Shown here in pieces: positions 1 to 64,000 of a DNA stretch of 64,000 bases. Each line of letters begins with the position of its first letter. The stretch's first letter is position 1. The notes under the pieces are model-generated. The model was not told the origin of the DNA, did not search any database, and saw only the letters and a program-made list of their open reading frames with translations. The DNA comes from Geodermatophilus sabuli (GTDB lineage: Bacteria > Actinomycetota > Actinomycetes > Mycobacteriales > Geodermatophilaceae): the NCBI RefSeq assembly GCF_010686765.1, contig NZ_JAAGWF010000012.1, positions 124,001-188,000 of the forward strand, in the 5' to 3' direction. The position numbers and the translations under genes are program-made.

Positions 1-735
1 CTCGCCCCCGAGGCCGAGCGCCAGGAGGCCCAGCGGGAGGAGGCCGAGCGTCGGGGAGCCCGGCGTCAGGAGGCCCGGCGGGTGGAGGCCCAGCGTCTCG
101 CCGCCCACGGCCGGGCCGCACGCCACGAGGCGTCGGTGCCTGCGGCCGCGGGCCCCACCGCCGCGCCTCAGGACGACCCGGAGGCGACGGTCCCCGGTGA
201 GGAGTCGTCTCCCGCCTGGCGGGCGGGCGCCGGCCAGCTGGTGCTGGCGACCTGGACCTGGGCCGCCCTGGAGGAGTGGCACGTCCTGGAGTGGTACACG
301 CTGCCGTTGGCGCTCGGTCTGCTGCTGGCGGCCGGTCCGCGCCTGGTGCGCGGCCGGTCGGCGCCGGCCTGGGGCCCGGGACTGTGGGTCGCCGCTGCGC
401 CGTCGGTCGCCTGGGCGGTCCTCGGGCCCGGCAGCGAGCGACCGGTCGCGGTCGTCGCCGTCTCCGGGGTGGTGCTGGCCCTGGCCGCGTGGCGGTCGGT
501 CCGCGCCCCGCTGGTGGCCGGCGCGCTCACCGCGGTCGTATTGGGCCTCGGGCTGCTCGCCCTGCAGCTGCCGGTGGCGCTGGGGGGAGCCGTCGTCGTC
601 GGCGGCGCGCTGCTCGGCGTGGGGGCGTGGCGGGAGCTGGTCGCCCGGCGGCGGCGCCGCGAGGAGGAGGCCGACCCTCAGCCCGCGCCGGACGCGGCCG
701 ACGGGTTCCGCCGCCGCCTCGCCGAGATGCGCTGA
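1..735 (+). CDS. C-terminal part of a multi-pass membrane protein (SCO7613-type C-terminal region), 5' end outside window
   Basis: The frame is open from the first base of the window, so this is the 3' part of a longer gene. A GTG at 82 is possible but is preceded by in-frame coding-like sequence. The first ~35 residues are a Glu/Arg/Ala-rich, probably coiled-coil cytoplasmic stretch. About five hydrophobic segments follow, then a basic tail rich in Arg. The pattern (aromatic-TLPLALGLL, PSVAWAVLG, R-x-PLVAGALT) resembles the C-terminal membrane region of large actinobacterial SCO7613-like proteins of unknown function. That resemblance is from memory and only moderately sure. Role unknown. It ends before a strong hairpin at 751-784 and is convergent with the suf operon. 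Confidence 0.6.
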   Translation, partial: LAPEAERQEAQREEAERRGARRQEARRVEAQRLAAHGRAARHEASVPAAAGPTAAPQDDPEATVPGEESSPAWRAGAGQLVLATWTWAALEEWHVLEWYTLPLALGLLLAAGPRLVRGRSAPAWGPGLWVAAAPSVAWAVLGPGSERPVAVVAVSGVVLALAAWRSVRAPLVAGALTAVVLGLGLLALQLPVALGGAVVVGGALLGVGAWRELVARRRRREEEADPQPAPDAADGFRRRLAEMR

Positions 736-750
736 CGCCCCCGGACGCGC

Positions 751-784
751 GACGACCCGCCTCCCGGACGGGAGACGGGTCGTC
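751..784. terminator. Hairpin terminator between convergent genes
   Basis: Arms 751-765 and 770-784 pair over 15 bp with a single mismatch around a 4-nt loop. It lies 16 bp after the stop of the upstream plus-strand gene and faces the end of the suf operon. There is no T-run, which is usual in high-GC actinobacteria. It could serve either strand. Confidence 0.6.
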
Positions 785-796
785 GTGGTGGTCCAC

Positions 797-830
797 GGCC
801 CGCCGCGAGCGTGCGAGCGGTGGGGGGCAG
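797..830. repeat. Copy of intergenic repeat core
   Basis: These 34 bases are repeated at 892-925 with one difference (G to A). The core is also recognisable at 26036-26067. It is the central part of the intergenic hairpin repeat described for 878-935, here without the full flanking arms. Confidence 0.6.
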
Positions 831-877
831 CGGCCCCCTCCCCGGGTCAGGGCCTGAGCAGGCCGGGGAGGAAGGGC

Positions 878-935
878 GGCCCTCCTGCAGGGGCCCGCCG
901 CGAGCGTGCAAGCGGTGGGGGGCAGGAGGGTCCTT
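878..935. repeat. Structured intergenic repeat (hairpin) directly after sufT
   Basis: Plus-strand arms GGCCCTCCTGC (878-888) and GCAGGAGGGTCC (922-933) pair, with a GC-rich central sequence between them. On the minus strand it follows the sufT stop by a few bases and begins AAGGACCC. The same architecture occurs at 13379-13432, 20607-20660 and 26023-26074, also right after stop codons, and in altered form at 7985-8040. It probably acts as an operon terminator or mRNA 3'-end structure. Confidence 0.6.
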
Positions 936-1322
936 CTAGACGCGGAAGCCCAGGGCGCGCAGCTGCTCCCGGCCGTCGTCGGTGATCTTGTCCGGACCCC
1001 ACGGCGGCATCCAGACCCAGTTGATCCGGATGTCGTCGACCAGCCCGGGGCCGGGGCCGCCGGTGAGGGCCTGACGGGCCTGGTCCTCGATCACGTCGGT
1101 CAGCGGGCAGGCCGCCGACGTCAGCGTCATGTCGATGATCGCGACGTTGGACTCGTCGACGTCGAGGCCGTAGACGAGGCCCAGGTCGACGACGTTGACG
1201 CCGAGCTCGGGGTCGACGACGTCGCGCATGGCCTCCTCGAGGTCCTCCAGCAGCGCCGACTTGTAGGCCGGCAGCTCGACGGGAGCGTCGCCGGTGGTCA
1301 CGTTCTCGGTGGTCTCGCTCAT
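936..1322 (-). CDS. sufT: SufT / MIP18-family (DUF59) Fe-S assembly factor
   Basis: A 128-residue MIP18-family protein, normal length for actinobacterial SufT. It has the family core EEAMRDVVDPELGVNVVDLG, then MTLTSAACPLTD with the conserved cysteine, and PPWGPDKIT near the end. Family members help mature or deliver Fe-S clusters. I chose the ATG at 1322 because it overlaps the sufU stop (ATGA); the longer open frame upstream is sufU in another frame. It is the last gene of the suf operon and is followed at once by a hairpin repeat. Function as an assembly accessory is known for the family; the specific clients are unknown. Confidence 0.9.
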   Translation of the reverse strand: MSETTENVTTGDAPVELPAYKSALLEDLEEAMRDVVDPELGVNVVDLGLVYGLDVDESNVAIIDMTLTSAACPLTDVIEDQARQALTGGPGPGLVDDIRINWVWMPPWGPDKITDDGREQLRALGFRV

Positions 1323-1798
1323 GCCTGGCCTCCGGATGGGGTGGCGGGGTGGGTGACCGACAGGGCTCGGGCGGAGGCGTCCTTCAACGCCATCCAGCTC
1401 ATCAGCGCGCACTTGATCCGCGCCGGGTACTTGGACACCCCCGCGAACGCGACGGCGTCCTCCAGCTCGTCCTCGAGCTCCTCGGCGACGGCGGCATCGC
1501 CCTTGCTCTGCATCAGCGTCATGAAGTGCTCACCGGTCGCCAGCGCCTCCGGCACCGACTTCCCGATGACCAACTCGTACATCGCCGAGACCGACGCCTG
1601 GCTGATCGAGCAGCCCATGCCCTCGTACGAGACGTCGGCGAGGGTGTCGCCGTCCAGGTGCACCCGCAGGGTCACCTCGTCACCGCACGTCGGGTTGACG
1701 TGGTGGACCTCGGCCTCGAACGGCTCGCGCAGACCGCGGCCGTGCGGGTTGCGGTAGTGGTCCAGGATGATCTCCTGGTACATCGACTGCAGTTGCAT
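1319..1798 (-). CDS. sufU: SufU, zinc-dependent sulfurtransferase/scaffold-like protein
   Basis: A 159-residue IscU-fold protein. Cysteines at NPTCGDEV, GMGCSISQAS and RIKCALMSW match the three conserved SufU positions. The insertion between the second and third Cys, typical of SufU rather than IscU, is present. In Gram-positive bacteria SufU accepts sulfur from the SufS cysteine persulfide using a bound zinc. Start is the ATG at 1798 (MQLQSMYQEII), typical for the family; the upstream 15 codons overlap sufS. It lies 14 bp after sufS and its stop overlaps the start of sufT. Confidence 0.93.
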   Translation of the reverse strand: MQLQSMYQEIILDHYRNPHGRGLREPFEAEVHHVNPTCGDEVTLRVHLDGDTLADVSYEGMGCSISQASVSAMYELVIGKSVPEALATGEHFMTLMQSKGDAAVAEELEDELEDAVAFAGVSKYPARIKCALMSWMALKDASARALSVTHPATPSGGQA

Positions 1799-1811
1799 CA
1801 GCGGATCGCCC

Positions 1812-3950
<2,139 letters not shown>

Positions 3951-4319
3951 TCAGTTGCTGGCCATGTCGTCGGTCCGCAGGGCGGGGACGGCGGCGTCGG
4001 ACTCGGTGTCGACGTACACGTCCTCTCCCTCCACGCGGACCGCGTAGACGGACACCGGCTCGGTGGCCGGCAGGTTGGTGGGCTCGCCGGTGCGCAGGTC
4101 GAAGCACGACCCGTGCAGCCAGCACTCGATGGTCGGGGCGCCGTCGAGCTCCTCGACGTCCCCCTCGGACAGCGGGACCTCGGCGTGCGAGCAGAGGTCC
4201 TCGACCGCGTAGACCCGGCCCGCGAAGCGGACGACGGCCACGTCCACGTCGGCGAGCTCGACGCGCAGCGCGCCGGGCTCCGCGACGTCGGACAGGGCGC
4301 AGACCCGCTCGAAGCTCAC
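3951..4319 (-). CDS. Rieske [2Fe-2S] ferredoxin of the suf operon
   Basis: A 122-residue non-heme-oxygenase-type Rieske ferredoxin. The cluster ligands are visible: C43-S-H45 (DLCSHAEVPLS) and C66-x2-H69 (ECWLHGSCFDLRTG). Such genes sit between sufD and sufC across actinobacteria and are thought to supply electrons or hold a cluster during Suf assembly, though the exact role is unsettled. The GTG start at 4319 overlaps the sufD stop (GTGA). The stop lies 10 bp before sufC. Confidence 0.92.
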   Translation of the reverse strand: MSFERVCALSDVAEPGALRVELADVDVAVVRFAGRVYAVEDLCSHAEVPLSEGDVEELDGAPTIECWLHGSCFDLRTGEPTNLPATEPVSVYAVRVEGEDVYVDTESDAAVPALRTDDMASN

Positions 4320-5608
4320 GCCGGCTCCACGGGCTGGTCGTCCAGGCCGGGCAGCCCGCCGAGGCGGGCCTCGATGCTGCCCATCAGGCGGTCCTGTAGC
4401 TCCGGGATCCCGATGTGCTGGACGACGTCGGCGAAGAAGCCGCGCACGACCAGCCGGCGGGCGGTCTCGGCGTCGATCCCCCGCGAGCAGAGGTAGAACA
4501 GCTGCTCGTCGTCGAACCGGCCGGTGGCGCTGGCGTGGCCCGCACCGACGATCTCGCCGGTCTCGATCTCCAGGTTGGGCACCGAGTCGGCGCGGGCGCC
4601 GTCGGTGAGCACCAGGTTGCGGTTGAGCTCGTAGGTGCTGGTGCCGGTGGCCGTGGGGCGGATCCGGACGTCGCCGATCCACACCGTGTGCGCGTCCTCG
4701 CCCTGCAGCGCGCCCTTGTAGAGCACGTTGCTGGTGCAGTTGGGCACCGCGTGGTCGACCCAGAGCCGGTGCTCCTGGTGCTGGGTCTCGTCGGCGAAGT
4801 AGACGCCGAACAGCTCCGCCGTCCCACCGGGGCCGGCGTACTGCACGTTGCTGACCAGCCGGACGAGGTCGCCGCCGAGGGTGACGACGACCTGCCTGAA
4901 GGTGGCGTCCCGGCCGACGACGGCGTCGAACTGGCCGCCGTGCACGCTGCCGCGGGCCCACTCCTGGGCGGCGACGAGGGTGACCTGCGCGCCGTCCCCG
5001 ACGAGGACGGCGACACCGCCGGAGTACCGGGCCAAGCCCGCGTGGTCCAGGACGACGGTCGCCTCGGCGAACGCGCCGACCTCGACGACGAGCTGGCCCC
5101 AGACGACCTCCTCGGCGCCGGTGCCCGACAGGCGCAGCGTCACCGGGCGGTCCAGCCGGGCCTCGGCCGGCACCCGGACGACGGCGGCGCCGCCGCTGCG
5201 CGCCCGGGTCAGCGCGGCGAGCCGGTCGACCGGCTCGGGCAGGCCCTTGAGCAGCGGGTCGTCGGCCTCGACGCTGGTCAGCTCGACACCGTCGGGGAGG
5301 TCGGTGTCCCACTGCAGGTGTGCGTCGCTCGGGGCGCCGTCCAGCAGGGGGCGGATGCGGCGCATCGGCGTGAAGCGCCACTCCTCCTCCCGGCCGGTGG
5401 GCGCACCGAAGGCCTCGGGGTCGGTCGAGGTGAACCGCTCGGCCGGGGAGCCGGTCGGCGCCGGACCGCCGTGCGAGTGGGCGCCGGGCGTGGCCTCCCC
5501 GGCGGTGCCGGTACCGGCGGCCGGGGTGGTCGGCGGGCCGGCCTGGGTTCCCACGCCGGGAGCGAACAGCTCCCCGGCGAGGGTGGTGGTCGTGTTCTCT
5601 GCCGACAT
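4316..5608 (-). CDS. sufD: SufD, scaffold subunit of the SufBCD complex
   Basis: A 430-residue SufB/SufD-family protein with the right-handed beta-helix core and the C-terminal helical end (EQLFYLCSRGIDAETARRL). The N-terminal ~50 residues are low-complexity Gly/Thr/Pro, longer than usual. The ATG at 5608 overlaps the sufB stop (ATGA), and its own stop overlaps the Rieske GTG. With SufB and SufC it forms the cytosolic scaffold on which Fe-S clusters are built. SufD ligand residues were not checked individually. Confidence 0.95.
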   Translation of the reverse strand: MSAENTTTTLAGELFAPGVGTQAGPPTTPAAGTGTAGEATPGAHSHGGPAPTGSPAERFTSTDPEAFGAPTGREEEWRFTPMRRIRPLLDGAPSDAHLQWDTDLPDGVELTSVEADDPLLKGLPEPVDRLAALTRARSGGAAVVRVPAEARLDRPVTLRLSGTGAEEVVWGQLVVEVGAFAEATVVLDHAGLARYSGGVAVLVGDGAQVTLVAAQEWARGSVHGGQFDAVVGRDATFRQVVVTLGGDLVRLVSNVQYAGPGGTAELFGVYFADETQHQEHRLWVDHAVPNCTSNVLYKGALQGEDAHTVWIGDVRIRPTATGTSTYELNRNLVLTDGARADSVPNLEIETGEIVGAGHASATGRFDDEQLFYLCSRGIDAETARRLVVRGFFADVVQHIGIPELQDRLMGSIEARLGGLPGLDDQPVEPA

Positions 5609-7050
5609 CAGCCGACGGCACCTTCCATCTGCAGCTCGATCAGGCGGTTCAGCTCCAGGGCGTACTCCATCGGCAGCTCGCGGGCGATCGGCTCCACGAA
5701 GCCCCGCACGACCATGGCCATCGCCTCGTCCTCGGACATCCCGCGGCTCATCAGGTAGAACAGCTGGTCGTCGCTGACCCGGGAGACGGTCGCCTCGTGA
5801 CCCATGGAGACGTCGTCCTCGCGGACGTCGACGTAGGGGTAGGTGTCCGACCGGCTGATCGTGTCGACCAGCAGCGCGTCGCACTTCACCGTCGACCTCG
5901 ACCCGTGCGCGCCCTCGTCGATCTGGACCAGGCCGCGGTAGGACGTGCGGCCGCCGCCGCGGGCCACCGACTTCGACACGATCGTCGAGGAGGTGTTCGG
6001 CGCGGCGTGCACCATCTTGGCGCCGGCGTCCTGGTGCTGCCCCTCGCCGGCGAAGGCGATGGAGAGCACCTCGCCCTTGGCGTGCTCACCGGTCATCCAC
6101 ACGGCCGGGTACTTCATCGTGACCTTGGAGCCGATGTTGCCGTCGACCCACTCCATGGTCGCGCCCTCGTGCGCCACGGCGCGCTTGGTGACCAGGTTGT
6201 AGACGTTGTTCGACCAGTTCTGGATGGTCGTGTACCGGCAGCGCGCGTTCTTCTTGACGATGATCTCGACGACCGCCGAGTGCAGCGAGTCGGACTTGTA
6301 GATCGGCGCGGTGCAGCCCTCGACGTAGTGCACGTAGGCGCCCTCGTCGATGATCATGAGCGTCCGCTCGAACTGGCCCATGTTCTCGGTGTTGATCCGG
6401 AAGTAGGCCTGCAGCGGGATCTCGACGTTGACGCCCGGCGGCACGTAGATGAACGAGCCACCGGACCACACCGCGGTGTTCAGCGCGGCGAACTTGTTGT
6501 CGCCGGCCGGGATGACCGAGCCGAAGTACTCGCGGAACAGGTCCTCGTGCTCGCGCAGCGCCGTGTCGGTGTCGAGGAACAGGACGCCCTGCTCCTCGAG
6601 GTCCTCACGGATCTTGTGGTAGACGACCTCGGACTCGTACTGGGCGGCGACACCGGCGATCAGCCGCTGCTTCTCGGCCTCCGGGATGCCCAGCCGGTCG
6701 TAGGTCGTGCGGATCTCCTCGGGGAGCTCCTCCCACGAGGCGGCCTGGGCCTCGGTGGACTTCACGAAGTACTTGATGTTCTGGAAGTCGATCCCGGACA
6801 GGTCCGAGCCCCAGTCGGGCATCGGCTTGCGGCCGAACAGCTTGAGGGCCTTGAGCCGGCGCTCGAGCATCCACTCGGGCTCGTTCTTACGGCGCGAGAT
6901 GTCCCGGACGACGTCCTCGTCGATCCCGCGACGGGCAGAGGCACCGGCGACGTCGGCGTCAGCCCAGCCGTACTGGTAGCGGCCGAGCTGGTCGATCTGC
7001 TCGTCCTGCGTCAGCGGCGTACTGGTCACCGGCTGCTGGGTGCTGGTCAT
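5608..7050 (-). CDS. sufB: SufB, Fe-S cluster scaffold protein
   Basis: A 480-residue SufB, full length for the family. It contains the SufB N-terminal region ([16 protein letters not shown]), the conserved [18 protein letters not shown] segment, [20 protein letters not shown] and the C-terminal [19 protein letters not shown]. It is the core scaffold receiving sulfur from SufS/SufU. No intein interrupts it, unlike SufB in some mycobacteria. The ATG at 7050 overlaps the sufR stop in ATGA, so regulator and structural genes are co-translated. Confidence 0.97.
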
Positions 7051-7895
7051 ACGGGCGTCCTCTCCCGGTCGAACGTGAGGGTGGGGCTGGTGGACGGCGC
7101 GGTGCGCGGCCCGGCGGAGAGCCGGTGCGCTGCTCGCTCACCTGGTACAGGGCGCACAGGGGACGATCTGTTCCCCGCGCGGATGTGAGTCGGGCCCTCG
7201 GCCCGCAGCGGGCCGGGGATGTGCGTGGTGCAGATCCCGTCGCCGTGCGCGATGGTCGCCAGCCGCTGGACGTGCGTGCCCACCAGCCGGCCGATCACCG
7301 CGGTCTCTGCCTCGCACAGCTGCGGGAACTCCGCCGCCACGTGTGCCACCGGGCAGTTGTGCTGGCAGAGCTGCCCGCCGCTGGAGATCGCCGAGGCCGA
7401 GGCAGCGTAGCCCTCGGCCGTGAGCGCGGCGGCGAGCACCTGCGCCCGGTCGACGGCGCCACTGCCGGCGGCCTGCTCCACCGCCGTCGAGCACCGCTGC
7501 TCGAGGCCGGCGAGCTGGGCCTCGGCGACGGCACGGACGGCGTCCGGGCCGCCCTGGGCGGCGACGTAGCGCAGCGCGGTCAGCGCGAGGTCGTCGTAGG
7601 CGTGCGGGAACGCCGAGCGCCCCGCGTCGGTGAGGTGGAACAGCCGCGCCGGGCGGCCGCGTCCGCGGGGGGCCGCGCCGCCACCGGACCGCTCCTCGGC
7701 CCGGCCGGTGGCCACCAGCGCGTCGAGGTGCCGGCGGACGGCGGTCGAGGAGACGCCGAGCCGGGCGGCGAGCTCGCTCGCCGTCAGCGGCCCGTGCTCC
7801 AGCAGCAGCGCGGTGACGCGGTGCCGGGTGCGACCGTCGTCGGCACCGGCCGACGCGCGGGCAGCAGGCGGGGCACCTGCCGATTCGCTTTCCAC
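7047..7895 (-). CDS. sufR: SufR-type Fe-S-sensing transcriptional repressor
   Basis: A 282-residue winged-helix regulator. The HTH lies around residues 26-75 ([24 protein letters not shown]). The C-terminal sensor has cysteines at 177, 181, 194 and 222 (CQHNC, QLCEAE, ICTTH), the SufR arrangement for a [4Fe-4S] or [2Fe-2S] cluster. SufR proteins repress suf genes when clusters are sufficient. The GTG at 7895 directly follows a palindrome (7896-7907), so the message may be leaderless. The C-terminal ~45 residues after the last Cys are a basic, Pro/Ser-rich extension that ends inside the sufB start. Confidence 0.88.
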
Positions 7896-7907
7896 AACAC
7901 GAGTGTT
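7896..7907. promoter_or_regulatory. Candidate SufR operator overlapping the suf promoter
   Basis: AACAC-GA-GTGTT is a perfect inverted repeat directly upstream of the sufR GTG. Read on the minus strand the region gives ACACT-N5-TGTGG, close to an ACACT-N5-TGTGA type of SufR site that I recall from actinobacteria. A possible -35 TTGCGC (7929-7924) and -10 TAACAC (7908-7903) would place the operator over the core promoter, fitting repression. No experimental support here. Confidence 0.45.
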
Positions 7908-7984
7908 ACCTATTTCGGGCGACGCGCAACCAAGCCCGTCCTAACTCCCGCGGCACGGCCCCAGAGGTGTGACCAGCACCACGG

Positions 7985-8040
7985 GGCTCGCCCGCCGGGG
8001 CCAGCCGGGAGCCTGCGGGCGGTGGGGGGCGGGCGGGTCC
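7985..8040. repeat. Divergent copy of the structured intergenic repeat
   Basis: Arms GGCTCGCCCGCC (from 7985) and GGCGGGCGGGTCC (8028-8040) pair around a GC-rich centre containing GCGGGCGGTGGGGGG. This is the same layout as the post-stop repeats, but it lies between divergent sufR and ctaA. It ends a few bases before the putative ctaA -10 element. Confidence 0.45.
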
Positions 8041-8046
8041 GGTGAC

Positions 8047-8059
8047 TAGCATCGGGACG
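8047..8059 (+). promoter_or_regulatory. Putative leaderless promoter of ctaA
   Basis: TAGCAT at 8047-8052 matches the TANNNT actinobacterial -10 pattern. It ends six bases before the GTG at 8059, the spacing expected when transcription starts on the first base of the start codon. No clear Shine-Dalgarno precedes the GTG, which agrees. No convincing -35 element seen. Confidence 0.4.
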
Positions 8060-8970
8060 TGCCGGTCTCTCCTGCCGCCGTCTCGCGGATCACCCTCGCC
8101 AACGCGGTCGCCAACGGCGCGATCGTCGTCACCGGCGGAGCCGTGCGCCTGACCGGTTCGGGACTGGGTTGCCCCACCTGGCCGCGGTGCACCGACGAGA
8201 GCTTCGTGGCCACGCCGGAGCTGGCCGGGCACGGGGCGATCGAGTTCGGCAACCGGCTGCTCACCTTCGTGCTGGCCGCCGTCGCGGTCGCCACCGTGGT
8301 CGCCGTGTTCCGCTCCACCCGGCGCGACCTGCGCGCGCTGGCCGTCCTCGCCTTCCTCGGCATCCCCGCGCAGGCGCTCCTCGGTGGGGTCACCGTCCTC
8401 ACCGGCCTCAACCCGTGGACGGTCGCCGCGCACTTCCTCGTCTCGTCGGCCCTCGTCGCGGTCACGACCGTGCTGTGGCTCCGGTCGCGGGAGGCGGGGG
8501 TCGGCCACCCACTGGTCCGCCGTCCCTTCGCGCTGCTCGTGACGGGGATCGCGGTGGCGACCGCCGCCGTCCTGGTGCTCGGCACGGTGGTGACGGGCAG
8601 CGGTCCGCACAGCGGCGACCCGGGGGCCGGCCGTACCGGGTTCGACCCCGAGCTGGTCAGCCAGCTGCACGCCGACTCGGTGTTCCTGCTGCTCGGGTTG
8701 ACCGTCGCCCTGCTGGTGGCGCTGCACGCCACCGACACCCCCGGGCGCATGCGCCGGGCCGCGCGCGACCTGCTGCTGGTGCAGCTGGCCCAGGGCGTGG
8801 TCGGCTACGTCCAGTACTTCACGGACCTGCCGGTGGCCCTCGTGCTGGTGCACATGCTCGGCGCGGTCCTGGTCACCGCGTTCACGGCCCGGCTGGTCTG
8901 GTCGGTCCGCGGCCCGTCGTCCGAGCTGCCGCTGGACAGCGCGACCGTCCCGGTCCCCGCCACCCGCTGA
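8059..8970 (+). CDS. ctaA: Heme A synthase CtaA (Cox15 family)
   Basis: A 303-residue, roughly eight-helix membrane protein. GSGLGCPTWPRC in the first external loop and IEFGNRLLTF are the actinobacterial CtaA signatures. Later helices carry AHFLVS, SQLHADSVF and LVHMLGAV, whose histidines are likely heme ligands. It oxidises heme O to heme A in the membrane for aa3-type cytochrome oxidase, using the product of CtaB encoded nearby on the other strand. It is convergent with the methyltransferase gene and nearly touches it. Confidence 0.93.
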   Translation: MPVSPAAVSRITLANAVANGAIVVTGGAVRLTGSGLGCPTWPRCTDESFVATPELAGHGAIEFGNRLLTFVLAAVAVATVVAVFRSTRRDLRALAVLAFLGIPAQALLGGVTVLTGLNPWTVAAHFLVSSALVAVTTVLWLRSREAGVGHPLVRRPFALLVTGIAVATAAVLVLGTVVTGSGPHSGDPGAGRTGFDPELVSQLHADSVFLLLGLTVALLVALHATDTPGRMRRAARDLLLVQLAQGVVGYVQYFTDLPVALVLVHMLGAVLVTAFTARLVWSVRGPSSELPLDSATVPVPATR

Positions 8971-8974
8971 CCCC

Positions 8975-9811
8975 TCACCGGTTGGCGCTGACGACGGCCG
9001 TCTCGAACGGGAAGACGACCCCGTCGTCGTCGGTGTGCGGAGTCAGTGCCGCGCCGAGGTCGGCCACGAGCGCTCCTGCGGCGGATCGGTCGAGCCGACC
9101 GACGACGTCCCCCAGCGGCGAGCTCGCCGTCTCACCGCGGAGCAGGGCCTCTGCCGAGGGGACCCGGACGGTCGACACGACGATCCGGGCGTGCACCCGG
9201 GTGAAGCCCGCCCCGGCGACCAGGGCGTGGAGGCGGTCTAGCTCCCCGAGGGCGTAGGGCGAGGCGACCACCACCGCTGCCGCCTGCCCGAGGTGGCGGG
9301 CCAGGACGTCGACGAGCAGGCGGTACCCGGGTTGGTGGGAGAGGCTGCGGCAGGTGGACACGCCGAGCCGTCCGCCCGGCACGCCGACCCGGTGGAACTC
9401 GGCCAGCGCCGCGGCCGGATCGGGGAAGAACTGCAGGCCCTGCTGGCAGAAGACCACGTCGGCCGTGCCGTCGGGCAGGGGCAGCGCGTCGGCGGCACCC
9501 ACCTCGTAGCGGATCTCCGGGACGGTCCCCGCACTGACCCGGCGGGCCACCGCCAGCATCGCCGGGTTGAGGTCCACGCCGGTGATCGCACCGGCCGAGC
9601 CCACCACGCGGGCCGCCGTGCGGGCGACGATGCCGGTACCGCACGCGACGTCGACGACCCGCTGCCCGCGTCGCGGACCGGCGGCGGCCACGAGGTCCTC
9701 GGCCCAGGGAGCGAGCAACGCGGGGACGAGGGTCTCCTCGTAGGCGGTGGCGCCGGCCTCGTCCACCTGCCAGCCGGCGTCGGAGGAGCGGGCTCCAGCT
9801 GCCTCGGTCAT
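8975..9811 (-). CDS. Class I SAM-dependent methyltransferase (UbiE/Methyltransf_11-like)
   Basis: A 278-residue soluble protein. Motif I is VVDVACGTGIVAR (about residues 52-64), followed by the acidic ITGVDLNPAMLAVARR and DVVFCQQGLQFFPDP, as in small-molecule methyltransferases of the UbiE type. Substrate cannot be told. It sits between ctaA and ctaB, on the same strand as ctaB and 90 bp from it. A link to heme or quinone metabolism is only suggested by position. Confidence 0.75.
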   Translation of the reverse strand: MTEAAGARSSDAGWQVDEAGATAYEETLVPALLAPWAEDLVAAAGPRRGQRVVDVACGTGIVARTAARVVGSAGAITGVDLNPAMLAVARRVSAGTVPEIRYEVGAADALPLPDGTADVVFCQQGLQFFPDPAAALAEFHRVGVPGGRLGVSTCRSLSHQPGYRLLVDVLARHLGQAAAVVVASPYALGELDRLHALVAGAGFTRVHARIVVSTVRVPSAEALLRGETASSPLGDVVGRLDRSAAGALVADLGAALTPHTDDDGVVFPFETAVVSANR

Positions 9812-9900
9812 CGGAGGTCACCTCCGGGTGGTGCCGTCCGAGGTGGACGCCGTCGATCCTCCTCCGGGCGGGGTCGTCCCGGAACGGGGTCCGCCGCCGG

Positions 9901-10821
9901 CTACACCAGGACGTCGACGATGATCGCGACCGACAGCAGGGCCATGTAGCTGATCGAGGTGTGGAACAGCTGCATCGGCCGGGTCGGGGCGCCCGAGCGG
10001 ATCCGGCCCAGCAGCCGGTGCGCCTCGACGACGAACCAGAGGCCGAGCGCGGCCGCGGCGGCGGTGTAGATCCAGCCGATGCCGTACCCGTCGGCGACCG
10101 GCCACAGCAGCAGCGAGACGGCGACGGTCAGCCAGGTCCACGCGACGGTCTGCCGGCCCACCGACAGGGGGGTGGCCACGACCGGCAGCATCGGGACGTC
10201 GGCCCGCGCGTAGTCGGCCCGGAAGCGCATCGCCAGCGCCCAGAAGTGCGGCATCTGCCAGCAGAAGACGACGCCGAAGAAGACCACCGCCGGCCAGGCC
10301 AGCGAGCCGGTCACCGCGGCCCAGCCGATCAGCACCGGTGCGGCACCGGGCACGCCGCCGAACTCCGTGCTGCGCCGGGTGTAGCGCTTGAACACCATCG
10401 TGTAGAGCACGGCGTAGTAGAAGATCGCGGCGGCGGCCAGGCCCGCGGCGAGCAGCGTCGTCGTCGCGGCGAGCAGGGTGACCGACACGACGGTGAGGAC
10501 GATCCCGAAGACCAGGGCGCCCCGGGGGCTGACCACCCCCATAGGCAGCGGCCGGCGCTCGGTGCGGTGCATCAGCCGGTCGATGTCGCGGTCGTACCAG
10601 CAGTTGACGACGTTGGCCGCGCCCGCGGCGAGGGTGCCGCCGACCATGGTGGCGGTGAGCAGCCGCCAGGAGGGCCAGCCGCCGGCGGCCAGCAGCATCG
10701 CCGGCAGGGTGGTGATCAGCAGCAGCTCGATGATCCGCGGCTTGGTCAGGGCCACGTAGGCGCGGACCGTGGCGGTCAGGCGACGGGCCTGGACGGCCGG
10801 GCGCTCGGACAGCGCCGTCAC
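9901..10821 (-). CDS. ctaB: Protoheme IX farnesyltransferase (heme O synthase) CtaB
   Basis: A 306-residue UbiA-superfamily membrane prenyltransferase that adds farnesyl to heme b. The first Asp-rich motif is NCWYDRDIDRLMHRT and the second loop is YTRRSTEFGGVPGA. The segment CWQMPHFWALAMRF is diagnostic of CtaB/CyoE. About eight to nine transmembrane helices. I chose the GTG at 10821, which gives the normal N-terminus (VTALSERPAVQARR before YVALTKPRIIELLLIT). The longer open frame upstream is not protein-like. It is divergent from tkt. Confidence 0.93.
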   Translation of the reverse strand: MTALSERPAVQARRLTATVRAYVALTKPRIIELLLITTLPAMLLAAGGWPSWRLLTATMVGGTLAAGAANVVNCWYDRDIDRLMHRTERRPLPMGVVSPRGALVFGIVLTVVSVTLLAATTTLLAAGLAAAAIFYYAVLYTMVFKRYTRRSTEFGGVPGAAPVLIGWAAVTGSLAWPAVVFFGVVFCWQMPHFWALAMRFRADYARADVPMLPVVATPLSVGRQTVAWTWLTVAVSLLLWPVADGYGIGWIYTAAAAALGLWFVVEAHRLLGRIRSGAPTRPMQLFHTSISYMALLSVAIIVDVLV

Positions 10822-11164
10822 CGGGACGCCTCGGGCGCACAGGCGCGCGGGCAGGGCACCACCGGGCACCTGGACAGCACGGGGTCCCTTCCAACCGGGG
10901 ACAGGAGAACGGGGCAACTGTAGCCCGGCCCCACCCTCGGCCACGGCGGGCATGACTAGGGTCTCGTCACGTTGGTGCTGCGCCTGCAGCGGGTAGGGCC
11001 TCGTCGACGACGACGGTGCGTCCGGGTCCTCGGCGAGGGGTCGGGGGCCGAGTCCAGGCCGGATCGCTGGAGCCGGAGCACCGTCGTCCGCCCGGGGTCG
11101 GAGGGTCCCCACCGGTCGTCCCGGGCGGTCCCCGCACAGGCCGACCCCGAGGGAGCACCGCCAG
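10822..11164. other. Intergenic region between divergent ctaB and tkt
   Basis: These 343 bp hold no convincing gene. A TANNNT-like -10 (TAGGGT, 10957-10962, in GACTAGGGTCTC) could start the tkt operon transcript near 10969, giving a leader of about 195 nt. A GAGGGAG ribosome binding site lies about 10 nt before the tkt ATG. No clear riboswitch or terminator structure seen. Confidence 0.35.
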
Positions 11165-13378
<2,214 letters not shown>

Positions 13379-13432
13379 GGACCCCGGCCTCCCCACCCTT
13401 CGCGAGCTCGGGGCGGGACCCGGGCCGGGGCC
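13379..13432. repeat. Structured intergenic repeat (hairpin) between tkt and tal
   Basis: Arms GGACCCCGGCC (13379-13389) and GGCCGGGGCC (13423-13432) pair. An inner pair, CCCCACCC with GGGCGGG, sits around a CGCGAGCTCG loop. It begins at the base after the tkt stop. It is nearly the same design as the copy after secG (20607-20660) in the opposite orientation. It could be a terminator, attenuator or mRNA stabiliser. Confidence 0.6.
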
Positions 13433-13466
13433 GGCATCGCACCCACTTCCTCGAAAGGACCCATTG

Positions 13467-14573
13467 ATGGCACAGAACGAGAACCTGGCCGAACTCTCCG
13501 GGGCGGGGGTCGCCGTCTGGCTGGACGACCTCTCCCGTGACCGCATCCGCAGCGGCAACCTGCAGTCGCTGGTCGACGAGCACAGCGTCGTCGGCGTCAC
13601 GACCAACCCGACCATCTTCGCCGCGGCGATCAGCGGCTCGGAGTCCTACGACGACCAGCTGCACGCCCTGGCCGTCCGCCGGGTGAGCGTCGAGGAGGCG
13701 CTCCGCACCATCACGGGCGCCGACGTCCGGGACGCCTGCGACCTGCTGCGACCGGTCGCCGACCGGCAGCCCGGTGACGGACGGGTGTCGCTGGAGGTGG
13801 CCCCCGGCCTGGCGCACGACACCGACGCGACCGCCGCCGAGGCGGCGCACCTGTGGTGGCTGGTGGACCGGACCAACCTGTTCATCAAGATCCCGGCGAC
13901 CGAGGCCGGCCTCCCGGCCATCACGACGTCCATCGCCCGCGGCATCAGTGTCAACGTCACCTTGATCTTCAGCCCCGAGCGGTACCGCGCGGTGATGGAC
14001 GCCTACCTCTCCGGCCTGGAGCAGCGGCTGGCCGACGTCCCGGACGCCGACCTGTCCGGGATCGCGTCGGTCGCCTCGTTCTTCGTCTCGCGGGTCGACA
14101 CCGAGATCGACAAGCGGCTGGACGCAGCCGGTGCCGACCCGTCGCTCAAGGGCCGGGCGGGCATCGCGAACGCCCAGCTGGCCTACCAGGCCTACGAGGA
14201 GGTCTTCTCCTCCGACCGCTGGCGGGCGCTGGAGGCGAAGGGTGCCGTGCCGCAGCGGCCGCTGTGGGCCTCGACGGGCGTCAAGAACCCCGAGTACTCG
14301 GACACGATGTACATCTCCGAGCTCATCGCGCCCGGCACCGTCAACACGATGCCGGAGAAGACGCTGATGGCCTACGCCGACCACGGCAGCGCCGGCACCC
14401 CGGTGCAGAAGGCCTACGACGAGGCGACGGCCACGATGACGGCCATCGCCGACGCCGGCGTCGACCTCGACGACGTCTTCCGGGTGCTGGAGGACGAGGG
14501 CGTGCAGAAGTTCGTCGACTCCTGGGACGAGCTGACCGAGTCGGTGCGCACCCAGCTGGAGGACAAGGCGTGA
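13467..14573 (+). CDS. tal: Transaldolase
   Basis: A 368-residue class I aldolase-fold enzyme that moves dihydroxyacetone units between sugar phosphates. Signatures: [13 protein letters not shown] (N-terminal motif) and [17 protein letters not shown], containing the Schiff-base lysine. The length fits the actinobacterial transaldolase class. I preferred the ATG at 13467, 8 nt after a GAAAGGA site, over the TTG one codon upstream. Its stop overlaps the pgi GTG. Confidence 0.96.
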
Positions 14574-16168
14574 GCTTGGCGTTCTCGTGCGCCGGGCTGG
14601 ACGTGCCGCAGGCCGTCCGGACCCAGCTCGCCGAGGACGACGTCGCCGCGCGACTGGTGGCCGAGGACCCGACCCTGTGGGGCCCGGACGCCGAGAGCGA
14701 GGCCGCGGTGCGGCTGGCCTGGCTGGACCTGCCCGCGACCTCGAGGGAGCTGGTCGCCCGCCTGACCGGCCTCCGCGCCGAGCTGCTCGCCGAGGGCCTG
14801 GACCGGGTCCTGCTGTGCGGCATGGGCGGCTCCTCGCTCGCGCCGGAGGTGATCTGCCGGACGGCGGGGGTGCCGCTGGTCGTCCTGGACACCACGGACC
14901 CCGACCAGGTGGCCGCGGCGCTGACCGATCTCGACCGCACCGTGGTCGTGGTGAGCTCGAAGTCCGGCGAGACCCTCGAGACCGACAGCCACCGGCGGGT
15001 GCTCGTCGCGGCCTTCGCCGCGGCCGGGCTGGACGAGCGACAGATCGGCGCCCGGTTCGTCGTGGTCACCGATCCGGGCTCGCCGCTGGCCGACACCGCC
15101 GCGGCGATGGGCGCCCGGGCGGTGTTCCTCGCCGATCCGCACGTGGGCGGCCGGTACAGCGCGCTGTCGGCGTTCGGGCTGGTGCCGTCGGCGCTGGCGG
15201 GGGCCGACGTCGGCACCCTGCTCGAGGACGCCGCCGACCTGGCCGAGCACCTGGCCAAGCCCGACAACGCGGCCCTCGAGCTCGGCGTGGCGCTGGGGGC
15301 GGGGTTCCGCACGGGCCGGGACAAGGTGGCCCTCGCGCCCGGGGACGGCGACCTGGTGGGCTTCGCGGACTGGGCCGAGCAGCTGGTCGCCGAGTCGACC
15401 GGCAAGCAGGGGCGCGGGCTGCTGCCGGTGGTCCTCGAGTCCGTGGACGCGCCGGGCGCCACCGCTGCGGACGTGCTGCTCGCCGTCGTCGGGGGCGAAC
15501 CGGTCCCGCCGGGCCCGTCGATGGGGGTGACCGGCCCGCTCGGCGCCCAGTTCCTCGGCTGGCAGTACGCCACCGCGGTGGCCGGCCGGATCCTCGGCAT
15601 CAACCCGTTCGACCAGCCCGACGTCGCGGCGAGCAAGGAGCACACCCGGCGGATCCTGGACAGCGGCCCGCCCGACGAGCAGCCGGTGGCCACCATCGGG
15701 GCCATCGCGCTGTACGGGGCCAACGGCGCCCTCGACGGCGTGGACCTCTCCCAGCACGACGGGGTGTCCCTGGCCGTGGACGCCCTGCTGGCCGCCGTCC
15801 CGCCGCGCGGCTACCTGGCGGTGATGGCCTACCTGGACCGCGCCGGGGATGCCCGCGCCGGCGAGCTGCGCGCGGCGCTGGCGGAGCGCACGGAGCACGC
15901 GGTGACGTTCGGGTGGGCTCCCCGGTTCCTGCACTCCACCGGCCAGTACCACAAGGGCGGTCCGCCGACCGGCGTGTTCCTGCAGGTCACCGGAGAGGTG
16001 TCGGAGGACCTCCCGGTGCCCGACCGGCCGTACAGTTTCGGCATGCTGCAGGCCGCCCAGGCCGCCGGTGACCGCCAGGCGCTGGCCGACCGCGGCCGGC
16101 CGCTGCTGCACCTGCACCTGACCGACCGGGCCGCCGGCATCGTGCAACTGCTCGACGCGCTCTGCTGA
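14570..16168 (+). CDS. pgi: Glucose-6-phosphate isomerase
   Basis: A 532-residue SIS-domain isomerase interconverting glucose-6-P and fructose-6-P, here feeding G6PDH. The PGI signature [18 protein letters not shown] and [19 protein letters not shown] are clear. The GTG at 14570 overlaps the tal stop (GTGA). The last 15 coding bases are repeated just after the stop (16151-16165 and 16175-16189), a small duplication. It is the type of PGI usually linked to zwf-opcA in actinobacteria. Confidence 0.94.
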
Positions 16169-16301
16169 ACGACGCTCGACGCGCTCTGCGCGACCATCTC
16201 GGTCAGGATCAGGTCGAGGATGCGACGCACCTGATCCACCCCGCCGTCCGGTCCACCGCCGCGCCGGACGACGGGTCAACCTCCGACCACGAGGACGGAC
16301 G

Positions 16302-16334
16302 ATGACTCTCTCGCCACACCGCGGCCCGCGATGA
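16302..16334 (+). CDS. Possible 10-codon leader ORF overlapping zwf start
   Basis: ATG at 16302 follows a GAGGACGG ribosome site and encodes MTLSPHRGPR. Its TGA (16332-16334) overlaps the zwf ATG (16331-16333) in ATGA fashion. The zwf ATG itself has no clear Shine-Dalgarno, so ribosomes terminating on the leader could initiate zwf. Coding status is unproven; it could be chance. Confidence 0.35.
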   Translation: MTLSPHRGPR

Positions 16335-17848
16335 TCTCCAACCCGCTGCGCGATCCGCGGGACCGGCGGCTGCCCCGTGTGCCGGAGCCCTGCGCGCTGG
16401 TCGTCTTCGGCATCACCGGCGACCTGGCCCGCAAGAAGCTGCTGCCGGCGGTCTACGACCTGGCCAACCGCGGCCTCCTGCCCACCAACTTCGCCCTGCT
16501 CGGCTTCGCCCGGCGCGACTGGGGCGACCAGGACTTCGCCGAGCTCGCCCGCGACGCCGCCCGCAAGGCCGCCCGCACCCCGTGGCGCGAGGAGGTGTGG
16601 GAGCGGCTGGCCGCGAGCGTCCGGTTCGTGCAGGGGTCGTTCGACGACGACAACGCCTTCGACCAGCTCGCCGACACCCTCGGCGAGCTCGAGGGCAGCC
16701 ACGGCATCGGCGGGAACGCCGCCTTCTACCTGTCCATCCCGCCGGCCATGTTCCCGACCGTGCTCAAGCAGATGCAACGCACCGGCATGGCCGACAGCAC
16801 ACCCGACCGCTGGCGGCGGGTGGTGGTGGAGAAGCCGTTCGGCACCGACCTGGCCTCCAGCCGGGAGCTCAACGCGCTCGTGGACTCGGTGTTCAGCGCC
16901 GACGACGTCTTCCGCATCGACCACTACCTGGGCAAGGAGACCGTCCAGAACCTCATGGCGCTGCGGTTCGCCAACACCCTGTTCGAGCCCATCTGGAACG
17001 GCCACCACGTCGACTCGGTGCAGATCACGATGGCCGAGGACGTCGGCATCGGCGGCCGGGCCGGGTTCTACGAGGAGACCGGCGCCGCCCGGGACGTGCT
17101 GCAGAACCACCTGCTGCAGCTGCTGGCGCTGACCGCGATGGAGGAGCCGGTCGAGTTCTCCGCCGACGAGATCCGCACCGAGAAGCTCAAGGTGCTGCGC
17201 GCGGTGTCGGTGCCCGAGGACATGGCCACCTTCGCCGTCCGCGGGCAGTACGAGCAGGGCTGGCTGGCCGGACAGCGGGCGAACGGCTACCGGCAGGAGG
17301 AGGGCGTGGCCGAGGACTCGACCACCGAGACCTACGCCGCCGTCCGGCTGGGGGTGGAGACCCGCCGGTGGGCCGGGGTGCCGTTCTACCTGCGGACGGG
17401 CAAGCGGCTGCCGCGCCGGGTCACCGAGATCGCACTGGTCTTCAAGCGCGCGCCGCACCTGCCCTTCGCCGACACCGACACCGAGGAGCTGGGCAACAAC
17501 CAGCTGGTCGTGCGGGTGCAACCCGACGAGGGGGTGACCCTCAAGTTCGGGTCGAAGGTCCCCGGGAGCGTGATGGAGGTCCGGGACGTGTCCATGGACT
17601 TCCTCTACGGCGAGCAGTTCACCGAGGCCAGCCCCGAGGCCTACGAGCGGCTCCTGCTCGACGTGTTGCTCGGCGACGCCACCCTCTTCCCCCGCAACGC
17701 CGAGGTCGAGGCCTCGTGGGCGGTGATCGACCCGCTGGAGGAGTTCTGGGCCGGCACCACCCCGCAGGCCTACCGGGCCGGGGAGTGGGGACCGCGCGCG
17801 GCCGACGAGATGCTCGCCGCCGAGGGCCGCCGGTGGCGACGTCCGTGA
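16331..17848 (+). CDS. zwf: Glucose-6-phosphate dehydrogenase (operon copy)
   Basis: A 505-residue enzyme oxidising glucose-6-P to 6-phosphogluconolactone with NADP. The nucleotide-binding start is FGITGDLARKKLLPA. The substrate site FRIDHYLGKETVQN contains the conserved DHY(L)GK. EKPFG and later G6PDH blocks are intact. The N-terminus NPLRDPRDRRLPRVPEP is typical of the OpcA-linked actinobacterial type. It is followed 55 bp on by opcA, whose product assists its assembly or activity. A second G6PDH is at 39793-41283. Confidence 0.97.
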   Translation: MISNPLRDPRDRRLPRVPEPCALVVFGITGDLARKKLLPAVYDLANRGLLPTNFALLGFARRDWGDQDFAELARDAARKAARTPWREEVWERLAASVRFVQGSFDDDNAFDQLADTLGELEGSHGIGGNAAFYLSIPPAMFPTVLKQMQRTGMADSTPDRWRRVVVEKPFGTDLASSRELNALVDSVFSADDVFRIDHYLGKETVQNLMALRFANTLFEPIWNGHHVDSVQITMAEDVGIGGRAGFYEETGAARDVLQNHLLQLLALTAMEEPVEFSADEIRTEKLKVLRAVSVPEDMATFAVRGQYEQGWLAGQRANGYRQEEGVAEDSTTETYAAVRLGVETRRWAGVPFYLRTGKRLPRRVTEIALVFKRAPHLPFADTDTEELGNNQLVVRVQPDEGVTLKFGSKVPGSVMEVRDVSMDFLYGEQFTEASPEAYERLLLDVLLGDATLFPRNAEVEASWAVIDPLEEFWAGTTPQAYRAGEWGPRAADEMLAAEGRRWRRP

Positions 17849-17903
17849 CCGGCAGCGCCGTTCACACAGACACCCGAGCCACCGCCCCAGCCGAGGAGAC
17901 GGC

Positions 17904-18953
17904 ATGACGACCCTGTGGGACACCACCGGCTCCGCCGTGGTCAAGGAGCTGGCCGCCCAGCGCCGCACCGGCGGCGCCGTGCTCTCCGGCGTGGCCCTGA
18001 CCCTCGTGGTCGTGGCCGACGAGGGCCGGGTCGCCGAGGCCGAGGAGGCGGCCACCGCCGCCGCCGAGCAGCACCCCTGCCGGCTGCTCATCGTGGTGCG
18101 CCGCCAGATCGAGGCGCCGGCACCCCGCCTGGACGCCGAGGTCCTCATCGGCGGGCGGCTGGGTCCGGGTGAGGCGGTGGTCATGCGGATGTACGGCCGC
18201 CTCGCCCTGCACGCGGAGTCCGTGGTCCTGCCCCTGCTGGCCGCCGACGCCCCGGTCGTGACCTGGTGGCACGGCACGCCGCCGGAGCGCCTGTCCACCG
18301 ACGCGCTGGCGGTCATCGCCGATCGCCGGATCACCGACAGCTCGATGGCCGAGGACCAGCTGGCCGCGCTGGGCGCCCGCGCCGAGGACTACGCCCCGGG
18401 CGACACCGACCTCGCCTGGACGCGCACCACGCCGTGGCGCTCGACGCTCACCTCGACCGTCGACTCGGTCGCGGGCCGTCGGGGCGACGCCGTCGTCGTC
18501 CGCGGGGGTCAGGTCGAGGGCGACCCCGGGAACGCGACCGCCCGGCTGCTGGCGGGCTGGCTGACCGCCCGCTGCGGCTGCGAGGTCACCGTCGTCGAGG
18601 GCGACCGGCGGCCCGGCCCGAGCGGGGTGTCGTCGGTCGTGCTGCGACTGGACCAGGACGAGGAGGTGCACGTCACCGCCGACCGCCGTGGCGGCGCCGT
18701 GATCGCCCAGCCGTACCGGCCCGAGGCGACCGTCGCCCTGCCCGACCCCCAGCTGGGCGACCTGGTCGGGGAGGAACTGCGGCGCCTGGACCCCGACGAG
18801 CCCTTCGCCGAGGCGCTGGAGGCCGCGACCGGGGCGTCGGACCTGGCCGCGCGGTCGCCGGAGCGCGAGCACGTGTGGTTCGACCCGGCCCAGGCCGATC
18901 CCGACGGCGCTCCGGACGGCGCCGACGAGGACGCACGGGAAGCCGTCCGGTGA
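17904..18953 (+). CDS. opcA: Glucose-6-phosphate dehydrogenase assembly protein OpcA
   Basis: A 349-residue OpcA-family protein (MTTLWDTTGSAVVKEL start; PLLAADAPVVTWWHG in the middle). OpcA proteins are required for G6PDH activity or redox control in cyanobacteria and actinobacteria. The ATG at 17904 follows a GAGGAGACGGC site. The Asp/Ala-rich end differs from relatives. Its stop overlaps the GTG of pgl, giving the standard zwf-opcA-pgl order. Confidence 0.95.
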   Translation: MTTLWDTTGSAVVKELAAQRRTGGAVLSGVALTLVVVADEGRVAEAEEAATAAAEQHPCRLLIVVRRQIEAPAPRLDAEVLIGGRLGPGEAVVMRMYGRLALHAESVVLPLLAADAPVVTWWHGTPPERLSTDALAVIADRRITDSSMAEDQLAALGARAEDYAPGDTDLAWTRTTPWRSTLTSTVDSVAGRRGDAVVVRGGQVEGDPGNATARLLAGWLTARCGCEVTVVEGDRRPGPSGVSSVVLRLDQDEEVHVTADRRGGAVIAQPYRPEATVALPDPQLGDLVGEELRRLDPDEPFAEALEAATGASDLAARSPEREHVWFDPAQADPDGAPDGADEDAREAVR

Positions 18954-19780
18954 CCTCGCCACCCGGGGACCGGGCCGCCGCGAACCTGGGCGGGGCGGAC
19001 CGCCCCGTGCCCGACGTGGTCGTCGAGCCCGACGCCGACCGGCTGGCGCGGGCGGTCGGGTCGGCGCTGGTCGCCCGGCTGGCCGCCGCGCAGGCGGTGC
19101 ACGGCACGGCGTCGGTGGTCCTCACCGGTGGTGGCATCGGCACCGCCGTCCTCGAGCGGGTCGCCGCGCTGGCCGCCGAGCCCGAGCGGGAGCGGGTGGA
19201 CTGGACGGCGGTGGACGTCTGGTGGGGTGACGAGCGGTTCGTGCCCGCCGACGACGCCGACCGGAACGAGCTGGGCGCGCGCCGGGCGCTGCTGGACGCC
19301 GTCGGGGTGCCGGCCGAGCGGGTGCACGCGATGCCCGCCTCGGACGCCGGGTTCGCCGAGCCCGAGGACGCCGCCGCCTGGTACGCCGGGCAGTTGGCCG
19401 CTGCCGCGTCCGAGGGCGGCGGCCTCCCCCGCCTCGACGTCCTGCTGCTCGGCATGGGCCCGGAGGGTCACGTCGCCTCGATCTTCCCGGAGTCGCCGGC
19501 CGTCTCCGACGAGCGGCCGGTGGTCGCGGTGCGCGACTGCGCGAAGCCGCCGCCGACCCGGATCAGCCTGGGCTTCTCCGCGATCAACGCCGCCGAGGAG
19601 ATCTGGCTGATCGTCTCCGGCGAGGGCAAGGCGCCCGCGGTCGCCCGTGCGTTGCAGGAGGACGTCGGGCCGCGCGACCTGCCGGCCGCCGGCGTGCGCG
19701 GCCGCAGGGCCACCCGCTGGCTGCTCGACGCCGCCGCGGCCGCCGAGCTGGACACCGGGGGTCAGCCGGTCCCTGCGTGA
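18950..19780 (+). CDS. pgl: 6-phosphogluconolactonase
   Basis: A 276-residue DevB/SOL-family lactonase hydrolysing 6-phosphogluconolactone, the G6PDH product. Seen: VVLTGGGIGTAVLE near the N-terminus, VWWGDERFVPADDADRN, and LLGMGPEGHVASIFP, all family hallmarks. The GTG at 18950 overlaps the opcA stop (GTGA). The first ~20 residues are a variable Pro/Gly/Asp stretch. It completes the oxidative pentose phosphate steps encoded in this operon; 6-phosphogluconate dehydrogenase is not in the window. Confidence 0.95.
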   Translation: MTSPPGDRAAANLGGADRPVPDVVVEPDADRLARAVGSALVARLAAAQAVHGTASVVLTGGGIGTAVLERVAALAAEPERERVDWTAVDVWWGDERFVPADDADRNELGARRALLDAVGVPAERVHAMPASDAGFAEPEDAAAWYAGQLAAAASEGGGLPRLDVLLLGMGPEGHVASIFPESPAVSDERPVVAVRDCAKPPPTRISLGFSAINAAEEIWLIVSGEGKAPAVARALQEDVGPRDLPAAGVRGRRATRWLLDAAAAAELDTGGQPVPA

Positions 19781-19899
19781 CCGAAGGCCTGGTCCCGGTG
19801 CCCTCGGGCGGAGCACACTGCCTGACGGCGCCCCCGCCAGCAGCGCGCACGCGGGCGACCGCCGGTGACGGCATCCCGTCCAGGACAGCGGAGACCACC

Positions 19900-20055
19900 A
19901 TGACCCTGCCCACCGCGACCGTTCCCGCCCGCACGGCGGACGCCGGCGCCCGGCCTGCGCCGGTGCACCGGCACCCCGGCTGCTACTGGGACGTCACCCG
20001 CGCCGCCTGGGTGCGGTGGACCCCGATGCCGCTGCCCCGTCCGTCGCAGGACTGA
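19900..20055 (+). CDS. Small hypothetical protein
   Basis: A 51-residue ORF with ATG at 19900, ending PRPSQD. The C-terminal half, GCYWDVTRAAWVRWTPMP, is Trp-rich and ordered-looking, while the start is Ala/Thr/Pro-rich. A GGAGACC site lies just upstream. An in-frame GTG at 19777 overlaps the pgl stop and would give 92 residues, but the added part is low-complexity. It sits between pgl and a perfect terminator hairpin, so it would be last in the operon. No family recognised. Confidence 0.45.
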   Translation: MTLPTATVPARTADAGARPAPVHRHPGCYWDVTRAAWVRWTPMPLPRPSQD

Positions 20056-20062
20056 GCACGCA

Positions 20063-20092
20063 CCGGCCCCCACGACTCGTCGTGGGGGCCGG
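20063..20092. terminator. Perfect hairpin terminator between convergent operons
   Basis: A 13-bp perfect stem (20063-20075 with 20080-20092) with loop CTCG. It lies 8 bp after the small ORF and 9 bp before the end of the convergent rbpA. A strong bidirectional terminator candidate. Confidence 0.75.
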
Positions 20093-20101
20093 GGCCTCGG
20101 C

Positions 20102-20443
20102 TCAGGCGCCGCGGCGGGACCGGAGCTTGGCGAGGGCCTCCTCGAGGAGCGCGTCGCCGTCGGCGTCACTGCGCCGCTCGCGCACGTAGGCCAGGTGGGT
20201 CTTGTACGGCTCGGTCCGGGGCGCCGGCGGCGGCGCGGCCTGGTCCTGGCCGGCGGGGAGCCCGCAGCGGGGGCAGTCCCACAGGTCGGGGACGTCGGCG
20301 TCGGAGGCGAAGGCCACCCGCGTCTCGTGTCCCTGCGTGCACCAGAACCCGATGCGCCGGCGCGGTGCGGTCTCCCCGCGCTCGGCCTCACCCATCGGCC
20401 CCGCGCCGACCCGCGTGCCCCGGATCGCGTTGCCACCAGCCAC
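20102..20443 (-). CDS. rbpA: RNA polymerase-binding protein RbpA
   Basis: A 113-residue RbpA. The N-terminal basic tail (GGNAIRGTRVGAGPMGEAERGE) and the core domain (GFWCTQGHETRVAFASDADVPDLWDCPRCGLPAG) with CxxG/CxxC-like cysteines are both present. The sigma-interacting C-terminal helix (THLAYVRERRSDADGDALLEEAL) is also there. RbpA binds sigma-A/RNAP and stabilises the open complex. GTG start at 20443 with GGGAG seven bases upstream. Confidence 0.96.
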   Translation of the reverse strand: MAGGNAIRGTRVGAGPMGEAERGETAPRRRIGFWCTQGHETRVAFASDADVPDLWDCPRCGLPAGQDQAAPPPAPRTEPYKTHLAYVRERRSDADGDALLEEALAKLRSRRGA

Positions 20444-20495
20444 GAGCGCTCCCTGAGTTCCCGGCGGTCTGCGGCGGTGATCCGGCCGCTCGGGC

Positions 20496-20501
20496 AGTGT
20501 A
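20496..20501 (-). promoter_or_regulatory. Putative -10 element of rbpA
   Basis: Minus-strand TACACT (20501-20496) matches TANNNT and lies about 50 bases upstream of the rbpA GTG. No good -35 hexamer at 16-18 nt, which is common for actinobacterial housekeeping promoters. Confidence 0.35.
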
Positions 20502-20560
20502 GGGCCTGGACCGGGCGATCCTGGTCACGATTTGTGCGCGGCCGATACGCCCGGAGAACC

Positions 20561-20660
20561 CGGCCCCGTCCCGGGTCCCACCCCGACCTCGCGCGAGGTT
20601 CGCAGCGGCCCCGTCCCGGGTCCCACCCTGAGCTCGCAAAGGGTGGGGAGGACGGGGTCC
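20561..20660. repeat. Structured intergenic repeat after secG, with a partial tandem copy
   Basis: The full hairpin is at 20607-20660 (arms GGCCCCGTCC and GGACGGGGTCC, inner arms GGTCCCACCC and GGGTGGGGA). The 23 bases at 20561-20583 recur exactly at 20606-20628, 45 bp apart. On the minus strand it starts six bases after the secG stop. Same family as the repeats after tkt, whiA and sufT. Confidence 0.65.
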
Positions 20661-20665
20661 TTCTC

Positions 20666-20899
20666 TCAGACCTTGAGCAGGATGCCGAGGCCGATGACGC
20701 AGACGGCCCAGATGAGGAGCGTGAAGACGGTGAGCCGGTTGAGGTTCTTCTCCACCACCGACGAGCCGGACAGCTGCGAGGAGGCCGCGCCGCCGAACAT
20801 CGAGGACAGGCCTCCGCCCTTGCCCCGGTGCAGCAGGATCAGCACCACGATGAGCGCGCTGGTGAGCACCAGCAGCACGTTGAGGACCAGCTCGATCAT
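20666..20899 (-). CDS. secG: SecG, preprotein translocase subunit
   Basis: A 77-residue protein with two transmembrane helices: ELVLNVLLVLTSALIVVLIL, then, after a cytosolic loop RGKGGGLSSMFGG, LTVFTLLIWAVCVIGLGILL. The GGGLSSMFGG loop is the SecG signature. It is part of the SecYEG channel. The ATG at 20899 (MIELVLN) is normal; a longer in-frame start at 20941 lies beyond the probable -10 and is rejected. Confidence 0.95.
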   Translation of the reverse strand: MIELVLNVLLVLTSALIVVLILLHRGKGGGLSSMFGGAASSQLSGSSVVEKNLNRLTVFTLLIWAVCVIGLGILLKV

Positions 20900-20906
20900 C
20901 CCCCGA

Positions 20907-20912
20907 GGGTAA
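20907..20912 (-). promoter_or_regulatory. Putative -10 element for leaderless secG
   Basis: Minus-strand TACCCT (20912-20907) in GGTTACCCT is seven bases from the secG ATG at 20899. This spacing fits a leaderless transcript, and no Shine-Dalgarno precedes the ATG. It would mean secG is transcribed separately from tpiA. Confidence 0.4.
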
Positions 20913-20975
20913 CCGACCGCCCGATGACCCCCGGCCGACACGGCAGGGACGACGCGCCGTCGGGTCAGCGCGCGG

Positions 20976-22757
20976 TCAGCGGACCCCCGCGGTCGCCAGG
21001 TCGTGACCGCTGTAGGCGGCCATGACCACCCCGTTGTGCAGCCGCTGACCGGCCAGCAGCTGCACGCGGGTCTCGGCCAGCGGGACGTAGGCGCCGGTGC
21101 CGACGGCCGCCGTCGCCACCTCCCGCCACGCCGCGCGGGCCGCCTCCGGCTCGCCGACCGCGCGGGCGGCGTCGACCAGCTGGTCGATGGCGGGGTCGGT
21201 GAGCCGGGCGAAGTTGGTGTTGCCCACCGGGCTGACCGACCGGCCGTCGACCAGCGGCACCAGGAACGAGCCGGGCGTGGGGAAGTCGGCCGTCCAGGTG
21301 GCCAGCACGAGCCCGTAGCCGTTGGCGGCCACGTTGTCGGGGTTGCCGATGTCGGTGGCGTAGAAGCCGGCGACCGCCAGCGGCCGCACCTCCACCCGGA
21401 TGCCCACCTCGCCGAGGTGGCCGGCGAGCTCCTCCCCCACCTTCACGCTCAGCGGGGCGTCGGGTACGGCCAGCACGGTGTCGAAGCCGTCCGGCCGGCC
21501 GCAGGCGGTCAGTGCCTCGGCGGCGGCATCCGGATCGGCCGTGGGGTCGGTCTCCTCGGGGCCGCCGTCCATCGCCCGCGGCCACAGCTGCGAGGTGCGG
21601 ACGGCGTTGAGCGAGCCACCGAGCGCCTCCTGGACGGCGGCCCGGTCGACCGCCGCGGCGACGGCCGCCCGGCAGCTGGGGTCGTCGAAGGGCGCGACGT
21701 TGGTGGGCAGCGCCAGCAACCGGACCACCCCGCTGGTCACCTCGTCCACGCGGGCGGTGACCGGGACCTCTCCCCCGGCCTCCTCGGCCAGCCGCGCGGT
21801 GGTCTGCGCCTGCACGCCGGTGCCGGAGACGTCGACGTCCGCCGACCCGGCCAGCAGCGCCTGGTCGCGCTCGAGCCCGGTGAGCCCGGTGCGGACGACG
21901 ACCTGATCGGGAAGCGCGGTGCGCACGTCGTCGGTGGCCGGGTCCCATTCGGGGTTGCGGTCGAGGACGATGCCGGTGACCGCATCGACTGCGGAGATGG
22001 CGTAGGGACCCGAGGAGACGGGGTCGCGGCCGTAGTCAGCGCCGCTGTCGCTCTCGATCGGCACCGGGCTGCTGGAGGGCAGCGCCATGACGAACGGGAA
22101 CTCCGGCTGCGGAGTGCGCAGCCGGAAGGTGATCGTGCGGTCGTCGGGGGTCTCGATCGCCGCCAGTCCGAGCCGATCGGGGGCCTCGTCCTGGTAGGGC
22201 CCGGCGTAGGGGTTGTCCGGGTCGTCCAGCAGCTCCACCACGTGGGTCGGGCCGCCGACCACGACGTCGGAGGCGAACGACCGCTCGATGCCGTACTTGA
22301 CGTCCCGGGCGGTGATCGGCCGGCCGTTCTCGAACCGGGTGCCCTCGCGCAGGGTGAACGTCCAGGTGCTCCCCCCGTCGGGGGACGTGCCCAGGTCGGT
22401 GGCGAGGTCCGGCACCAGCTGGTCGGTGCGGCCGGGCTCGGCCGAGTAGGTGACCAGCGTGCGGGTGTAGAGCCGCATCAGGTTCCACACGCCCGGCAGG
22501 TAGGAGCGCTGCGGGTCGAGGCTGTCCACCTCGCCGGTGACCACCCGGAGCGTCCCGCCGACCGTCTCCGACGGCGCCCGGACCCCGGTCAGCCCGGCGT
22601 CCGCACCGTCGCCGAGGACCGGCACGCCGGTGCCGTCGTCGGCGGAGCTGCTGCAGCTCACCGCCACGGCCACCACGAGGACGACGGCGGCGGCGATCCC
22701 CGCGATGCGTCCCCGCGTCCCCAGCGCCCAGGCCGGTCGCTCCCGCGTGGTGTCCAC
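20976..22757 (-). CDS. ABC transporter substrate-binding lipoprotein, peptide/nickel (SBP_bac_5) type
   Basis: A 593-residue extracytoplasmic solute receptor. Residues 1-35 give a lipoprotein signal: basic start, hydrophobic IAGIAAAVVLVVAVAVSC, with C35 as the lipidated cysteine. The mature part has the family 5 layout: ETVGGTLRVVTGEVDSLDPQRSY near the start, WTFTLREGTRFENGRPITARDVKYGIERSF, and the FATDIGNPDNVAANGYGLVLA region. Substrate is probably an oligopeptide or similar. No permease or ATPase genes are adjacent; it is lodged between tpiA and secG, genes that usually neighbour each other. Confidence 0.88.
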   Translation of the reverse strand: MDTTRERPAWALGTRGRIAGIAAAVVLVVAVAVSCSSSADDGTGVPVLGDGADAGLTGVRAPSETVGGTLRVVTGEVDSLDPQRSYLPGVWNLMRLYTRTLVTYSAEPGRTDQLVPDLATDLGTSPDGGSTWTFTLREGTRFENGRPITARDVKYGIERSFASDVVVGGPTHVVELLDDPDNPYAGPYQDEAPDRLGLAAIETPDDRTITFRLRTPQPEFPFVMALPSSSPVPIESDSGADYGRDPVSSGPYAISAVDAVTGIVLDRNPEWDPATDDVRTALPDQVVVRTGLTGLERDQALLAGSADVDVSGTGVQAQTTARLAEEAGGEVPVTARVDEVTSGVVRLLALPTNVAPFDDPSCRAAVAAAVDRAAVQEALGGSLNAVRTSQLWPRAMDGGPEETDPTADPDAAAEALTACGRPDGFDTVLAVPDAPLSVKVGEELAGHLGEVGIRVEVRPLAVAGFYATDIGNPDNVAANGYGLVLATWTADFPTPGSFLVPLVDGRSVSPVGNTNFARLTDPAIDQLVDAARAVGEPEAARAAWREVATAAVGTGAYVPLAETRVQLLAGQRLHNGVVMAAYSGHDLATAGVR

Positions 22758-22789
22758 CTACCCGCTCCCCGCCAGGCCGGCGGCGGCGG

Positions 22790-23632
22790 TCAGCCCCCGC
22801 CGGCGGCTGTCCGACAGATCTGTGCGAACTCGTCGCCGTCCAGGCTGGCACCGCCGACGAGCGCGCCGTCGACGTCCGGCCCGGCCAGGATCCCGGCCGT
22901 GTTCGCGGCCTTCACCGACCCGCCGTAGAGGATACGGACCAGGTCGGCCGTCTCCTGGCCGAAACGCTCGGCGAGCCGGAGGCGGAGCGCACCGCAGACC
23001 TCCTGGGCGTCCTCGGGCGTCGCGACCTCACCCGTACCGATCGCCCACACCGGCTCGTAGGCGATCACCACCCCGCCGCCGACGGTCCCCGTGCCGCCGC
23101 CCGGAGCGCTGAGCTGCTCGGCCGTCAGGCCCTCGAGCGCGGCGTCGAGCTGCGCGGTGCAGTGCGGCACGTGCTCGCCGGCGCGGCGCACGTCCAGCCC
23201 CTCGCCGACGCAGAGGATCGGCACCAGGCCGTGCCGCAGCGCCGCTGCGACCTTGGCGGCCACGACGGTGTCGTCCTCGCCGTGCAGCGCCCGCCGCTCG
23301 GAGTGCCCGACGACGACGTACGTGCAGGCCAGCGAGGCCAGCATCGCGCCGCTGACCTCGCCGGTGTAGGCGCCGGAGTCCTGCGCCGAGAGGTCCTGCG
23401 CGCCGTAGCCGATCTCGAGCTTGTCGCCGGTGACGAGCGTCTGCACGCTGCGCAGCGCCGTGAACGGCGGCAGGACGACGACCTCGGCCGCCTCCAGCTC
23501 GGGCTCCTTGAGGGAGAAGGCCAGCTTCTGCACCAGCCCGATCGCCTCGAGGTGGGTCAGGTGCATCTTCCAGTTGCCGGCGATGAGCGGCCGGCGGCCC
23601 TCCCGGCGGACCGGGGTGCCTCTGCGTGCCAT
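22790..23632 (-). CDS. tpiA: Triosephosphate isomerase
   Basis: A 280-residue TIM-barrel enzyme. Active-site residues are visible: AGNWKMH (Asn/Lys), VGHSERR (catalytic His) and [11 protein letters not shown] (catalytic Glu), with GGSVKAAN for phosphate binding. It is slightly longer than the usual ~255-260 owing to an Arg-rich N-terminus ([15 protein letters not shown]) and an insert. The ATG at 23632 gives the conserved start, 10 bp after pgk. It catalyses the glycolytic DHAP/GAP interconversion. Confidence 0.96.
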
Positions 23633-23642
23633 GTCCGCTCCC

Positions 23643-24835
23643 TCAGTCGGCCAGCACCGCGAGGCCGGGCAGCTCCCGGCCCTCGAGGTACTCCAGCGAC
23701 GCGCCGCCGCCGGTGCTGATGTGCCCGTAGGCGGCCTCGTCGAGGCCGAGCACCCGCACCGCGGCCGCGGAGTCCCCGCCACCGACGACGGACAGCCCGT
23801 CGACGGCGCCCACCCCCTCCGCCACCCCGCGGGTGCCGGCCTGGAAGGGGGCCAGCTCGAAGACGCCCATCGGGCCGTTCCAGAAGACGGTGCGCGCCTC
23901 GACCAGCTCGGCGGTGAACAGGTCGACGGTGAGCGGGCCCACGTCCAGTCCCATCAGGTCGTCCGGGATCGCGTCGGCCGGCGTCACGCTGGTCTCGGCG
24001 TCGGCACCGAACCGGTCCGCGCAGAGGATGTCCACCGGCAGCACGATCTTGCCGCCCGCCTCCGCCAGGAGCCGGCGGCAGGTGTCGACCTGGTCGGCCT
24101 CCAGCAACGACTTCCCGACCCCGTGGCCCTGGGCGGCGAGGAAGGTGAAGCACATGCCGCCGCCGACCAGCAGCCGGTCGACCTTCGGCAGCAGGGCCTC
24201 GATCACCGCGAGCTTGTCGCTGACCTTGGAGCCGCCGAGGACGACGACGTAGGGGCGCTCCGGGTCCTGCGTGAGGCGGGTGAGCACGTCCAGCTCGGTG
24301 GCGACCAGCCGGCCGGCGACGTGCGGCAGCCGCTGCGCGACGTCGTACACCGAGGCGTGCTTGCGGTGCACCGCGCCGAAGGCGTCGTCGACGTAGACGT
24401 CGGCGAGGGCGGCCAGCCGGTCGGCCAGCTCACCCCGCGCGGCGTCGTCCTTCGCCGTCTCGGCAGCCTCGAACCGGACGTTCTCCAGCAGGAGGACGTC
24501 GCCGTCGGCCAGCGCTCCGGCCCTCGCGCGCGCGTCGTCCCCGGCGACGTCGGCGGCCAGGGGCACCGTCGTCCCGAGCAGTTCACCGAGCCGTGCCGCG
24601 ACCGGCGCGAGGGAGAACTGGGGGTCGGGTTCGCCCTTGGGCCGGCCGAGGTGAGCGGCCACGACCACCCGGGCGCCGGCGTCCCGCAGCGCCTGCAGGG
24701 TGGGCAGGCTGGCCCGGATCCGGCCGTCGTCGGTGATCGCGCGGGTGGACGTGTCGAGCGGGACGTTCAGGTCGGCGCGCACGAGCACGCGCCGACCCGA
24801 GACGCCCTCGGCGAGGAGGTCGTCGAGCGAGCGCA

Positions 24836-24836
<1 letters not shown>
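23643..24836 (-). CDS. pgk: Phosphoglycerate kinase
   Basis: A 397-residue two-domain kinase. Seen: [13 protein letters not shown] (substrate site), [39 protein letters not shown] and the C-terminal [35 protein letters not shown]. It makes ATP from 1,3-bisphosphoglycerate. The ATG at 24836 overlaps the gap stop (ATGA), indicating a gap-pgk-tpiA operon. Confidence 0.97.
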
Positions 24837-27060
<2,224 letters not shown>

Positions 27061-27202
27061 GCCATCCACCCCCACGTTCCCCCGGGGTTACCTGGCCCCA
27101 TGTGTGGCGTCCCCTCATCTGCTGCTCGAACCGGTGCCGGTACCAGAGGTTGCGGTACCCGGCCCCGGAATTCCATGCCCTGGCGCCCCGACCGCCCGAG
27201 CG

Positions 27203-28180
27203 TCAGCCCACCCCGGCAGCGGCCCCGAGAGCCGTTGCCAGCCGCGCGGGGTCGTGCCGTGGAGCGCCGCCGAGTTCGGCCACCGGAGCCAGGACCAGCT
27301 CGGCGCCGCACTCGCGCACCGCAGACAGGAGACCACAACGGTCAACAACCGAGTCGACATCCGCGATCACCGTGTGCAGCGGCACTCCGCCGAGATGGGC
27401 GCGCAGCACCGTCAGATGCTCCTCCGGGGAGAACCCGTCCGTCTCCCCGGGCTGCGGTTCCAGGTTGAGGACGACGACGACCCGGGCCGAACTGGCGGCC
27501 AGCGCCGCCCGCAGCCGTGGCACCAGCAGGTGCGGCAGCACGGACGTGTACCAGGAGCCCGGCCCGAGCGAGACGACGTCCGCGGCGGCGATGGCCTCGA
27601 GGACGGCGGGGTGCACCGGCGGGTCCGGCGGCGAGACGATGATGTCCCGGACCCGCCCCGGGGTGGTCGCGATCGCCACCTGGCCCCGGATCGTGCGGGT
27701 GCGCGCAGGGTCGTCGGGATCGGTGCTCTCCACCCGGGCGACCAGGTCGAGCGGGACGTCGGCCATCGGCAGCACCCGGCCGCGGGCGCCCAGCAGCCGG
27801 CACAGGTCGTCCAGCGCCCGCACGGTGTCACCGCCGTGCAGCTCGACCAGGCCGGTGAGCACCAGGTTGCCGACCGGGTGGCCGGCCAGCACACCGCTGC
27901 CGCCCAGCCGGTGGTGCAGCAGCGCGGCCATGTCCCGGGTGCGGTCGGCCTCGTCGGCCAGCGCGGTGAGGGCCATCCGGAGGTCGCCGGGCGGCAGCAC
28001 CGGCATCTCCCGGCGGATGCGGCCGGAGGAGCCCCCGTCGTCGGCCACGGTGACGACCGCGGTCAGCTCCGGGGTGATCCGGCGCCAGGCGCCCAGGGCA
28101 GCGGCCAGACCGTGACCGCCGCCGAAGGCCACCACCCGCGGCGGCCGGGTGCCGGCCGCCGCGCCCTGCGCTGCCCCCAC
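27203..28180 (-). CDS. yvcK: YvcK/CofD-like gluconeogenesis factor
   Basis: A 325-residue YvcK-family protein. VVAFGGGHGLAAAL and VTVADDGGSSGRIRREMPVLPPGDLR are the signature segments, and LGPGSWYTSVLPHLLVP is also conserved. It binds UDP-sugars in Bacillus and mycobacteria and affects cell wall precursor supply and carbon-source growth. The GTG at 28180 overlaps the rapZ TAG by one base. Confidence 0.93.
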   Translation of the reverse strand: MGAAQGAAAGTRPPRVVAFGGGHGLAAALGAWRRITPELTAVVTVADDGGSSGRIRREMPVLPPGDLRMALTALADEADRTRDMAALLHHRLGGSGVLAGHPVGNLVLTGLVELHGGDTVRALDDLCRLLGARGRVLPMADVPLDLVARVESTDPDDPARTRTIRGQVAIATTPGRVRDIIVSPPDPPVHPAVLEAIAAADVVSLGPGSWYTSVLPHLLVPRLRAALAASSARVVVVLNLEPQPGETDGFSPEEHLTVLRAHLGGVPLHTVIADVDSVVDRCGLLSAVRECGAELVLAPVAELGGAPRHDPARLATALGAAAGVG

Positions 28181-29148
28181 TACTCGCGGCCCAGGTCGCG
28201 GTGCTGGGCGACGGCGGCGATGCCGTCGGCGGTGAGCCGGCGGGCGAACTCCTCGGCGATCGCGACGCTCCGGTGCTTGCCGCCGGTGCACCCCACGGCG
28301 AGGGTGAGGTAGCGCTTGCCCTCCCGCCGGTAGCCGGGGACGAGCAGGCGCAGCACGTCGAGGTAGCGGTCGAGGAAGGGGCCGGCGTCCTCCTGGCCGA
28401 GGACGTAGTCGCGCACGTCCGGGTCCTGGCCGGTGTGCGGCCGCAACTCGGGCAGCCAGTGCGGGTTGGGCAGGAAGCGGGCGTCGACGACCAGGTCGGC
28501 GTCCAGGGGCAGGCCGTACTTGAACCCGAAGCTGAGCACCGTCGCGGTCAGCGGCGGCGTCTGGCCCTCCCGGGCGAAGGCGTTCTCCAGCGTCGCCCGC
28601 AGCTGGTGCACGTTGAGGTCGCTGGTGTCGACCCACAGGTCGGCCTCCCCGGCGATGCCGGTGAGCAGCTCGCGCTCGGCGGAGATGCCGTCGATCAGCC
28701 GCCCCGAGCCCTGCAGCGGGTGCTCGCGGCGGACCGACTCGTAGCGCCGGATCAGCACGTCGTCCCGGGCGTGCACGTAGACCACCCGCGGGCGGTGACC
28801 GGCCTCGGCCAGCACCCGGATCGCCTCCTGCAGGTCGCTGGAGAACGCGCGGCTGCGCACGTCGACCACGGCGGCGAACCGGCGGACGTCGCCGCGTGCG
28901 CCGAGCTCGACCATCGGCAGCAGCAGGGCCGGCGGCAGGTTGTCCACGACGAACCAGCCGAGGTCCTCCAGCACCCGGCCGGCACTGTTCTTGCCGGCTC
29001 CGGACAGCCCGGTGACGACGACGACGTCCAGCGGCTGGAGCTCGGTGGCCGACGGGTCGATGGACGGCGGGACGTCGCTGTGCGGGTGGCCGGCGGGGCC
29101 CGTCGGCGTGCCGAGGGTGCCCAGCCGGTCGCTGGTCAGCTCGTTCAC
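28180..29148 (-). CDS. rapZ: RapZ-family P-loop nucleotide-binding protein
   Basis: A 322-residue RapZ (YvcJ) homologue. The P-loop is GLSGAGKN (47-54), followed by [22 protein letters not shown]. The C-terminal RNA-binding-type domain has [25 protein letters not shown] and [14 protein letters not shown]. The Walker A Ser/Thr after Lys is Asn here, an unusual change (see findings). A ~40-residue N-terminal extension precedes the core. The GTG at 29148 overlaps the uvrC stop (GTGA). Role in actinobacteria is not established. Confidence 0.94.
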
Positions 29149-31190
29149 GAGGCCACCAGCCCGACCTCGGCCGTGGCGCCGGCGCCGGCACGCGGGGCAC
29201 CGCGCTCGGCCGGGCCGGCGGGCGAGGTGGTCGACTCGACGACCTCGGTCCCGGCGTCCGGCCCGGCGTCCGCGTCCGCGTCCGGGAGGGCGACGGCTGA
29301 CTGCACCGCCTCCGCGGTCCGCCGGCCGATGCCGGGGACGGCCATCAGCTCCTCCACGGTCGCGGCGCGCAGCCGCTTGAGGGATCCGAACTGCTTCATC
29401 AGGGCCTTCCGCCGCGTCTCCCCGAGGCCGGGGACGTCGTCCAACAAGGAGACCAGCATGCTGGTGGAGCGCTTCTGCCGGTGATAGGTGATGGCGAACC
29501 GGTGCGCCTCGTCGCGGACCCGCTGCAGCAGGTAGAGCGCCTCGGAGGTGCGCGGCAGGATCACCGGGTCCGGGTCCCCCGGCAGCCAGACCTCCTCCAT
29601 CCGCTTGGCCAGCCCGCAGACCGCGACGTCGACGACGCCGAGCTCGTCGAGCGAGCGGGCGGCCGCGGCGACCTGCGGGGCACCGCCGTCGACGACCAGC
29701 AGGTTCGGCGGGTAGGCGAACCGGCGCGGCCGGCCCTCCTCCGCGGCGACCCCCTGCTCGTCCCGGCGGTCCTGCTCCTCCTTGAGGTGGCGGGCGAACC
29801 GGCGGCGGACCACCTCGGCCATCGCGGCGGTGTCGTCGGTGCCGTTGGTGACGCTGAACCGCCGGTAGTCGGACTTCTTCGCCAGGCCGTCCTCGAACAC
29901 CACCATGCTGGCCACCACGTTGGTGCCCTGCACGTGCGAGATGTCGATGCACTCGATCCGCAGCGGGGCGTCCGGCAGCTCCAGCGCCTCCTGGAGCTCG
30001 GCCAGCGCGAGCGAGCGGGCGGTGAGGTCACTGGCCCGCTTGACCCGGTGCCGGGCGAACGCCTCCTTGGCGTTGCGCTCCACCGTCTCCAGCAGGGCCC
30101 GCTTGTCCCCGCGCTGCGGCACCCGCAGCGACACGCGACCGCCGCGGAGCTCCTCGAGCAGCTCGGTGTAGACGTCGGCGTCGTCGGGCAGCTCGGGCAC
30201 CAGCACCTCGCGGGGCACCGCCTCGCCCGCCTCCCCCGCGCCGGTCTGCTCGTCGACGCCGCCGTAGACCTGCAGGAGGAACTGCTCGACCAGCTCGCCG
30301 GTGGTGACCGCCTCCACCTTGTCGACGATCCAGCCGCGCTGGCCGCGCACCCGCCCGCCACGGACGTGGAAGAGCTGGACGGCGGCCTCCAGCTCGTCCT
30401 GGGCGAAGGCGACGACGTCGGCGTCCGTGCCGTCGCCCAGGACGACGGCCTGCTTCTCCAGGGCCCGTCGCAGCGCCCCCAGGTCGTCGCGCAGCCGGGC
30501 GGCCTTCTCGTACTCCATCGACTCGGCGGCCGACGACATCTCCCGCTCGAGCCGCTTCACCAGGTGCTCGGTGCGGCCGGCCATGAAGTCGCAGAAGTCG
30601 TCGACGATCTCCCGGTGCTCCTCGGCGCTGACCCTGCCCACGCAGGGAGCCGAGCACTTGCCGATGTACCCCAGCAGGCAGGGCCGCCCGATCTGCCCGG
30701 CCCGCTTGAAGACGCCGGTCGAGCAGGTGCGGGCGGGGAAGACGCGGGTGAGGGTGTCGAGCGTCTCGCGGATGGCCCACGCGTGCGCGTACGGGCCGAA
30801 GTAGCGGACGCCCTTCTTCTTGGGCCCGCGCATCACCTGCAGCCGCGGGTACTCCTCGTTGAGGGTGACCGCCAGAGACGGGTAGCTCTTGTCGTCCCGG
30901 TACCGGACGTTGAACCGCGGGTCGAACTCCTTGATCCAGTTGTACTCGAGCTGGAGGGCCTCGACCTCGGTGCCGACGACGGTCCACTCGACGCTGGCCG
31001 CCGTGGTCACCATCTGCCGGGTGCGCGGGTGCAGGCCGGCCACGTCGGCGAAGTAGCTGTTCAGCCGCTGCCGCAGGCTCTTGGCCTTGCCGACGTAGAC
31101 GACCCGGCCGTTCGGGTCGCGGAACCGGTAGACCCCCGGCGACTCGGGGATGCTGCCGACCGCGGGGCGGTACGTGGACGGGTCCGGCAT
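29145..31190 (-). CDS. uvrC: UvrC, excinuclease ABC subunit C
   Basis: A 681-residue nucleotide-excision-repair nuclease. In order: GIY-YIG domain ([21 protein letters not shown], ~20-40), a cysteine cluster region ([22 protein letters not shown]), UVR motif ([19 protein letters not shown]), RNase H-like domain ([14 protein letters not shown]) and helix-hairpin-helix pair ([32 protein letters not shown]). The C-terminal ~50 residues are an Asp/Ala/Gly-rich tail. First in the uvrC-rapZ-yvcK-whiA operon; a perfect palindrome lies about 50 bp upstream. Confidence 0.97.
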
Positions 31191-31239
31191 GACCCCAGGT
31201 TAGGTCGGGGGGACGACGGTCCGCCGCAGCGGCCTCCCC

Positions 31240-31261
31240 CGAACCACACCGGTGTGGTTCG
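31240..31261. promoter_or_regulatory. Perfect 22-bp palindrome in the uvrC/hydrolase divergent region
   Basis: Half-site CGAACCACACC is followed immediately by its exact complement GGTGTGGTTCG with no spacer. It lies 50 bp upstream of the uvrC ATG and 80 bp upstream of the divergent hydrolase. A TTGACA hexamer (31278-31283) on the plus strand starts 17 bases after it. The form suits a homodimeric regulator such as a TetR or GntR type. It does not match the short-spaced LexA box. Confidence 0.55.
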
Positions 31262-31341
31262 CCGCCTCCCGCGGGCGTTGACAGCCGCGGCCCGCGGGCG
31301 CCAGCCTGGTCCCGCACGGGGGCCGGCAGGAGGGCCCGGGC

Positions 31342-32235
31342 ATGGGACGGCACATCAGGTCCGGAGACCGCGCGATCTGGACCGAGCAGGTGGGACGTGG
31401 TCCCGACGTCCTGCTGATCGGCGGGCTCGGCGACACCGTGGAGTCCTGGCAGTTCCAGCTCGACGGGCTGGCCGACCGCTACCGCCTGACCGCCTTCGAC
31501 AACCGGGGCGCCGGCCGCTCCCCCATGCCGGACGGCCCCACCACCGTCGAGGCGATGGCCGACGACGCCGCCGCCGTCCTCGAGGCCCTCGGCATCGCCT
31601 CGGCGCACGTCGCCGGCTTCTCCGGCGGGGCGATGATCAGTCAGGAGCTGGCGCTGCGGCACCCGGACGTGGTCCGCAGTCTCGTGCTGCAGAGCACCTG
31701 GCCGGCGATGGACCCCCACCTGAGCCAGTGGGTCCGCTTCATCCACTGGCTCGCCGGCGCCGCACCCTCCGAGCGGGCGTTCCTGGAGGGCTTCTTCCTC
31801 GCGATCTACACGCCGCGCGCGCACAACGACGGCACGGTCGCGGCGGTCATCGAGGAGGCGATCGCGTTCCCGCACAAGCAGTCGCCGGAGGACACCCAGC
31901 GCACCCTGGACGCGTTCGCCGTCCACCGGACCCTCGACCGCCTGGACCGGATCTCCGCACCGACGCTCGTGCTGGCCGGCGGCATCGACCCGACCGCCCA
32001 CCCCGAGCTCGGCCGCGCCGTCGCGGAGCGCATCGGCGGTGCCGCGTTCGAGGTCTGGGAGACCGAGTCGCACCAGCCGTTCCAGGAGGTGCCGGACCGG
32101 TGGAACGCCCGGGTCGACGCGTTCTGGCGCGAGGTGGAGGCGAGAACCGGCACGCCGGCGCCGCGGGACGCCGCGGACGACGCCTGGTCGCCGGACCGCC
32201 CACCGGAGTCCGCCCGCCCGGTCGGTACGTCCTGA
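31342..32235 (+). CDS. Alpha/beta-fold hydrolase
   Basis: A 297-residue soluble hydrolase. The nucleophile elbow is GFSGG with S94, the oxyanion region is IGGLGDT, and FDNRGAGRSPMPDG follows the usual strand 4 pattern. The acid residue is probably in LAGGIDPTAHPEL and the His in ETESHQPFQEVP. The family includes esterases, peroxidases and lactonases, so substrate is unknown. It is the only plus-strand gene here, divergent from uvrC, and may be controlled by the palindrome at 31240-31261. Confidence 0.85.
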   Translation: MGRHIRSGDRAIWTEQVGRGPDVLLIGGLGDTVESWQFQLDGLADRYRLTAFDNRGAGRSPMPDGPTTVEAMADDAAAVLEALGIASAHVAGFSGGAMISQELALRHPDVVRSLVLQSTWPAMDPHLSQWVRFIHWLAGAAPSERAFLEGFFLAIYTPRAHNDGTVAAVIEEAIAFPHKQSPEDTQRTLDAFAVHRTLDRLDRISAPTLVLAGGIDPTAHPELGRAVAERIGGAAFEVWETESHQPFQEVPDRWNARVDAFWREVEARTGTPAPRDAADDAWSPDRPPESARPVGTS

Positions 32236-32239
32236 GGGC

Positions 32240-33163
32240 TCAGCCCGCGAGCCGCTCCTCCAGCCAGGTCAGCAGGTCGGCGGTGACCTGGTCCCGGTTG
32301 GTCTCGTTGAACACCTCGTGCCGGGCGTCGGGGTAGACGTGTTGCTCCACCGGCAGGCCGCGATCCCGGAGGAGGTCGGCGAGGGCGGTCACCTGGGCGG
32401 CGTCGGCGCCCCCCACCGGGTCGCGCTGACCGGACACCAGCAGCGCCGGCAGTCCGTCGGGCAGGCCCGCGACGGCCTCCGGGGTGGCCACCCGGACGGC
32501 GAGCCCGAACATGGCGGCGGCGTAGCCGTACGTGGGCGGGACGTCGTCGCCGCAGAGCGCGTCGGCGAGGTAGGCGTCCACCTCCGCCTCGTCCCGGGAC
32601 AGCCAGTCGTAGGACGTGCGCGCCGGCTCGAACGGCCCGTTGAAGTCGCCGAGGACGGCGACCGGCTGCTCGCCCATGCCGGCGTCGAGCGCCGCCTGCA
32701 GCTGCGGCAGCATCCCGGCCAGCTGCTCGTTGACGCCGAGGGGGCCCGACAGCACCAACCCGGCCAGCTCCTCGCCCTCCCGCTCGGCCGACGCCAGGGC
32801 GATGACCGAGCCGAGCGAGTGACCCACCAGCACGTGCGGGACACCGGGGTACGCCTCGGCCAGCCGGGCCGTGACGAGCCGGACGTCGTCGAGGACCTCC
32901 TCGGGGCCCGCGCCGTCGCCGAACCGGCCCCGACCGGTGGACTCGGTGGTCCGCCCGTGCCCTCGGTGGTCCATGGCCGCGACGGCGTAGCCGCGGGCGG
33001 TGAGCGCGTCGGCGAGACGCTGGTAGCGGCCGGCGTGCTCGGACAGGCCGTGCACCAGCTGGACGGTGGCCCGCGGGGGGCCGTCAGGCGCCCACTCGCG
33101 CAGGGCGAGGCGGACGCCGCCGCCCGCCTCCAGCCAGGTGACCTCCGCAGGCACGCTCGTCAT
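32240..33163 (-). CDS. Alpha/beta hydrolase, monoacylglycerol lipase/lysophospholipase type
   Basis: A 307-residue Hydrolase_4 family protein. VQLVHGLSEHAGRY (HG oxyanion motif), MDHRGHGRTTES and the elbow VGHSLGSVIAL are typical of monoacylglycerol lipases. The acid and His are in SGQRDPVGG and YPDARHEVFNETN. I chose the ATG at 33163 (MTSVPAEV), nine bases after a GAGG site; starts further upstream add only low-complexity residues. It probably releases fatty acids from monoglycerides or lysophospholipids. Confidence 0.88.
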   Translation of the reverse strand: MTSVPAEVTWLEAGGGVRLALREWAPDGPPRATVQLVHGLSEHAGRYQRLADALTARGYAVAAMDHRGHGRTTESTGRGRFGDGAGPEEVLDDVRLVTARLAEAYPGVPHVLVGHSLGSVIALASAEREGEELAGLVLSGPLGVNEQLAGMLPQLQAALDAGMGEQPVAVLGDFNGPFEPARTSYDWLSRDEAEVDAYLADALCGDDVPPTYGYAAAMFGLAVRVATPEAVAGLPDGLPALLVSGQRDPVGGADAAQVTALADLLRDRGLPVEQHVYPDARHEVFNETNRDQVTADLLTWLEERLAG

Positions 33164-33194
33164 GCCGGTCATCCTCGCGGACCGAGCCGGGCGC

Positions 33195-34030
33195 TCACCA
33201 GTCGCCACCAGGGGGCGTGAACTGGCTGACCGAGAACTCGGCGCCCTGGGGGTCCCGCAGCCGCGCGTTCCGCGTCCAGACGTCGTCGGTCGAGGACACG
33301 ACGGTCGCGCCCAGCCGCTCGGCGAGCGCGACGCTCGCGTCCCGGTCGGCGACGGTGAACGTGACCTGCCAGCGGGCCGGGACCCCCGCCGGCACCTCGA
33401 CGACCCCGCCGATGACGTCGGCGAAGCCCGGCGGGGCCGATGCCTGCCGCTCGTGGATGCCGGGGTCGACGGTGGCGGCGAGGTGGTCGCCGTACCCGGG
33501 CACCTGGATCATCGTCCCGGCTCCCTGCCCCAGGTCGACGGCGAGCCAGCCGAACAGCGGTCCGTAGAAGGCCGGCACGGTCTCCCCGGCGGGGGTGTGC
33601 AGGTCGCTGAAGTTCCAGCTGCCCGGGCTGTTCGTCAGCTGGGCGCCGAGTCGCCGGCGGGGCTGCCAGAGCCGGAACGCAGCTCCCGCCGGGTCGGTGC
33701 AGCTCGCCGCCCGCCCGCCGGGTCCGGCGTCCTCCGGGGCGGCGGTCACCGAGCCACCGAGACCGGGCACGGCCGCGGCGGTGGCGTCGGCGTCGTCGAC
33801 CGCGACGTAGGTGTTCCAGCTCGCCGAACCGGTCGCGGACGGCCCGATCGCGGCCACGTCCTGCCCGTCGAGGGTGGCGATGAGGTAGCTGCCCGGCGCG
33901 TCCGGCGGGACGGCATCGGTGAGGACCCACCCGAAGAGCCCGGCGTAGAAGCGGGCCGCCTCCGCGGGTCGGGTTGCTCGGTGTCGATCCAGCAGGTGAC
34001 ACCGTGCGGATAGGTCCTCTGTGGCCTCAC
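33195..34030 (-). pseudogene. VOC-family (glyoxalase/bleomycin-resistance fold) protein, frameshifted
   Basis: Two VOC domains are readable. The beginning (GTG at 34030, HGVTCWIDTEQPDP) is in one frame; the rest (AEAARFYAGLFGWVLTDAVPP onward to FSVSQFTPPGGDW) is in another. The switch is near 33965, where GACCCGCGGAGGCG would read DPAEA if one G were restored. The second VOC copy (GSWNFSDLHTPAGETVPAFYGPLFGW) is complete. Intact relatives of about 260-280 residues are common in actinobacteria. Either a real inactivation or a sequencing error in a GC run. Confidence 0.8.
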
Positions 34031-34087
34031 TGGGCGCCCCTCTCGGTCCTGGTCCCACGGACGCTAGAGCGGGGGTGTGACAGGTCG

Positions 34088-34122
34088 CGCGGGGCCGGAC
34101 CGGCGTCCGGCCCGGCCCCGCG
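34088..34122. terminator. Hairpin terminator after uvrA
   Basis: An 11-bp perfect stem (34088-34098 with 34112-34122) lies four bases after the uvrA stop on the minus strand. The loop is itself GC-rich and can extend the pairing. It separates uvrA from the VOC gene. Confidence 0.65.
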
Positions 34123-34125
34123 TGG

Positions 34126-37017
<2,892 letters not shown>

Positions 37018-37190
37018 GTGTTCCCTGTCGGTCGCTGGAGCGTGGGATGCGGTGCTGCGCGGCGCCGGTGCCGACCGGTGCCGATGTCGCTCTGGAGACA
37101 AGTCGTCGCGCTGGGTGCCTGTTCCGCTACCGGCCCGCGACCCCCGTCATACCGGTCCTCGGCCCGACCGGCCCCTGCACGGGCGGGGAC

Positions 37191-38597
37191 TCAGGCGGGC
37201 GCCGCGAGGGCGGGCTGCAGGGGATCGAAGACCGGCGCGTGTCGGCGCCACGGCTGCTGCCGCTCCAGCTCTCCGGCGGTCCAGAGTAGTCGCGTCTCGG
37301 CACCCGCGGGACCGGCCAGCTGGACGGCCACGGGCAGCCCGTCGGCCCGCGTGCCGGCCGGCAGCACCAGCGCCGGCAGACCCGCCAGGTTCCAGGCCGC
37401 CGTCCACGGCGCCCACCGGGCGTTGGCCACGACGTTGGCCACGAAACCGCGTTCGTGCCAGGGCCGCGCGGGCAGCGGGGGGCCCGTGGTGACCGGGCTG
37501 AGCAGCACGTCGACGTCGGCGAAGAAGGCGGTCATCCGCTCGCGGAACCGCTCCGCGGTGGCCGGCCGCACCAGGCCGGCGGCCCGGACCGCCCGGCCGA
37601 TGCGGGCGTGGGTGCGGCTGCGCGGCTGCAGGTCGGCGAGGTCGATGCCCAGGTGCGCGGCGTCGTCGGCGGCGCCGGCCATCCACCGGGTCAGGGCGCC
37701 GGCCGCAGCGCCGGGCGTGATCGGCGGGTCCCGCCGGACGACGGTGTGCCCGGCCGCGGTGAGCGCCGCGGCCACCGTGTCGACCGCGGCCCGCGTCGGA
37801 CCGTCGGCGCGCACCCCGGGCAGCGGCGAGCGGGTCGAGACCGCGACCCGCAGCGGCCGCCCGGGCGCCGGCGGTGGCACCGGCTCCTGCCCGGTCAGCA
37901 CGGCCAGCGCGACGGCGAGGTCGGCCACCGTGGTCGTCAGGACCCCGTTCTCCACCATGCCGGACCAGTCGAGCTCCAGGGTCGGGACGACGCCACGACC
38001 GGGCTTCAGGGTGAGCAGCCCGCAGGCCGCCGCGGGGAGCCGCAGCGAGCCCATGCCGTCGTTGCCCACGGCGATCGGGACCGCGCCCGCGGCGACCGCG
38101 GCCGCGCTGCCGCCGGAGCTGCCGGCCGGCGAGCGGGCGGTGTCCCACGGGTTCCGGGTGACCGTGCCCGGACCGTCGGTGGTGGCGTAGAGGCAGAGCT
38201 CCGGCGCGCGGCTGATGCCGACGACCACGGCGCCCGCCGCGCGCAGCCGGGCGACGACCGGGTGGTCCGCCGTCTCCACCCGCGTGGGGCAGGCCGGCGA
38301 GCCGTCGGTGCAGGTCTCACCGGCGACCGGGACGTTGTCCTTGACCGCGATCGGCACCCCGGCCAGTGGCATCGAGGCGCGGCCGGGAGCAGCGTCGACC
38401 GCCGCGGCCTCGGCCAGCGCCGCCTCGCGCCGGACCACCCGGAAGGCGCCGATCCGGGCCTCCACCGCGTCGAGGTGGGCCAGGTGCGCGCCCACCACCT
38501 CCACCGCCGTGAGCTCCCCCGCGCGCACGCGGGCGGCCAGCTCGGTGGCCGGGAGCCCGACGACCTGACCGGCCGCGAGACCTCCGCTAGCGTCCAT
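37191..38597 (-). CDS. Amidase-signature family hydrolase
   Basis: A 468-residue amidase. The Ser-cisSer-Lys triad is visible: PIAVKDNVPVAG (Lys), GSSGGSAAAVAAGAVPIAVG (cis-Ser region) and GMGSLRLPAAACG (nucleophile Ser). The usual TDxGGSIR is altered to NDGMGSLRLP, a mild deviation. Substrate unknown; relatives hydrolyse aryl or fatty amides or carbamoyl compounds. Not GatA, because no gatB or gatC is near and the motif differs. It is divergent from the MBL-fold gene with about 50 bp between starts. Confidence 0.88.
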   Translation of the reverse strand: MDASGGLAAGQVVGLPATELAARVRAGELTAVEVVGAHLAHLDAVEARIGAFRVVRREAALAEAAAVDAAPGRASMPLAGVPIAVKDNVPVAGETCTDGSPACPTRVETADHPVVARLRAAGAVVVGISRAPELCLYATTDGPGTVTRNPWDTARSPAGSSGGSAAAVAAGAVPIAVGNDGMGSLRLPAAACGLLTLKPGRGVVPTLELDWSGMVENGVLTTTVADLAVALAVLTGQEPVPPPAPGRPLRVAVSTRSPLPGVRADGPTRAAVDTVAAALTAAGHTVVRRDPPITPGAAAGALTRWMAGAADDAAHLGIDLADLQPRSRTHARIGRAVRAAGLVRPATAERFRERMTAFFADVDVLLSPVTTGPPLPARPWHERGFVANVVANARWAPWTAAWNLAGLPALVLPAGTRADGLPVAVQLAGPAGAETRLLWTAGELERQQPWRRHAPVFDPLQPALAAPA

Positions 38598-38646
38598 GCC
38601 TGGACCGTATCCGCGGTCGCCGACACTTCTCGAACGGGAGCCTGGG

Positions 38647-39315
38647 ATGAGCGCGGGGACCTACACCGGCGACGTCGAGGTGGGCGGGCCCGCCGACGTC
38701 CGGGAGCTGCCGGGGTTGACCATCAGCAAGCTGGCGGTCAGCGAGATGGCCAACAACGCCTACCTGCTGCGCTGCACCGCGACCGGCGAGGGCCTCCTGG
38801 TGGACGCGGCCGCCGAGCCCGACGCGCTGCGCGCGCTGATCGGTGACGGCGGTCTGCGCACCGTCGTCACCACGCACGGCCACTGGGACCACCACCGCGC
38901 ACTCCCCCAGGTCGTCGAGGCCACCGGCGCGACCACCGTCGCGCACCCCGCCGACGCCGGGGACCTGCCGGTCCCCGTGCAGCGCCCCGTCGAGCACGGC
39001 GACACGGTGACCGTCGGCGAGCAGACCCTCGAGGTGGTCCACCTGCGCGGGCACACCCCCGGCAGCATCGCGCTGGTGTGGCGGGGGCCGGGTGACGCCG
39101 GGACGCACGTCTTCACCGGTGACAGCCTGTTCCCCGGCGGGGTGGGCAACACGCAGCAGGACGCGCAGCGGTTCGCCAGCCTCGTCGACGACGTCGAGCA
39201 GCGGCTGTTCGGCGCCCTGCCCGACGACGCCTGGGTCTACCCCGGCCACGGCAAGGACACCACGATCGGAGCCGAGCGCCCGCACCTCGCCGAGTGGCGC
39301 GCCCGCGGCTGGTGA
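38647..39315 (+). CDS. MBL-fold metallo-hydrolase (glyoxalase II-like)
   Basis: A 222-residue metallo-beta-lactamase-fold protein with the HxHxDH metal motif at 77-82 (THGHWDHH). Further likely ligands are in HLRGHTPGS, FTGDSLFPGG and VYPGHGKDT. Its size and loops resemble glyoxalase II or persulfide-dioxygenase-like hydrolases. The ATG at 38647 has a GGGAG site about eight bases upstream. Its stop overlaps the GTG of the next gene, so the two are co-translated. Confidence 0.88.
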   Translation: MSAGTYTGDVEVGGPADVRELPGLTISKLAVSEMANNAYLLRCTATGEGLLVDAAAEPDALRALIGDGGLRTVVTTHGHWDHHRALPQVVEATGATTVAHPADAGDLPVPVQRPVEHGDTVTVGEQTLEVVHLRGHTPGSIALVWRGPGDAGTHVFTGDSLFPGGVGNTQQDAQRFASLVDDVEQRLFGALPDDAWVYPGHGKDTTIGAERPHLAEWRARGW

Positions 39316-39740
39316 TCGGCGTGGCCTCCACCGACGACGAGGTCGAGTTCCTGCACTCCCACGGGATCGCCCGGCTCGCGACGTCGGGCGAGGACGGGCA
39401 GCCCGACGTCGTGCCCGTCGCGGTCGAGTTCGACGGTGCCTCGTCCTGGGTCGGCGGTTCCGGCGCGAGCGTCCTGCGGACCCGCAAGGTGGCCAACGTG
39501 CGAGCCGGGCGTCGCGAGGTCGCCCTCGTGGTGGACGACCTGCCGTCGTCCGACCCGTTCGTCGCGCGCGGGATCCGGGTCTGCGGCGTGGCCGACGGTC
39601 CCGTGGAGCGGGTCGGGATGGTGGGCCCCGGCCTGTACCTGCGCATCACCCCGCAGGTCTCCTGGAGCTGGGACATGGCCGGCGAGCCGGTCGGCGACCC
39701 GGTACGAGACGAGGCGGGCGGTCCACGACGGCGCCGCTAG
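39312..39740 (+). CDS. PPOX-class F420-dependent oxidoreductase-like flavin-fold protein
   Basis: A 142-residue split-barrel protein of the pyridoxamine-phosphate-oxidase superfamily. LHSHGIARLATSGEDGQPDVVPVAVEFDG and the strands after it match the small PPOX-class F420-dependent group common in actinobacteria. Reaction unknown; relatives reduce quinones, biliverdin or other acceptors. The GTG at 39312 overlaps the stop of the MBL-fold gene. The C-terminus has the expected WSWDM segment and a short basic tail. Confidence 0.8.
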   Translation: MIGVASTDDEVEFLHSHGIARLATSGEDGQPDVVPVAVEFDGASSWVGGSGASVLRTRKVANVRAGRREVALVVDDLPSSDPFVARGIRVCGVADGPVERVGMVGPGLYLRITPQVSWSWDMAGEPVGDPVRDEAGGPRRRR

Positions 39741-39792
39741 CGAGGCGGACGGCCCGGGGTGACCGGCGACGACGACCGTCCGGGCGCGGCCT

Positions 39793-41283
39793 TCAGCCCC
39801 GGTGCCGCCACCGCCGTCCGTCGCGGGCGATCAGCTCGGCTGCCTCCGGAGGTCCCCAGGTGGCGGCCTGGTACAGCGGGATCGGCCGGGGGTCCTGGGC
39901 CCAGTACCGGAGCACGGGGTCGACGATGCGCCAGGAGCGGCCGACCTCGTCGGCGCGGATGAAGAGGGTCGGGTCCCCGATGAGCGCGTCGAGGATGACC
40001 CGTTCGTAGGCGTCGGGAGACTGCTCCTCGAAGCTCTGGTAGGAGAAGTCCATCGACGCCTTCTGCACGCGGAACGCGTGGCCGGGCACCTTCGCGCCGA
40101 AGCGCAGGCTCAGACCCTCGTCCGGCTGCACCCGGACGACGAGCGCGTCCGGCTCGAGGTCGGCGTCCGTCCCGGGGAACAGCGGCAGCTGCGGGGGCCG
40201 CCGGAACTCCATGGCCACCTCGGTGACCCGCGCCGGGAGCCGCTTCCCGGTGCGCACGTAGACCGGGACGCCCGCCCAGCGCCAGTTGGAGATGTCCAGC
40301 CGCAGCCCGACGAACGTCTCGGTCGAGCTGAGCGGGTCGACGCCGGCCTCGTCCCGGTAGCCGGGCATGAGGTCCTCCCGCGTGCCGCCGCGGGTGTACT
40401 GGCCGCGCACCGCGTTGGCGGCGATCTCCGCCTCCTCGTCCAGGGGCCGGATGGCGCGCAGCAGCTTGACCTTCTCGTCCCGGATCGCCTCCGGGTGGAA
40501 CGAGGTGGGCGGCTCCATGAGGAACAGCGACAGCACCTGCAGGACGTGGTTCTGGACGATGTCCCGCATCGCCCCGGTCGTCTCGTAGAAGCCGCCGCGC
40601 TCACCGACCCCGAGCGTCTCGGCGACCGTGATCTGCACGTTGTCCACCCACGTGCGGTTCCAGATCGGCTCGAAGACCGAGTTCGCGAACCGGAGCGCGA
40701 GCAGGTTCTGCACGGTCTCCTTGGCGAGGTAGTGGTCGATGCGGAAGACCTGGTCCTCGACGAACGCCGTCGAGAGGTCGGCGTACAGCGCGCGGGCGCT
40801 CTCCTCGTCCCAGCCGAAGGGCTTCTCGACGACGACCCGCACGAAGCCGTCGCCGTCGGGGGTGCCCAGCCCCGCCTTGCCGAGGCTGACGGCGATGGGC
40901 CCGAACAGCCGGGGCGGCGTGGCCAGGTAGTGGACGCGGTTGCCCGCGGTGCCGTGCAGGCGGTCGCAGTCGGCGAGCACCTCGGACAGGCGCTGGTAGG
41001 TCGCCGGGTCGTCGTAGTCCCCGGCGACGTAGCGGGCGGCGGAGGCCAGCTCGTCCCACCGCCGGTTGCCGTCACTGGTCACGCTGCGACGGCACAGGTC
41101 GCCGAACTCCCCGTCGGTCATCGCCGTCCGGGCGACGCCGACCAGGGCGACCTCCGGCGGCAGCGCCCCGTAGGCGGTGAGCCGCTCCAGGGCCGGCAGC
41201 AGCTTGCGCGCCGTGAGGTCCCCCGAGGCGCCGAAGATCACCAGGACGCAGGCGGGGGCGCGGCGGTCCAGACCGGTCGTCAT
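39793..41283 (-). CDS. zwf2: Glucose-6-phosphate dehydrogenase (second copy)
   Basis: A 496-residue G6PDH, complete: FGASGDLTARKLLPALERL, EKPFGWDEESA and FRIDHYLAKETVQN (DHYLAK in place of DHYLGK). It lacks the NPLRDPRDRRLPR N-terminus of the operon copy, so it belongs to another subgroup. No opcA or pgl adjacent. It is the last gene of a minus-strand set lldD-formamidase-SDR-small ORF-zwf2, 21 bp after the small ORF. It could use a different cofactor or respond to different signals; this is inference. Confidence 0.95.
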   Translation of the reverse strand: MTTGLDRRAPACVLVIFGASGDLTARKLLPALERLTAYGALPPEVALVGVARTAMTDGEFGDLCRRSVTSDGNRRWDELASAARYVAGDYDDPATYQRLSEVLADCDRLHGTAGNRVHYLATPPRLFGPIAVSLGKAGLGTPDGDGFVRVVVEKPFGWDEESARALYADLSTAFVEDQVFRIDHYLAKETVQNLLALRFANSVFEPIWNRTWVDNVQITVAETLGVGERGGFYETTGAMRDIVQNHVLQVLSLFLMEPPTSFHPEAIRDEKVKLLRAIRPLDEEAEIAANAVRGQYTRGGTREDLMPGYRDEAGVDPLSSTETFVGLRLDISNWRWAGVPVYVRTGKRLPARVTEVAMEFRRPPQLPLFPGTDADLEPDALVVRVQPDEGLSLRFGAKVPGHAFRVQKASMDFSYQSFEEQSPDAYERVILDALIGDPTLFIRADEVGRSWRIVDPVLRYWAQDPRPIPLYQAATWGPPEAAELIARDGRRWRHRG

Positions 41284-41304
41284 CGTGGGTGCCCCGCCGC
41301 GGCG

Positions 41305-41592
41305 CTACTCGTCGTCCTCTTCGAAGAGCGCGACGAGCTCGTCCGCCGTCCCGGCCACGTGCAGGGGGACGACGGACACCGTCCAGTCCGGGCGCCGCTG
41401 GTCGATGCCGAGCGCGAGGTCCCACGCCGCGCGGGCGGTCAGCGGCCCGAAGCAGGCGTCGTCACCGTCGTCCCCGATCGCCACCTCGACCAGCCAGGTG
41501 TCGGAGAGGTCCGCGGCCAGTTCGGCGAAGTCGGGGTCGGTGCCGTCCTCGGGTTCCGGGGAGTCGGCCTGGACCGGGTAGATGAGCGCCAT
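41305..41592 (-). CDS. Small acidic hypothetical protein
   Basis: A 95-residue acidic protein (MALIYPVQADSPEPEDGTDPD ... LVALFEEDDE). No family recognised. LSDTWLVEVAIGDDGDDAC followed by PDWTVSVVPLHVAGTADEL looks like a small alpha/beta domain. It is tightly placed between the SDR (12 bp) and zwf2 (21 bp), so probably co-transcribed with zwf2. Confidence 0.65.
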   Translation of the reverse strand: MALIYPVQADSPEPEDGTDPDFAELAADLSDTWLVEVAIGDDGDDACFGPLTARAAWDLALGIDQRRPDWTVSVVPLHVAGTADELVALFEEDDE

Positions 41593-41603
41593 GCTGCACC
41601 CTC

Positions 41604-42365
41604 TCAGAGCTGGATGCCGCGGGTGAGGGCACCGTCCACGACCAGGTTGGTACCGGTCGTGAAGCTGGAGACCGGGCTGGACAGGAAGACGACCGCCTTC
41701 GCCATCTCCTCGGCGGTGCCCATCCGCCCCGTGGGGTTGAGCGCGAGGGAGTCGCGGAACAGGTCCGGGTCGCCCCGCTCGATGCCCTGCCAGAAACCGC
41801 CCGCGAAGTACGTGTTGCCCGGGGAGACGACGTTGGCCCGGACGCCCCGGCCGGCGAGCTGGAACGCCAGGCCGGCGATGTAGCCGACGATCGCCGTCTT
41901 CATCGTCCCGTACGGGCCGGAGGCGAAGTCCGCCTCGCGCCCGGAGACGCTGGAGATGGCCACGATCGAGCCGCGACCGCCGGCCTCCAGGTGCGGCAGC
42001 GCGGCGGTGGCCAGCCGCACCGTGCCCATGAGGTCGACCTCGAAGGATGCGTACCAGTTCTCCTCGCCGGGCCCGGCCGCCAGCGCGCTGACGTTGGCGA
42101 CGACGGCGTCCAGCCCGCCCAGCCGCCCCGCGGCGGCCTCGACCCAGCCGGTCAGCGCCGGCCCGTCCCGGACGTCGAGCCGGACGCCGGTGGCCCGCCC
42201 CCCGCGCTCCGCGATCGCCTTCTCCATCGCCTCGATCTCCGCGGCGTCGCGGGCGCAGAACTCGACGACGGCGCCCTCGTCGACGAAGGCCTCGACGATC
42301 GCCCGGCCGATGCCGCGGGTGCCGCCGGTGACGAGCACGCGGGAGTCGGTGAGCTGCAGGTCCAC
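41604..42365 (-). CDS. Short-chain dehydrogenase/reductase (SDR)
   Basis: A 253-residue classical SDR. The cofactor motif is VTGGTRGIGRAIVEAF (~11-26) and the NAG-like site is VANVSALA. The catalytic set is ISSVSG (Ser) and YGTMK (Tyr and Lys). An acidic region after the second strand is absent (EFCARDAAE), so NADP(H) or NAD(H) use is unclear. Substrate unknown. It follows the formamidase gene by 16 bp on the same strand. Confidence 0.88.
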   Translation of the reverse strand: MDLQLTDSRVLVTGGTRGIGRAIVEAFVDEGAVVEFCARDAAEIEAMEKAIAERGGRATGVRLDVRDGPALTGWVEAAAGRLGGLDAVVANVSALAAGPGEENWYASFEVDLMGTVRLATAALPHLEAGGRGSIVAISSVSGREADFASGPYGTMKTAIVGYIAGLAFQLAGRGVRANVVSPGNTYFAGGFWQGIERGDPDLFRDSLALNPTGRMGTAEEMAKAVVFLSSPVSSFTTGTNLVVDGALTRGIQL

Positions 42366-42381
42366 GGGTCCTCCAAGGGGG

Positions 42382-43383
42382 TCAGAGCAGGGCCGCCGCG
42401 CGGCGCCGCAGGTCGTCGTGCAGCCCGCCGTAGGCCGCGGCCCGGGGCAGGAGTGTCTTGCGCGCCTTCACGACGGCGCTGTAGTTCGCGTCGACGACGT
42501 TGGCGATGGGCGTCTCGGTGATCTGCGAGAGCAGCTGGTAGGCGTCCATCGGGTGCAGCCCGTAGAGCTCGCCGAACCAGCGCACCAGCTCCACCTGACC
42601 GATCCGCCAGGCGTCCTCCAGCGGCCGGCTGGACCCCACGGTCATCCAGTGCGTGTCGTCCTCCAGCCGTGGCCAGGCCGGGGCGCCCCCCTTCACCAGC
42701 TCCACGATGACGGTGGTCGTCATCGCGCCCTCGACGGCGGTCCCGCACGCCTCGCCCTCGCCCTGCCGGTAGTGGCCGTCGCCCACCGAGAACAGCGCGC
42801 CCTCGACGTTGACGCCGAGGAAGCAGGTGGTGCCGGGGCGCATCTGCGGGGTGTCCATGTTGCCGCCGAAGCGCTCGGGGACCAGCGAGCTGCGCACCTC
42901 GCCGCCGGGCGGCGCGACGCCGACCGTGCCCAGCATCGGCTCCACCGGCAGGGCGATCTCCAGGTCGGTGTGCCGGGCGGCGAAGGTGACGGTGTTCGCG
43001 GCCCGGTCCAGCTCGTAGATCCAGGTGGTGTCGGGCAGCGGGTCCTGCAGGGTGGCGACGCGGTCGGTGCCGGTCAGCCCACCGAAGAACGGGATCGCCG
43101 CCGACGCGCCCCAGTCGCGGGCCGGCTCCATCGCGACGAAGTGCAGGGCGAGGGTGTCGCCGGGCTCGGCGCCCTCGACGAAGAACGGGCCGGTCTGCGG
43201 GTTGACGAAGCGCAGGTCCACCTTCTCGCTGGAGAGGTCGGAGGTCTTCCGCAGGACACCGCAGAACGCGTCGTCGGACCAGACGCGGAGCGCCGTCCCC
43301 GGGGTCACCCGCCGCAGCGGGGCCACGCCGCCGAACGTGAACGCGTACTGCTCGACGCTGGGCACGACCTCGACGACGTCCAT
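42382..43383 (-). CDS. Acetamidase/formamidase family protein
   Basis: A 333-residue FmdA_AmdA family amide hydrolase. The conserved GDTLALHF, GALFSVGDGHYRQGEGEACGTAVE and YQLLSQI segments are present. It should hydrolyse short amides to acid plus ammonia. The ATG at 43383 gives a normal start (MDVVEVVPS). It begins nine bases after the lldD stop. Its link with lactate oxidation is not obvious. Confidence 0.88.
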   Translation of the reverse strand: MDVVEVVPSVEQYAFTFGGVAPLRRVTPGTALRVWSDDAFCGVLRKTSDLSSEKVDLRFVNPQTGPFFVEGAEPGDTLALHFVAMEPARDWGASAAIPFFGGLTGTDRVATLQDPLPDTTWIYELDRAANTVTFAARHTDLEIALPVEPMLGTVGVAPPGGEVRSSLVPERFGGNMDTPQMRPGTTCFLGVNVEGALFSVGDGHYRQGEGEACGTAVEGAMTTTVIVELVKGGAPAWPRLEDDTHWMTVGSSRPLEDAWRIGQVELVRWFGELYGLHPMDAYQLLSQITETPIANVVDANYSAVVKARKTLLPRAAAYGGLHDDLRRRAAALL

Positions 43384-43391
43384 GCCGCAGC

Positions 43392-44642
43392 CTAGGAACC
43401 CGCAGGTGGGGTCGGCAACCAGCCGGTCCCGGGCCGCGACCTGACCCGGTCGGGCGTCAGCTCCCCCACCGACGGGACGCCGAGCAGCTGCAGCGTGCGG
43501 GTGATCTCGCGGGTCAGCAGATCGGCGACCCGCTGGACCCCGCGCTCGCCGCCGGCCATGAGGCCGTACAGGTAGGCCCGGCCGACCAGACAGGCGCGGG
43601 CGCCCAGCGCGACGGCGGCGACCACGTCCGCCCCGTCGAGGATGCCGCCGTCCAGGTACACCTCGGCCCGGTCCCCGACCGCCGCCACGACCGCGGGCAG
43701 CTCCTCCAGCGGCGTCGGGGCACGGTCGAGCTGGCGGCCGCCGTGGTTGGAGACGACGACCGCGTCGGCCCCGGCGTCGACGACCGCCCGTGCGTCCTCC
43801 GCCGTCTGCACGCCCTTCACCACCAGCGCGCCGCGCCACGTCGCGCGCAGCGCCGCGACGTCGGCCAGCGTGGCGGCCGGCTCGAAGACGCGGTCGGCCA
43901 GCTCGGCGACCGTGCCGCCCCAGGAGCGCAGGGAGGCGAACTCCAGCGGCGCGGTGGTCAGCAGGTCGATCCACCAGTGCGGGTGACGGGCGGCGTTGGC
44001 CGTCGTCCGCAGCGTCAGCGCCGGCGGGATGGTGAACCCGTTGCGGACGTCGCGCAGCCGCGGGCCGGCGACCGGGGTGTCGACGGTGAGCACGAGCGCC
44101 TCGTAGCCCGCGCGCCCGGCGCGCTCGACCAGTGCCGCGCTGGCGTCGCGGTCACGCCACAGGTAGAGCTGGAACCACCGGCGGGCCGCGGGGGCGGCGG
44201 CCGCGAGGTCCTCGATGGTCGTCGTCCCCATGGTGGACAGGGCGTGCGGGATGCCGATCCGCTCGGCCACCCGGCCCACCGCGATCTCCCCCTCGGTGTG
44301 CATGAGGCGGGTGAACCCGGTGGGCGCGAAGACCAGCGGCAGCGCGGACGGCCGGCCCAGCAGCGTCGTCGACGGGTCCACGACGGACACGTCGCGCAGC
44401 ACGCTGGGGCGGAACTCGACCCGCGCGAACGCCTCGCGGGCGCGGCGCAGGCCGATCTCGGCACCGGCCGCGCCGTCGGTGTAGTCGAAGACCGCCCGGG
44501 GGGTCCGCCGGCGGGCCAGCTCCCGGAGGTCCCCGACGGTGGCGGCGGCGGCCAGCCGCCGGTCGGTGGCGTCCCCGGGCAGCCGACGGGGCCGGATCAG
44601 CTCGCGCAGCTCGGACCAGCGGGGTCTCCGGCGCTCGACCAC
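43392..44642 (-). CDS. lldD: FMN-dependent L-lactate dehydrogenase (LldD2-like)
   Basis: A 416-residue alpha-hydroxy-acid oxidizing enzyme. FAPTGFTRLMHTEGEIA, FQLYLWRDRDASAAL, VVKGVQTAEDARAVVDAG and SNHGGRQLDRAPTPL (catalytic His and Arg) are all in place. It closely resembles mycobacterial LldD2 in the N-terminal extension (RRTPRAVFDYTDGAA) and the C-terminal RAYLYGLMAGGE. I chose the GTG at 44642 just downstream of GAGGAGG; the longer ORF start adds unrelated residues. It oxidises L-lactate to pyruvate at the membrane. Confidence 0.92.
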   Translation of the reverse strand: MVERRRPRWSELRELIRPRRLPGDATDRRLAAAATVGDLRELARRRTPRAVFDYTDGAAGAEIGLRRAREAFARVEFRPSVLRDVSVVDPSTTLLGRPSALPLVFAPTGFTRLMHTEGEIAVGRVAERIGIPHALSTMGTTTIEDLAAAAPAARRWFQLYLWRDRDASAALVERAGRAGYEALVLTVDTPVAGPRLRDVRNGFTIPPALTLRTTANAARHPHWWIDLLTTAPLEFASLRSWGGTVAELADRVFEPAATLADVAALRATWRGALVVKGVQTAEDARAVVDAGADAVVVSNHGGRQLDRAPTPLEELPAVVAAVGDRAEVYLDGGILDGADVVAAVALGARACLVGRAYLYGLMAGGERGVQRVADLLTREITRTLQLLGVPSVGELTPDRVRSRPGTGWLPTPPAGS

Positions 44643-44759
44643 TCCGACCTCCTCCGACGGCGTCCGCCCACCCTGCCAGCACCGGCGGGGCGGCAGGTAC
44701 GGGTGGGACGGCGGCGGCCCCGCTCGCGGCGCTCCACCGCGCACGTGTCGCAGCCCGGA

Positions 44760-44791
44760 GTTAACGTGCGAGTAACAGTGACAGCCGTCAC
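44760..44791. promoter_or_regulatory. Inverted repeats in the lldD/PHA-depolymerase divergent region
   Basis: GTTA (44760-44763) and TAAC (44773-44776) face each other over nine bases. GTGAC-AGCC-GTCAC (44778-44791) forms a second inverted repeat. Both lie 26-58 bp upstream of the plus-strand gene start. Such sites could bind a lipid- or carbon-responsive regulator; not matched to a known family with confidence. Confidence 0.35.
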
Positions 44792-44817
44792 GTCTCGATC
44801 ATCGACAGGCAGGTCCG

Positions 44818-46056
44818 ATGCTCTACACCGCGTACGAGGTCAATCGCAGGGCCGGCGCGCCCGTCGTGGCGGCGTCCGGACTGACCGCCCGTGCGCTGTC
44901 CGCACTGCCGCCCCGGCTGGGCGGCGCGACGGGGGTGCGGCACCTGCGGGCGGTCTGCGAGATCGCCAGCCGGGCGCGGCCGACCCACGACCGCCCCGAC
45001 TACGGGATCACCTCCGTGCAGGTGGCCGGCCGGCCGGCCGCGGTGACCGAGCACGCGGCGTCGCGGACGCCGTTCGCCACGCTGCTGCACTTCCGCAAGC
45101 CGACGGTGACCGGTCAGCCGCGGGTGCTCGTCGTCGGTCCGATGTCCGGGCACTTCACCACGCTGATCCGCCCCACCATCCGCACGCTCCTGGCCGACCA
45201 CGACGTGTACGTCCTGGACTGGCACAACGCCCGCGACATCCCCGTCGAGCACGGCCCGTTCGGACTCGACGAGTACGTCGAGCACGTCATGGAGGCCCTC
45301 CGGCAGCTCGGACCGGGCGCGCACGTCGTCGCGGTCTGCCAGCCCGCCGTCCCGGTGCTCGCGGCGGTGTCGCTGCTCGCCGCGGCGGGGGACGAGGCCC
45401 AGCCGAGCAGCGTCACCCTGATGGCCGGTCCCGTCGACACCCGCGTCAACCCGAACCGGATCAACGAGATGGCCGGCACCAAGCCGCTGTCGTCGTTCGA
45501 GCGGCGCGTCATCGACACCGTCCCGGCGCGCTACGCCGGGGCCGGGCGGCGGGTGTACCCCGGCGTCGTCCAGCTCACGGCGTTCATGTCGATGAACCCG
45601 AAGCGCCACCTGAGCGCGCACGTGCAGATGTACCGCGACCTCGTGGCCGGCAACACGGCCCGGGCGGAGTCCACCCGCGCCTTCTACGAGGAGTACGGCG
45701 CGGTGATGGACGTGCCGGCGGAGTTCTACCTCGAGACGGTGGGCCGGGTCTTCCAGGAGCACCACCTGCCCACCGGCCGGCTCACCTGGCGCGGGCAGCG
45801 CGTCGACCCGTCGGCCATCCGGCGGACGGCCCTGCTGACCGTCGAGGGCGCCCGCGACGACATCTGCTCCCCGGGGCAGACCGAGGCGGCGCACGCGCTG
45901 TGCACCGGCATCCCGGCGGAGCGCAAGCGCCACCACCTGCAGCAGGACGTCGGCCACTACGGCGTGTTCAGCGGGTCCCGGTGGGAGGCCGAGGTCTACC
46001 CGGTGCTCCGCGACTTCGTCGCCGAGCACGCGTCGGAGCAGGCCGCCGCCAGCTGA
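44818..46056 (+). CDS. phaZ: Intracellular polyhydroxyalkanoate depolymerase (PhaZ-type)
   Basis: A 412-residue alpha/beta-hydrolase of the intracellular PHB depolymerase family (MLYTAYEVNRRAGAPV start; LLHFRKPT; GPMSGHFTTLIRPTIRTLL). The nucleophile elbow is VVAVCQPAVPVLAA, with a cysteine in place of serine, as in cytosolic PHA depolymerases. DVYVLDWHNARDIP and the His in DVGHYGVFSGSRW complete the site. It would mobilise stored polyhydroxybutyrate. AGGCAGG precedes the ATG. Confidence 0.9.
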   Translation: MLYTAYEVNRRAGAPVVAASGLTARALSALPPRLGGATGVRHLRAVCEIASRARPTHDRPDYGITSVQVAGRPAAVTEHAASRTPFATLLHFRKPTVTGQPRVLVVGPMSGHFTTLIRPTIRTLLADHDVYVLDWHNARDIPVEHGPFGLDEYVEHVMEALRQLGPGAHVVAVCQPAVPVLAAVSLLAAAGDEAQPSSVTLMAGPVDTRVNPNRINEMAGTKPLSSFERRVIDTVPARYAGAGRRVYPGVVQLTAFMSMNPKRHLSAHVQMYRDLVAGNTARAESTRAFYEEYGAVMDVPAEFYLETVGRVFQEHHLPTGRLTWRGQRVDPSAIRRTALLTVEGARDDICSPGQTEAAHALCTGIPAERKRHHLQQDVGHYGVFSGSRWEAEVYPVLRDFVAEHASEQAAAS

Positions 46057-46105
46057 CGGCGGGCCGCTGCTGCGCCGACCCGACCGCCCCGCCGGACCGG
46101 GCCGG

Positions 46106-47209
46106 TCACGCCGGCCGGTCGGTCCCCCAGCGCAGGTCGTGGTCCCGGCCGGGCGCGAGGAAGGCCAGCAGCCGGGCGGCCTCGGCCTCGACGTCGGCCC
46201 GGTCGGCCGCCGGCAGCGGCGTGGACGGGCGGACGAGGAGCACGGTGGCCGCCGCCTCCTGGCGCGCCGCCCAGGTCGCCTGCACCCGGCCGTCGACGAG
46301 CAGGGTGCCCGTCCAGCCGCCGGGGCCACCCGGCAGCAGCACGTGGTCTCCGGGCGCCACCACGCGCGACCGGTCGGCGTAGCCGAGCGTGGCGTTGTCG
46401 TACTCGGCGAGGAAGCGCGGCGGCGCCGGGGTGTCCGGATCGGGCAGCGGGCCGTCGGGCACGTCGAGCACCTCGGTGCCGTCCTCGGTGTGCAGCCGGC
46501 GCAGCCGGGGGCCGAGCCGGTCGGCCACCTCGCGCAGCCGGGTGAGCCCGCACCACACCTGCGCGTCGCGCACCGTGGCCGGCCCGAACGCCGCGAGGTA
46601 GCGGAGCAGCAGCTCCTCCGGGGACGTCGGCGGGACGGTCCGGTCGCCGAGCCAGGCCCCGACGGTCGTCATCAGCGCCGCCCCGCTCGCCCTCCACAGC
46701 CCGCGCGGCGGGGGCTGCACCCACGGCACCCGGTAGCTGACGTCGTAGGCGACCGCCTCGGCGTCCAGCCCGGGATGGCGGCGGGCGAGCTCCCGCTGCA
46801 GCTCGGCCCGGCCCAGCGGTCGCTGCGCGAGCAGCGCGGCCGCCTCGGCGCGGACCGCCGAGACGTCCTGCCCGCGCAGCCGCTGCCCCCAGGCCGTGCC
46901 GGCGAACGTCCGGTCCAGCACCGGCTGCAGCACGGGGCGCAGGCCCAGGGCGTCGTCCGCGACGACCGTGTGGATCGTCGTCCGCATCAGCTGCGTCCGG
47001 ACGACCTCCCGGGCGGTCATCAGGCCGTCCAGCTCGGCCGGGTCGTAGCCGGCCAGCCGGTCCCACAGGGCCAGGTGCGGCACTCCCGGCACCTGGCCCT
47101 GCAGCCCGACGAGGTCGCGCAGGGCGGTGGCGACCGGCCGCGCGGTGCGCTCCAGGAGCAGTTGCCGGGCCAGCGTCGCCCGGCCCAGCGCCCGGACGCC
47201 GAGGGTCAC
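46106..47209 (-). CDS. AlkZ/YcaQ-like winged-helix DNA glycosylase candidate (HTH_42 family)
   Basis: A 367-residue HTH_42 (PF06224) family protein with several winged-helix domains. LVGLQGQVPGVPHLALWDRL places Q37-G-Q39 where AlkZ-type interstrand-crosslink glycosylases have their QxQ catalytic motif. VVRTQLMRTTIHTVVADD is also conserved. Many members are annotated only as winged-helix DNA-binding proteins, and glycosylase activity here is inferred from the motif. It ends the minus-strand Ter-associated arm, 22 bp after the TerD-like gene. Confidence 0.8.
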   Translation of the reverse strand: MTLGVRALGRATLARQLLLERTARPVATALRDLVGLQGQVPGVPHLALWDRLAGYDPAELDGLMTAREVVRTQLMRTTIHTVVADDALGLRPVLQPVLDRTFAGTAWGQRLRGQDVSAVRAEAAALLAQRPLGRAELQRELARRHPGLDAEAVAYDVSYRVPWVQPPPRGLWRASGAALMTTVGAWLGDRTVPPTSPEELLLRYLAAFGPATVRDAQVWCGLTRLREVADRLGPRLRRLHTEDGTEVLDVPDGPLPDPDTPAPPRFLAEYDNATLGYADRSRVVAPGDHVLLPGGPGGWTGTLLVDGRVQATWAARQEAAATVLLVRPSTPLPAADRADVEAEAARLLAFLAPGRDHDLRWGTDRPA

Positions 47210-47231
47210 GGCGAACGGCGCGGCGGTCGGG

Positions 47232-48110
47232 TCACTTCCGGCCCGGCGCCCAGTTCATGCCCCAGCCGTACTGGTCGTCGAGCACGTCCTGACCCCCGTG
47301 GACGTAGCGCACCTCGCGGTTGACCACCAGCTGACCGCCCCGGTTCTCGAGGACGGCGATCGCGCAGAGCCGGGCCCGCGGGTCGTGCTCGTCCAGGCGG
47401 ACCTCCACCTGCGGTCCCGACGCCGGGATGAGGGTGACCACCGCGTCGGCGGCACCCCAGTTCGGCGTGCCCTGGTAGATGAACGCGAAGACCAGGATCC
47501 GGCGGATGTGCGCGGTGTGCCGCAGGTCGATGAGCAGGTTCTCCCCACCGGTGTTCCGCCCGGAGCGGTCGTCGCCGTCCAGCCAGGCCACCAGCTCGCC
47601 GTTGGGCAGCGTGTGCTGCCCGCGGAACGCGTTGCCCAGGGCCTGGATGACGCCCTTGGACCCGTCGGCGTACTCGTACAGGCAGCCCAGGTCGAGGTCG
47701 ATGCCACCCGACGCGGCACCGGCGAGGCGCTTGAGGAAGCCACCGCCCTGGGCGGCGGCCGGCCGGGCGTTCCAGTTGAGGTTGACCCGCAGCACGCCGG
47801 TGGTGCCCGCCGTCTTGGTGAGCGACACCGACGGCGCGTTCTTGGTCAGCGTGACCTTGCCCAACGACACCGGCGGTGTCGGCGCAGCGGGGGGCTGGGC
47901 CGGCGGCGCGCCGTGCTGCTGTGGCGGTGGGCCGCCGTACGGCTGGGCCGGGGGCGCGCCGTGCTGCTGCTGGCCGGCCGCCGGCGGCCCCCACTGCTCG
48001 TAGGGCGGCTGCTGGCCGGGCGGGTGCTGGGCCGGCGGGTCCGGCGCGGGCGGGGGCGGTGCGGCCGGCGGCTGGGCCGGCGTCCTGGGGCGCTTCGTGT
48101 AGTCGACCAT
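47232..48110 (-). CDS. TerD/TerA-like domain protein with Pro/Gln-rich N-terminal tail
   Basis: A 292-residue protein. Residues 1-~110 are Pro/Gln/Gly/Ala-rich with repeated QQHGAPPAQP units. The rest is a TerA/TerD-type beta-sandwich: KVTLTKNAPSVSLTK, then IDLDLGCLYEY and DGDDRSGRNTGGENLLIDL, acidic loops expected to bind calcium. The domain ends YGWGMNWAPGRK, as in its paralogue at 61005-61655. GTG start at 48110. Ter proteins act in stress and metal responses at the inner membrane; the exact role is unknown. Confidence 0.88.
   Translation of the reverse strand: MVDYTKRPRTPAQPPAAPPPPAPDPPAQHPPGQQPPYEQWGPPAAGQQQHGAPPAQPYGGPPPQQHGAPPAQPPAAPTPPVSLGKVTLTKNAPSVSLTKTAGTTGVLRVNLNWNARPAAAQGGGFLKRLAGAASGGIDLDLGCLYEYADGSKGVIQALGNAFRGQHTLPNGELVAWLDGDDRSGRNTGGENLLIDLRHTAHIRRILVFAFIYQGTPNWGAADAVVTLIPASGPQVEVRLDEHDPRARLCAIAVLENRGGQLVVNREVRYVHGGQDVLDDQYGWGMNWAPGRK
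47880..48010. repeat. Coding low-complexity repeats in the TerD-like gene tail
   Basis: Near-identical blocks containing GGCGCGCCGTGCTGCTG occur twice, around 47902 and 47955, encoding QQHGAPPAQP. This region is prone to slippage and likely varies in length between strains. Confidence 0.5.
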
Positions 48111-48185
48111 CGGGCCTCCCTGCAGGTCACCCCCGGCTCCTGCTGGCCGGGCGGCGGTGGACTGCCCCGACCCTAAGGCCCCGGC

Positions 48186-50222
48186 TCAGGCCAGCCGGGT
48201 GGACCGCACGGCCAGCGGCTCCCCGAGGTCCTCGCCCGCCGGCACGGCCGGATCGTCACCGGCCGGCAGCTCGGCCGGCTCCGCAGCGGGCGTGCGGGAC
48301 GTCGACAGCCAGCGGGCCCACCAGCGCAGCAGGTGCTCGGTGCGGGCCAGCCGGTGCCGTGGCCGGCCCGAGCGGGACAGGGCGTGCCCCTCGCCCGGGA
48401 ACAGCAGCAGCTCGGCGGGCACCCCGCGGCGCTTGAGGGCCGCGTAGAGCCGCGTCCCCTGCTCGACAGGGCAGCGCCGGTCGTCCTCCCCGTGGACGAC
48501 CAGCGTCGGCGTGCTGATCGACCCGGCACCGGCGAGCACGCTCTGCGCCGCCAGCGCCGCGGGATCGGTGCCCAGGTGCTGGTCCACGAACCACCACCCG
48601 ACGTCCGAGGAGCCGGCGAAGCCGACCGGGTCGGTCAGCGCCCCCTCGACCACCGCTGCGGCGAACCGCGCCGTCCGTGCCAGCAGCAGGCCGGCCAGGG
48701 TGCCGCCGGAGGACTCGCCCATCACGCCGACCCGGTCGGCGTCGAGCTCGGGGTCGGCCAGCGCGGCGTCGAGGAAGGCCAGGACGTCGGCGCCGTCGCG
48801 TTCCCCCCACGCGCCGCGGACGGCGCGGCCGTGCGCCTCCCCGTAGCCCGGCGAGCCCCGCGGATCGCAGCGGACGACGGCGTAGCCCGCCGAGACGAGG
48901 GTCTGGGTGTCCACCGACAGCGCCCAGCCGTTCCGCCGATCGGGGCCGCCGGCGAGGACCAGCACCACCGGGTGCGGCCCGGGCCGGTCGGGCACGGTGA
49001 CCCAGCCGTGCACCGGGGAGCCGTCGGCGGCCGGCACGGTCCGTTCGCGCGCGCGGTGCAGCCGCCCGGTCGCGCCGAGCGCGCGGCCGAAACCGGTCAG
49101 CAGCCGCCGTCGCCCCGGCGTGATCGCGATCAGCTCCCCCGCGGAACGGTCGTGCTGGACGGTGGCGACCACGACCCCGCGGCCGGCCGCGATCCCGCGC
49201 ACGGTGAACGGCCCGTCCACCAGGGCCTCGGGCGGCCCGCCGTCCAGCGGCACCCGCAGCAGCTCGACCCCGCCGCGCCGCTGCACCCCGAGGTACGCCG
49301 ACCCGGCGGCCAGCACGGTCGCCGGCGTCTCGTCGCCGCGGTCGGTGTCCACCGGATCGAGCACCGGCTGCAGCGGCCCGCCGGTGGCCGGCACCGCGCA
49401 CAGCGTGGCCCCCCGGCCGACGACGTCCACCCCGTCGGGGCCGAGGTCGGTGCGGGCGGTCAGCCAGATGGTGGCGCCGGAGGGGCCGTAGGCCGGCCGC
49501 GAGCACTCGGCCCGGCCCTCGGTGACCCGGCGCAGCCGTCCCCCGGCGGCCGGGACGGCGTACACGTCGCGCACCAGGTCGCGGTCGGCCCGGGGATGGC
49601 GCGCGGAGACGAAGGCCAGCTCGGCGCCGTCCGGGCTCCAGGTGACGTCAGTGTCGTCGGCCGGCCCGTCGGTGACCTGCCGCGGCCGGGGCGGCGGCAT
49701 CCCTTCGTCGTCGCCGTCGGCCGGGAGGTCGAGCACGAACACGCAGCTGGGCCGCTCGGCGGGGAAGCCGACGCCCTCCAGCCGGTACTGCAGCGTGGTG
49801 ACCAGCCGGGGCGGTCCGGCCCCCGTCCCCTCGCGACCCGCCACCGGGACGCGGGCCGTCCACGCGAGGCGGCGGGAGTCCGGCGCCCAGACCGGCGTGC
49901 CCACGCCCAGCGGGGCGTCGGTGAGCTGCCGCGGCGCCCCGCCCGCGGTCGGCAGCAGGTGCAGCTGCGGATGCCCGCCCGGATCGGCGCCCAGGTAGGC
50001 CAGCCAGCGTCCGTCCGGGGAGAACGCCGGGGCGGTGTCGCAGGGCCCCGACGTCAGCGGCCGGGCCGGGGCCGATCCGTCGGTGGGCACCGCCCACAGC
50101 CGGCTCCGGTACGCGTCGCCGTCGACGTCGGGCCGGCCGACCTCCACGACCGCCATCCGCCCGTCCGGCGTCACCGTCGGCACCCCGGGCACGCGCAGCA
50201 GGGCGAGGTCGGCGGGCCGCAT
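48186..50222 (-). CDS. S9-family prolyl-oligopeptidase-like peptidase
   Basis: A 678-residue protein. Residues ~1-400 form a WD40/TolB-type beta-propeller with SPDGRWLAYLG, APDSRRLAWTA and SPDGAELAFVS repeats. A C-terminal alpha/beta-hydrolase domain has nucleophile GVMGESSGGTLAG, DPRGSPGYGEAHGRA, Asp in GEDDRRCPVEQG and His in GEGHALS. GESSGG replaces the common GGSYGG. No signal peptide seen, so probably cytosolic. It lies in the Ter/AIM24 arm, about 65 bp after the last AIM24 gene. Confidence 0.9.
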   Translation of the reverse strand: MRPADLALLRVPGVPTVTPDGRMAVVEVGRPDVDGDAYRSRLWAVPTDGSAPARPLTSGPCDTAPAFSPDGRWLAYLGADPGGHPQLHLLPTAGGAPRQLTDAPLGVGTPVWAPDSRRLAWTARVPVAGREGTGAGPPRLVTTLQYRLEGVGFPAERPSCVFVLDLPADGDDEGMPPPRPRQVTDGPADDTDVTWSPDGAELAFVSARHPRADRDLVRDVYAVPAAGGRLRRVTEGRAECSRPAYGPSGATIWLTARTDLGPDGVDVVGRGATLCAVPATGGPLQPVLDPVDTDRGDETPATVLAAGSAYLGVQRRGGVELLRVPLDGGPPEALVDGPFTVRGIAAGRGVVVATVQHDRSAGELIAITPGRRRLLTGFGRALGATGRLHRARERTVPAADGSPVHGWVTVPDRPGPHPVVLVLAGGPDRRNGWALSVDTQTLVSAGYAVVRCDPRGSPGYGEAHGRAVRGAWGERDGADVLAFLDAALADPELDADRVGVMGESSGGTLAGLLLARTARFAAAVVEGALTDPVGFAGSSDVGWWFVDQHLGTDPAALAAQSVLAGAGSISTPTLVVHGEDDRRCPVEQGTRLYAALKRRGVPAELLLFPGEGHALSRSGRPRHRLARTEHLLRWWARWLSTSRTPAAEPAELPAGDDPAVPAGEDLGEPLAVRSTRLA

Positions 50223-50288
50223 GGCGCCGACGCTAGCCGAGCGCCCGGCCCCCTCCCGGGCCCCGCCCCGACCGTGCGAGGGGTCGGC

Positions 50289-51032
50289 TCAGTGCTGCTG
50301 CTGTTGCGCCCGGGCGACCAGGCGCTGGCCGAGGGTGCCGGCCTGGCTGGTGGTGAGCAGCTGGGTCTGGGACTCGATGAGCCGCAGCACCGCGGGGTCC
50401 TCGCGAGCGATCTCGGAGGACTGCAGCAGCACGGTGCCCTGGCCGGTGAAGTCGTACTGCCGCTCCTCGCCGGAGGCGCGGCCCATCGCCCCCTGGAGCA
50501 TCCCGGCCATCGACGCGGACATCCACTCCGTGTCGTGGTGCACCGACGGCGACGGGCAGTCGGCCCAGCCGAGCAGCGCGTCGGGGTCGGCCCGGAACGG
50601 CGGCTCCACGAAGATCACCGGCCCGTTGGACGACGCGATGAACTTGCCCGTGCCCAGCAGGGTGACGAAGCCCGGCACGATCGACTGCTTGAGCTCCAGC
50701 CGCTGGTCGAAGGCGAGCAGGTTGTTCGCCTTGATCGTCAGGTTGCCGTCGTCGAGGTCGTAGGCGTTGAGGTCGAACCCGCGGTCGCCGAGCAGGACCT
50801 TGCCGTGGCCGGCCGCCACCACCCAGTCCTGCACGTACACCGGGCTCGAGAACCGCGCCGCCACCCACGAGGCCACCGAGGAGTAGGCCGTCACCGCCTC
50901 GAAGCGGACGTCGCCGTAGTAGGCCAGCATCGCGCCCTTGGCCATGAACCACTCGCCGGAGAGGGCCACGCAGAAGACGTGGGGGTTCACGTTGTCGTCG
51001 GCCGGCAGGGTCGCCGGGTTCCAGGTCTGCAC
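50289..51032 (-). CDS. AIM24-family protein 3 of 3
   Basis: A 247-residue AIM24 (formerly DUF124) beta-helix-type protein: FCVALSGEWFMAKGAMLAYYGDVRFE, then YVQDWVVAAGHGKVLLGDRGFDL, ending in Gln-rich AQQQQH. AIM24 proteins have no agreed biochemical function; the yeast relative is in mitochondria, and bacterial ones are linked with Ter genes. The GTG at 51032 has GAGGAG nine bases upstream. It begins 11 bp after the previous AIM24 gene. Third paralogue of a tandem triplet. Confidence 0.85.
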   Translation of the reverse strand: MQTWNPATLPADDNVNPHVFCVALSGEWFMAKGAMLAYYGDVRFEAVTAYSSVASWVAARFSSPVYVQDWVVAAGHGKVLLGDRGFDLNAYDLDDGNLTIKANNLLAFDQRLELKQSIVPGFVTLLGTGKFIASSNGPVIFVEPPFRADPDALLGWADCPSPSVHHDTEWMSASMAGMLQGAMGRASGEERQYDFTGQGTVLLQSSEIAREDPAVLRLIESQTQLLTTSQAGTLGQRLVARAQQQQH

Positions 51033-51043
51033 GTCCCCGCTCC

Positions 51044-51688
51044 TCAGAACTTCTGCTCGCTGGCCTGCACGTAGACCGTTCCCGAGCCGCTGATGCGCAG
51101 CTGGAACGCCTCCCCCGACCCACGTCCGACGGCGTCGCGGAGGCCCATCCTGGCCGCCACGTCGACCTGCAGCTGCCCGACGTGGCCGACGTAGGCCTGC
51201 GGGTCCACGCCGATCGACGTCCCGGCGACCTGCAGCGGGAAGGCACCGCCGTGGGAGAGCAGCGCCACCGCGCCGCGGCCGTGCACGTTCGTGGTGAACA
51301 GCCCCTGCCCGGTCATCGCCCCGCCGACCGCCGCGCGGACCCCGCCCGAGCCGAGGAACTGCACGCTGGTCTGCAGCCCGGCGTCGTGGGCCAGCAGCCG
51401 GTCGGCCTCGCAGACCAGCGGCGCGCTGCCGTCGAGCTCCAGCACGGTGACGTGCAGGCCCCTGTAGCCGTAGAGGACCTCGCCCTGCCCCTCGGTCGCC
51501 ATCATCGGGTTCGTCTCGCCCGACACCGCGGCACCGAGGAACCCGGCCATCCCGCCGCCCTGCCCGCGGACCGGCCGGAAGCCGACCCTCCCCGAGTAGC
51601 CGAGCATCGCTCCCCGGCGGGCCAGCACCGGCGCCTGCGGGCTGACCCGGGCGCGCACCACCTTGCTGTTCACGGTCTCGAAGGGCAC
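51044..51688 (-). CDS. AIM24-family protein 2 of 3
   Basis: A 214-residue AIM24 protein (SPQAPVLARRGAMLGYSGRVGFRPV; VHGRGAVALLSHGGAFPLQV; YVGHVGQLQVDVAARMGL). It shares the fold and residue pattern of its neighbours (alternating hydrophobic/Gly, a terminal SGSGTVYVQASEQ strand) but differs enough to suggest an old duplication. It lies three bp after AIM24 protein 1, so the triplet is surely one transcript. Function unknown. Confidence 0.87.
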   Translation of the reverse strand: MPFETVNSKVVRARVSPQAPVLARRGAMLGYSGRVGFRPVRGQGGGMAGFLGAAVSGETNPMMATEGQGEVLYGYRGLHVTVLELDGSAPLVCEADRLLAHDAGLQTSVQFLGSGGVRAAVGGAMTGQGLFTTNVHGRGAVALLSHGGAFPLQVAGTSIGVDPQAYVGHVGQLQVDVAARMGLRDAVGRGSGEAFQLRISGSGTVYVQASEQKF

Positions 51689-51691
51689 GGG

Positions 51692-52309
51692 TCAGCGCTC
51701 CGCGGACTGGACGAGGACCAGGCCGTGCCCGCTGAACCGCAGCGAGAAGGGCTCCCCCGTGCCCTCGCCGACCAGCGACTTCCACGACACCCCGGAGACC
51801 AGCCCCATCTGCAGCTGCCCCCGGCAGCCCACGTAGGCGTCCGGGTCGACGACGAGGTCCTGTCCCGGCGCCACCTCCAGCGCCATGATCGGCCCCTCCG
51901 AGACCAGCGCCACCTGGCCCTGGCCGGTGACGGTCGTGGTGGCCAGCCCCTGGCCGCTGGTCATGCCCCGGAGCCCGGCGAACTGGACGTCGAGCCGCAG
52001 CCCGTCGGTGTGCGCCAGGACGTGCTGGCTCTCGGCGGTGAGGGTGTCGCCGGCCAGGTCGACGACGAGCACGTCCATCGCGTCCTTGGCGAGGTAGGCG
52101 CGGCCGTGCCCGGTGCAGTCCATGAGCGAGAGGCTCTCGCCGGCGACGGCCCGCTTGAGCGCGGCGCGCATCCCGCCACCGGCGCCCATCCCGGCGCTCT
52201 TGAAGTCGATGTCGCCCTCGAAGGCGACCATCGACCCGCTGGCGGCGCGGATCCGGTCACCGTGCAGGTCGGCGCGGAGCACGCGCCTGTCGGCGGTCAG
52301 CTGGGCCAC
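51692..52309 (-). CDS. AIM24-family protein 1 of 3
   Basis: A 205-residue AIM24 protein (RIRAASGSMVAFEGDIDFKS; MDVLVVDLAGDTLTAESQHVLAH; YVGCRGQLQMGLVSGVSW; SGHGLVLVQSAER). It is the first of the triplet, about 110 bp downstream of the DUF475 gene on the same strand. Three side-by-side divergent copies suggest a hetero-oligomer, by inference. No signal peptide or membrane segment. Confidence 0.87.
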   Translation of the reverse strand: MAQLTADRRVLRADLHGDRIRAASGSMVAFEGDIDFKSAGMGAGGGMRAALKRAVAGESLSLMDCTGHGRAYLAKDAMDVLVVDLAGDTLTAESQHVLAHTDGLRLDVQFAGLRGMTSGQGLATTTVTGQGQVALVSEGPIMALEVAPGQDLVVDPDAYVGCRGQLQMGLVSGVSWKSLVGEGTGEPFSLRFSGHGLVLVQSAER

Positions 52310-52417
52310 GGGGTCCTCTCCGAGCGGTCACGAGGTCGACGGCGCCGGACGGTAACGGTCCCGCTCCGCCGGCGGTACACCCCGGGGTGCGACACCCCGG
52401 GCTCCCGGTCGACGCCC

Positions 52418-53533
52418 TCAGACCCTGCTGTGCTCGTCGATGCCCTCGCCGTGGTCGGCTCCCCGGTTCTCGAGCAGCTCGCGGGCGTCCCGCTTGTTCG
52501 CGACGATCGAGCTCACGTAGGCCGCCAGGATGAAGCCCAGCCCCAGCAGGCCGGTGACGAACTCGGAGATGTGGAACTCCAGCTCGATGATCAGGATGAT
52601 GGCCAGCGCGCCGATGGCCCAGTGCGCGCCGTGCTCGAGGTAGCGGTACTCCGCGAGCGTCCCCTGGCGGACGAGGTAGACGGTCATCGAGCGGACGAAC
52701 AGCGCGCCGATGCCGAGGCCCGCGGCGATGACGAGCACGTTCGTGCTGATCGCGAAGGCGCCGATGACACCGTCGAAGGAGAAGGACGCGTCGAGGACCT
52801 CGAGGTACAGGAACGTGGAGAAGCCGGCCTTCCCGGCCGTCGCGACGGCGGGGCCCACGCCGCCGCGGCGCACCACGTGCTCCTCGTCCACCTCCTCGTC
52901 GTCGTCGGTGTCGAAGAAGCTGTCGAGCCCCGAGACGACGAGGTAGGTCACCAGGCCGATGAACCCGCTGAACAGCACGGTGTTGACCTCGGCCTCGTCG
53001 ACGACCCGCGAGGCGAGGAGGATCAGCACGGCCGCGATGACCACGGACAGCTGGTCGAGCCTGCCGAGCTTCGAGAGGGCCGCCTCGAGCGGCCGCAGCC
53101 ACTTGATGTCCCGCTCCTCGAAGATCCAGTCGAGGAAGATCATCAGCAGGAAGACGCCGCCGAACGAGTAGATCGCCGGCTTGGCGCCCTCCAGTTCCTC
53201 GGCGTAGGTGTCGACGTCGTTGAGCGCGAGGTCGATGACCTCGGTGAACCCGAGGTCAGCCGTCAGGGCCACGATGAGGATCGGGAAGACCAGCCGCATG
53301 CCGAAGACGGCGATGAGGATGCCGACGGTCAGGAAGAGCTTCTGCCACAGCGGCGTCATCTTCTTCAGGTACTTGGCGTTCACGACCGCGTTGTCGAACG
53401 AGAGCGTGACTTCCAGGATCGCCAGTACCAGCGCGGTGGCCACCAGTGCGATCGAGCCACTGAGGACGCCGACGAGGACGAGGACGATGACGGACACGGC
53501 CAGAGAGCCGCGGAACGCTTTCAGCGTCTGCAC
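52418..53533 (-). CDS. DUF475 / TerC-like integral membrane protein
   Basis: A 371-residue multi-pass membrane protein. EVTLSFDNAVVNAKYLKKM holds the SFDN acidic motif of the TerC/Alx superfamily, repeated in inverted form at DASFSFDGVIGAFAI. At least eight hydrophobic helices surround an acidic cytosolic loop (DTDDDEEVDEEH). TerC-like proteins are proposed metal (manganese or similar) exporters. GTG start at 53533 with GGAG eight bases upstream. Starts the minus-strand arm leading into the AIM24 triplet. Confidence 0.9.
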   Translation of the reverse strand: MQTLKAFRGSLAVSVIVLVLVGVLSGSIALVATALVLAILEVTLSFDNAVVNAKYLKKMTPLWQKLFLTVGILIAVFGMRLVFPILIVALTADLGFTEVIDLALNDVDTYAEELEGAKPAIYSFGGVFLLMIFLDWIFEERDIKWLRPLEAALSKLGRLDQLSVVIAAVLILLASRVVDEAEVNTVLFSGFIGLVTYLVVSGLDSFFDTDDDEEVDEEHVVRRGGVGPAVATAGKAGFSTFLYLEVLDASFSFDGVIGAFAISTNVLVIAAGLGIGALFVRSMTVYLVRQGTLAEYRYLEHGAHWAIGALAIILIIELEFHISEFVTGLLGLGFILAAYVSSIVANKRDARELLENRGADHGEGIDEHSRV

Positions 53534-53791
53534 TGCGTTGACTCCAAGAGTGAGGGGCCCGGCGCGTCATCAACGGGTCCGTGTGCCGTCGGCCGGGACA
53601 GGGACCCAGGCTACTAGCGGCCCCGCGCGCGGACCCCGGTCGACCGTCGGAGCGCCTCGAGCGGCCGCCGCCGCGAGCCCACCCGGAGCGGCCGGATCCG
53701 GTGCCCGCAGACCGGCGGCTCCCGGACGTGGTACTCATCGGCGCACGGGGCGGCGTCGGCACCCCGCGGCGGCTGGAGGGTGGACGGCGGC
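53534..53791. other. Divergent intergenic region at the centre of the Ter locus
   Basis: About 258 bp between the DUF475 gene and the coiled-coil gene. A minus-strand TAGCCT near 53615-53610 is a possible -10. A GGAGGG site (53775-53780) precedes the plus-strand ATG. No strong palindrome or hairpin found. Confidence 0.3.
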
Positions 53792-55069
53792 ATGGGCGGG
53801 CAGACGGGAGGCACCGCGTCGCGCTGGTGGCGCCGCGGTCGCGATGCCGCGCTCCAGGACGCGCTGCGTGAGGCGCAGCAGGCCCGGGAGGCGGCCGCGG
53901 CGGCGATGCTGGACCTCGACGCCGAGCTCAGCGGCCTGTCCGTGGACGTCGCGGCGCACGAGGACGCCGCGGCCCCCCGGCGCGCCGCGCACCGGTCCCC
54001 CGCCCCCGATCCGCTGGTGCAGGACTGGCGTGAGCTGTCCGGTCGCACGGACGCGGTCATCGGCGAGTACCTGTCGGCGCTCGCCGACCACGACCCGGCG
54101 TACCCGGCGGACGTCGCCGCCGTCCAGGGGGCGCGGGCCCGACTGGAGCGCGCGGCGGCCGCCCTGCGCGACGTCCTCCCGCTCGTCCGGCAGTTCCGGG
54201 CCCGGCACGAGCGGGCGCTGGCGCAGGCGCGCGGCGCCCGCACCCTCGCCCCCCGGCGGGTGGCCGAGGCCGCGGCGGCGGTCGACCGGGCTCGCTCGGC
54301 GCTGGACGCCACCGGAGGACAGGTCGCCGACCCGGGACTGGCCGGTGCACTCGAGGCAGCCGTCCGCGCCGCCGCCGAGGCGCGCGCGGCCCTCGACGCC
54401 GGCCGGCTGACCGCCGCGGGCGGCGCGGCCGAGACCGCCCGCGCCGCGGCGGACTCGGTGGCCCAGCGGGCCGCTGCACTGCCCGCCCGGGCGGCCGACG
54501 TCCGCCGGGGGGCGGCCTCGGTGCGGACCCGCCAGGAGGCGCTGCGCACCCGGCACGAGCGGCTGGCGCCGGTGATGAGCGAGCTGCGCCGCCGCTACAC
54601 CCACCGCGCGTGGGCCGACGTGGAGGCCGCGCCGCAGCGGGCCGCGGCGGCCCTGGCCGAGGTCGACGAGACCCTGACCCGACTCGACCGGCTGCTCGGC
54701 GCCCCCGTGCTCGACGTGCCCGCCGCCGCCGCGCTGCTCGAGCAGGTACGGGGGGCCGCCAGCCGCGCCGAGCAGGAGATCCGGTCGGCGTCCGACCGGC
54801 TGTCCCGGCTCGACACCGCCTCGGCCGACCCCGGGGCGCTGCTGGCCACGGTGCAGCGGGAACTGGTCGACGCCCGCCGCTTCCTCGCCACCCTCCCGGA
54901 GGGTCGCGGTCAGCGGTTCCGGTCGACCTTCGACAACCTCGCCCGGCGGCTGCAGGCGCTGGAGACCGAGGTGCGCGGATCCCGGCCCGACTGGGGGCAC
55001 GTCATCACCGAGGCGGGGTCGATCGAGGACGGCCTGGCCGCCATGATCCGCACCGCCCGGGCCGGCTGA
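53792..55069 (+). CDS. Ala-rich coiled-coil protein of unknown function
   Basis: A 425-residue soluble, Ala/Arg/Glu-rich protein predicted by eye to be largely helical and coiled-coil (ALQDALREAQQAREAAAAAML; ARLERAAAALRDVLPLVRQF; EEVD/LTRLDRLL stretches). The end, ARRFLATLPEGRGQRFRSTFDNLARRLQAL, looks more conserved. No signal peptide, transmembrane helix or known domain. The ATG at 53792 lies 11 bases after GGAGGG; a GTG at 53780 overlaps that site. It is the only plus-strand gene in the Ter locus, divergent from DUF475 and convergent with the HAD gene. It could be a scaffold for TerD or AIM24 proteins. Confidence 0.75.
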   Translation: MGGQTGGTASRWWRRGRDAALQDALREAQQAREAAAAAMLDLDAELSGLSVDVAAHEDAAAPRRAAHRSPAPDPLVQDWRELSGRTDAVIGEYLSALADHDPAYPADVAAVQGARARLERAAAALRDVLPLVRQFRARHERALAQARGARTLAPRRVAEAAAAVDRARSALDATGGQVADPGLAGALEAAVRAAAEARAALDAGRLTAAGGAAETARAAADSVAQRAAALPARAADVRRGAASVRTRQEALRTRHERLAPVMSELRRRYTHRAWADVEAAPQRAAAALAEVDETLTRLDRLLGAPVLDVPAAAALLEQVRGAASRAEQEIRSASDRLSRLDTASADPGALLATVQRELVDARRFLATLPEGRGQRFRSTFDNLARRLQALETEVRGSRPDWGHVITEAGSIEDGLAAMIRTARAG

Positions 55070-55105
55070 GCCGGGTCTCTCCAGCCCGGGGCGGCGGAGC
55101 CGGGG

Positions 55106-55930
55106 TCAGCCCGCCCGGGCGAGGAACCAGCGCAGGATCTCCTCGCCGGCCAGCGCCCCGCTGGCGGCGGTCACCGCCACCCCGCCGGCCGACCAGCCCT
55201 GCTCGTGCAGCTCACCGTGCGCGGGGCGGATCGCCTCGTCCGCGGCCACCAGCATCGGCGCGTCGAGCAGGCTGTCGCCGGCGCACAGCAGCCGCACCGG
55301 TGCACCCCCCGCCTCGGCCAGCTGCTCCCGCAGCCGCAGCAGCGCGCCGGCCTTGGTCAGCCCGGCCGGGACGGCGTAGACCTTGCGGCCCTGCAGGCTC
55401 ACCGTCCACCCCGCATCCGCCGCGGCGGTGGTGAGGTCGGCCAGCCAGCCCGGGGGGATGGCGTCGCGGGCGGTGGCCACCAGGTAGACGAACAGCCCCT
55501 CGGCGGCGCGGACCGTCCGCACCCACGGCTCCCCGGCGACCGCGTCGAGCAGCCGCAGCACGTCGGGCAGCGGCGCCGCGCGCGCCACGACGTCCCGCGC
55601 CCAGCGGTCCCAGCCCGGGTCGCGGTCGCCGTCGACGAGGAGCGCTCCGCCGTTGGCGCACAGCGCGTACCGGGGCCGGCCGGGCATCGACACCCGCCGG
55701 TACTGGGCCTCGGTGCGCGTGGTCACCGGCACGACGGTGGCCCGGCCCATCAGCTCAGCCAGCAGCGCCCAGGCGCCGTCGGTCACCCGGGACAGCGGCG
55801 CCCCGTCGTAGACCTCGACCACGCGCAGCGAGGGCAGCGTCGCCGGGTCGCCGGCCGCGGACGCGGAGTAGATGAGCGTGCGGTCGAGGTCGACGGCGGC
55901 CAGCGTGGCCGTGCCCAGGACCGCCGTCAC
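55106..55930 (-). CDS. HAD-superfamily phosphatase of the Ter biosynthetic module
   Basis: A 274-residue HAD hydrolase. Motif I is VDLDRTLI (nucleophile D14, D16), with threonine motif II around VVPVTTRT and motif IV GDSLLDAPML. The cap region is of the Cof/sucrose-phosphatase type (C2). In Ter loci such an enzyme accompanies two PRTases and a C-C lyase and is predicted to dephosphorylate a sugar- or nucleoside-phosphate. Its start is 4 bp inside the end of the StiP gene. Confidence 0.9.
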   Translation of the reverse strand: MTAVLGTATLAAVDLDRTLIYSASAAGDPATLPSLRVVEVYDGAPLSRVTDGAWALLAELMGRATVVPVTTRTEAQYRRVSMPGRPRYALCANGGALLVDGDRDPGWDRWARDVVARAAPLPDVLRLLDAVAGEPWVRTVRAAEGLFVYLVATARDAIPPGWLADLTTAAADAGWTVSLQGRKVYAVPAGLTKAGALLRLREQLAEAGGAPVRLLCAGDSLLDAPMLVAADEAIRPAHGELHEQGWSAGGVAVTAASGALAGEEILRWFLARAG

Positions 55931-57066
55931 GCGCGCACCGGGCGGATCAGCCCGACGCAGGAGTACGGCAGGTCCGGCACCTCGAGCACCGGCACCCCGC
56001 GGGCGTCGGCCAGCGCGCGGACGTGCCGCAGGTCCTCGATCCGCCCCGGGTGGACCAGCACCCGCCAGGGCACCCGGCGCAGCAGCACCCGCGTGGTCTC
56101 CCCCACCCCGGGCTTGACCAGGTTGACGTCGCCGATGCCGTGCTCCTCGGCGATCCGGGAGACGGCTGCCCAGCCGGCCCAGGTCGGGCTCCGGTCGGCC
56201 GCCGCGTGCGCCGGCAGGGCGGCCGCGACCGCCCCCGCGACGGAGCCGAACCGGCCCGCGACCGTGTCGACGAACAGCCGCGAGACGTCGCCGTCCGCGT
56301 GCTCGGCGTAGAACTTCGCGCCGTGGAACATGCCGGGGCCGATCAGGTCGTCCCGCAGCACGGTGCGCGACACCAGCCCGGACACGGTGCTGTTCAGGCA
56401 GGCGCTGGGGATGAGGAAGTCGTCCCGGGTGCCGTACAGGTCGGTGCAGGCGCCCGGGTCGGCCAGGACGGCGAGCCGGTCGTCGAGCGCCGCGTGCTCC
56501 GCGTGCCGCGCCCGCCAGCCCGCCACGGCCTCGGTCAGCTCCCGCTGGATCGCGCCCTTGCCGGTCCAGCCGTCGACGAAGCGCACCGCTGCCGCCGGGT
56601 GCCGGTCCAGCACGTGGGCCAGCGCGACCTCGTCGATGCCCCGGCCCCGGACGATCGAGATCGTGTAGTGCGGCACGTCGACGCCGCGGGAGGCGAGGAA
56701 CCAGCGCCGCAGCAGCACCCCGACCGGCGTCCCGGCGCGCGCCAGGGACACCAGCACGGGCGGCACGCCGTGCTCGGCGGCGGCGCCCCAGACCAGCTCG
56801 CCGACCAGTCCCACCGCCGTCGCGAGCCGGTCGGCCGACTGGGCCAGGGCGGCGGTGAACAGGTCCAGGTAGGCCGCGTCGGGCTGGTACTCGACCGGCA
56901 GCATCTCCGAGTAGTGGACGCCGCCCTGGATGGCCTCCTCGCGGTCCTGCGTGCCGCGCTCGAGGGCGACGCCGGAGAGGTCGGTGAGCAGCCAGGTGAC
57001 GTCCTCGACCGGATAGGACCCGAACCGGCCGGGGACGGCGGGCCGCAGCGCGTCGAGCACGGTCAC
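55927..57066 (-). CDS. StiP-family protein (PRTase-like, Ter module)
   Basis: A 379-residue StiP-family protein (database name cysteine protease StiP; structurally tied to PRTase folds). Conserved segments: DVTWLLTDLSGVALERGTQDREE, GVHYSEMLPVEYQPDAAYLDLF, VSLARAGTPVGVLLRRW, YTISIVRGRGIDE and FVDGWTGKGAIQRELTEA, the last a PRPP-loop-like motif. The C-terminal domain around VNLVKPGVGETTRVLLRR may be the PELOTA-type RNA-binding part. GTG/ATG overlap with both neighbours shows tight coupling. Confidence 0.88.
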   Translation of the reverse strand: MTVLDALRPAVPGRFGSYPVEDVTWLLTDLSGVALERGTQDREEAIQGGVHYSEMLPVEYQPDAAYLDLFTAALAQSADRLATAVGLVGELVWGAAAEHGVPPVLVSLARAGTPVGVLLRRWFLASRGVDVPHYTISIVRGRGIDEVALAHVLDRHPAAAVRFVDGWTGKGAIQRELTEAVAGWRARHAEHAALDDRLAVLADPGACTDLYGTRDDFLIPSACLNSTVSGLVSRTVLRDDLIGPGMFHGAKFYAEHADGDVSRLFVDTVAGRFGSVAGAVAAALPAHAAADRSPTWAGWAAVSRIAEEHGIGDVNLVKPGVGETTRVLLRRVPWRVLVHPGRIEDLRHVRALADARGVPVLEVPDLPYSCVGLIRPVRA

Positions 57067-58364
57067 GGGGTCCCCCGTCGCGGATCGGTCACCGGTACGG
57101 GCACCAGGTGCACGGCCCGCGCGGCGAAGGGTCGCAGTGCGGCGACCATCGCGGCGCAGGCCGCGGCCGGGGCGTCGGCGACGACCACGACGTCGTCGGC
57201 GCGCAGGTCCGCCCAGGCCGTCCCGGGCACCGGCGGCGCGGCCGGGTCGGTGAGGTTGTGCACGAGGGCCGGCCGGCTCAGGTCGTCGGGGGCCGGGAAG
57301 GCGACGGTGCGGCGGACGGCGTACCCGGGGTCGTCGGCCGCGTGCACCGGGCTCCGGGTGGTCGACTGCAGGCGGACCGGCGTCCCGGGCAGCCGGGTGG
57401 CCAGCCGGTCCCCGAGCACGGCCGGCGCGTACATGAGCTCCTCGGTGCCGAGCACCAGCACCGAGCCGCTGCCGGCCAGGGCCGGGACCAGCCGCGCGGC
57501 GACGTCGTCGGCCGCCGCGGCGAGCCGCTCGGTGTCCGCGGGCGTCAGGCCGTGCCGCGCGGTGGTCGGCACCTCGCGGGGCCAGAGCCCGGCGTGCTCG
57601 ACGACGGCGCCGGGGAGCCCGGTGGGCGGAGCGGCGGGCGGGGGCAGCGCGGCGCGGGCGACCGCGGCCCGCGCCAGGACGTCGCCGGGGAGGGTGAGCG
57701 AGGCCGCCACGACGCAGGCGACGTCGACGCGGACGCCCAGCGCGGCGGCGCGGGCCTCGAACGCTGCCCGCAGCTCGGGGGTCCGGGCGTCGAGCAGCGC
57801 CGCGACGACGTACCGCGGCCGCGGGAAGCGGGCGTGCAGCTCGGCGATCGTGTTCAGCGCGGTGCGGCCGGAGGTCAGCTCGTCGTCCACCAGGACCAGC
57901 GGGCCGGCGCCGGCCAGCGAGACCTCCCCGGCCGGCTGCAGCGCGTGGGCGACCGCGTGCGAGTGCTCCTCCTCGAAACGGGCGGCGACGGGCACGCCGG
58001 GGTGCACCCGCCGGGTGGTGTGCAGGTAGGCGGCGCCCAGCCGCTGGGCGGCGGCGTGGCCGAGGCCGGTCGCCGTCTCGCAGTAGCCGATCACCAGTCC
58101 GGCGGGGCCGGCCTGCCCCAGCACCGCCGCGACGGCGTCGCCCACGGCAGCACCGGCGCCCAGCACGTCGGAGGGCGCGGCCGGGACGTGCTTGCCGAGG
58201 ACGCGGGACACCACCAGGTGGGCGCGACGGGGGTTGTCGCGCAGCGCCAGACCGGCCCAGTCGGGGAAGGCCGCACGCCCGGTCCCGGAGACGGTGACGT
58301 CGAGGAGCGCGGCGACGGTGGCCGACAGGGGGACGGTGGCGGGCGCGGCGAGGGTGCCGGTCAC
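57063..58364 (-). CDS. Phosphoribosyltransferase with TRSP-type C-terminal domain
   Basis: A 433-residue protein. Residues ~35-230 form a PRTase with the PRPP-binding loop LVLVDDELTSGRTALNT (157-171) and GYCETATGLGHAAAQ. The C-terminal part (LGTEELMYAPAVLGDRLA; VRLQSTTRSPVHAADDPGYAVR) matches the TRSP domain found after this PRTase. It would attach a ribose phosphate to a base-like acceptor in the proposed nucleoside-like pathway. The GTG at 58364 overlaps the stop of the lyase gene. Confidence 0.9.
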   Translation of the reverse strand: MTGTLAAPATVPLSATVAALLDVTVSGTGRAAFPDWAGLALRDNPRRAHLVVSRVLGKHVPAAPSDVLGAGAAVGDAVAAVLGQAGPAGLVIGYCETATGLGHAAAQRLGAAYLHTTRRVHPGVPVAARFEEEHSHAVAHALQPAGEVSLAGAGPLVLVDDELTSGRTALNTIAELHARFPRPRYVVAALLDARTPELRAAFEARAAALGVRVDVACVVAASLTLPGDVLARAAVARAALPPPAAPPTGLPGAVVEHAGLWPREVPTTARHGLTPADTERLAAAADDVAARLVPALAGSGSVLVLGTEELMYAPAVLGDRLATRLPGTPVRLQSTTRSPVHAADDPGYAVRRTVAFPAPDDLSRPALVHNLTDPAAPPVPGTAWADLRADDVVVVADAPAAACAAMVAALRPFAARAVHLVPVPVTDPRRGTP

Positions 58365-59548
58365 GCCGGCAGCGCCCGCGCGAAGACCTGCTCCACCTGG
58401 CGCCGGCCGGCGCCGAGCAGGTCGACCAGCGCCAGCTGGTCGGCCACGACGCCGTACACCGCCGCGCGCCGGCTGATCAGCTCCGCCCAGAGCGCGTGCG
58501 GCCCCACCTCGTTCATCCGGCCGTGCGCCGAGGCCATGACCCCGCCCAGCGAGCGGGCGGTCAGGATCTCCAGGGCGTCGTCGTACTCCGAGCGCGAGAC
58601 GGTCAGCAGCGCGTTGACCACCGACACGTGCGCCGGGTGGATGACGGTCTTGCCGTGCATGCCGTTGGCCTTGTCCAGGCTCACCTCGCGGATCAGCCCG
58701 TCCATGTCGTCGTCGATCAGGTCCTGCCGCAGCGCGCTCTCCCGCTGCGCGGAGAAGGGCGTCTGGCGCAGCTGGGGCTTGAACAGCCGCGGGCCCGGGA
58801 TGTGCTCCCAGACGGCGCCGGTGACGACGTGCTCGCCGTTCCGGGCGAACCGGTTGACGATCGCGGCCAGGCAGTCGCGCACGACGGCGACGTCCCACAC
58901 CGTGGTGTCCCGGTCGCGGCGCAGGCCGAACAGCCCGGAGAGGTCGGTGCCGCCGACCCGCAGGCACAGCACCGAGTCGGCGTACCGGTCGAGCGCCGCC
59001 GCGACCCCGGCGAGCGCGTCGGCGCGGGTCTCGGACCAGGCGACGTCTGCCGTCTCCAGGATGGGCATGGCGTAGAGCGGGTGCGCGCAGCCGGCGCTGA
59101 CCTCGGCGACCGCCGCCAGCATCGGGTCCAGGCTGGCGGCCGAGGCCTTCGGCAGGCTGAACCCGGTCAACCGGTCCAGCGCGGGGCCGGCCGCCTCGGC
59201 CAGCCGGTGGATCTGCTCGGGCTCGCGGACCCGCACGAACAGCAGCGGGAGGTCCGCACCGCAGCCGCGGGGCTCGATCCGCCGCAACGCCTCGACCACG
59301 TTCGCCTCGGCGGCCGGGACGGCGGCGTGCGGGATGGCGTCCTCCAGGCACCACACCATGCTGGTCGTGCCGACCGCCCCTGCGCGCGCCGCGTCGACGT
59401 CGAGTGCCGGGCGGGTGCCGGGGCTGTAGAGGGTGGCCCCCAGGGCGAGGGCGAGGGTGGCGCGGGGGCTGGCGGGTGTCACGGTGCCCGGGGGCACCGC
59501 GAAGAGCCGGTCGCGCTCGTGGTCGCTGAGATAGGAGAAGTGGCGCAC
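58361..59548 (-). CDS. CitE/HpcH-like C-C bond lyase of the Ter module
   Basis: A 395-residue TIM-barrel protein of the HpcH/HpaI-CitE superfamily (C-C_Bond_Lyase group): TTSMVWCLEDAIPHAAVPAAEANV, FVRVREPEQIHRLAEA, LPKASAASL and GKTVIHPAHVSVVNALL. The Glu/Asp metal site is implied by CLEDAI. It may cleave or condense a carbon precursor used by the PRTases. First gene of the tightly overlapping lyase-PRTase-StiP-HAD set; 62 bp downstream of the TerD-vWA gene. Confidence 0.9.
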   Translation of the reverse strand: MRHFSYLSDHERDRLFAVPPGTVTPASPRATLALALGATLYSPGTRPALDVDAARAGAVGTTSMVWCLEDAIPHAAVPAAEANVVEALRRIEPRGCGADLPLLFVRVREPEQIHRLAEAAGPALDRLTGFSLPKASAASLDPMLAAVAEVSAGCAHPLYAMPILETADVAWSETRADALAGVAAALDRYADSVLCLRVGGTDLSGLFGLRRDRDTTVWDVAVVRDCLAAIVNRFARNGEHVVTGAVWEHIPGPRLFKPQLRQTPFSAQRESALRQDLIDDDMDGLIREVSLDKANGMHGKTVIHPAHVSVVNALLTVSRSEYDDALEILTARSLGGVMASAHGRMNEVGPHALWAELISRRAAVYGVVADQLALVDLLGAGRRQVEQVFARALPA

Positions 59549-59610
59549 GGATGGTCCTCCCGCTTCTTGGGGGAACGCCGGGATGGGGTGGAGCCCGATG
59601 CGGGCGGCGG

Positions 59611-61008
59611 TCAGCCGGCCAGCAGGCCCTGGCTGCGGACGCGCCGCAGCCAGTCGGGGTACTCGGTCATCAGCCGGTCGAACAGCTCGTCGTCGCTGAT
59701 CGGCGTGCGGCCCATCAGCTCCTTCTCGCCCACGGCGAAGAAGTCGGCGTTGTCGGTGAAGCGGCCCTCGAGGTCGTCCAGTTCCTGCAGGAAGGCGAAC
59801 TGGGCCGCCGGGCCGATGCCCATGAACTGCCAGAAGACCGGCTCGTAGGAGGCTGCCGTCATCTGCTTGCTGGCCACCGCCCGGTCGCTGGGGGCGCCGT
59901 CGGTGAGGAACATGACGTAGACGGGCACGCGGTAGGGCACCGGCTCGCGCCGGTCCCCGCTCGAGCCGAAGTAGTGCTCACGCACCGCAGTCATCGCAGC
60001 ACCGTAGCGAGTGTCGAACTCGAGTTTGTGGCGCTTCGTGATCGTCGCGATGAACTCCTGGTGACCCTCCAGCCGCAGGCCCGGCCGCGGCTGGTGCACC
60101 TTCCTGCCGAAGAGGAAGACGTCGACCTCGCCGTCGTCGTCGAAGCGCAGGCCGAGGGCCAGCACCCGCTCCGCCAGCCGCTGCACCGCGCCCGACCGGT
60201 AGAGGCCGGCCATCGACCCGGAGATGTCGAGCACGAGGGCGACCCGCGCGGTGTGCTCACCCAGCCCGCGCTTCTGCAGGCTGACACCGGCGGTCTTGAC
60301 CAGCGAGAGCATCTGCGGCGCGCTGCCGGCCAGCTTCTCCTCGAGGTCGACGAGGCGGCGCTTCTCCATGCTGACGGGGGCCGGAGCGGCGGGTGCTGGC
60401 ACGGGAGCGGGGGGCGCAGGCGCGGGAGGAGCGGACGCCGCAGCCGCCGGGGTGGGTGCGGCCGCCGGCTCGTCGACGTCCACGCCGACGTCGGTCGCCA
60501 GCCCGGCGAGGCCGGTCGTGTAGCCCTGCCCGACGGCGCGCACCTTCCACTCGCCGGCGCGGCGGTAGACCTCGGCGAAGACCAGCGCCGTCTCCGGACC
60601 GGCGGCCAGCTCGCAGCGGACCGCAGCGGGCGCACCGGCGTCGGCGGCGACCTCGACCGCCACCCCGGTGAGGTCCCCGAAGGTGCCGGCGCCGTCCAGC
60701 GAGGCGCCGATGACGACCTTCTCGACGTCGGCCGGCAGCCGGCTGGGGTCGATCCGCACCCGGTCGACGGTGGCCGCGCCCTGGACCGCCTTGCCCAGGT
60801 GCTCGACCGCCCCGTTCCCGCCGGAGGGCTGGTTGTAGAAGACGAAGTCGGCGTCGCTGCGCACCCGGCCCGCGCCGGTGGTCAGGAAGGCCGACAGGTC
60901 GGCGTCCAGACCGGGCGCCGGCTGCCAGGTGAGGGTGACGACCACGGAGCCGGTGAGGCCCACGGCGGCGAGGCCGACGTTGCCGCCGCGCGTGAGGAGG
61001 TGGGTCAC
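59611..61008 (-). CDS. TerD-vWA fusion protein (TerF-like)
   Basis: A 465-residue protein with a TerD-like domain (~1-178; FVFYNQPSGGNGAVEHLG, ALVFAEVYRRAGEWKVRAVGQGY), a Pro/Ala linker (~181-212) and a von Willebrand A domain (~255-440). The MIDAS is DISGSMAGLY (D261-x-S-x-S) with a later TDGAPSD. The linker region repeats KTAGVSLQKRGLGEHTAR before vWA. Such proteins link calcium-binding Ter domains to metal-dependent protein contacts. GTG at 61008 overlaps the stop of the preceding TerD gene. Confidence 0.9.
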   Translation of the reverse strand: MTHLLTRGGNVGLAAVGLTGSVVVTLTWQPAPGLDADLSAFLTTGAGRVRSDADFVFYNQPSGGNGAVEHLGKAVQGAATVDRVRIDPSRLPADVEKVVIGASLDGAGTFGDLTGVAVEVAADAGAPAAVRCELAAGPETALVFAEVYRRAGEWKVRAVGQGYTTGLAGLATDVGVDVDEPAAAPTPAAAASAPPAPAPPAPVPAPAAPAPVSMEKRRLVDLEEKLAGSAPQMLSLVKTAGVSLQKRGLGEHTARVALVLDISGSMAGLYRSGAVQRLAERVLALGLRFDDDGEVDVFLFGRKVHQPRPGLRLEGHQEFIATITKRHKLEFDTRYGAAMTAVREHYFGSSGDRREPVPYRVPVYVMFLTDGAPSDRAVASKQMTAASYEPVFWQFMGIGPAAQFAFLQELDDLEGRFTDNADFFAVGEKELMGRTPISDDELFDRLMTEYPDWLRRVRSQGLLAG

Positions 61009-61655
61009 TTGCGACCCGACGTCCAGTTCATGCCCCACCCGTAGGCGGCGTCCAGGTCGCGCTGGACGCCGGGCAGGTAGCGGATCTCCCGCTGGATGGT
61101 CAGGCCGCCGCCGGAGTTGGTCAGCAGGGCGATGGCGCAGGACCGGGCGTTCTGGGCGTGCTCGTCCAGGCGCACCTCGATCGGCGCGGCGTCCTGCGGG
61201 AAGAGCGTGACGACGGCGTCGGCGGCGGCCCAGTTGGGCGCGCCCTCGTAGATGTAGGCGAACACCAGGATCCGGCGGATCGCGTCCAGCCGGTCCAGGT
61301 TGACCAGCAGGTTCTCGCCGCCGGAGACCTTCCCGGAGCGGTCGTCGCCGTCGAGGAGGACGAAGGGCGCACGGTCCAGGGCGCCGAAGGCGTTGCCGAG
61401 GGCCTGGACCACCCCCTTCTTCCCGTCGGTGGTCTCCCACAGGCAGGCGAGGTCGAGGTCGACGGCGGGGGTCTTGGTGAACAGCCCCCGCTTCTGCGCC
61501 CCGGAGTTCCAGTTGAGGTTGATCCGCAGCTGGCCACCGGCGCCGCGGCCCTTGGTCAGGGACACCGACGGCGCGCCCTTGGTCAGCGTCACCTTGGACA
61601 TCGAGACGCCGCCGGCCGGAGCGGCGGGCTTGGCGGGGCGGGTGTAGTCGACCAT
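61005..61655 (-). CDS. TerD/TerA-like domain protein
   Basis: A 216-residue Ter-domain protein: MSKVTLTKGAPSVSLTKG, VDLDLACLWETTDGKKG, DGDDRSGKVSGGENLLVNL and ending YGWGMNWTSGRK. The two acidic clusters are the expected calcium sites. It is a close paralogue of 47232-48110 but has only a short Lys/Pro N-terminal lead. I chose the ATG at 61655 (MVDYTRPAKPA), matching the paralogue's MVDYTKRP. Coupled to the TerD-vWA gene by a GTGA overlap. Confidence 0.9.
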   Translation of the reverse strand: MVDYTRPAKPAAPAGGVSMSKVTLTKGAPSVSLTKGRGAGGQLRINLNWNSGAQKRGLFTKTPAVDLDLACLWETTDGKKGVVQALGNAFGALDRAPFVLLDGDDRSGKVSGGENLLVNLDRLDAIRRILVFAYIYEGAPNWAAADAVVTLFPQDAAPIEVRLDEHAQNARSCAIALLTNSGGGLTIQREIRYLPGVQRDLDAAYGWGMNWTSGRK

Positions 61656-61736
61656 GGCGGGACCTTCCAGGAGCGGGGAGCAAGGAGGGACGGCGGCACC
61701 GGGCCCGGGCGGTCGACCGCCCGGGCCCGGCACGGA

Positions 61737-62318
61737 TCAGCCGACGTTGACGCCGAAGTCCTGGGCGATGCCGCGCAGGCCCGAGGCGTAGCCCTGCCCG
61801 ACGGCGCGGAACTTCCAGTCCGCGCCGTTGCGGTACAGCTCGCCGAAGACCATGGCGGTCTCCACCGACGCGTCCTCGGTCAGGTCGTAGCGGGCGATCT
61901 CCTGCCCGTTGGCCTGGTTGACCACGCGGATGAAGGCGTTGCGCACCGCGCCGAAGTTCTGCTTGCGCGTGTCGGCGTCGTAGATGGACACCGGGAAGAC
62001 GATCTTCTCGCAGGTCGGCGGCACCCCGGCCAGGTCGACCTGCACGACCTCGTCGTCGCCCTCGCCCTCACCGGTCAGGTTGTCGCCGACGTGCACGACC
62101 GAACCGTCGGGGCTCCGGAGGTTGTTGAAGAAGACGAAGCCCGAGTCGTCGGGCGTGACCTTGCCGTTGGCGCCGACCATGATCGCCGAGGCGTCGAGGT
62201 CGAACTCGCCTCCGGAGAAGGTGTTGACGTCCCAGCCGAGACCGACGTTCACCGCGGTCAGGCCGGGCGCCTCCTTGGTGAGCGAGACGTTGCCGCCCTT
62301 GGAGAGGCTGACACCCAT
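61737..62318 (-). CDS. terD: TerD-family tellurium/stress resistance protein
   Basis: A 193-residue canonical Ter[68 protein letters not shown] and [21 protein letters not shown]. The DLDAS and GEGEGDDE loops bind calcium in characterised TerD proteins. ATG at 62318. The longer frame upstream has no TerD-like sequence. Cytosolic, likely oligomeric with the other Ter-domain proteins here. Confidence 0.95.
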
Positions 62319-62589
62319 GTGGAGAACTCCCATACATCGCCAGGTACGAGGCGGCGGTTGCCGCTCCGCGTCACGACAGGGGACGCCGCCGGGCCGGCGG
62401 TCGCCGGACGCTCCGGTGCCCGGGCGTCGTCCCCCGTTCCGCACCCGTGACCGGCGCCACGGGCTGCGGACGTTCGTCGGGATACTGCCGCACCTGATCC
62501 GGTAGCGACAGGCACCCCGTGGTGCCCACCAGCCCGGGGGCGCCGGTCACCGGCCCGGGGCGGACCGGCGCCGACCACCCCCGGGGCCG
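62319..62589. other. Intergenic region between two TerD genes
   Basis: These 271 bp contain no convincing ORF. A minus-strand CAGTAT in GCAGTATCCC (around 62489-62484) is a weak -10-like sequence that could give terD its own promoter. No strong hairpin. Confidence 0.3.
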
Positions 62590-63168
62590 TCACAGGTGCG
62601 GTGTCACCGCGGGGACCAGGTCGCCCACGGTGCGTCCCGACGCGACGGCCCCGATCGCCGTCATCACCCAGCCGCCGCCGGCACGCGAGACCTTGGCCAT
62701 GATCTGCGCGGTGTGCCGGCCCGAGCCGGACAGGTCGAACCGGGCCAGCTCCTGCCCGGTGGTCTCGTCGACCAGCCGGCAGAAGGCGTTCTGGATCTGC
62801 GAGAAGTCCTGCCCGGTGAACGAGTTCACCGTGAAGACGAGGCTGTGCACGGCAGCCGGCACGCGGGGCAGGTCCACGACGATCGACTCGTCGTCCCCCT
62901 CCCCCGCCCCGGTGAGGTTGTCGCCGGTGTGCTGCACGGAGCCGTCGGTGCTCCGCAGCTGCCGGAACCACACCTGGTCGACCAGCCGTCCGCCGGCGTC
63001 CATCAGCAGACAGGACGCGTCGAGGTCGATGGACTGGTCCTTCAGCCGCCCGAACACGCTCTTCTTCTGGACGGCGTCCCAGCCCAGACCCATCCGGACG
63101 CGGCTGAGGCTGCCGCCCCCGGGCTTGGCCAGGCTCACTCCCTGACCCTTGGTGAGGGTGACGCTCAT
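62590..63168 (-). CDS. TerD-family protein (TerZ/TerX-like)
   Basis: A 192-residue TerD-domain protein: MSVTLTKGQGVSLAKPGG, QSIDLDASCLLMDAGGRLVD, STDGSVQHTGDNLTGAGEGDDE and ALRFDLSG-type strand LARFDLSGSGRHTAQIM. It is the most N-terminal-proximal Ter gene next to TerC. The C-terminus deviates from terD (ASGRTVGDLVPAV). The ATG at 63168 overlaps the TerC-gene stop (ATGA). Confidence 0.93.
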   Translation of the reverse strand: MSVTLTKGQGVSLAKPGGGSLSRVRMGLGWDAVQKKSVFGRLKDQSIDLDASCLLMDAGGRLVDQVWFRQLRSTDGSVQHTGDNLTGAGEGDDESIVVDLPRVPAAVHSLVFTVNSFTGQDFSQIQNAFCRLVDETTGQELARFDLSGSGRHTAQIMAKVSRAGGGWVMTAIGAVASGRTVGDLVPAVTPHL

Positions 63169-64000
63169 GCCCGCTCCTCCCCGTTCCGGCCGCCGTCGGT
63201 GGCTCGCACCGCGGCGGTCCGACCGGTCGGCGGGGCGTCGGCCCGGCCGCCGGTCGGCAGGTCGTCGTGCAGCTGCGGTGCGGCCACCTGGCGGCCCTCT
63301 CGGCCCGCGCCCGCGTCGCCCGCCTCGGTCGGTGACGGGCGCCCGGCAGCGGCGTCCCGCTTGTTCTTGCGCAGGCTGGCCCAGGTGGTGACCGCCAGAG
63401 TGACGACGATGACCAGCAGGGACAGCCAGGTCGGGATCTCGGGGATCGCCGTGACGTGCTCGCCGCCGTTGATGAACGGCAGCTCGTTCTCGTGCAGGGC
63501 GTGGATGACCAGCTTGACGCCGATGAACCCGAGGATGACCGCCAGGCCGTAGGCGAGGTAGACGAGCTTGTCGAGCAGCCCGTCGAGCAGGAAGAACAGC
63601 TGGCGCAGGCCCAGCAGCGCGAAGGCGTTCGCGGTGAAGACCAGGTAGGTCTCCTGGGTCAGCCCGAAGATCGCCGGGATGGAGTCGACGGCGAAGAGGA
63701 TGTCGGCGCTGCCGATGGCGATCAGCGCGATGAACAGCGGCGTGATGAACCGCTTGCCCCCGACCTTCGTGGTGAGCCGGTCGGAGTGGTAGTCCTCGGT
63801 GGTCGGCAGCAGCCGGCGGGTCAGCCGCAGGAAGCCGTTCTCCTTGAACTCCTCGTCGTCGTCGTGGCCGCCGCTCTTGGCCTGCGCCCACGCGGTGTAG
63901 ATGAGGAAGCCGCCGAACAGGTAGAAGATCCAGCTGAAGTTCTCGATGGCCGCGGCGCCGGCGAAGATGAAGACCGTCCGCAGCGCGAGGGCGAACGCGA
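63165..64000 (-). CDS. terC: TerC-family integral membrane protein, 5' end outside window
   Basis: The last ~278 residues of a TerC/Alx protein. ADILFAVDSIPAIFGLT is the diagnostic motif, in a helix that may form the metal path. Other helices: TVFIFAGAAAIENFSWIFYL, LVFTANAFALLGLRQLFFL and LAYGLAVILGFIGVKLVIHA. The final ~60 residues are a polar tail after WASLRKNKRD. Predicted manganese or metal exporter pairing with the TerD proteins. It continues beyond the window edge. Confidence 0.93.
   Translation of the reverse strand, partial: AFALALRTVFIFAGAAAIENFSWIFYLFGGFLIYTAWAQAKSGGHDDDEEFKENGFLRLTRRLLPTTEDYHSDRLTTKVGGKRFITPLFIALIAIGSADILFAVDSIPAIFGLTQETYLVFTANAFALLGLRQLFFLLDGLLDKLVYLAYGLAVILGFIGVKLVIHALHENELPFINGGEHVTAIPEIPTWLSLLVIVVTLAVTTWASLRKNKRDAAAGRPSPTEAGDAGAGREGRQVAAPQLHDDLPTGGRADAPPTGRTAAVRATDGGRNGEERA

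Follow-up and report, generated by a model that had tools for sequence, protein, structure and literature searches.

The window analysed here is a stretch of 64,000 nucleotides from Geodermatophilus sabuli, the last part of which, from position 47,232 to 64,000, carries a cluster of Ter genes. Gene calls together with the Pfam and NCBIfam models confirm all of the named genes of this part (Table 1). The cluster lies on the minus strand with the single exception of the gene for the protein referred to below as CC, which is divergent from the DUF475 gene and convergent with the HAD gene. The genes yjbR and uvrB come after TerC.

Table 1. Genes of the Ter cluster, in window coordinates
Gene product	Position	Strand	Family match or remark
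TerA-like protein, Pro-rich N-terminus, 292 aa	47232..48110	-	paralogue of 61005-61655; no Pfam match
S9 prolyl-oligopeptidase-type peptidase, 678 aa, accessory	48186..50222	-	PF00326 9.5e-42
AIM24 protein c	50289..51032	-	PF01987 4e-12
AIM24 protein b	51044..51688	-	PF01987 4e-33
AIM24 protein a	51692..52309	-	PF01987 3.7e-39
DUF475 / TerC-like integral membrane protein	52418..53533	-	PF04332 1.5e-119; TerC 3.2e-18
CC, 425-aa helical rod protein, proposed TelA substitute	53792..55069	+	no Pfam family
HAD-type phosphatase	55106..55930	-	weak NCBIfam HAD match; homologue on Prescottella plasmid annotated HAD
StiP domain + PELOTA RNA-binding domain	55927..57066	-	PF11202 6e-101; PF15608 2.8e-34
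PRTase_2 + TRSP	57063..58364	-	PF15609 1.5e-59; PF12500 1.9e-29
C-C bond lyase, CitE/malyl-CoA lyase-like TIM barrel	58361..59548	-	PF15617 2.5e-104; malyl-CoA lyase 4l9y 1.3e-6
TerF-type TerD-vWA fusion	59611..61038	-	PF02342 1.2e-38; PF10138 8.7e-56
TerA-like protein, 216 aa	61005..61655	-	58% identity to 47232-48110; profile kinship with TerD
TerD protein 1	61737..62333	-	PF02342 8.5e-83
TerD protein 2	62590..63168	-	PF02342 3.1e-48
TerC/Alx membrane protein	63165..64000 (gene runs to window-equivalent 64322)	-	PF03741 8e-50; TIGR03718 1.9e-112

Gene content and conservation in the genus

A first-pass annotation had named TerC, TerD-domain genes, a TerD-vWA fusion, HAD, StiP, PRTase-TRSP, the lyase, DUF475, three AIM24 genes and an S9 peptidase, all of which are borne out, save that the TerC gene starts outside the window. 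Its count of four more TerD-domain genes before the fusion holds only if the fusion itself is included, and the TerD model PF02342 exceeds its cut-off in three genes, namely those for TerD proteins 1 and 2 and the fusion. The further TerD-like gene that it placed past the S9 peptidase is TerA-like: neither this gene nor its paralogue beside TerF matches any Pfam model, even at E 10, and the two are identical to each other at 128 of 219 positions, their kinship to TerD emerging from profile comparison (probability 94%, E 9e-8). The TerC family is represented by the TerC gene and matched by the DUF475 gene too, and the NCBIfam HAD match (2.7e-5) lies under the cut-off. Neither ATP-grasp nor TerB was matched among the cluster genes; the window holds no Rfam family at the gathering score and no tRNA; neither a sigma-70-like promoter nor a terminator was found between 53300 and 55300; and the PADLOC anti-phage library gave no match for any of the 10 proteins compared with it out of the 16 of the cluster. 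StiP seems to be joined to the PRTase in a single gene of 830-861 aa in seven of the ten lyase loci listed, and a domain scan of one such gene (locus L071) gives the order PRTase_2-TRSP-StiP-PELOTA. A PRTase-like fold for StiP gained no support, the profile comparison with PRTase_2 returning a probability of 0.2% on thin alignments; for the main StiP domain, no solved homologue was found by sequence.

To assess conservation within the genus, we used six further Geodermatophilus genomes, those of our family draw with the lyase, the full lyase being absent from 3 of the 10 Geodermatophilus genomes drawn. All six keep the S9 peptidase, AIM24 a-c, DUF475, CC, HAD, StiP, PRTase, lyase, TerF, TerD protein 1 and TerC; the linked enzyme set of PRTase, StiP-PELOTA, HAD and C-C lyase is present here, in each of these six genus-mates and in relatives. 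TerD protein 2 has an orthologue in none of the six genus-mate stretches. The TerA-like gene beside S9 occurs in three of six genus-mates and that beside TerF likewise in three, with both in one genome and neither in another; the idea that TerA-like genes at the two cluster ends are a sign of unity was rejected, given that both are found only in the window and in that one genus-mate.

Linkage of the lyase with DUF475, AIM24 and S9

The two samples on which linkage was measured are 57 genomes of the family, drawn from a larger group, and 296 actinobacterial genomes of the phylum, searched at E 1e-30. The full lyase is found in 23 of the 57 family genomes at E 1.2e-102 or better, weaker matches having been dropped as short or distant citrate-lyase-type pieces (49 of the 57 have some match at 0.001, 27 of them over the cut-off). 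The full DUF475 gene is found in 15, one copy of which (genome G008) is truncated where its contig ends; four further genomes, whose matches were all weak and of TerC type, were set aside. Every one of these 15 genomes has the lyase, which in 14 of them sits on the same contig at a distance of 2.6-9.3 kb. The phylum draw holds the lyase in 12 genomes and DUF475 in 16, including all 12 with the lyase, in each of which the two lie 3.0-6.0 kb apart; the remaining four of the 16 have DUF475 without the lyase.

The AIM24 triplet occurs in nine of the 57 family genomes, all nine with the lyase and eight with the triplet on the lyase contig, the ninth (G010) being a draft of ~520 contigs in which the triplet and the lyase lie on different contigs; it was not found in 14 of the 23 family lyase genomes. 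A further collection consists of the best 80 of at least 586 confirmed lyase loci, and it is not a random sample because it was ranked by closeness to a Modestobacter lyase. Nine of these best 80 carry the triplet (seven Nocardia, Trujillonella and Blastococcus), and two carry the S9 peptidase, which is present in 11 of the 23 family lyase stretches, the window included, these stretches differing in length. The tight linkage of DUF475 to the lyase and the patchy occurrence of AIM24 and S9 make DUF475 a core component, and AIM24 and S9 options. The lyase arm and DUF475, we can say with near certainty, form one linked Ter cluster. The first-pass annotation's view of the two arms as a single system is thus upheld for DUF475 (the lyase is in all 15 family genomes with DUF475, and DUF475 in all 12 phylum genomes with the lyase) but not for the AIM24 triplet, which is accessory; as to whether the arms lie far apart with independent distributions in other genomes, the neighbourhoods answer in the negative for DUF475.

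CC and its alternation with TelA

CC was passed over in the first-pass annotation, yet it is the most informative gene of the cluster. It has no Pfam match at 0.01 and two at E 10, the better of which scores 0.027. A profile search of 5.8 billion proteins, in which scoring covered the 8000 candidates with the most shared words, returned at least 35 relatives, a lower bound, among Geodermatophilus, Nocardia and Nocardioides; those with a name are called hypothetical or uncharacterized protein, and three JGI records have chromosome segregation ATPase. AlphaFold2 models CC as a helical rod (pLDDT 93.7), and a structural search with this model ranks the membrane scaffold EzrA first. The EzrA family PF06160 matches 6 of 20 CC members with E values from 8.6e-7 to at most 0.01, the window CC not being among them, and the scores of three members (26.7, 27.3 and 17 bits) lie below the gathering cut-off of 39.6 bits. 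A hydrophobic N-terminal segment, taking start codons as predicted, is present in 23 of 62 CC relatives, many of them Streptomycetaceae; the window CC has no transmembrane segment and no hydrophobic segment in its upstream sequence either, and the Geodermatophilus CC proteins carry an Arg/Trp motif, RWWRR, at the N-terminus. Two identities were tried and rejected: a diverged TelA, there being no match to the TelA family PF05816 (toxic anion resistance protein) and no sequence or profile similarity, and a general chromosome-segregation coiled coil, for which the NCBIfam SMC score of 2.2e-5 is far under the cut-off and the distribution disagrees. The window CC sequence finds no CC in plasmid records at E 1e-5, and the profile finds a diverged one on a Prescottella plasmid (L121).

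Across the 296 actinobacterial genomes, a profile search places CC in exactly the 12 lyase genomes and in none of the 284 others, always on the lyase contig and 1.2-11.0 kb from the lyase. The profile was built from 20 CC proteins, nine of the twelve CC genomes having each supplied a row; the three lyase genomes outside these rows (G079, G238 and G249) also have CC, 10.5-11.0 kb away, and its absence from the lyase-free genomes is a result not built into the profile.

TelA, which other genera of the family have next to the lyase, takes turns with CC. In whole-genome searches of the 57 family genomes, the window CC sequence by itself detects CC in 12 (E 0.001); TelA is found in 10 (E 1e-10) and both in none, and 22 of the 23 lyase genomes have exactly one of the two on the lyase contig, CC at 4.2-5.5 kb and TelA at 1.7-4.2 kb from the lyase; the exception, G031, has neither, and its lyase sits on a 9-kb contig. 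The random chance of such disjointness is ~1e-5, a figure that ignores kinship. The whole source genome contains no TelA at E 1e-10, so its cluster is not of the TelA type. TelA is accompanied by a partner of ~160 aa in 10 of 10 family stretches, whereas the CC-type stretches lack one.

Among the best 80 of the at least 586 lyase loci, 62 have CC, 8 have TelA, none has both and 10 have neither, the first two counts covering the locus stretches; for the ten, whole genomes were searched and yielded CC in four, TelA in four others and neither in two, one of which is Sanguibacter suaedae. The four TelA genes recovered in this way adjoin the small partner gene and a TerD gene, which is the make-up of the TelA cassette at lyase loci, the partner match at L214 being weak (35.5 bits). 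Three genomes of genus g19 that have CC carry TelA elsewhere, with no partner or TerD within 1.5 kb. A full-sensitivity profile search for hidden CC in 18 TelA-type stretches and in 7 of the 10 stretches with neither gene had a single hit below E 0.01, a piece of CC where L184 ends. The family and locus collections overlap (L124, L126 and L162 are G042, G021 and G026), and their counts are therefore not additive.

Proposed role of CC and alternative explanations

Ter-dependent stress response systems were reportedly set out by Anantharaman, Iyer and Aravind in 2012, StiP, the lyase and DUF475 being said to be among their parts. Among the matches listed in a literature search covering titles and the starts of abstracts, the CC family is nowhere tied to Ter or TelA, and this founding paper of 2012 may mention it. 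An excerpt of PMC7824862 summarises Ter systems with TerD, TerC, TerF vWA, PRTase and HAD, describes TelA as part of submembrane structures and shows that the proposal of a nucleoside-like metabolite for the enzyme set, to which the first-pass annotation alluded, is already in print; in an excerpt of PMC5822837, AIM24 genes neighbour TerD, and Ter genes are tied to tellurite, phage and colicin resistance by a mechanism described there as unknown. All five of the former components and the AIM24 neighbourhood recur here; the cluster belongs to a kind of stress system known from the literature, in which AIM24 beside TerD and the metabolite proposal also feature. What sets it apart is that it has CC, with no TelA in the genome and no ATP-grasp or TerB among the cluster genes, and what is new is CC together with the way it alternates with TelA. 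The enterobacterial ter plasmid pC45_001 shares TerD, TerC, vWA, PRTase, StiP and lyase with the cluster, but its 28.9-kb stretch is annotated with ATP-grasp and TerB, and CC, TelA, DUF475 and AIM24 are not among its annotated genes.

As judged from their families, PRTase, StiP-PELOTA, HAD and the lyase would produce a nucleoside- or nucleotide-like signal under stress, which the TerD and TerA proteins may sense or bind, while TerC and DUF475 would act in the membrane on metal ions. CC may be a helical-bundle rod resembling spectrin and EzrA and anchored to the membrane by its N-terminus, possibly through the hydrophobic segment in many Streptomycetaceae and through the RWWRR motif in Geodermatophilus, and would do the job performed in related clusters by TelA and its small partner protein. 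On the evidence of the alternation beside the lyase and of the helical rod model with its EzrA match, it is probable that CC is a submembrane scaffold replacing TelA in one actinobacterial Ter stress-response cluster, the fold match counting as weak evidence. We put forward more tentatively that CC founds a new spectrin/EzrA-like family of membrane scaffolds, the structural effector of a nucleotide-signal Ter system, which may have been swapped with TelA repeatedly and non-homologously.

Alternatively, CC could be a partner that the Ter enzymes require, perhaps as a holder of PRTase, StiP and lyase, and have no connection with TelA, in which case the alternation would reflect two ancient cluster lineages; we regard this reading as rather unlikely. 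It would fit two proteins that are unrelated in sequence and occupy different cluster positions, and it would fit the lyase tree of 90 rows, in which as few as two changes between CC and TelA are needed and starred branches force two; five rows of this tree are labelled from whole-genome searches, and its change count omits three rows, of which two have a TelA distant from the lyase and one has neither gene. One change falls on a doubtful join, that of Geodermatophilus (CC) with three TelA rows, where the program warns of long branches and a possibly false grouping, and in an earlier, 36-row tree a single change was forced. Lineage alone does not, however, account for Rhodococcus marinonascens: its lyase falls within the CC clade on a starred branch, no CC was found in its genome, and a TelA cassette is present on another contig; this would, if real, be a further switch. 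Against this reading also stands that 22 of 23 family lyase genomes have one or the other, one neither and none both.

That the two arms are merely separate neighbours, enzymes and TerD on one side and DUF475-AIM24-S9 on the other, is improbable. The scatter of the AIM24 triplet and of S9 among lyase loci, the four DUF475 genomes without lyase and the single genus-mate with TerA-like genes at both ends would all suit such an arrangement, but the distance between DUF475 and the lyase is at most 9.3 kb in 14 of the 15 family genomes and in all 12 of the phylum draw, and the lyase is missing from none of the nine genomes with an AIM24 triplet, eight of which have both on one contig. It is very hard to credit that CC is a hitch-hiking cell-division regulator of the EzrA type (EzrA being spectrin-like in the excerpt of PMC4243239), despite the match in structure, the weaker one in sequence and the hydrophobic N-terminal segment of many Streptomycetaceae members, when a division gene would be spread otherwise than over 12 of 12 lyase genomes and none of 284 others. 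CC differs from EzrA in its Ter genome context and in sequence scores that, for the three members noted above, fall under the Pfam cut-off, and the window CC has no transmembrane segment.

Reading CC as a scaffold offers a first idea of function for a protein that is conserved in actinobacteria and goes by hypothetical or, in three records, chromosome segregation ATPase in the databases searched. If two unrelated proteins swap at the same enzymes, the property that they have in common is probably the effector function. If the more tentative reading, with its repeated exchange, is true, a submembrane rod would be a required and interchangeable function of Ter systems, and TelA would gain a functional reading as well. 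A sequence search of the PDB found no structure of TelA itself, and none is among the CC structural matches listed.

Borders of the cluster and outlying TerD genes

In the window, the Ter cluster is bordered at its low-coordinate end by an AlkZ-like DNA glycosylase gene, which was found in none of the six genus-mate stretches (the other Geodermatophilus genomes with the lyase), its place being taken in three of them (L050, L051, L055) by an FMN dehydrogenase gene. At the other border, the cluster's TerC gene lies near uvrB (63165-67227, contig coordinates continued); this holds for the window and for four of the six genus-mates. Two Geodermatophilus genomes that lack the cluster (L203, L204) have TerC paralogues, which do not adjoin uvrB. 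The source genome also holds two TerD-domain genes outside the cluster, and the 20 kb around each gave no match to other cluster genes.

Features in and around the Ter cluster and in related loci
Feature	Position	Remark
AlkZ-like DNA glycosylase gene	46106-47209	same strand as cluster; 22 bases from it
CGTGGTAnnCA	53727-53737	between DUF475 and CC genes
StiP	55927-57066	family name, cysteine protease
Outlying TerD-domain gene	G000:C1:145861-146319	source genome
Outlying TerD-domain gene	G000:C10:27456-27953	source genome
~160-aa TelA companion	L059:12798-13292	and relatives; no Pfam match
~439-aa gene	L134:14580-15899	example; follows HAD
~164-aa gene	L134:15918-16412	example; follows HAD

StiP and the DUF475-CC intergenic DNA

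StiP may be a second PRTase-like enzyme of the cluster: its FVDGWTGKGAI segment, which is unchanged across all 11 relatives, resembles the PRPP loop of phosphoribosyltransferases, and the enterobacterial copy is without the Cys of SACLNST. Between DUF475 and CC (the 425-aa protein modelled as a helical rod), the motif CGTGGTAnnCA is invariant in all seven Geodermatophilus within otherwise variable intergenic DNA, and is possibly a promoter or operator.

Variants of the cluster in other genomes

In many Actinomadura and Thermomonospora loci HAD is followed by two further genes, the larger of which looks, by its sequence letters, like a putative glycoside hydrolase of the trehalase kind. Where TelA (PF05816) stands beside the lyase, a small companion protein accompanies it in every stretch of the family (10/10), and this companion had no match in any CC-type stretch searched. 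A CC-type cluster, with TerB, is borne by the 432-kb Prescottella equi plasmid p1-WH99 (L121), so this type can be plasmid-borne.
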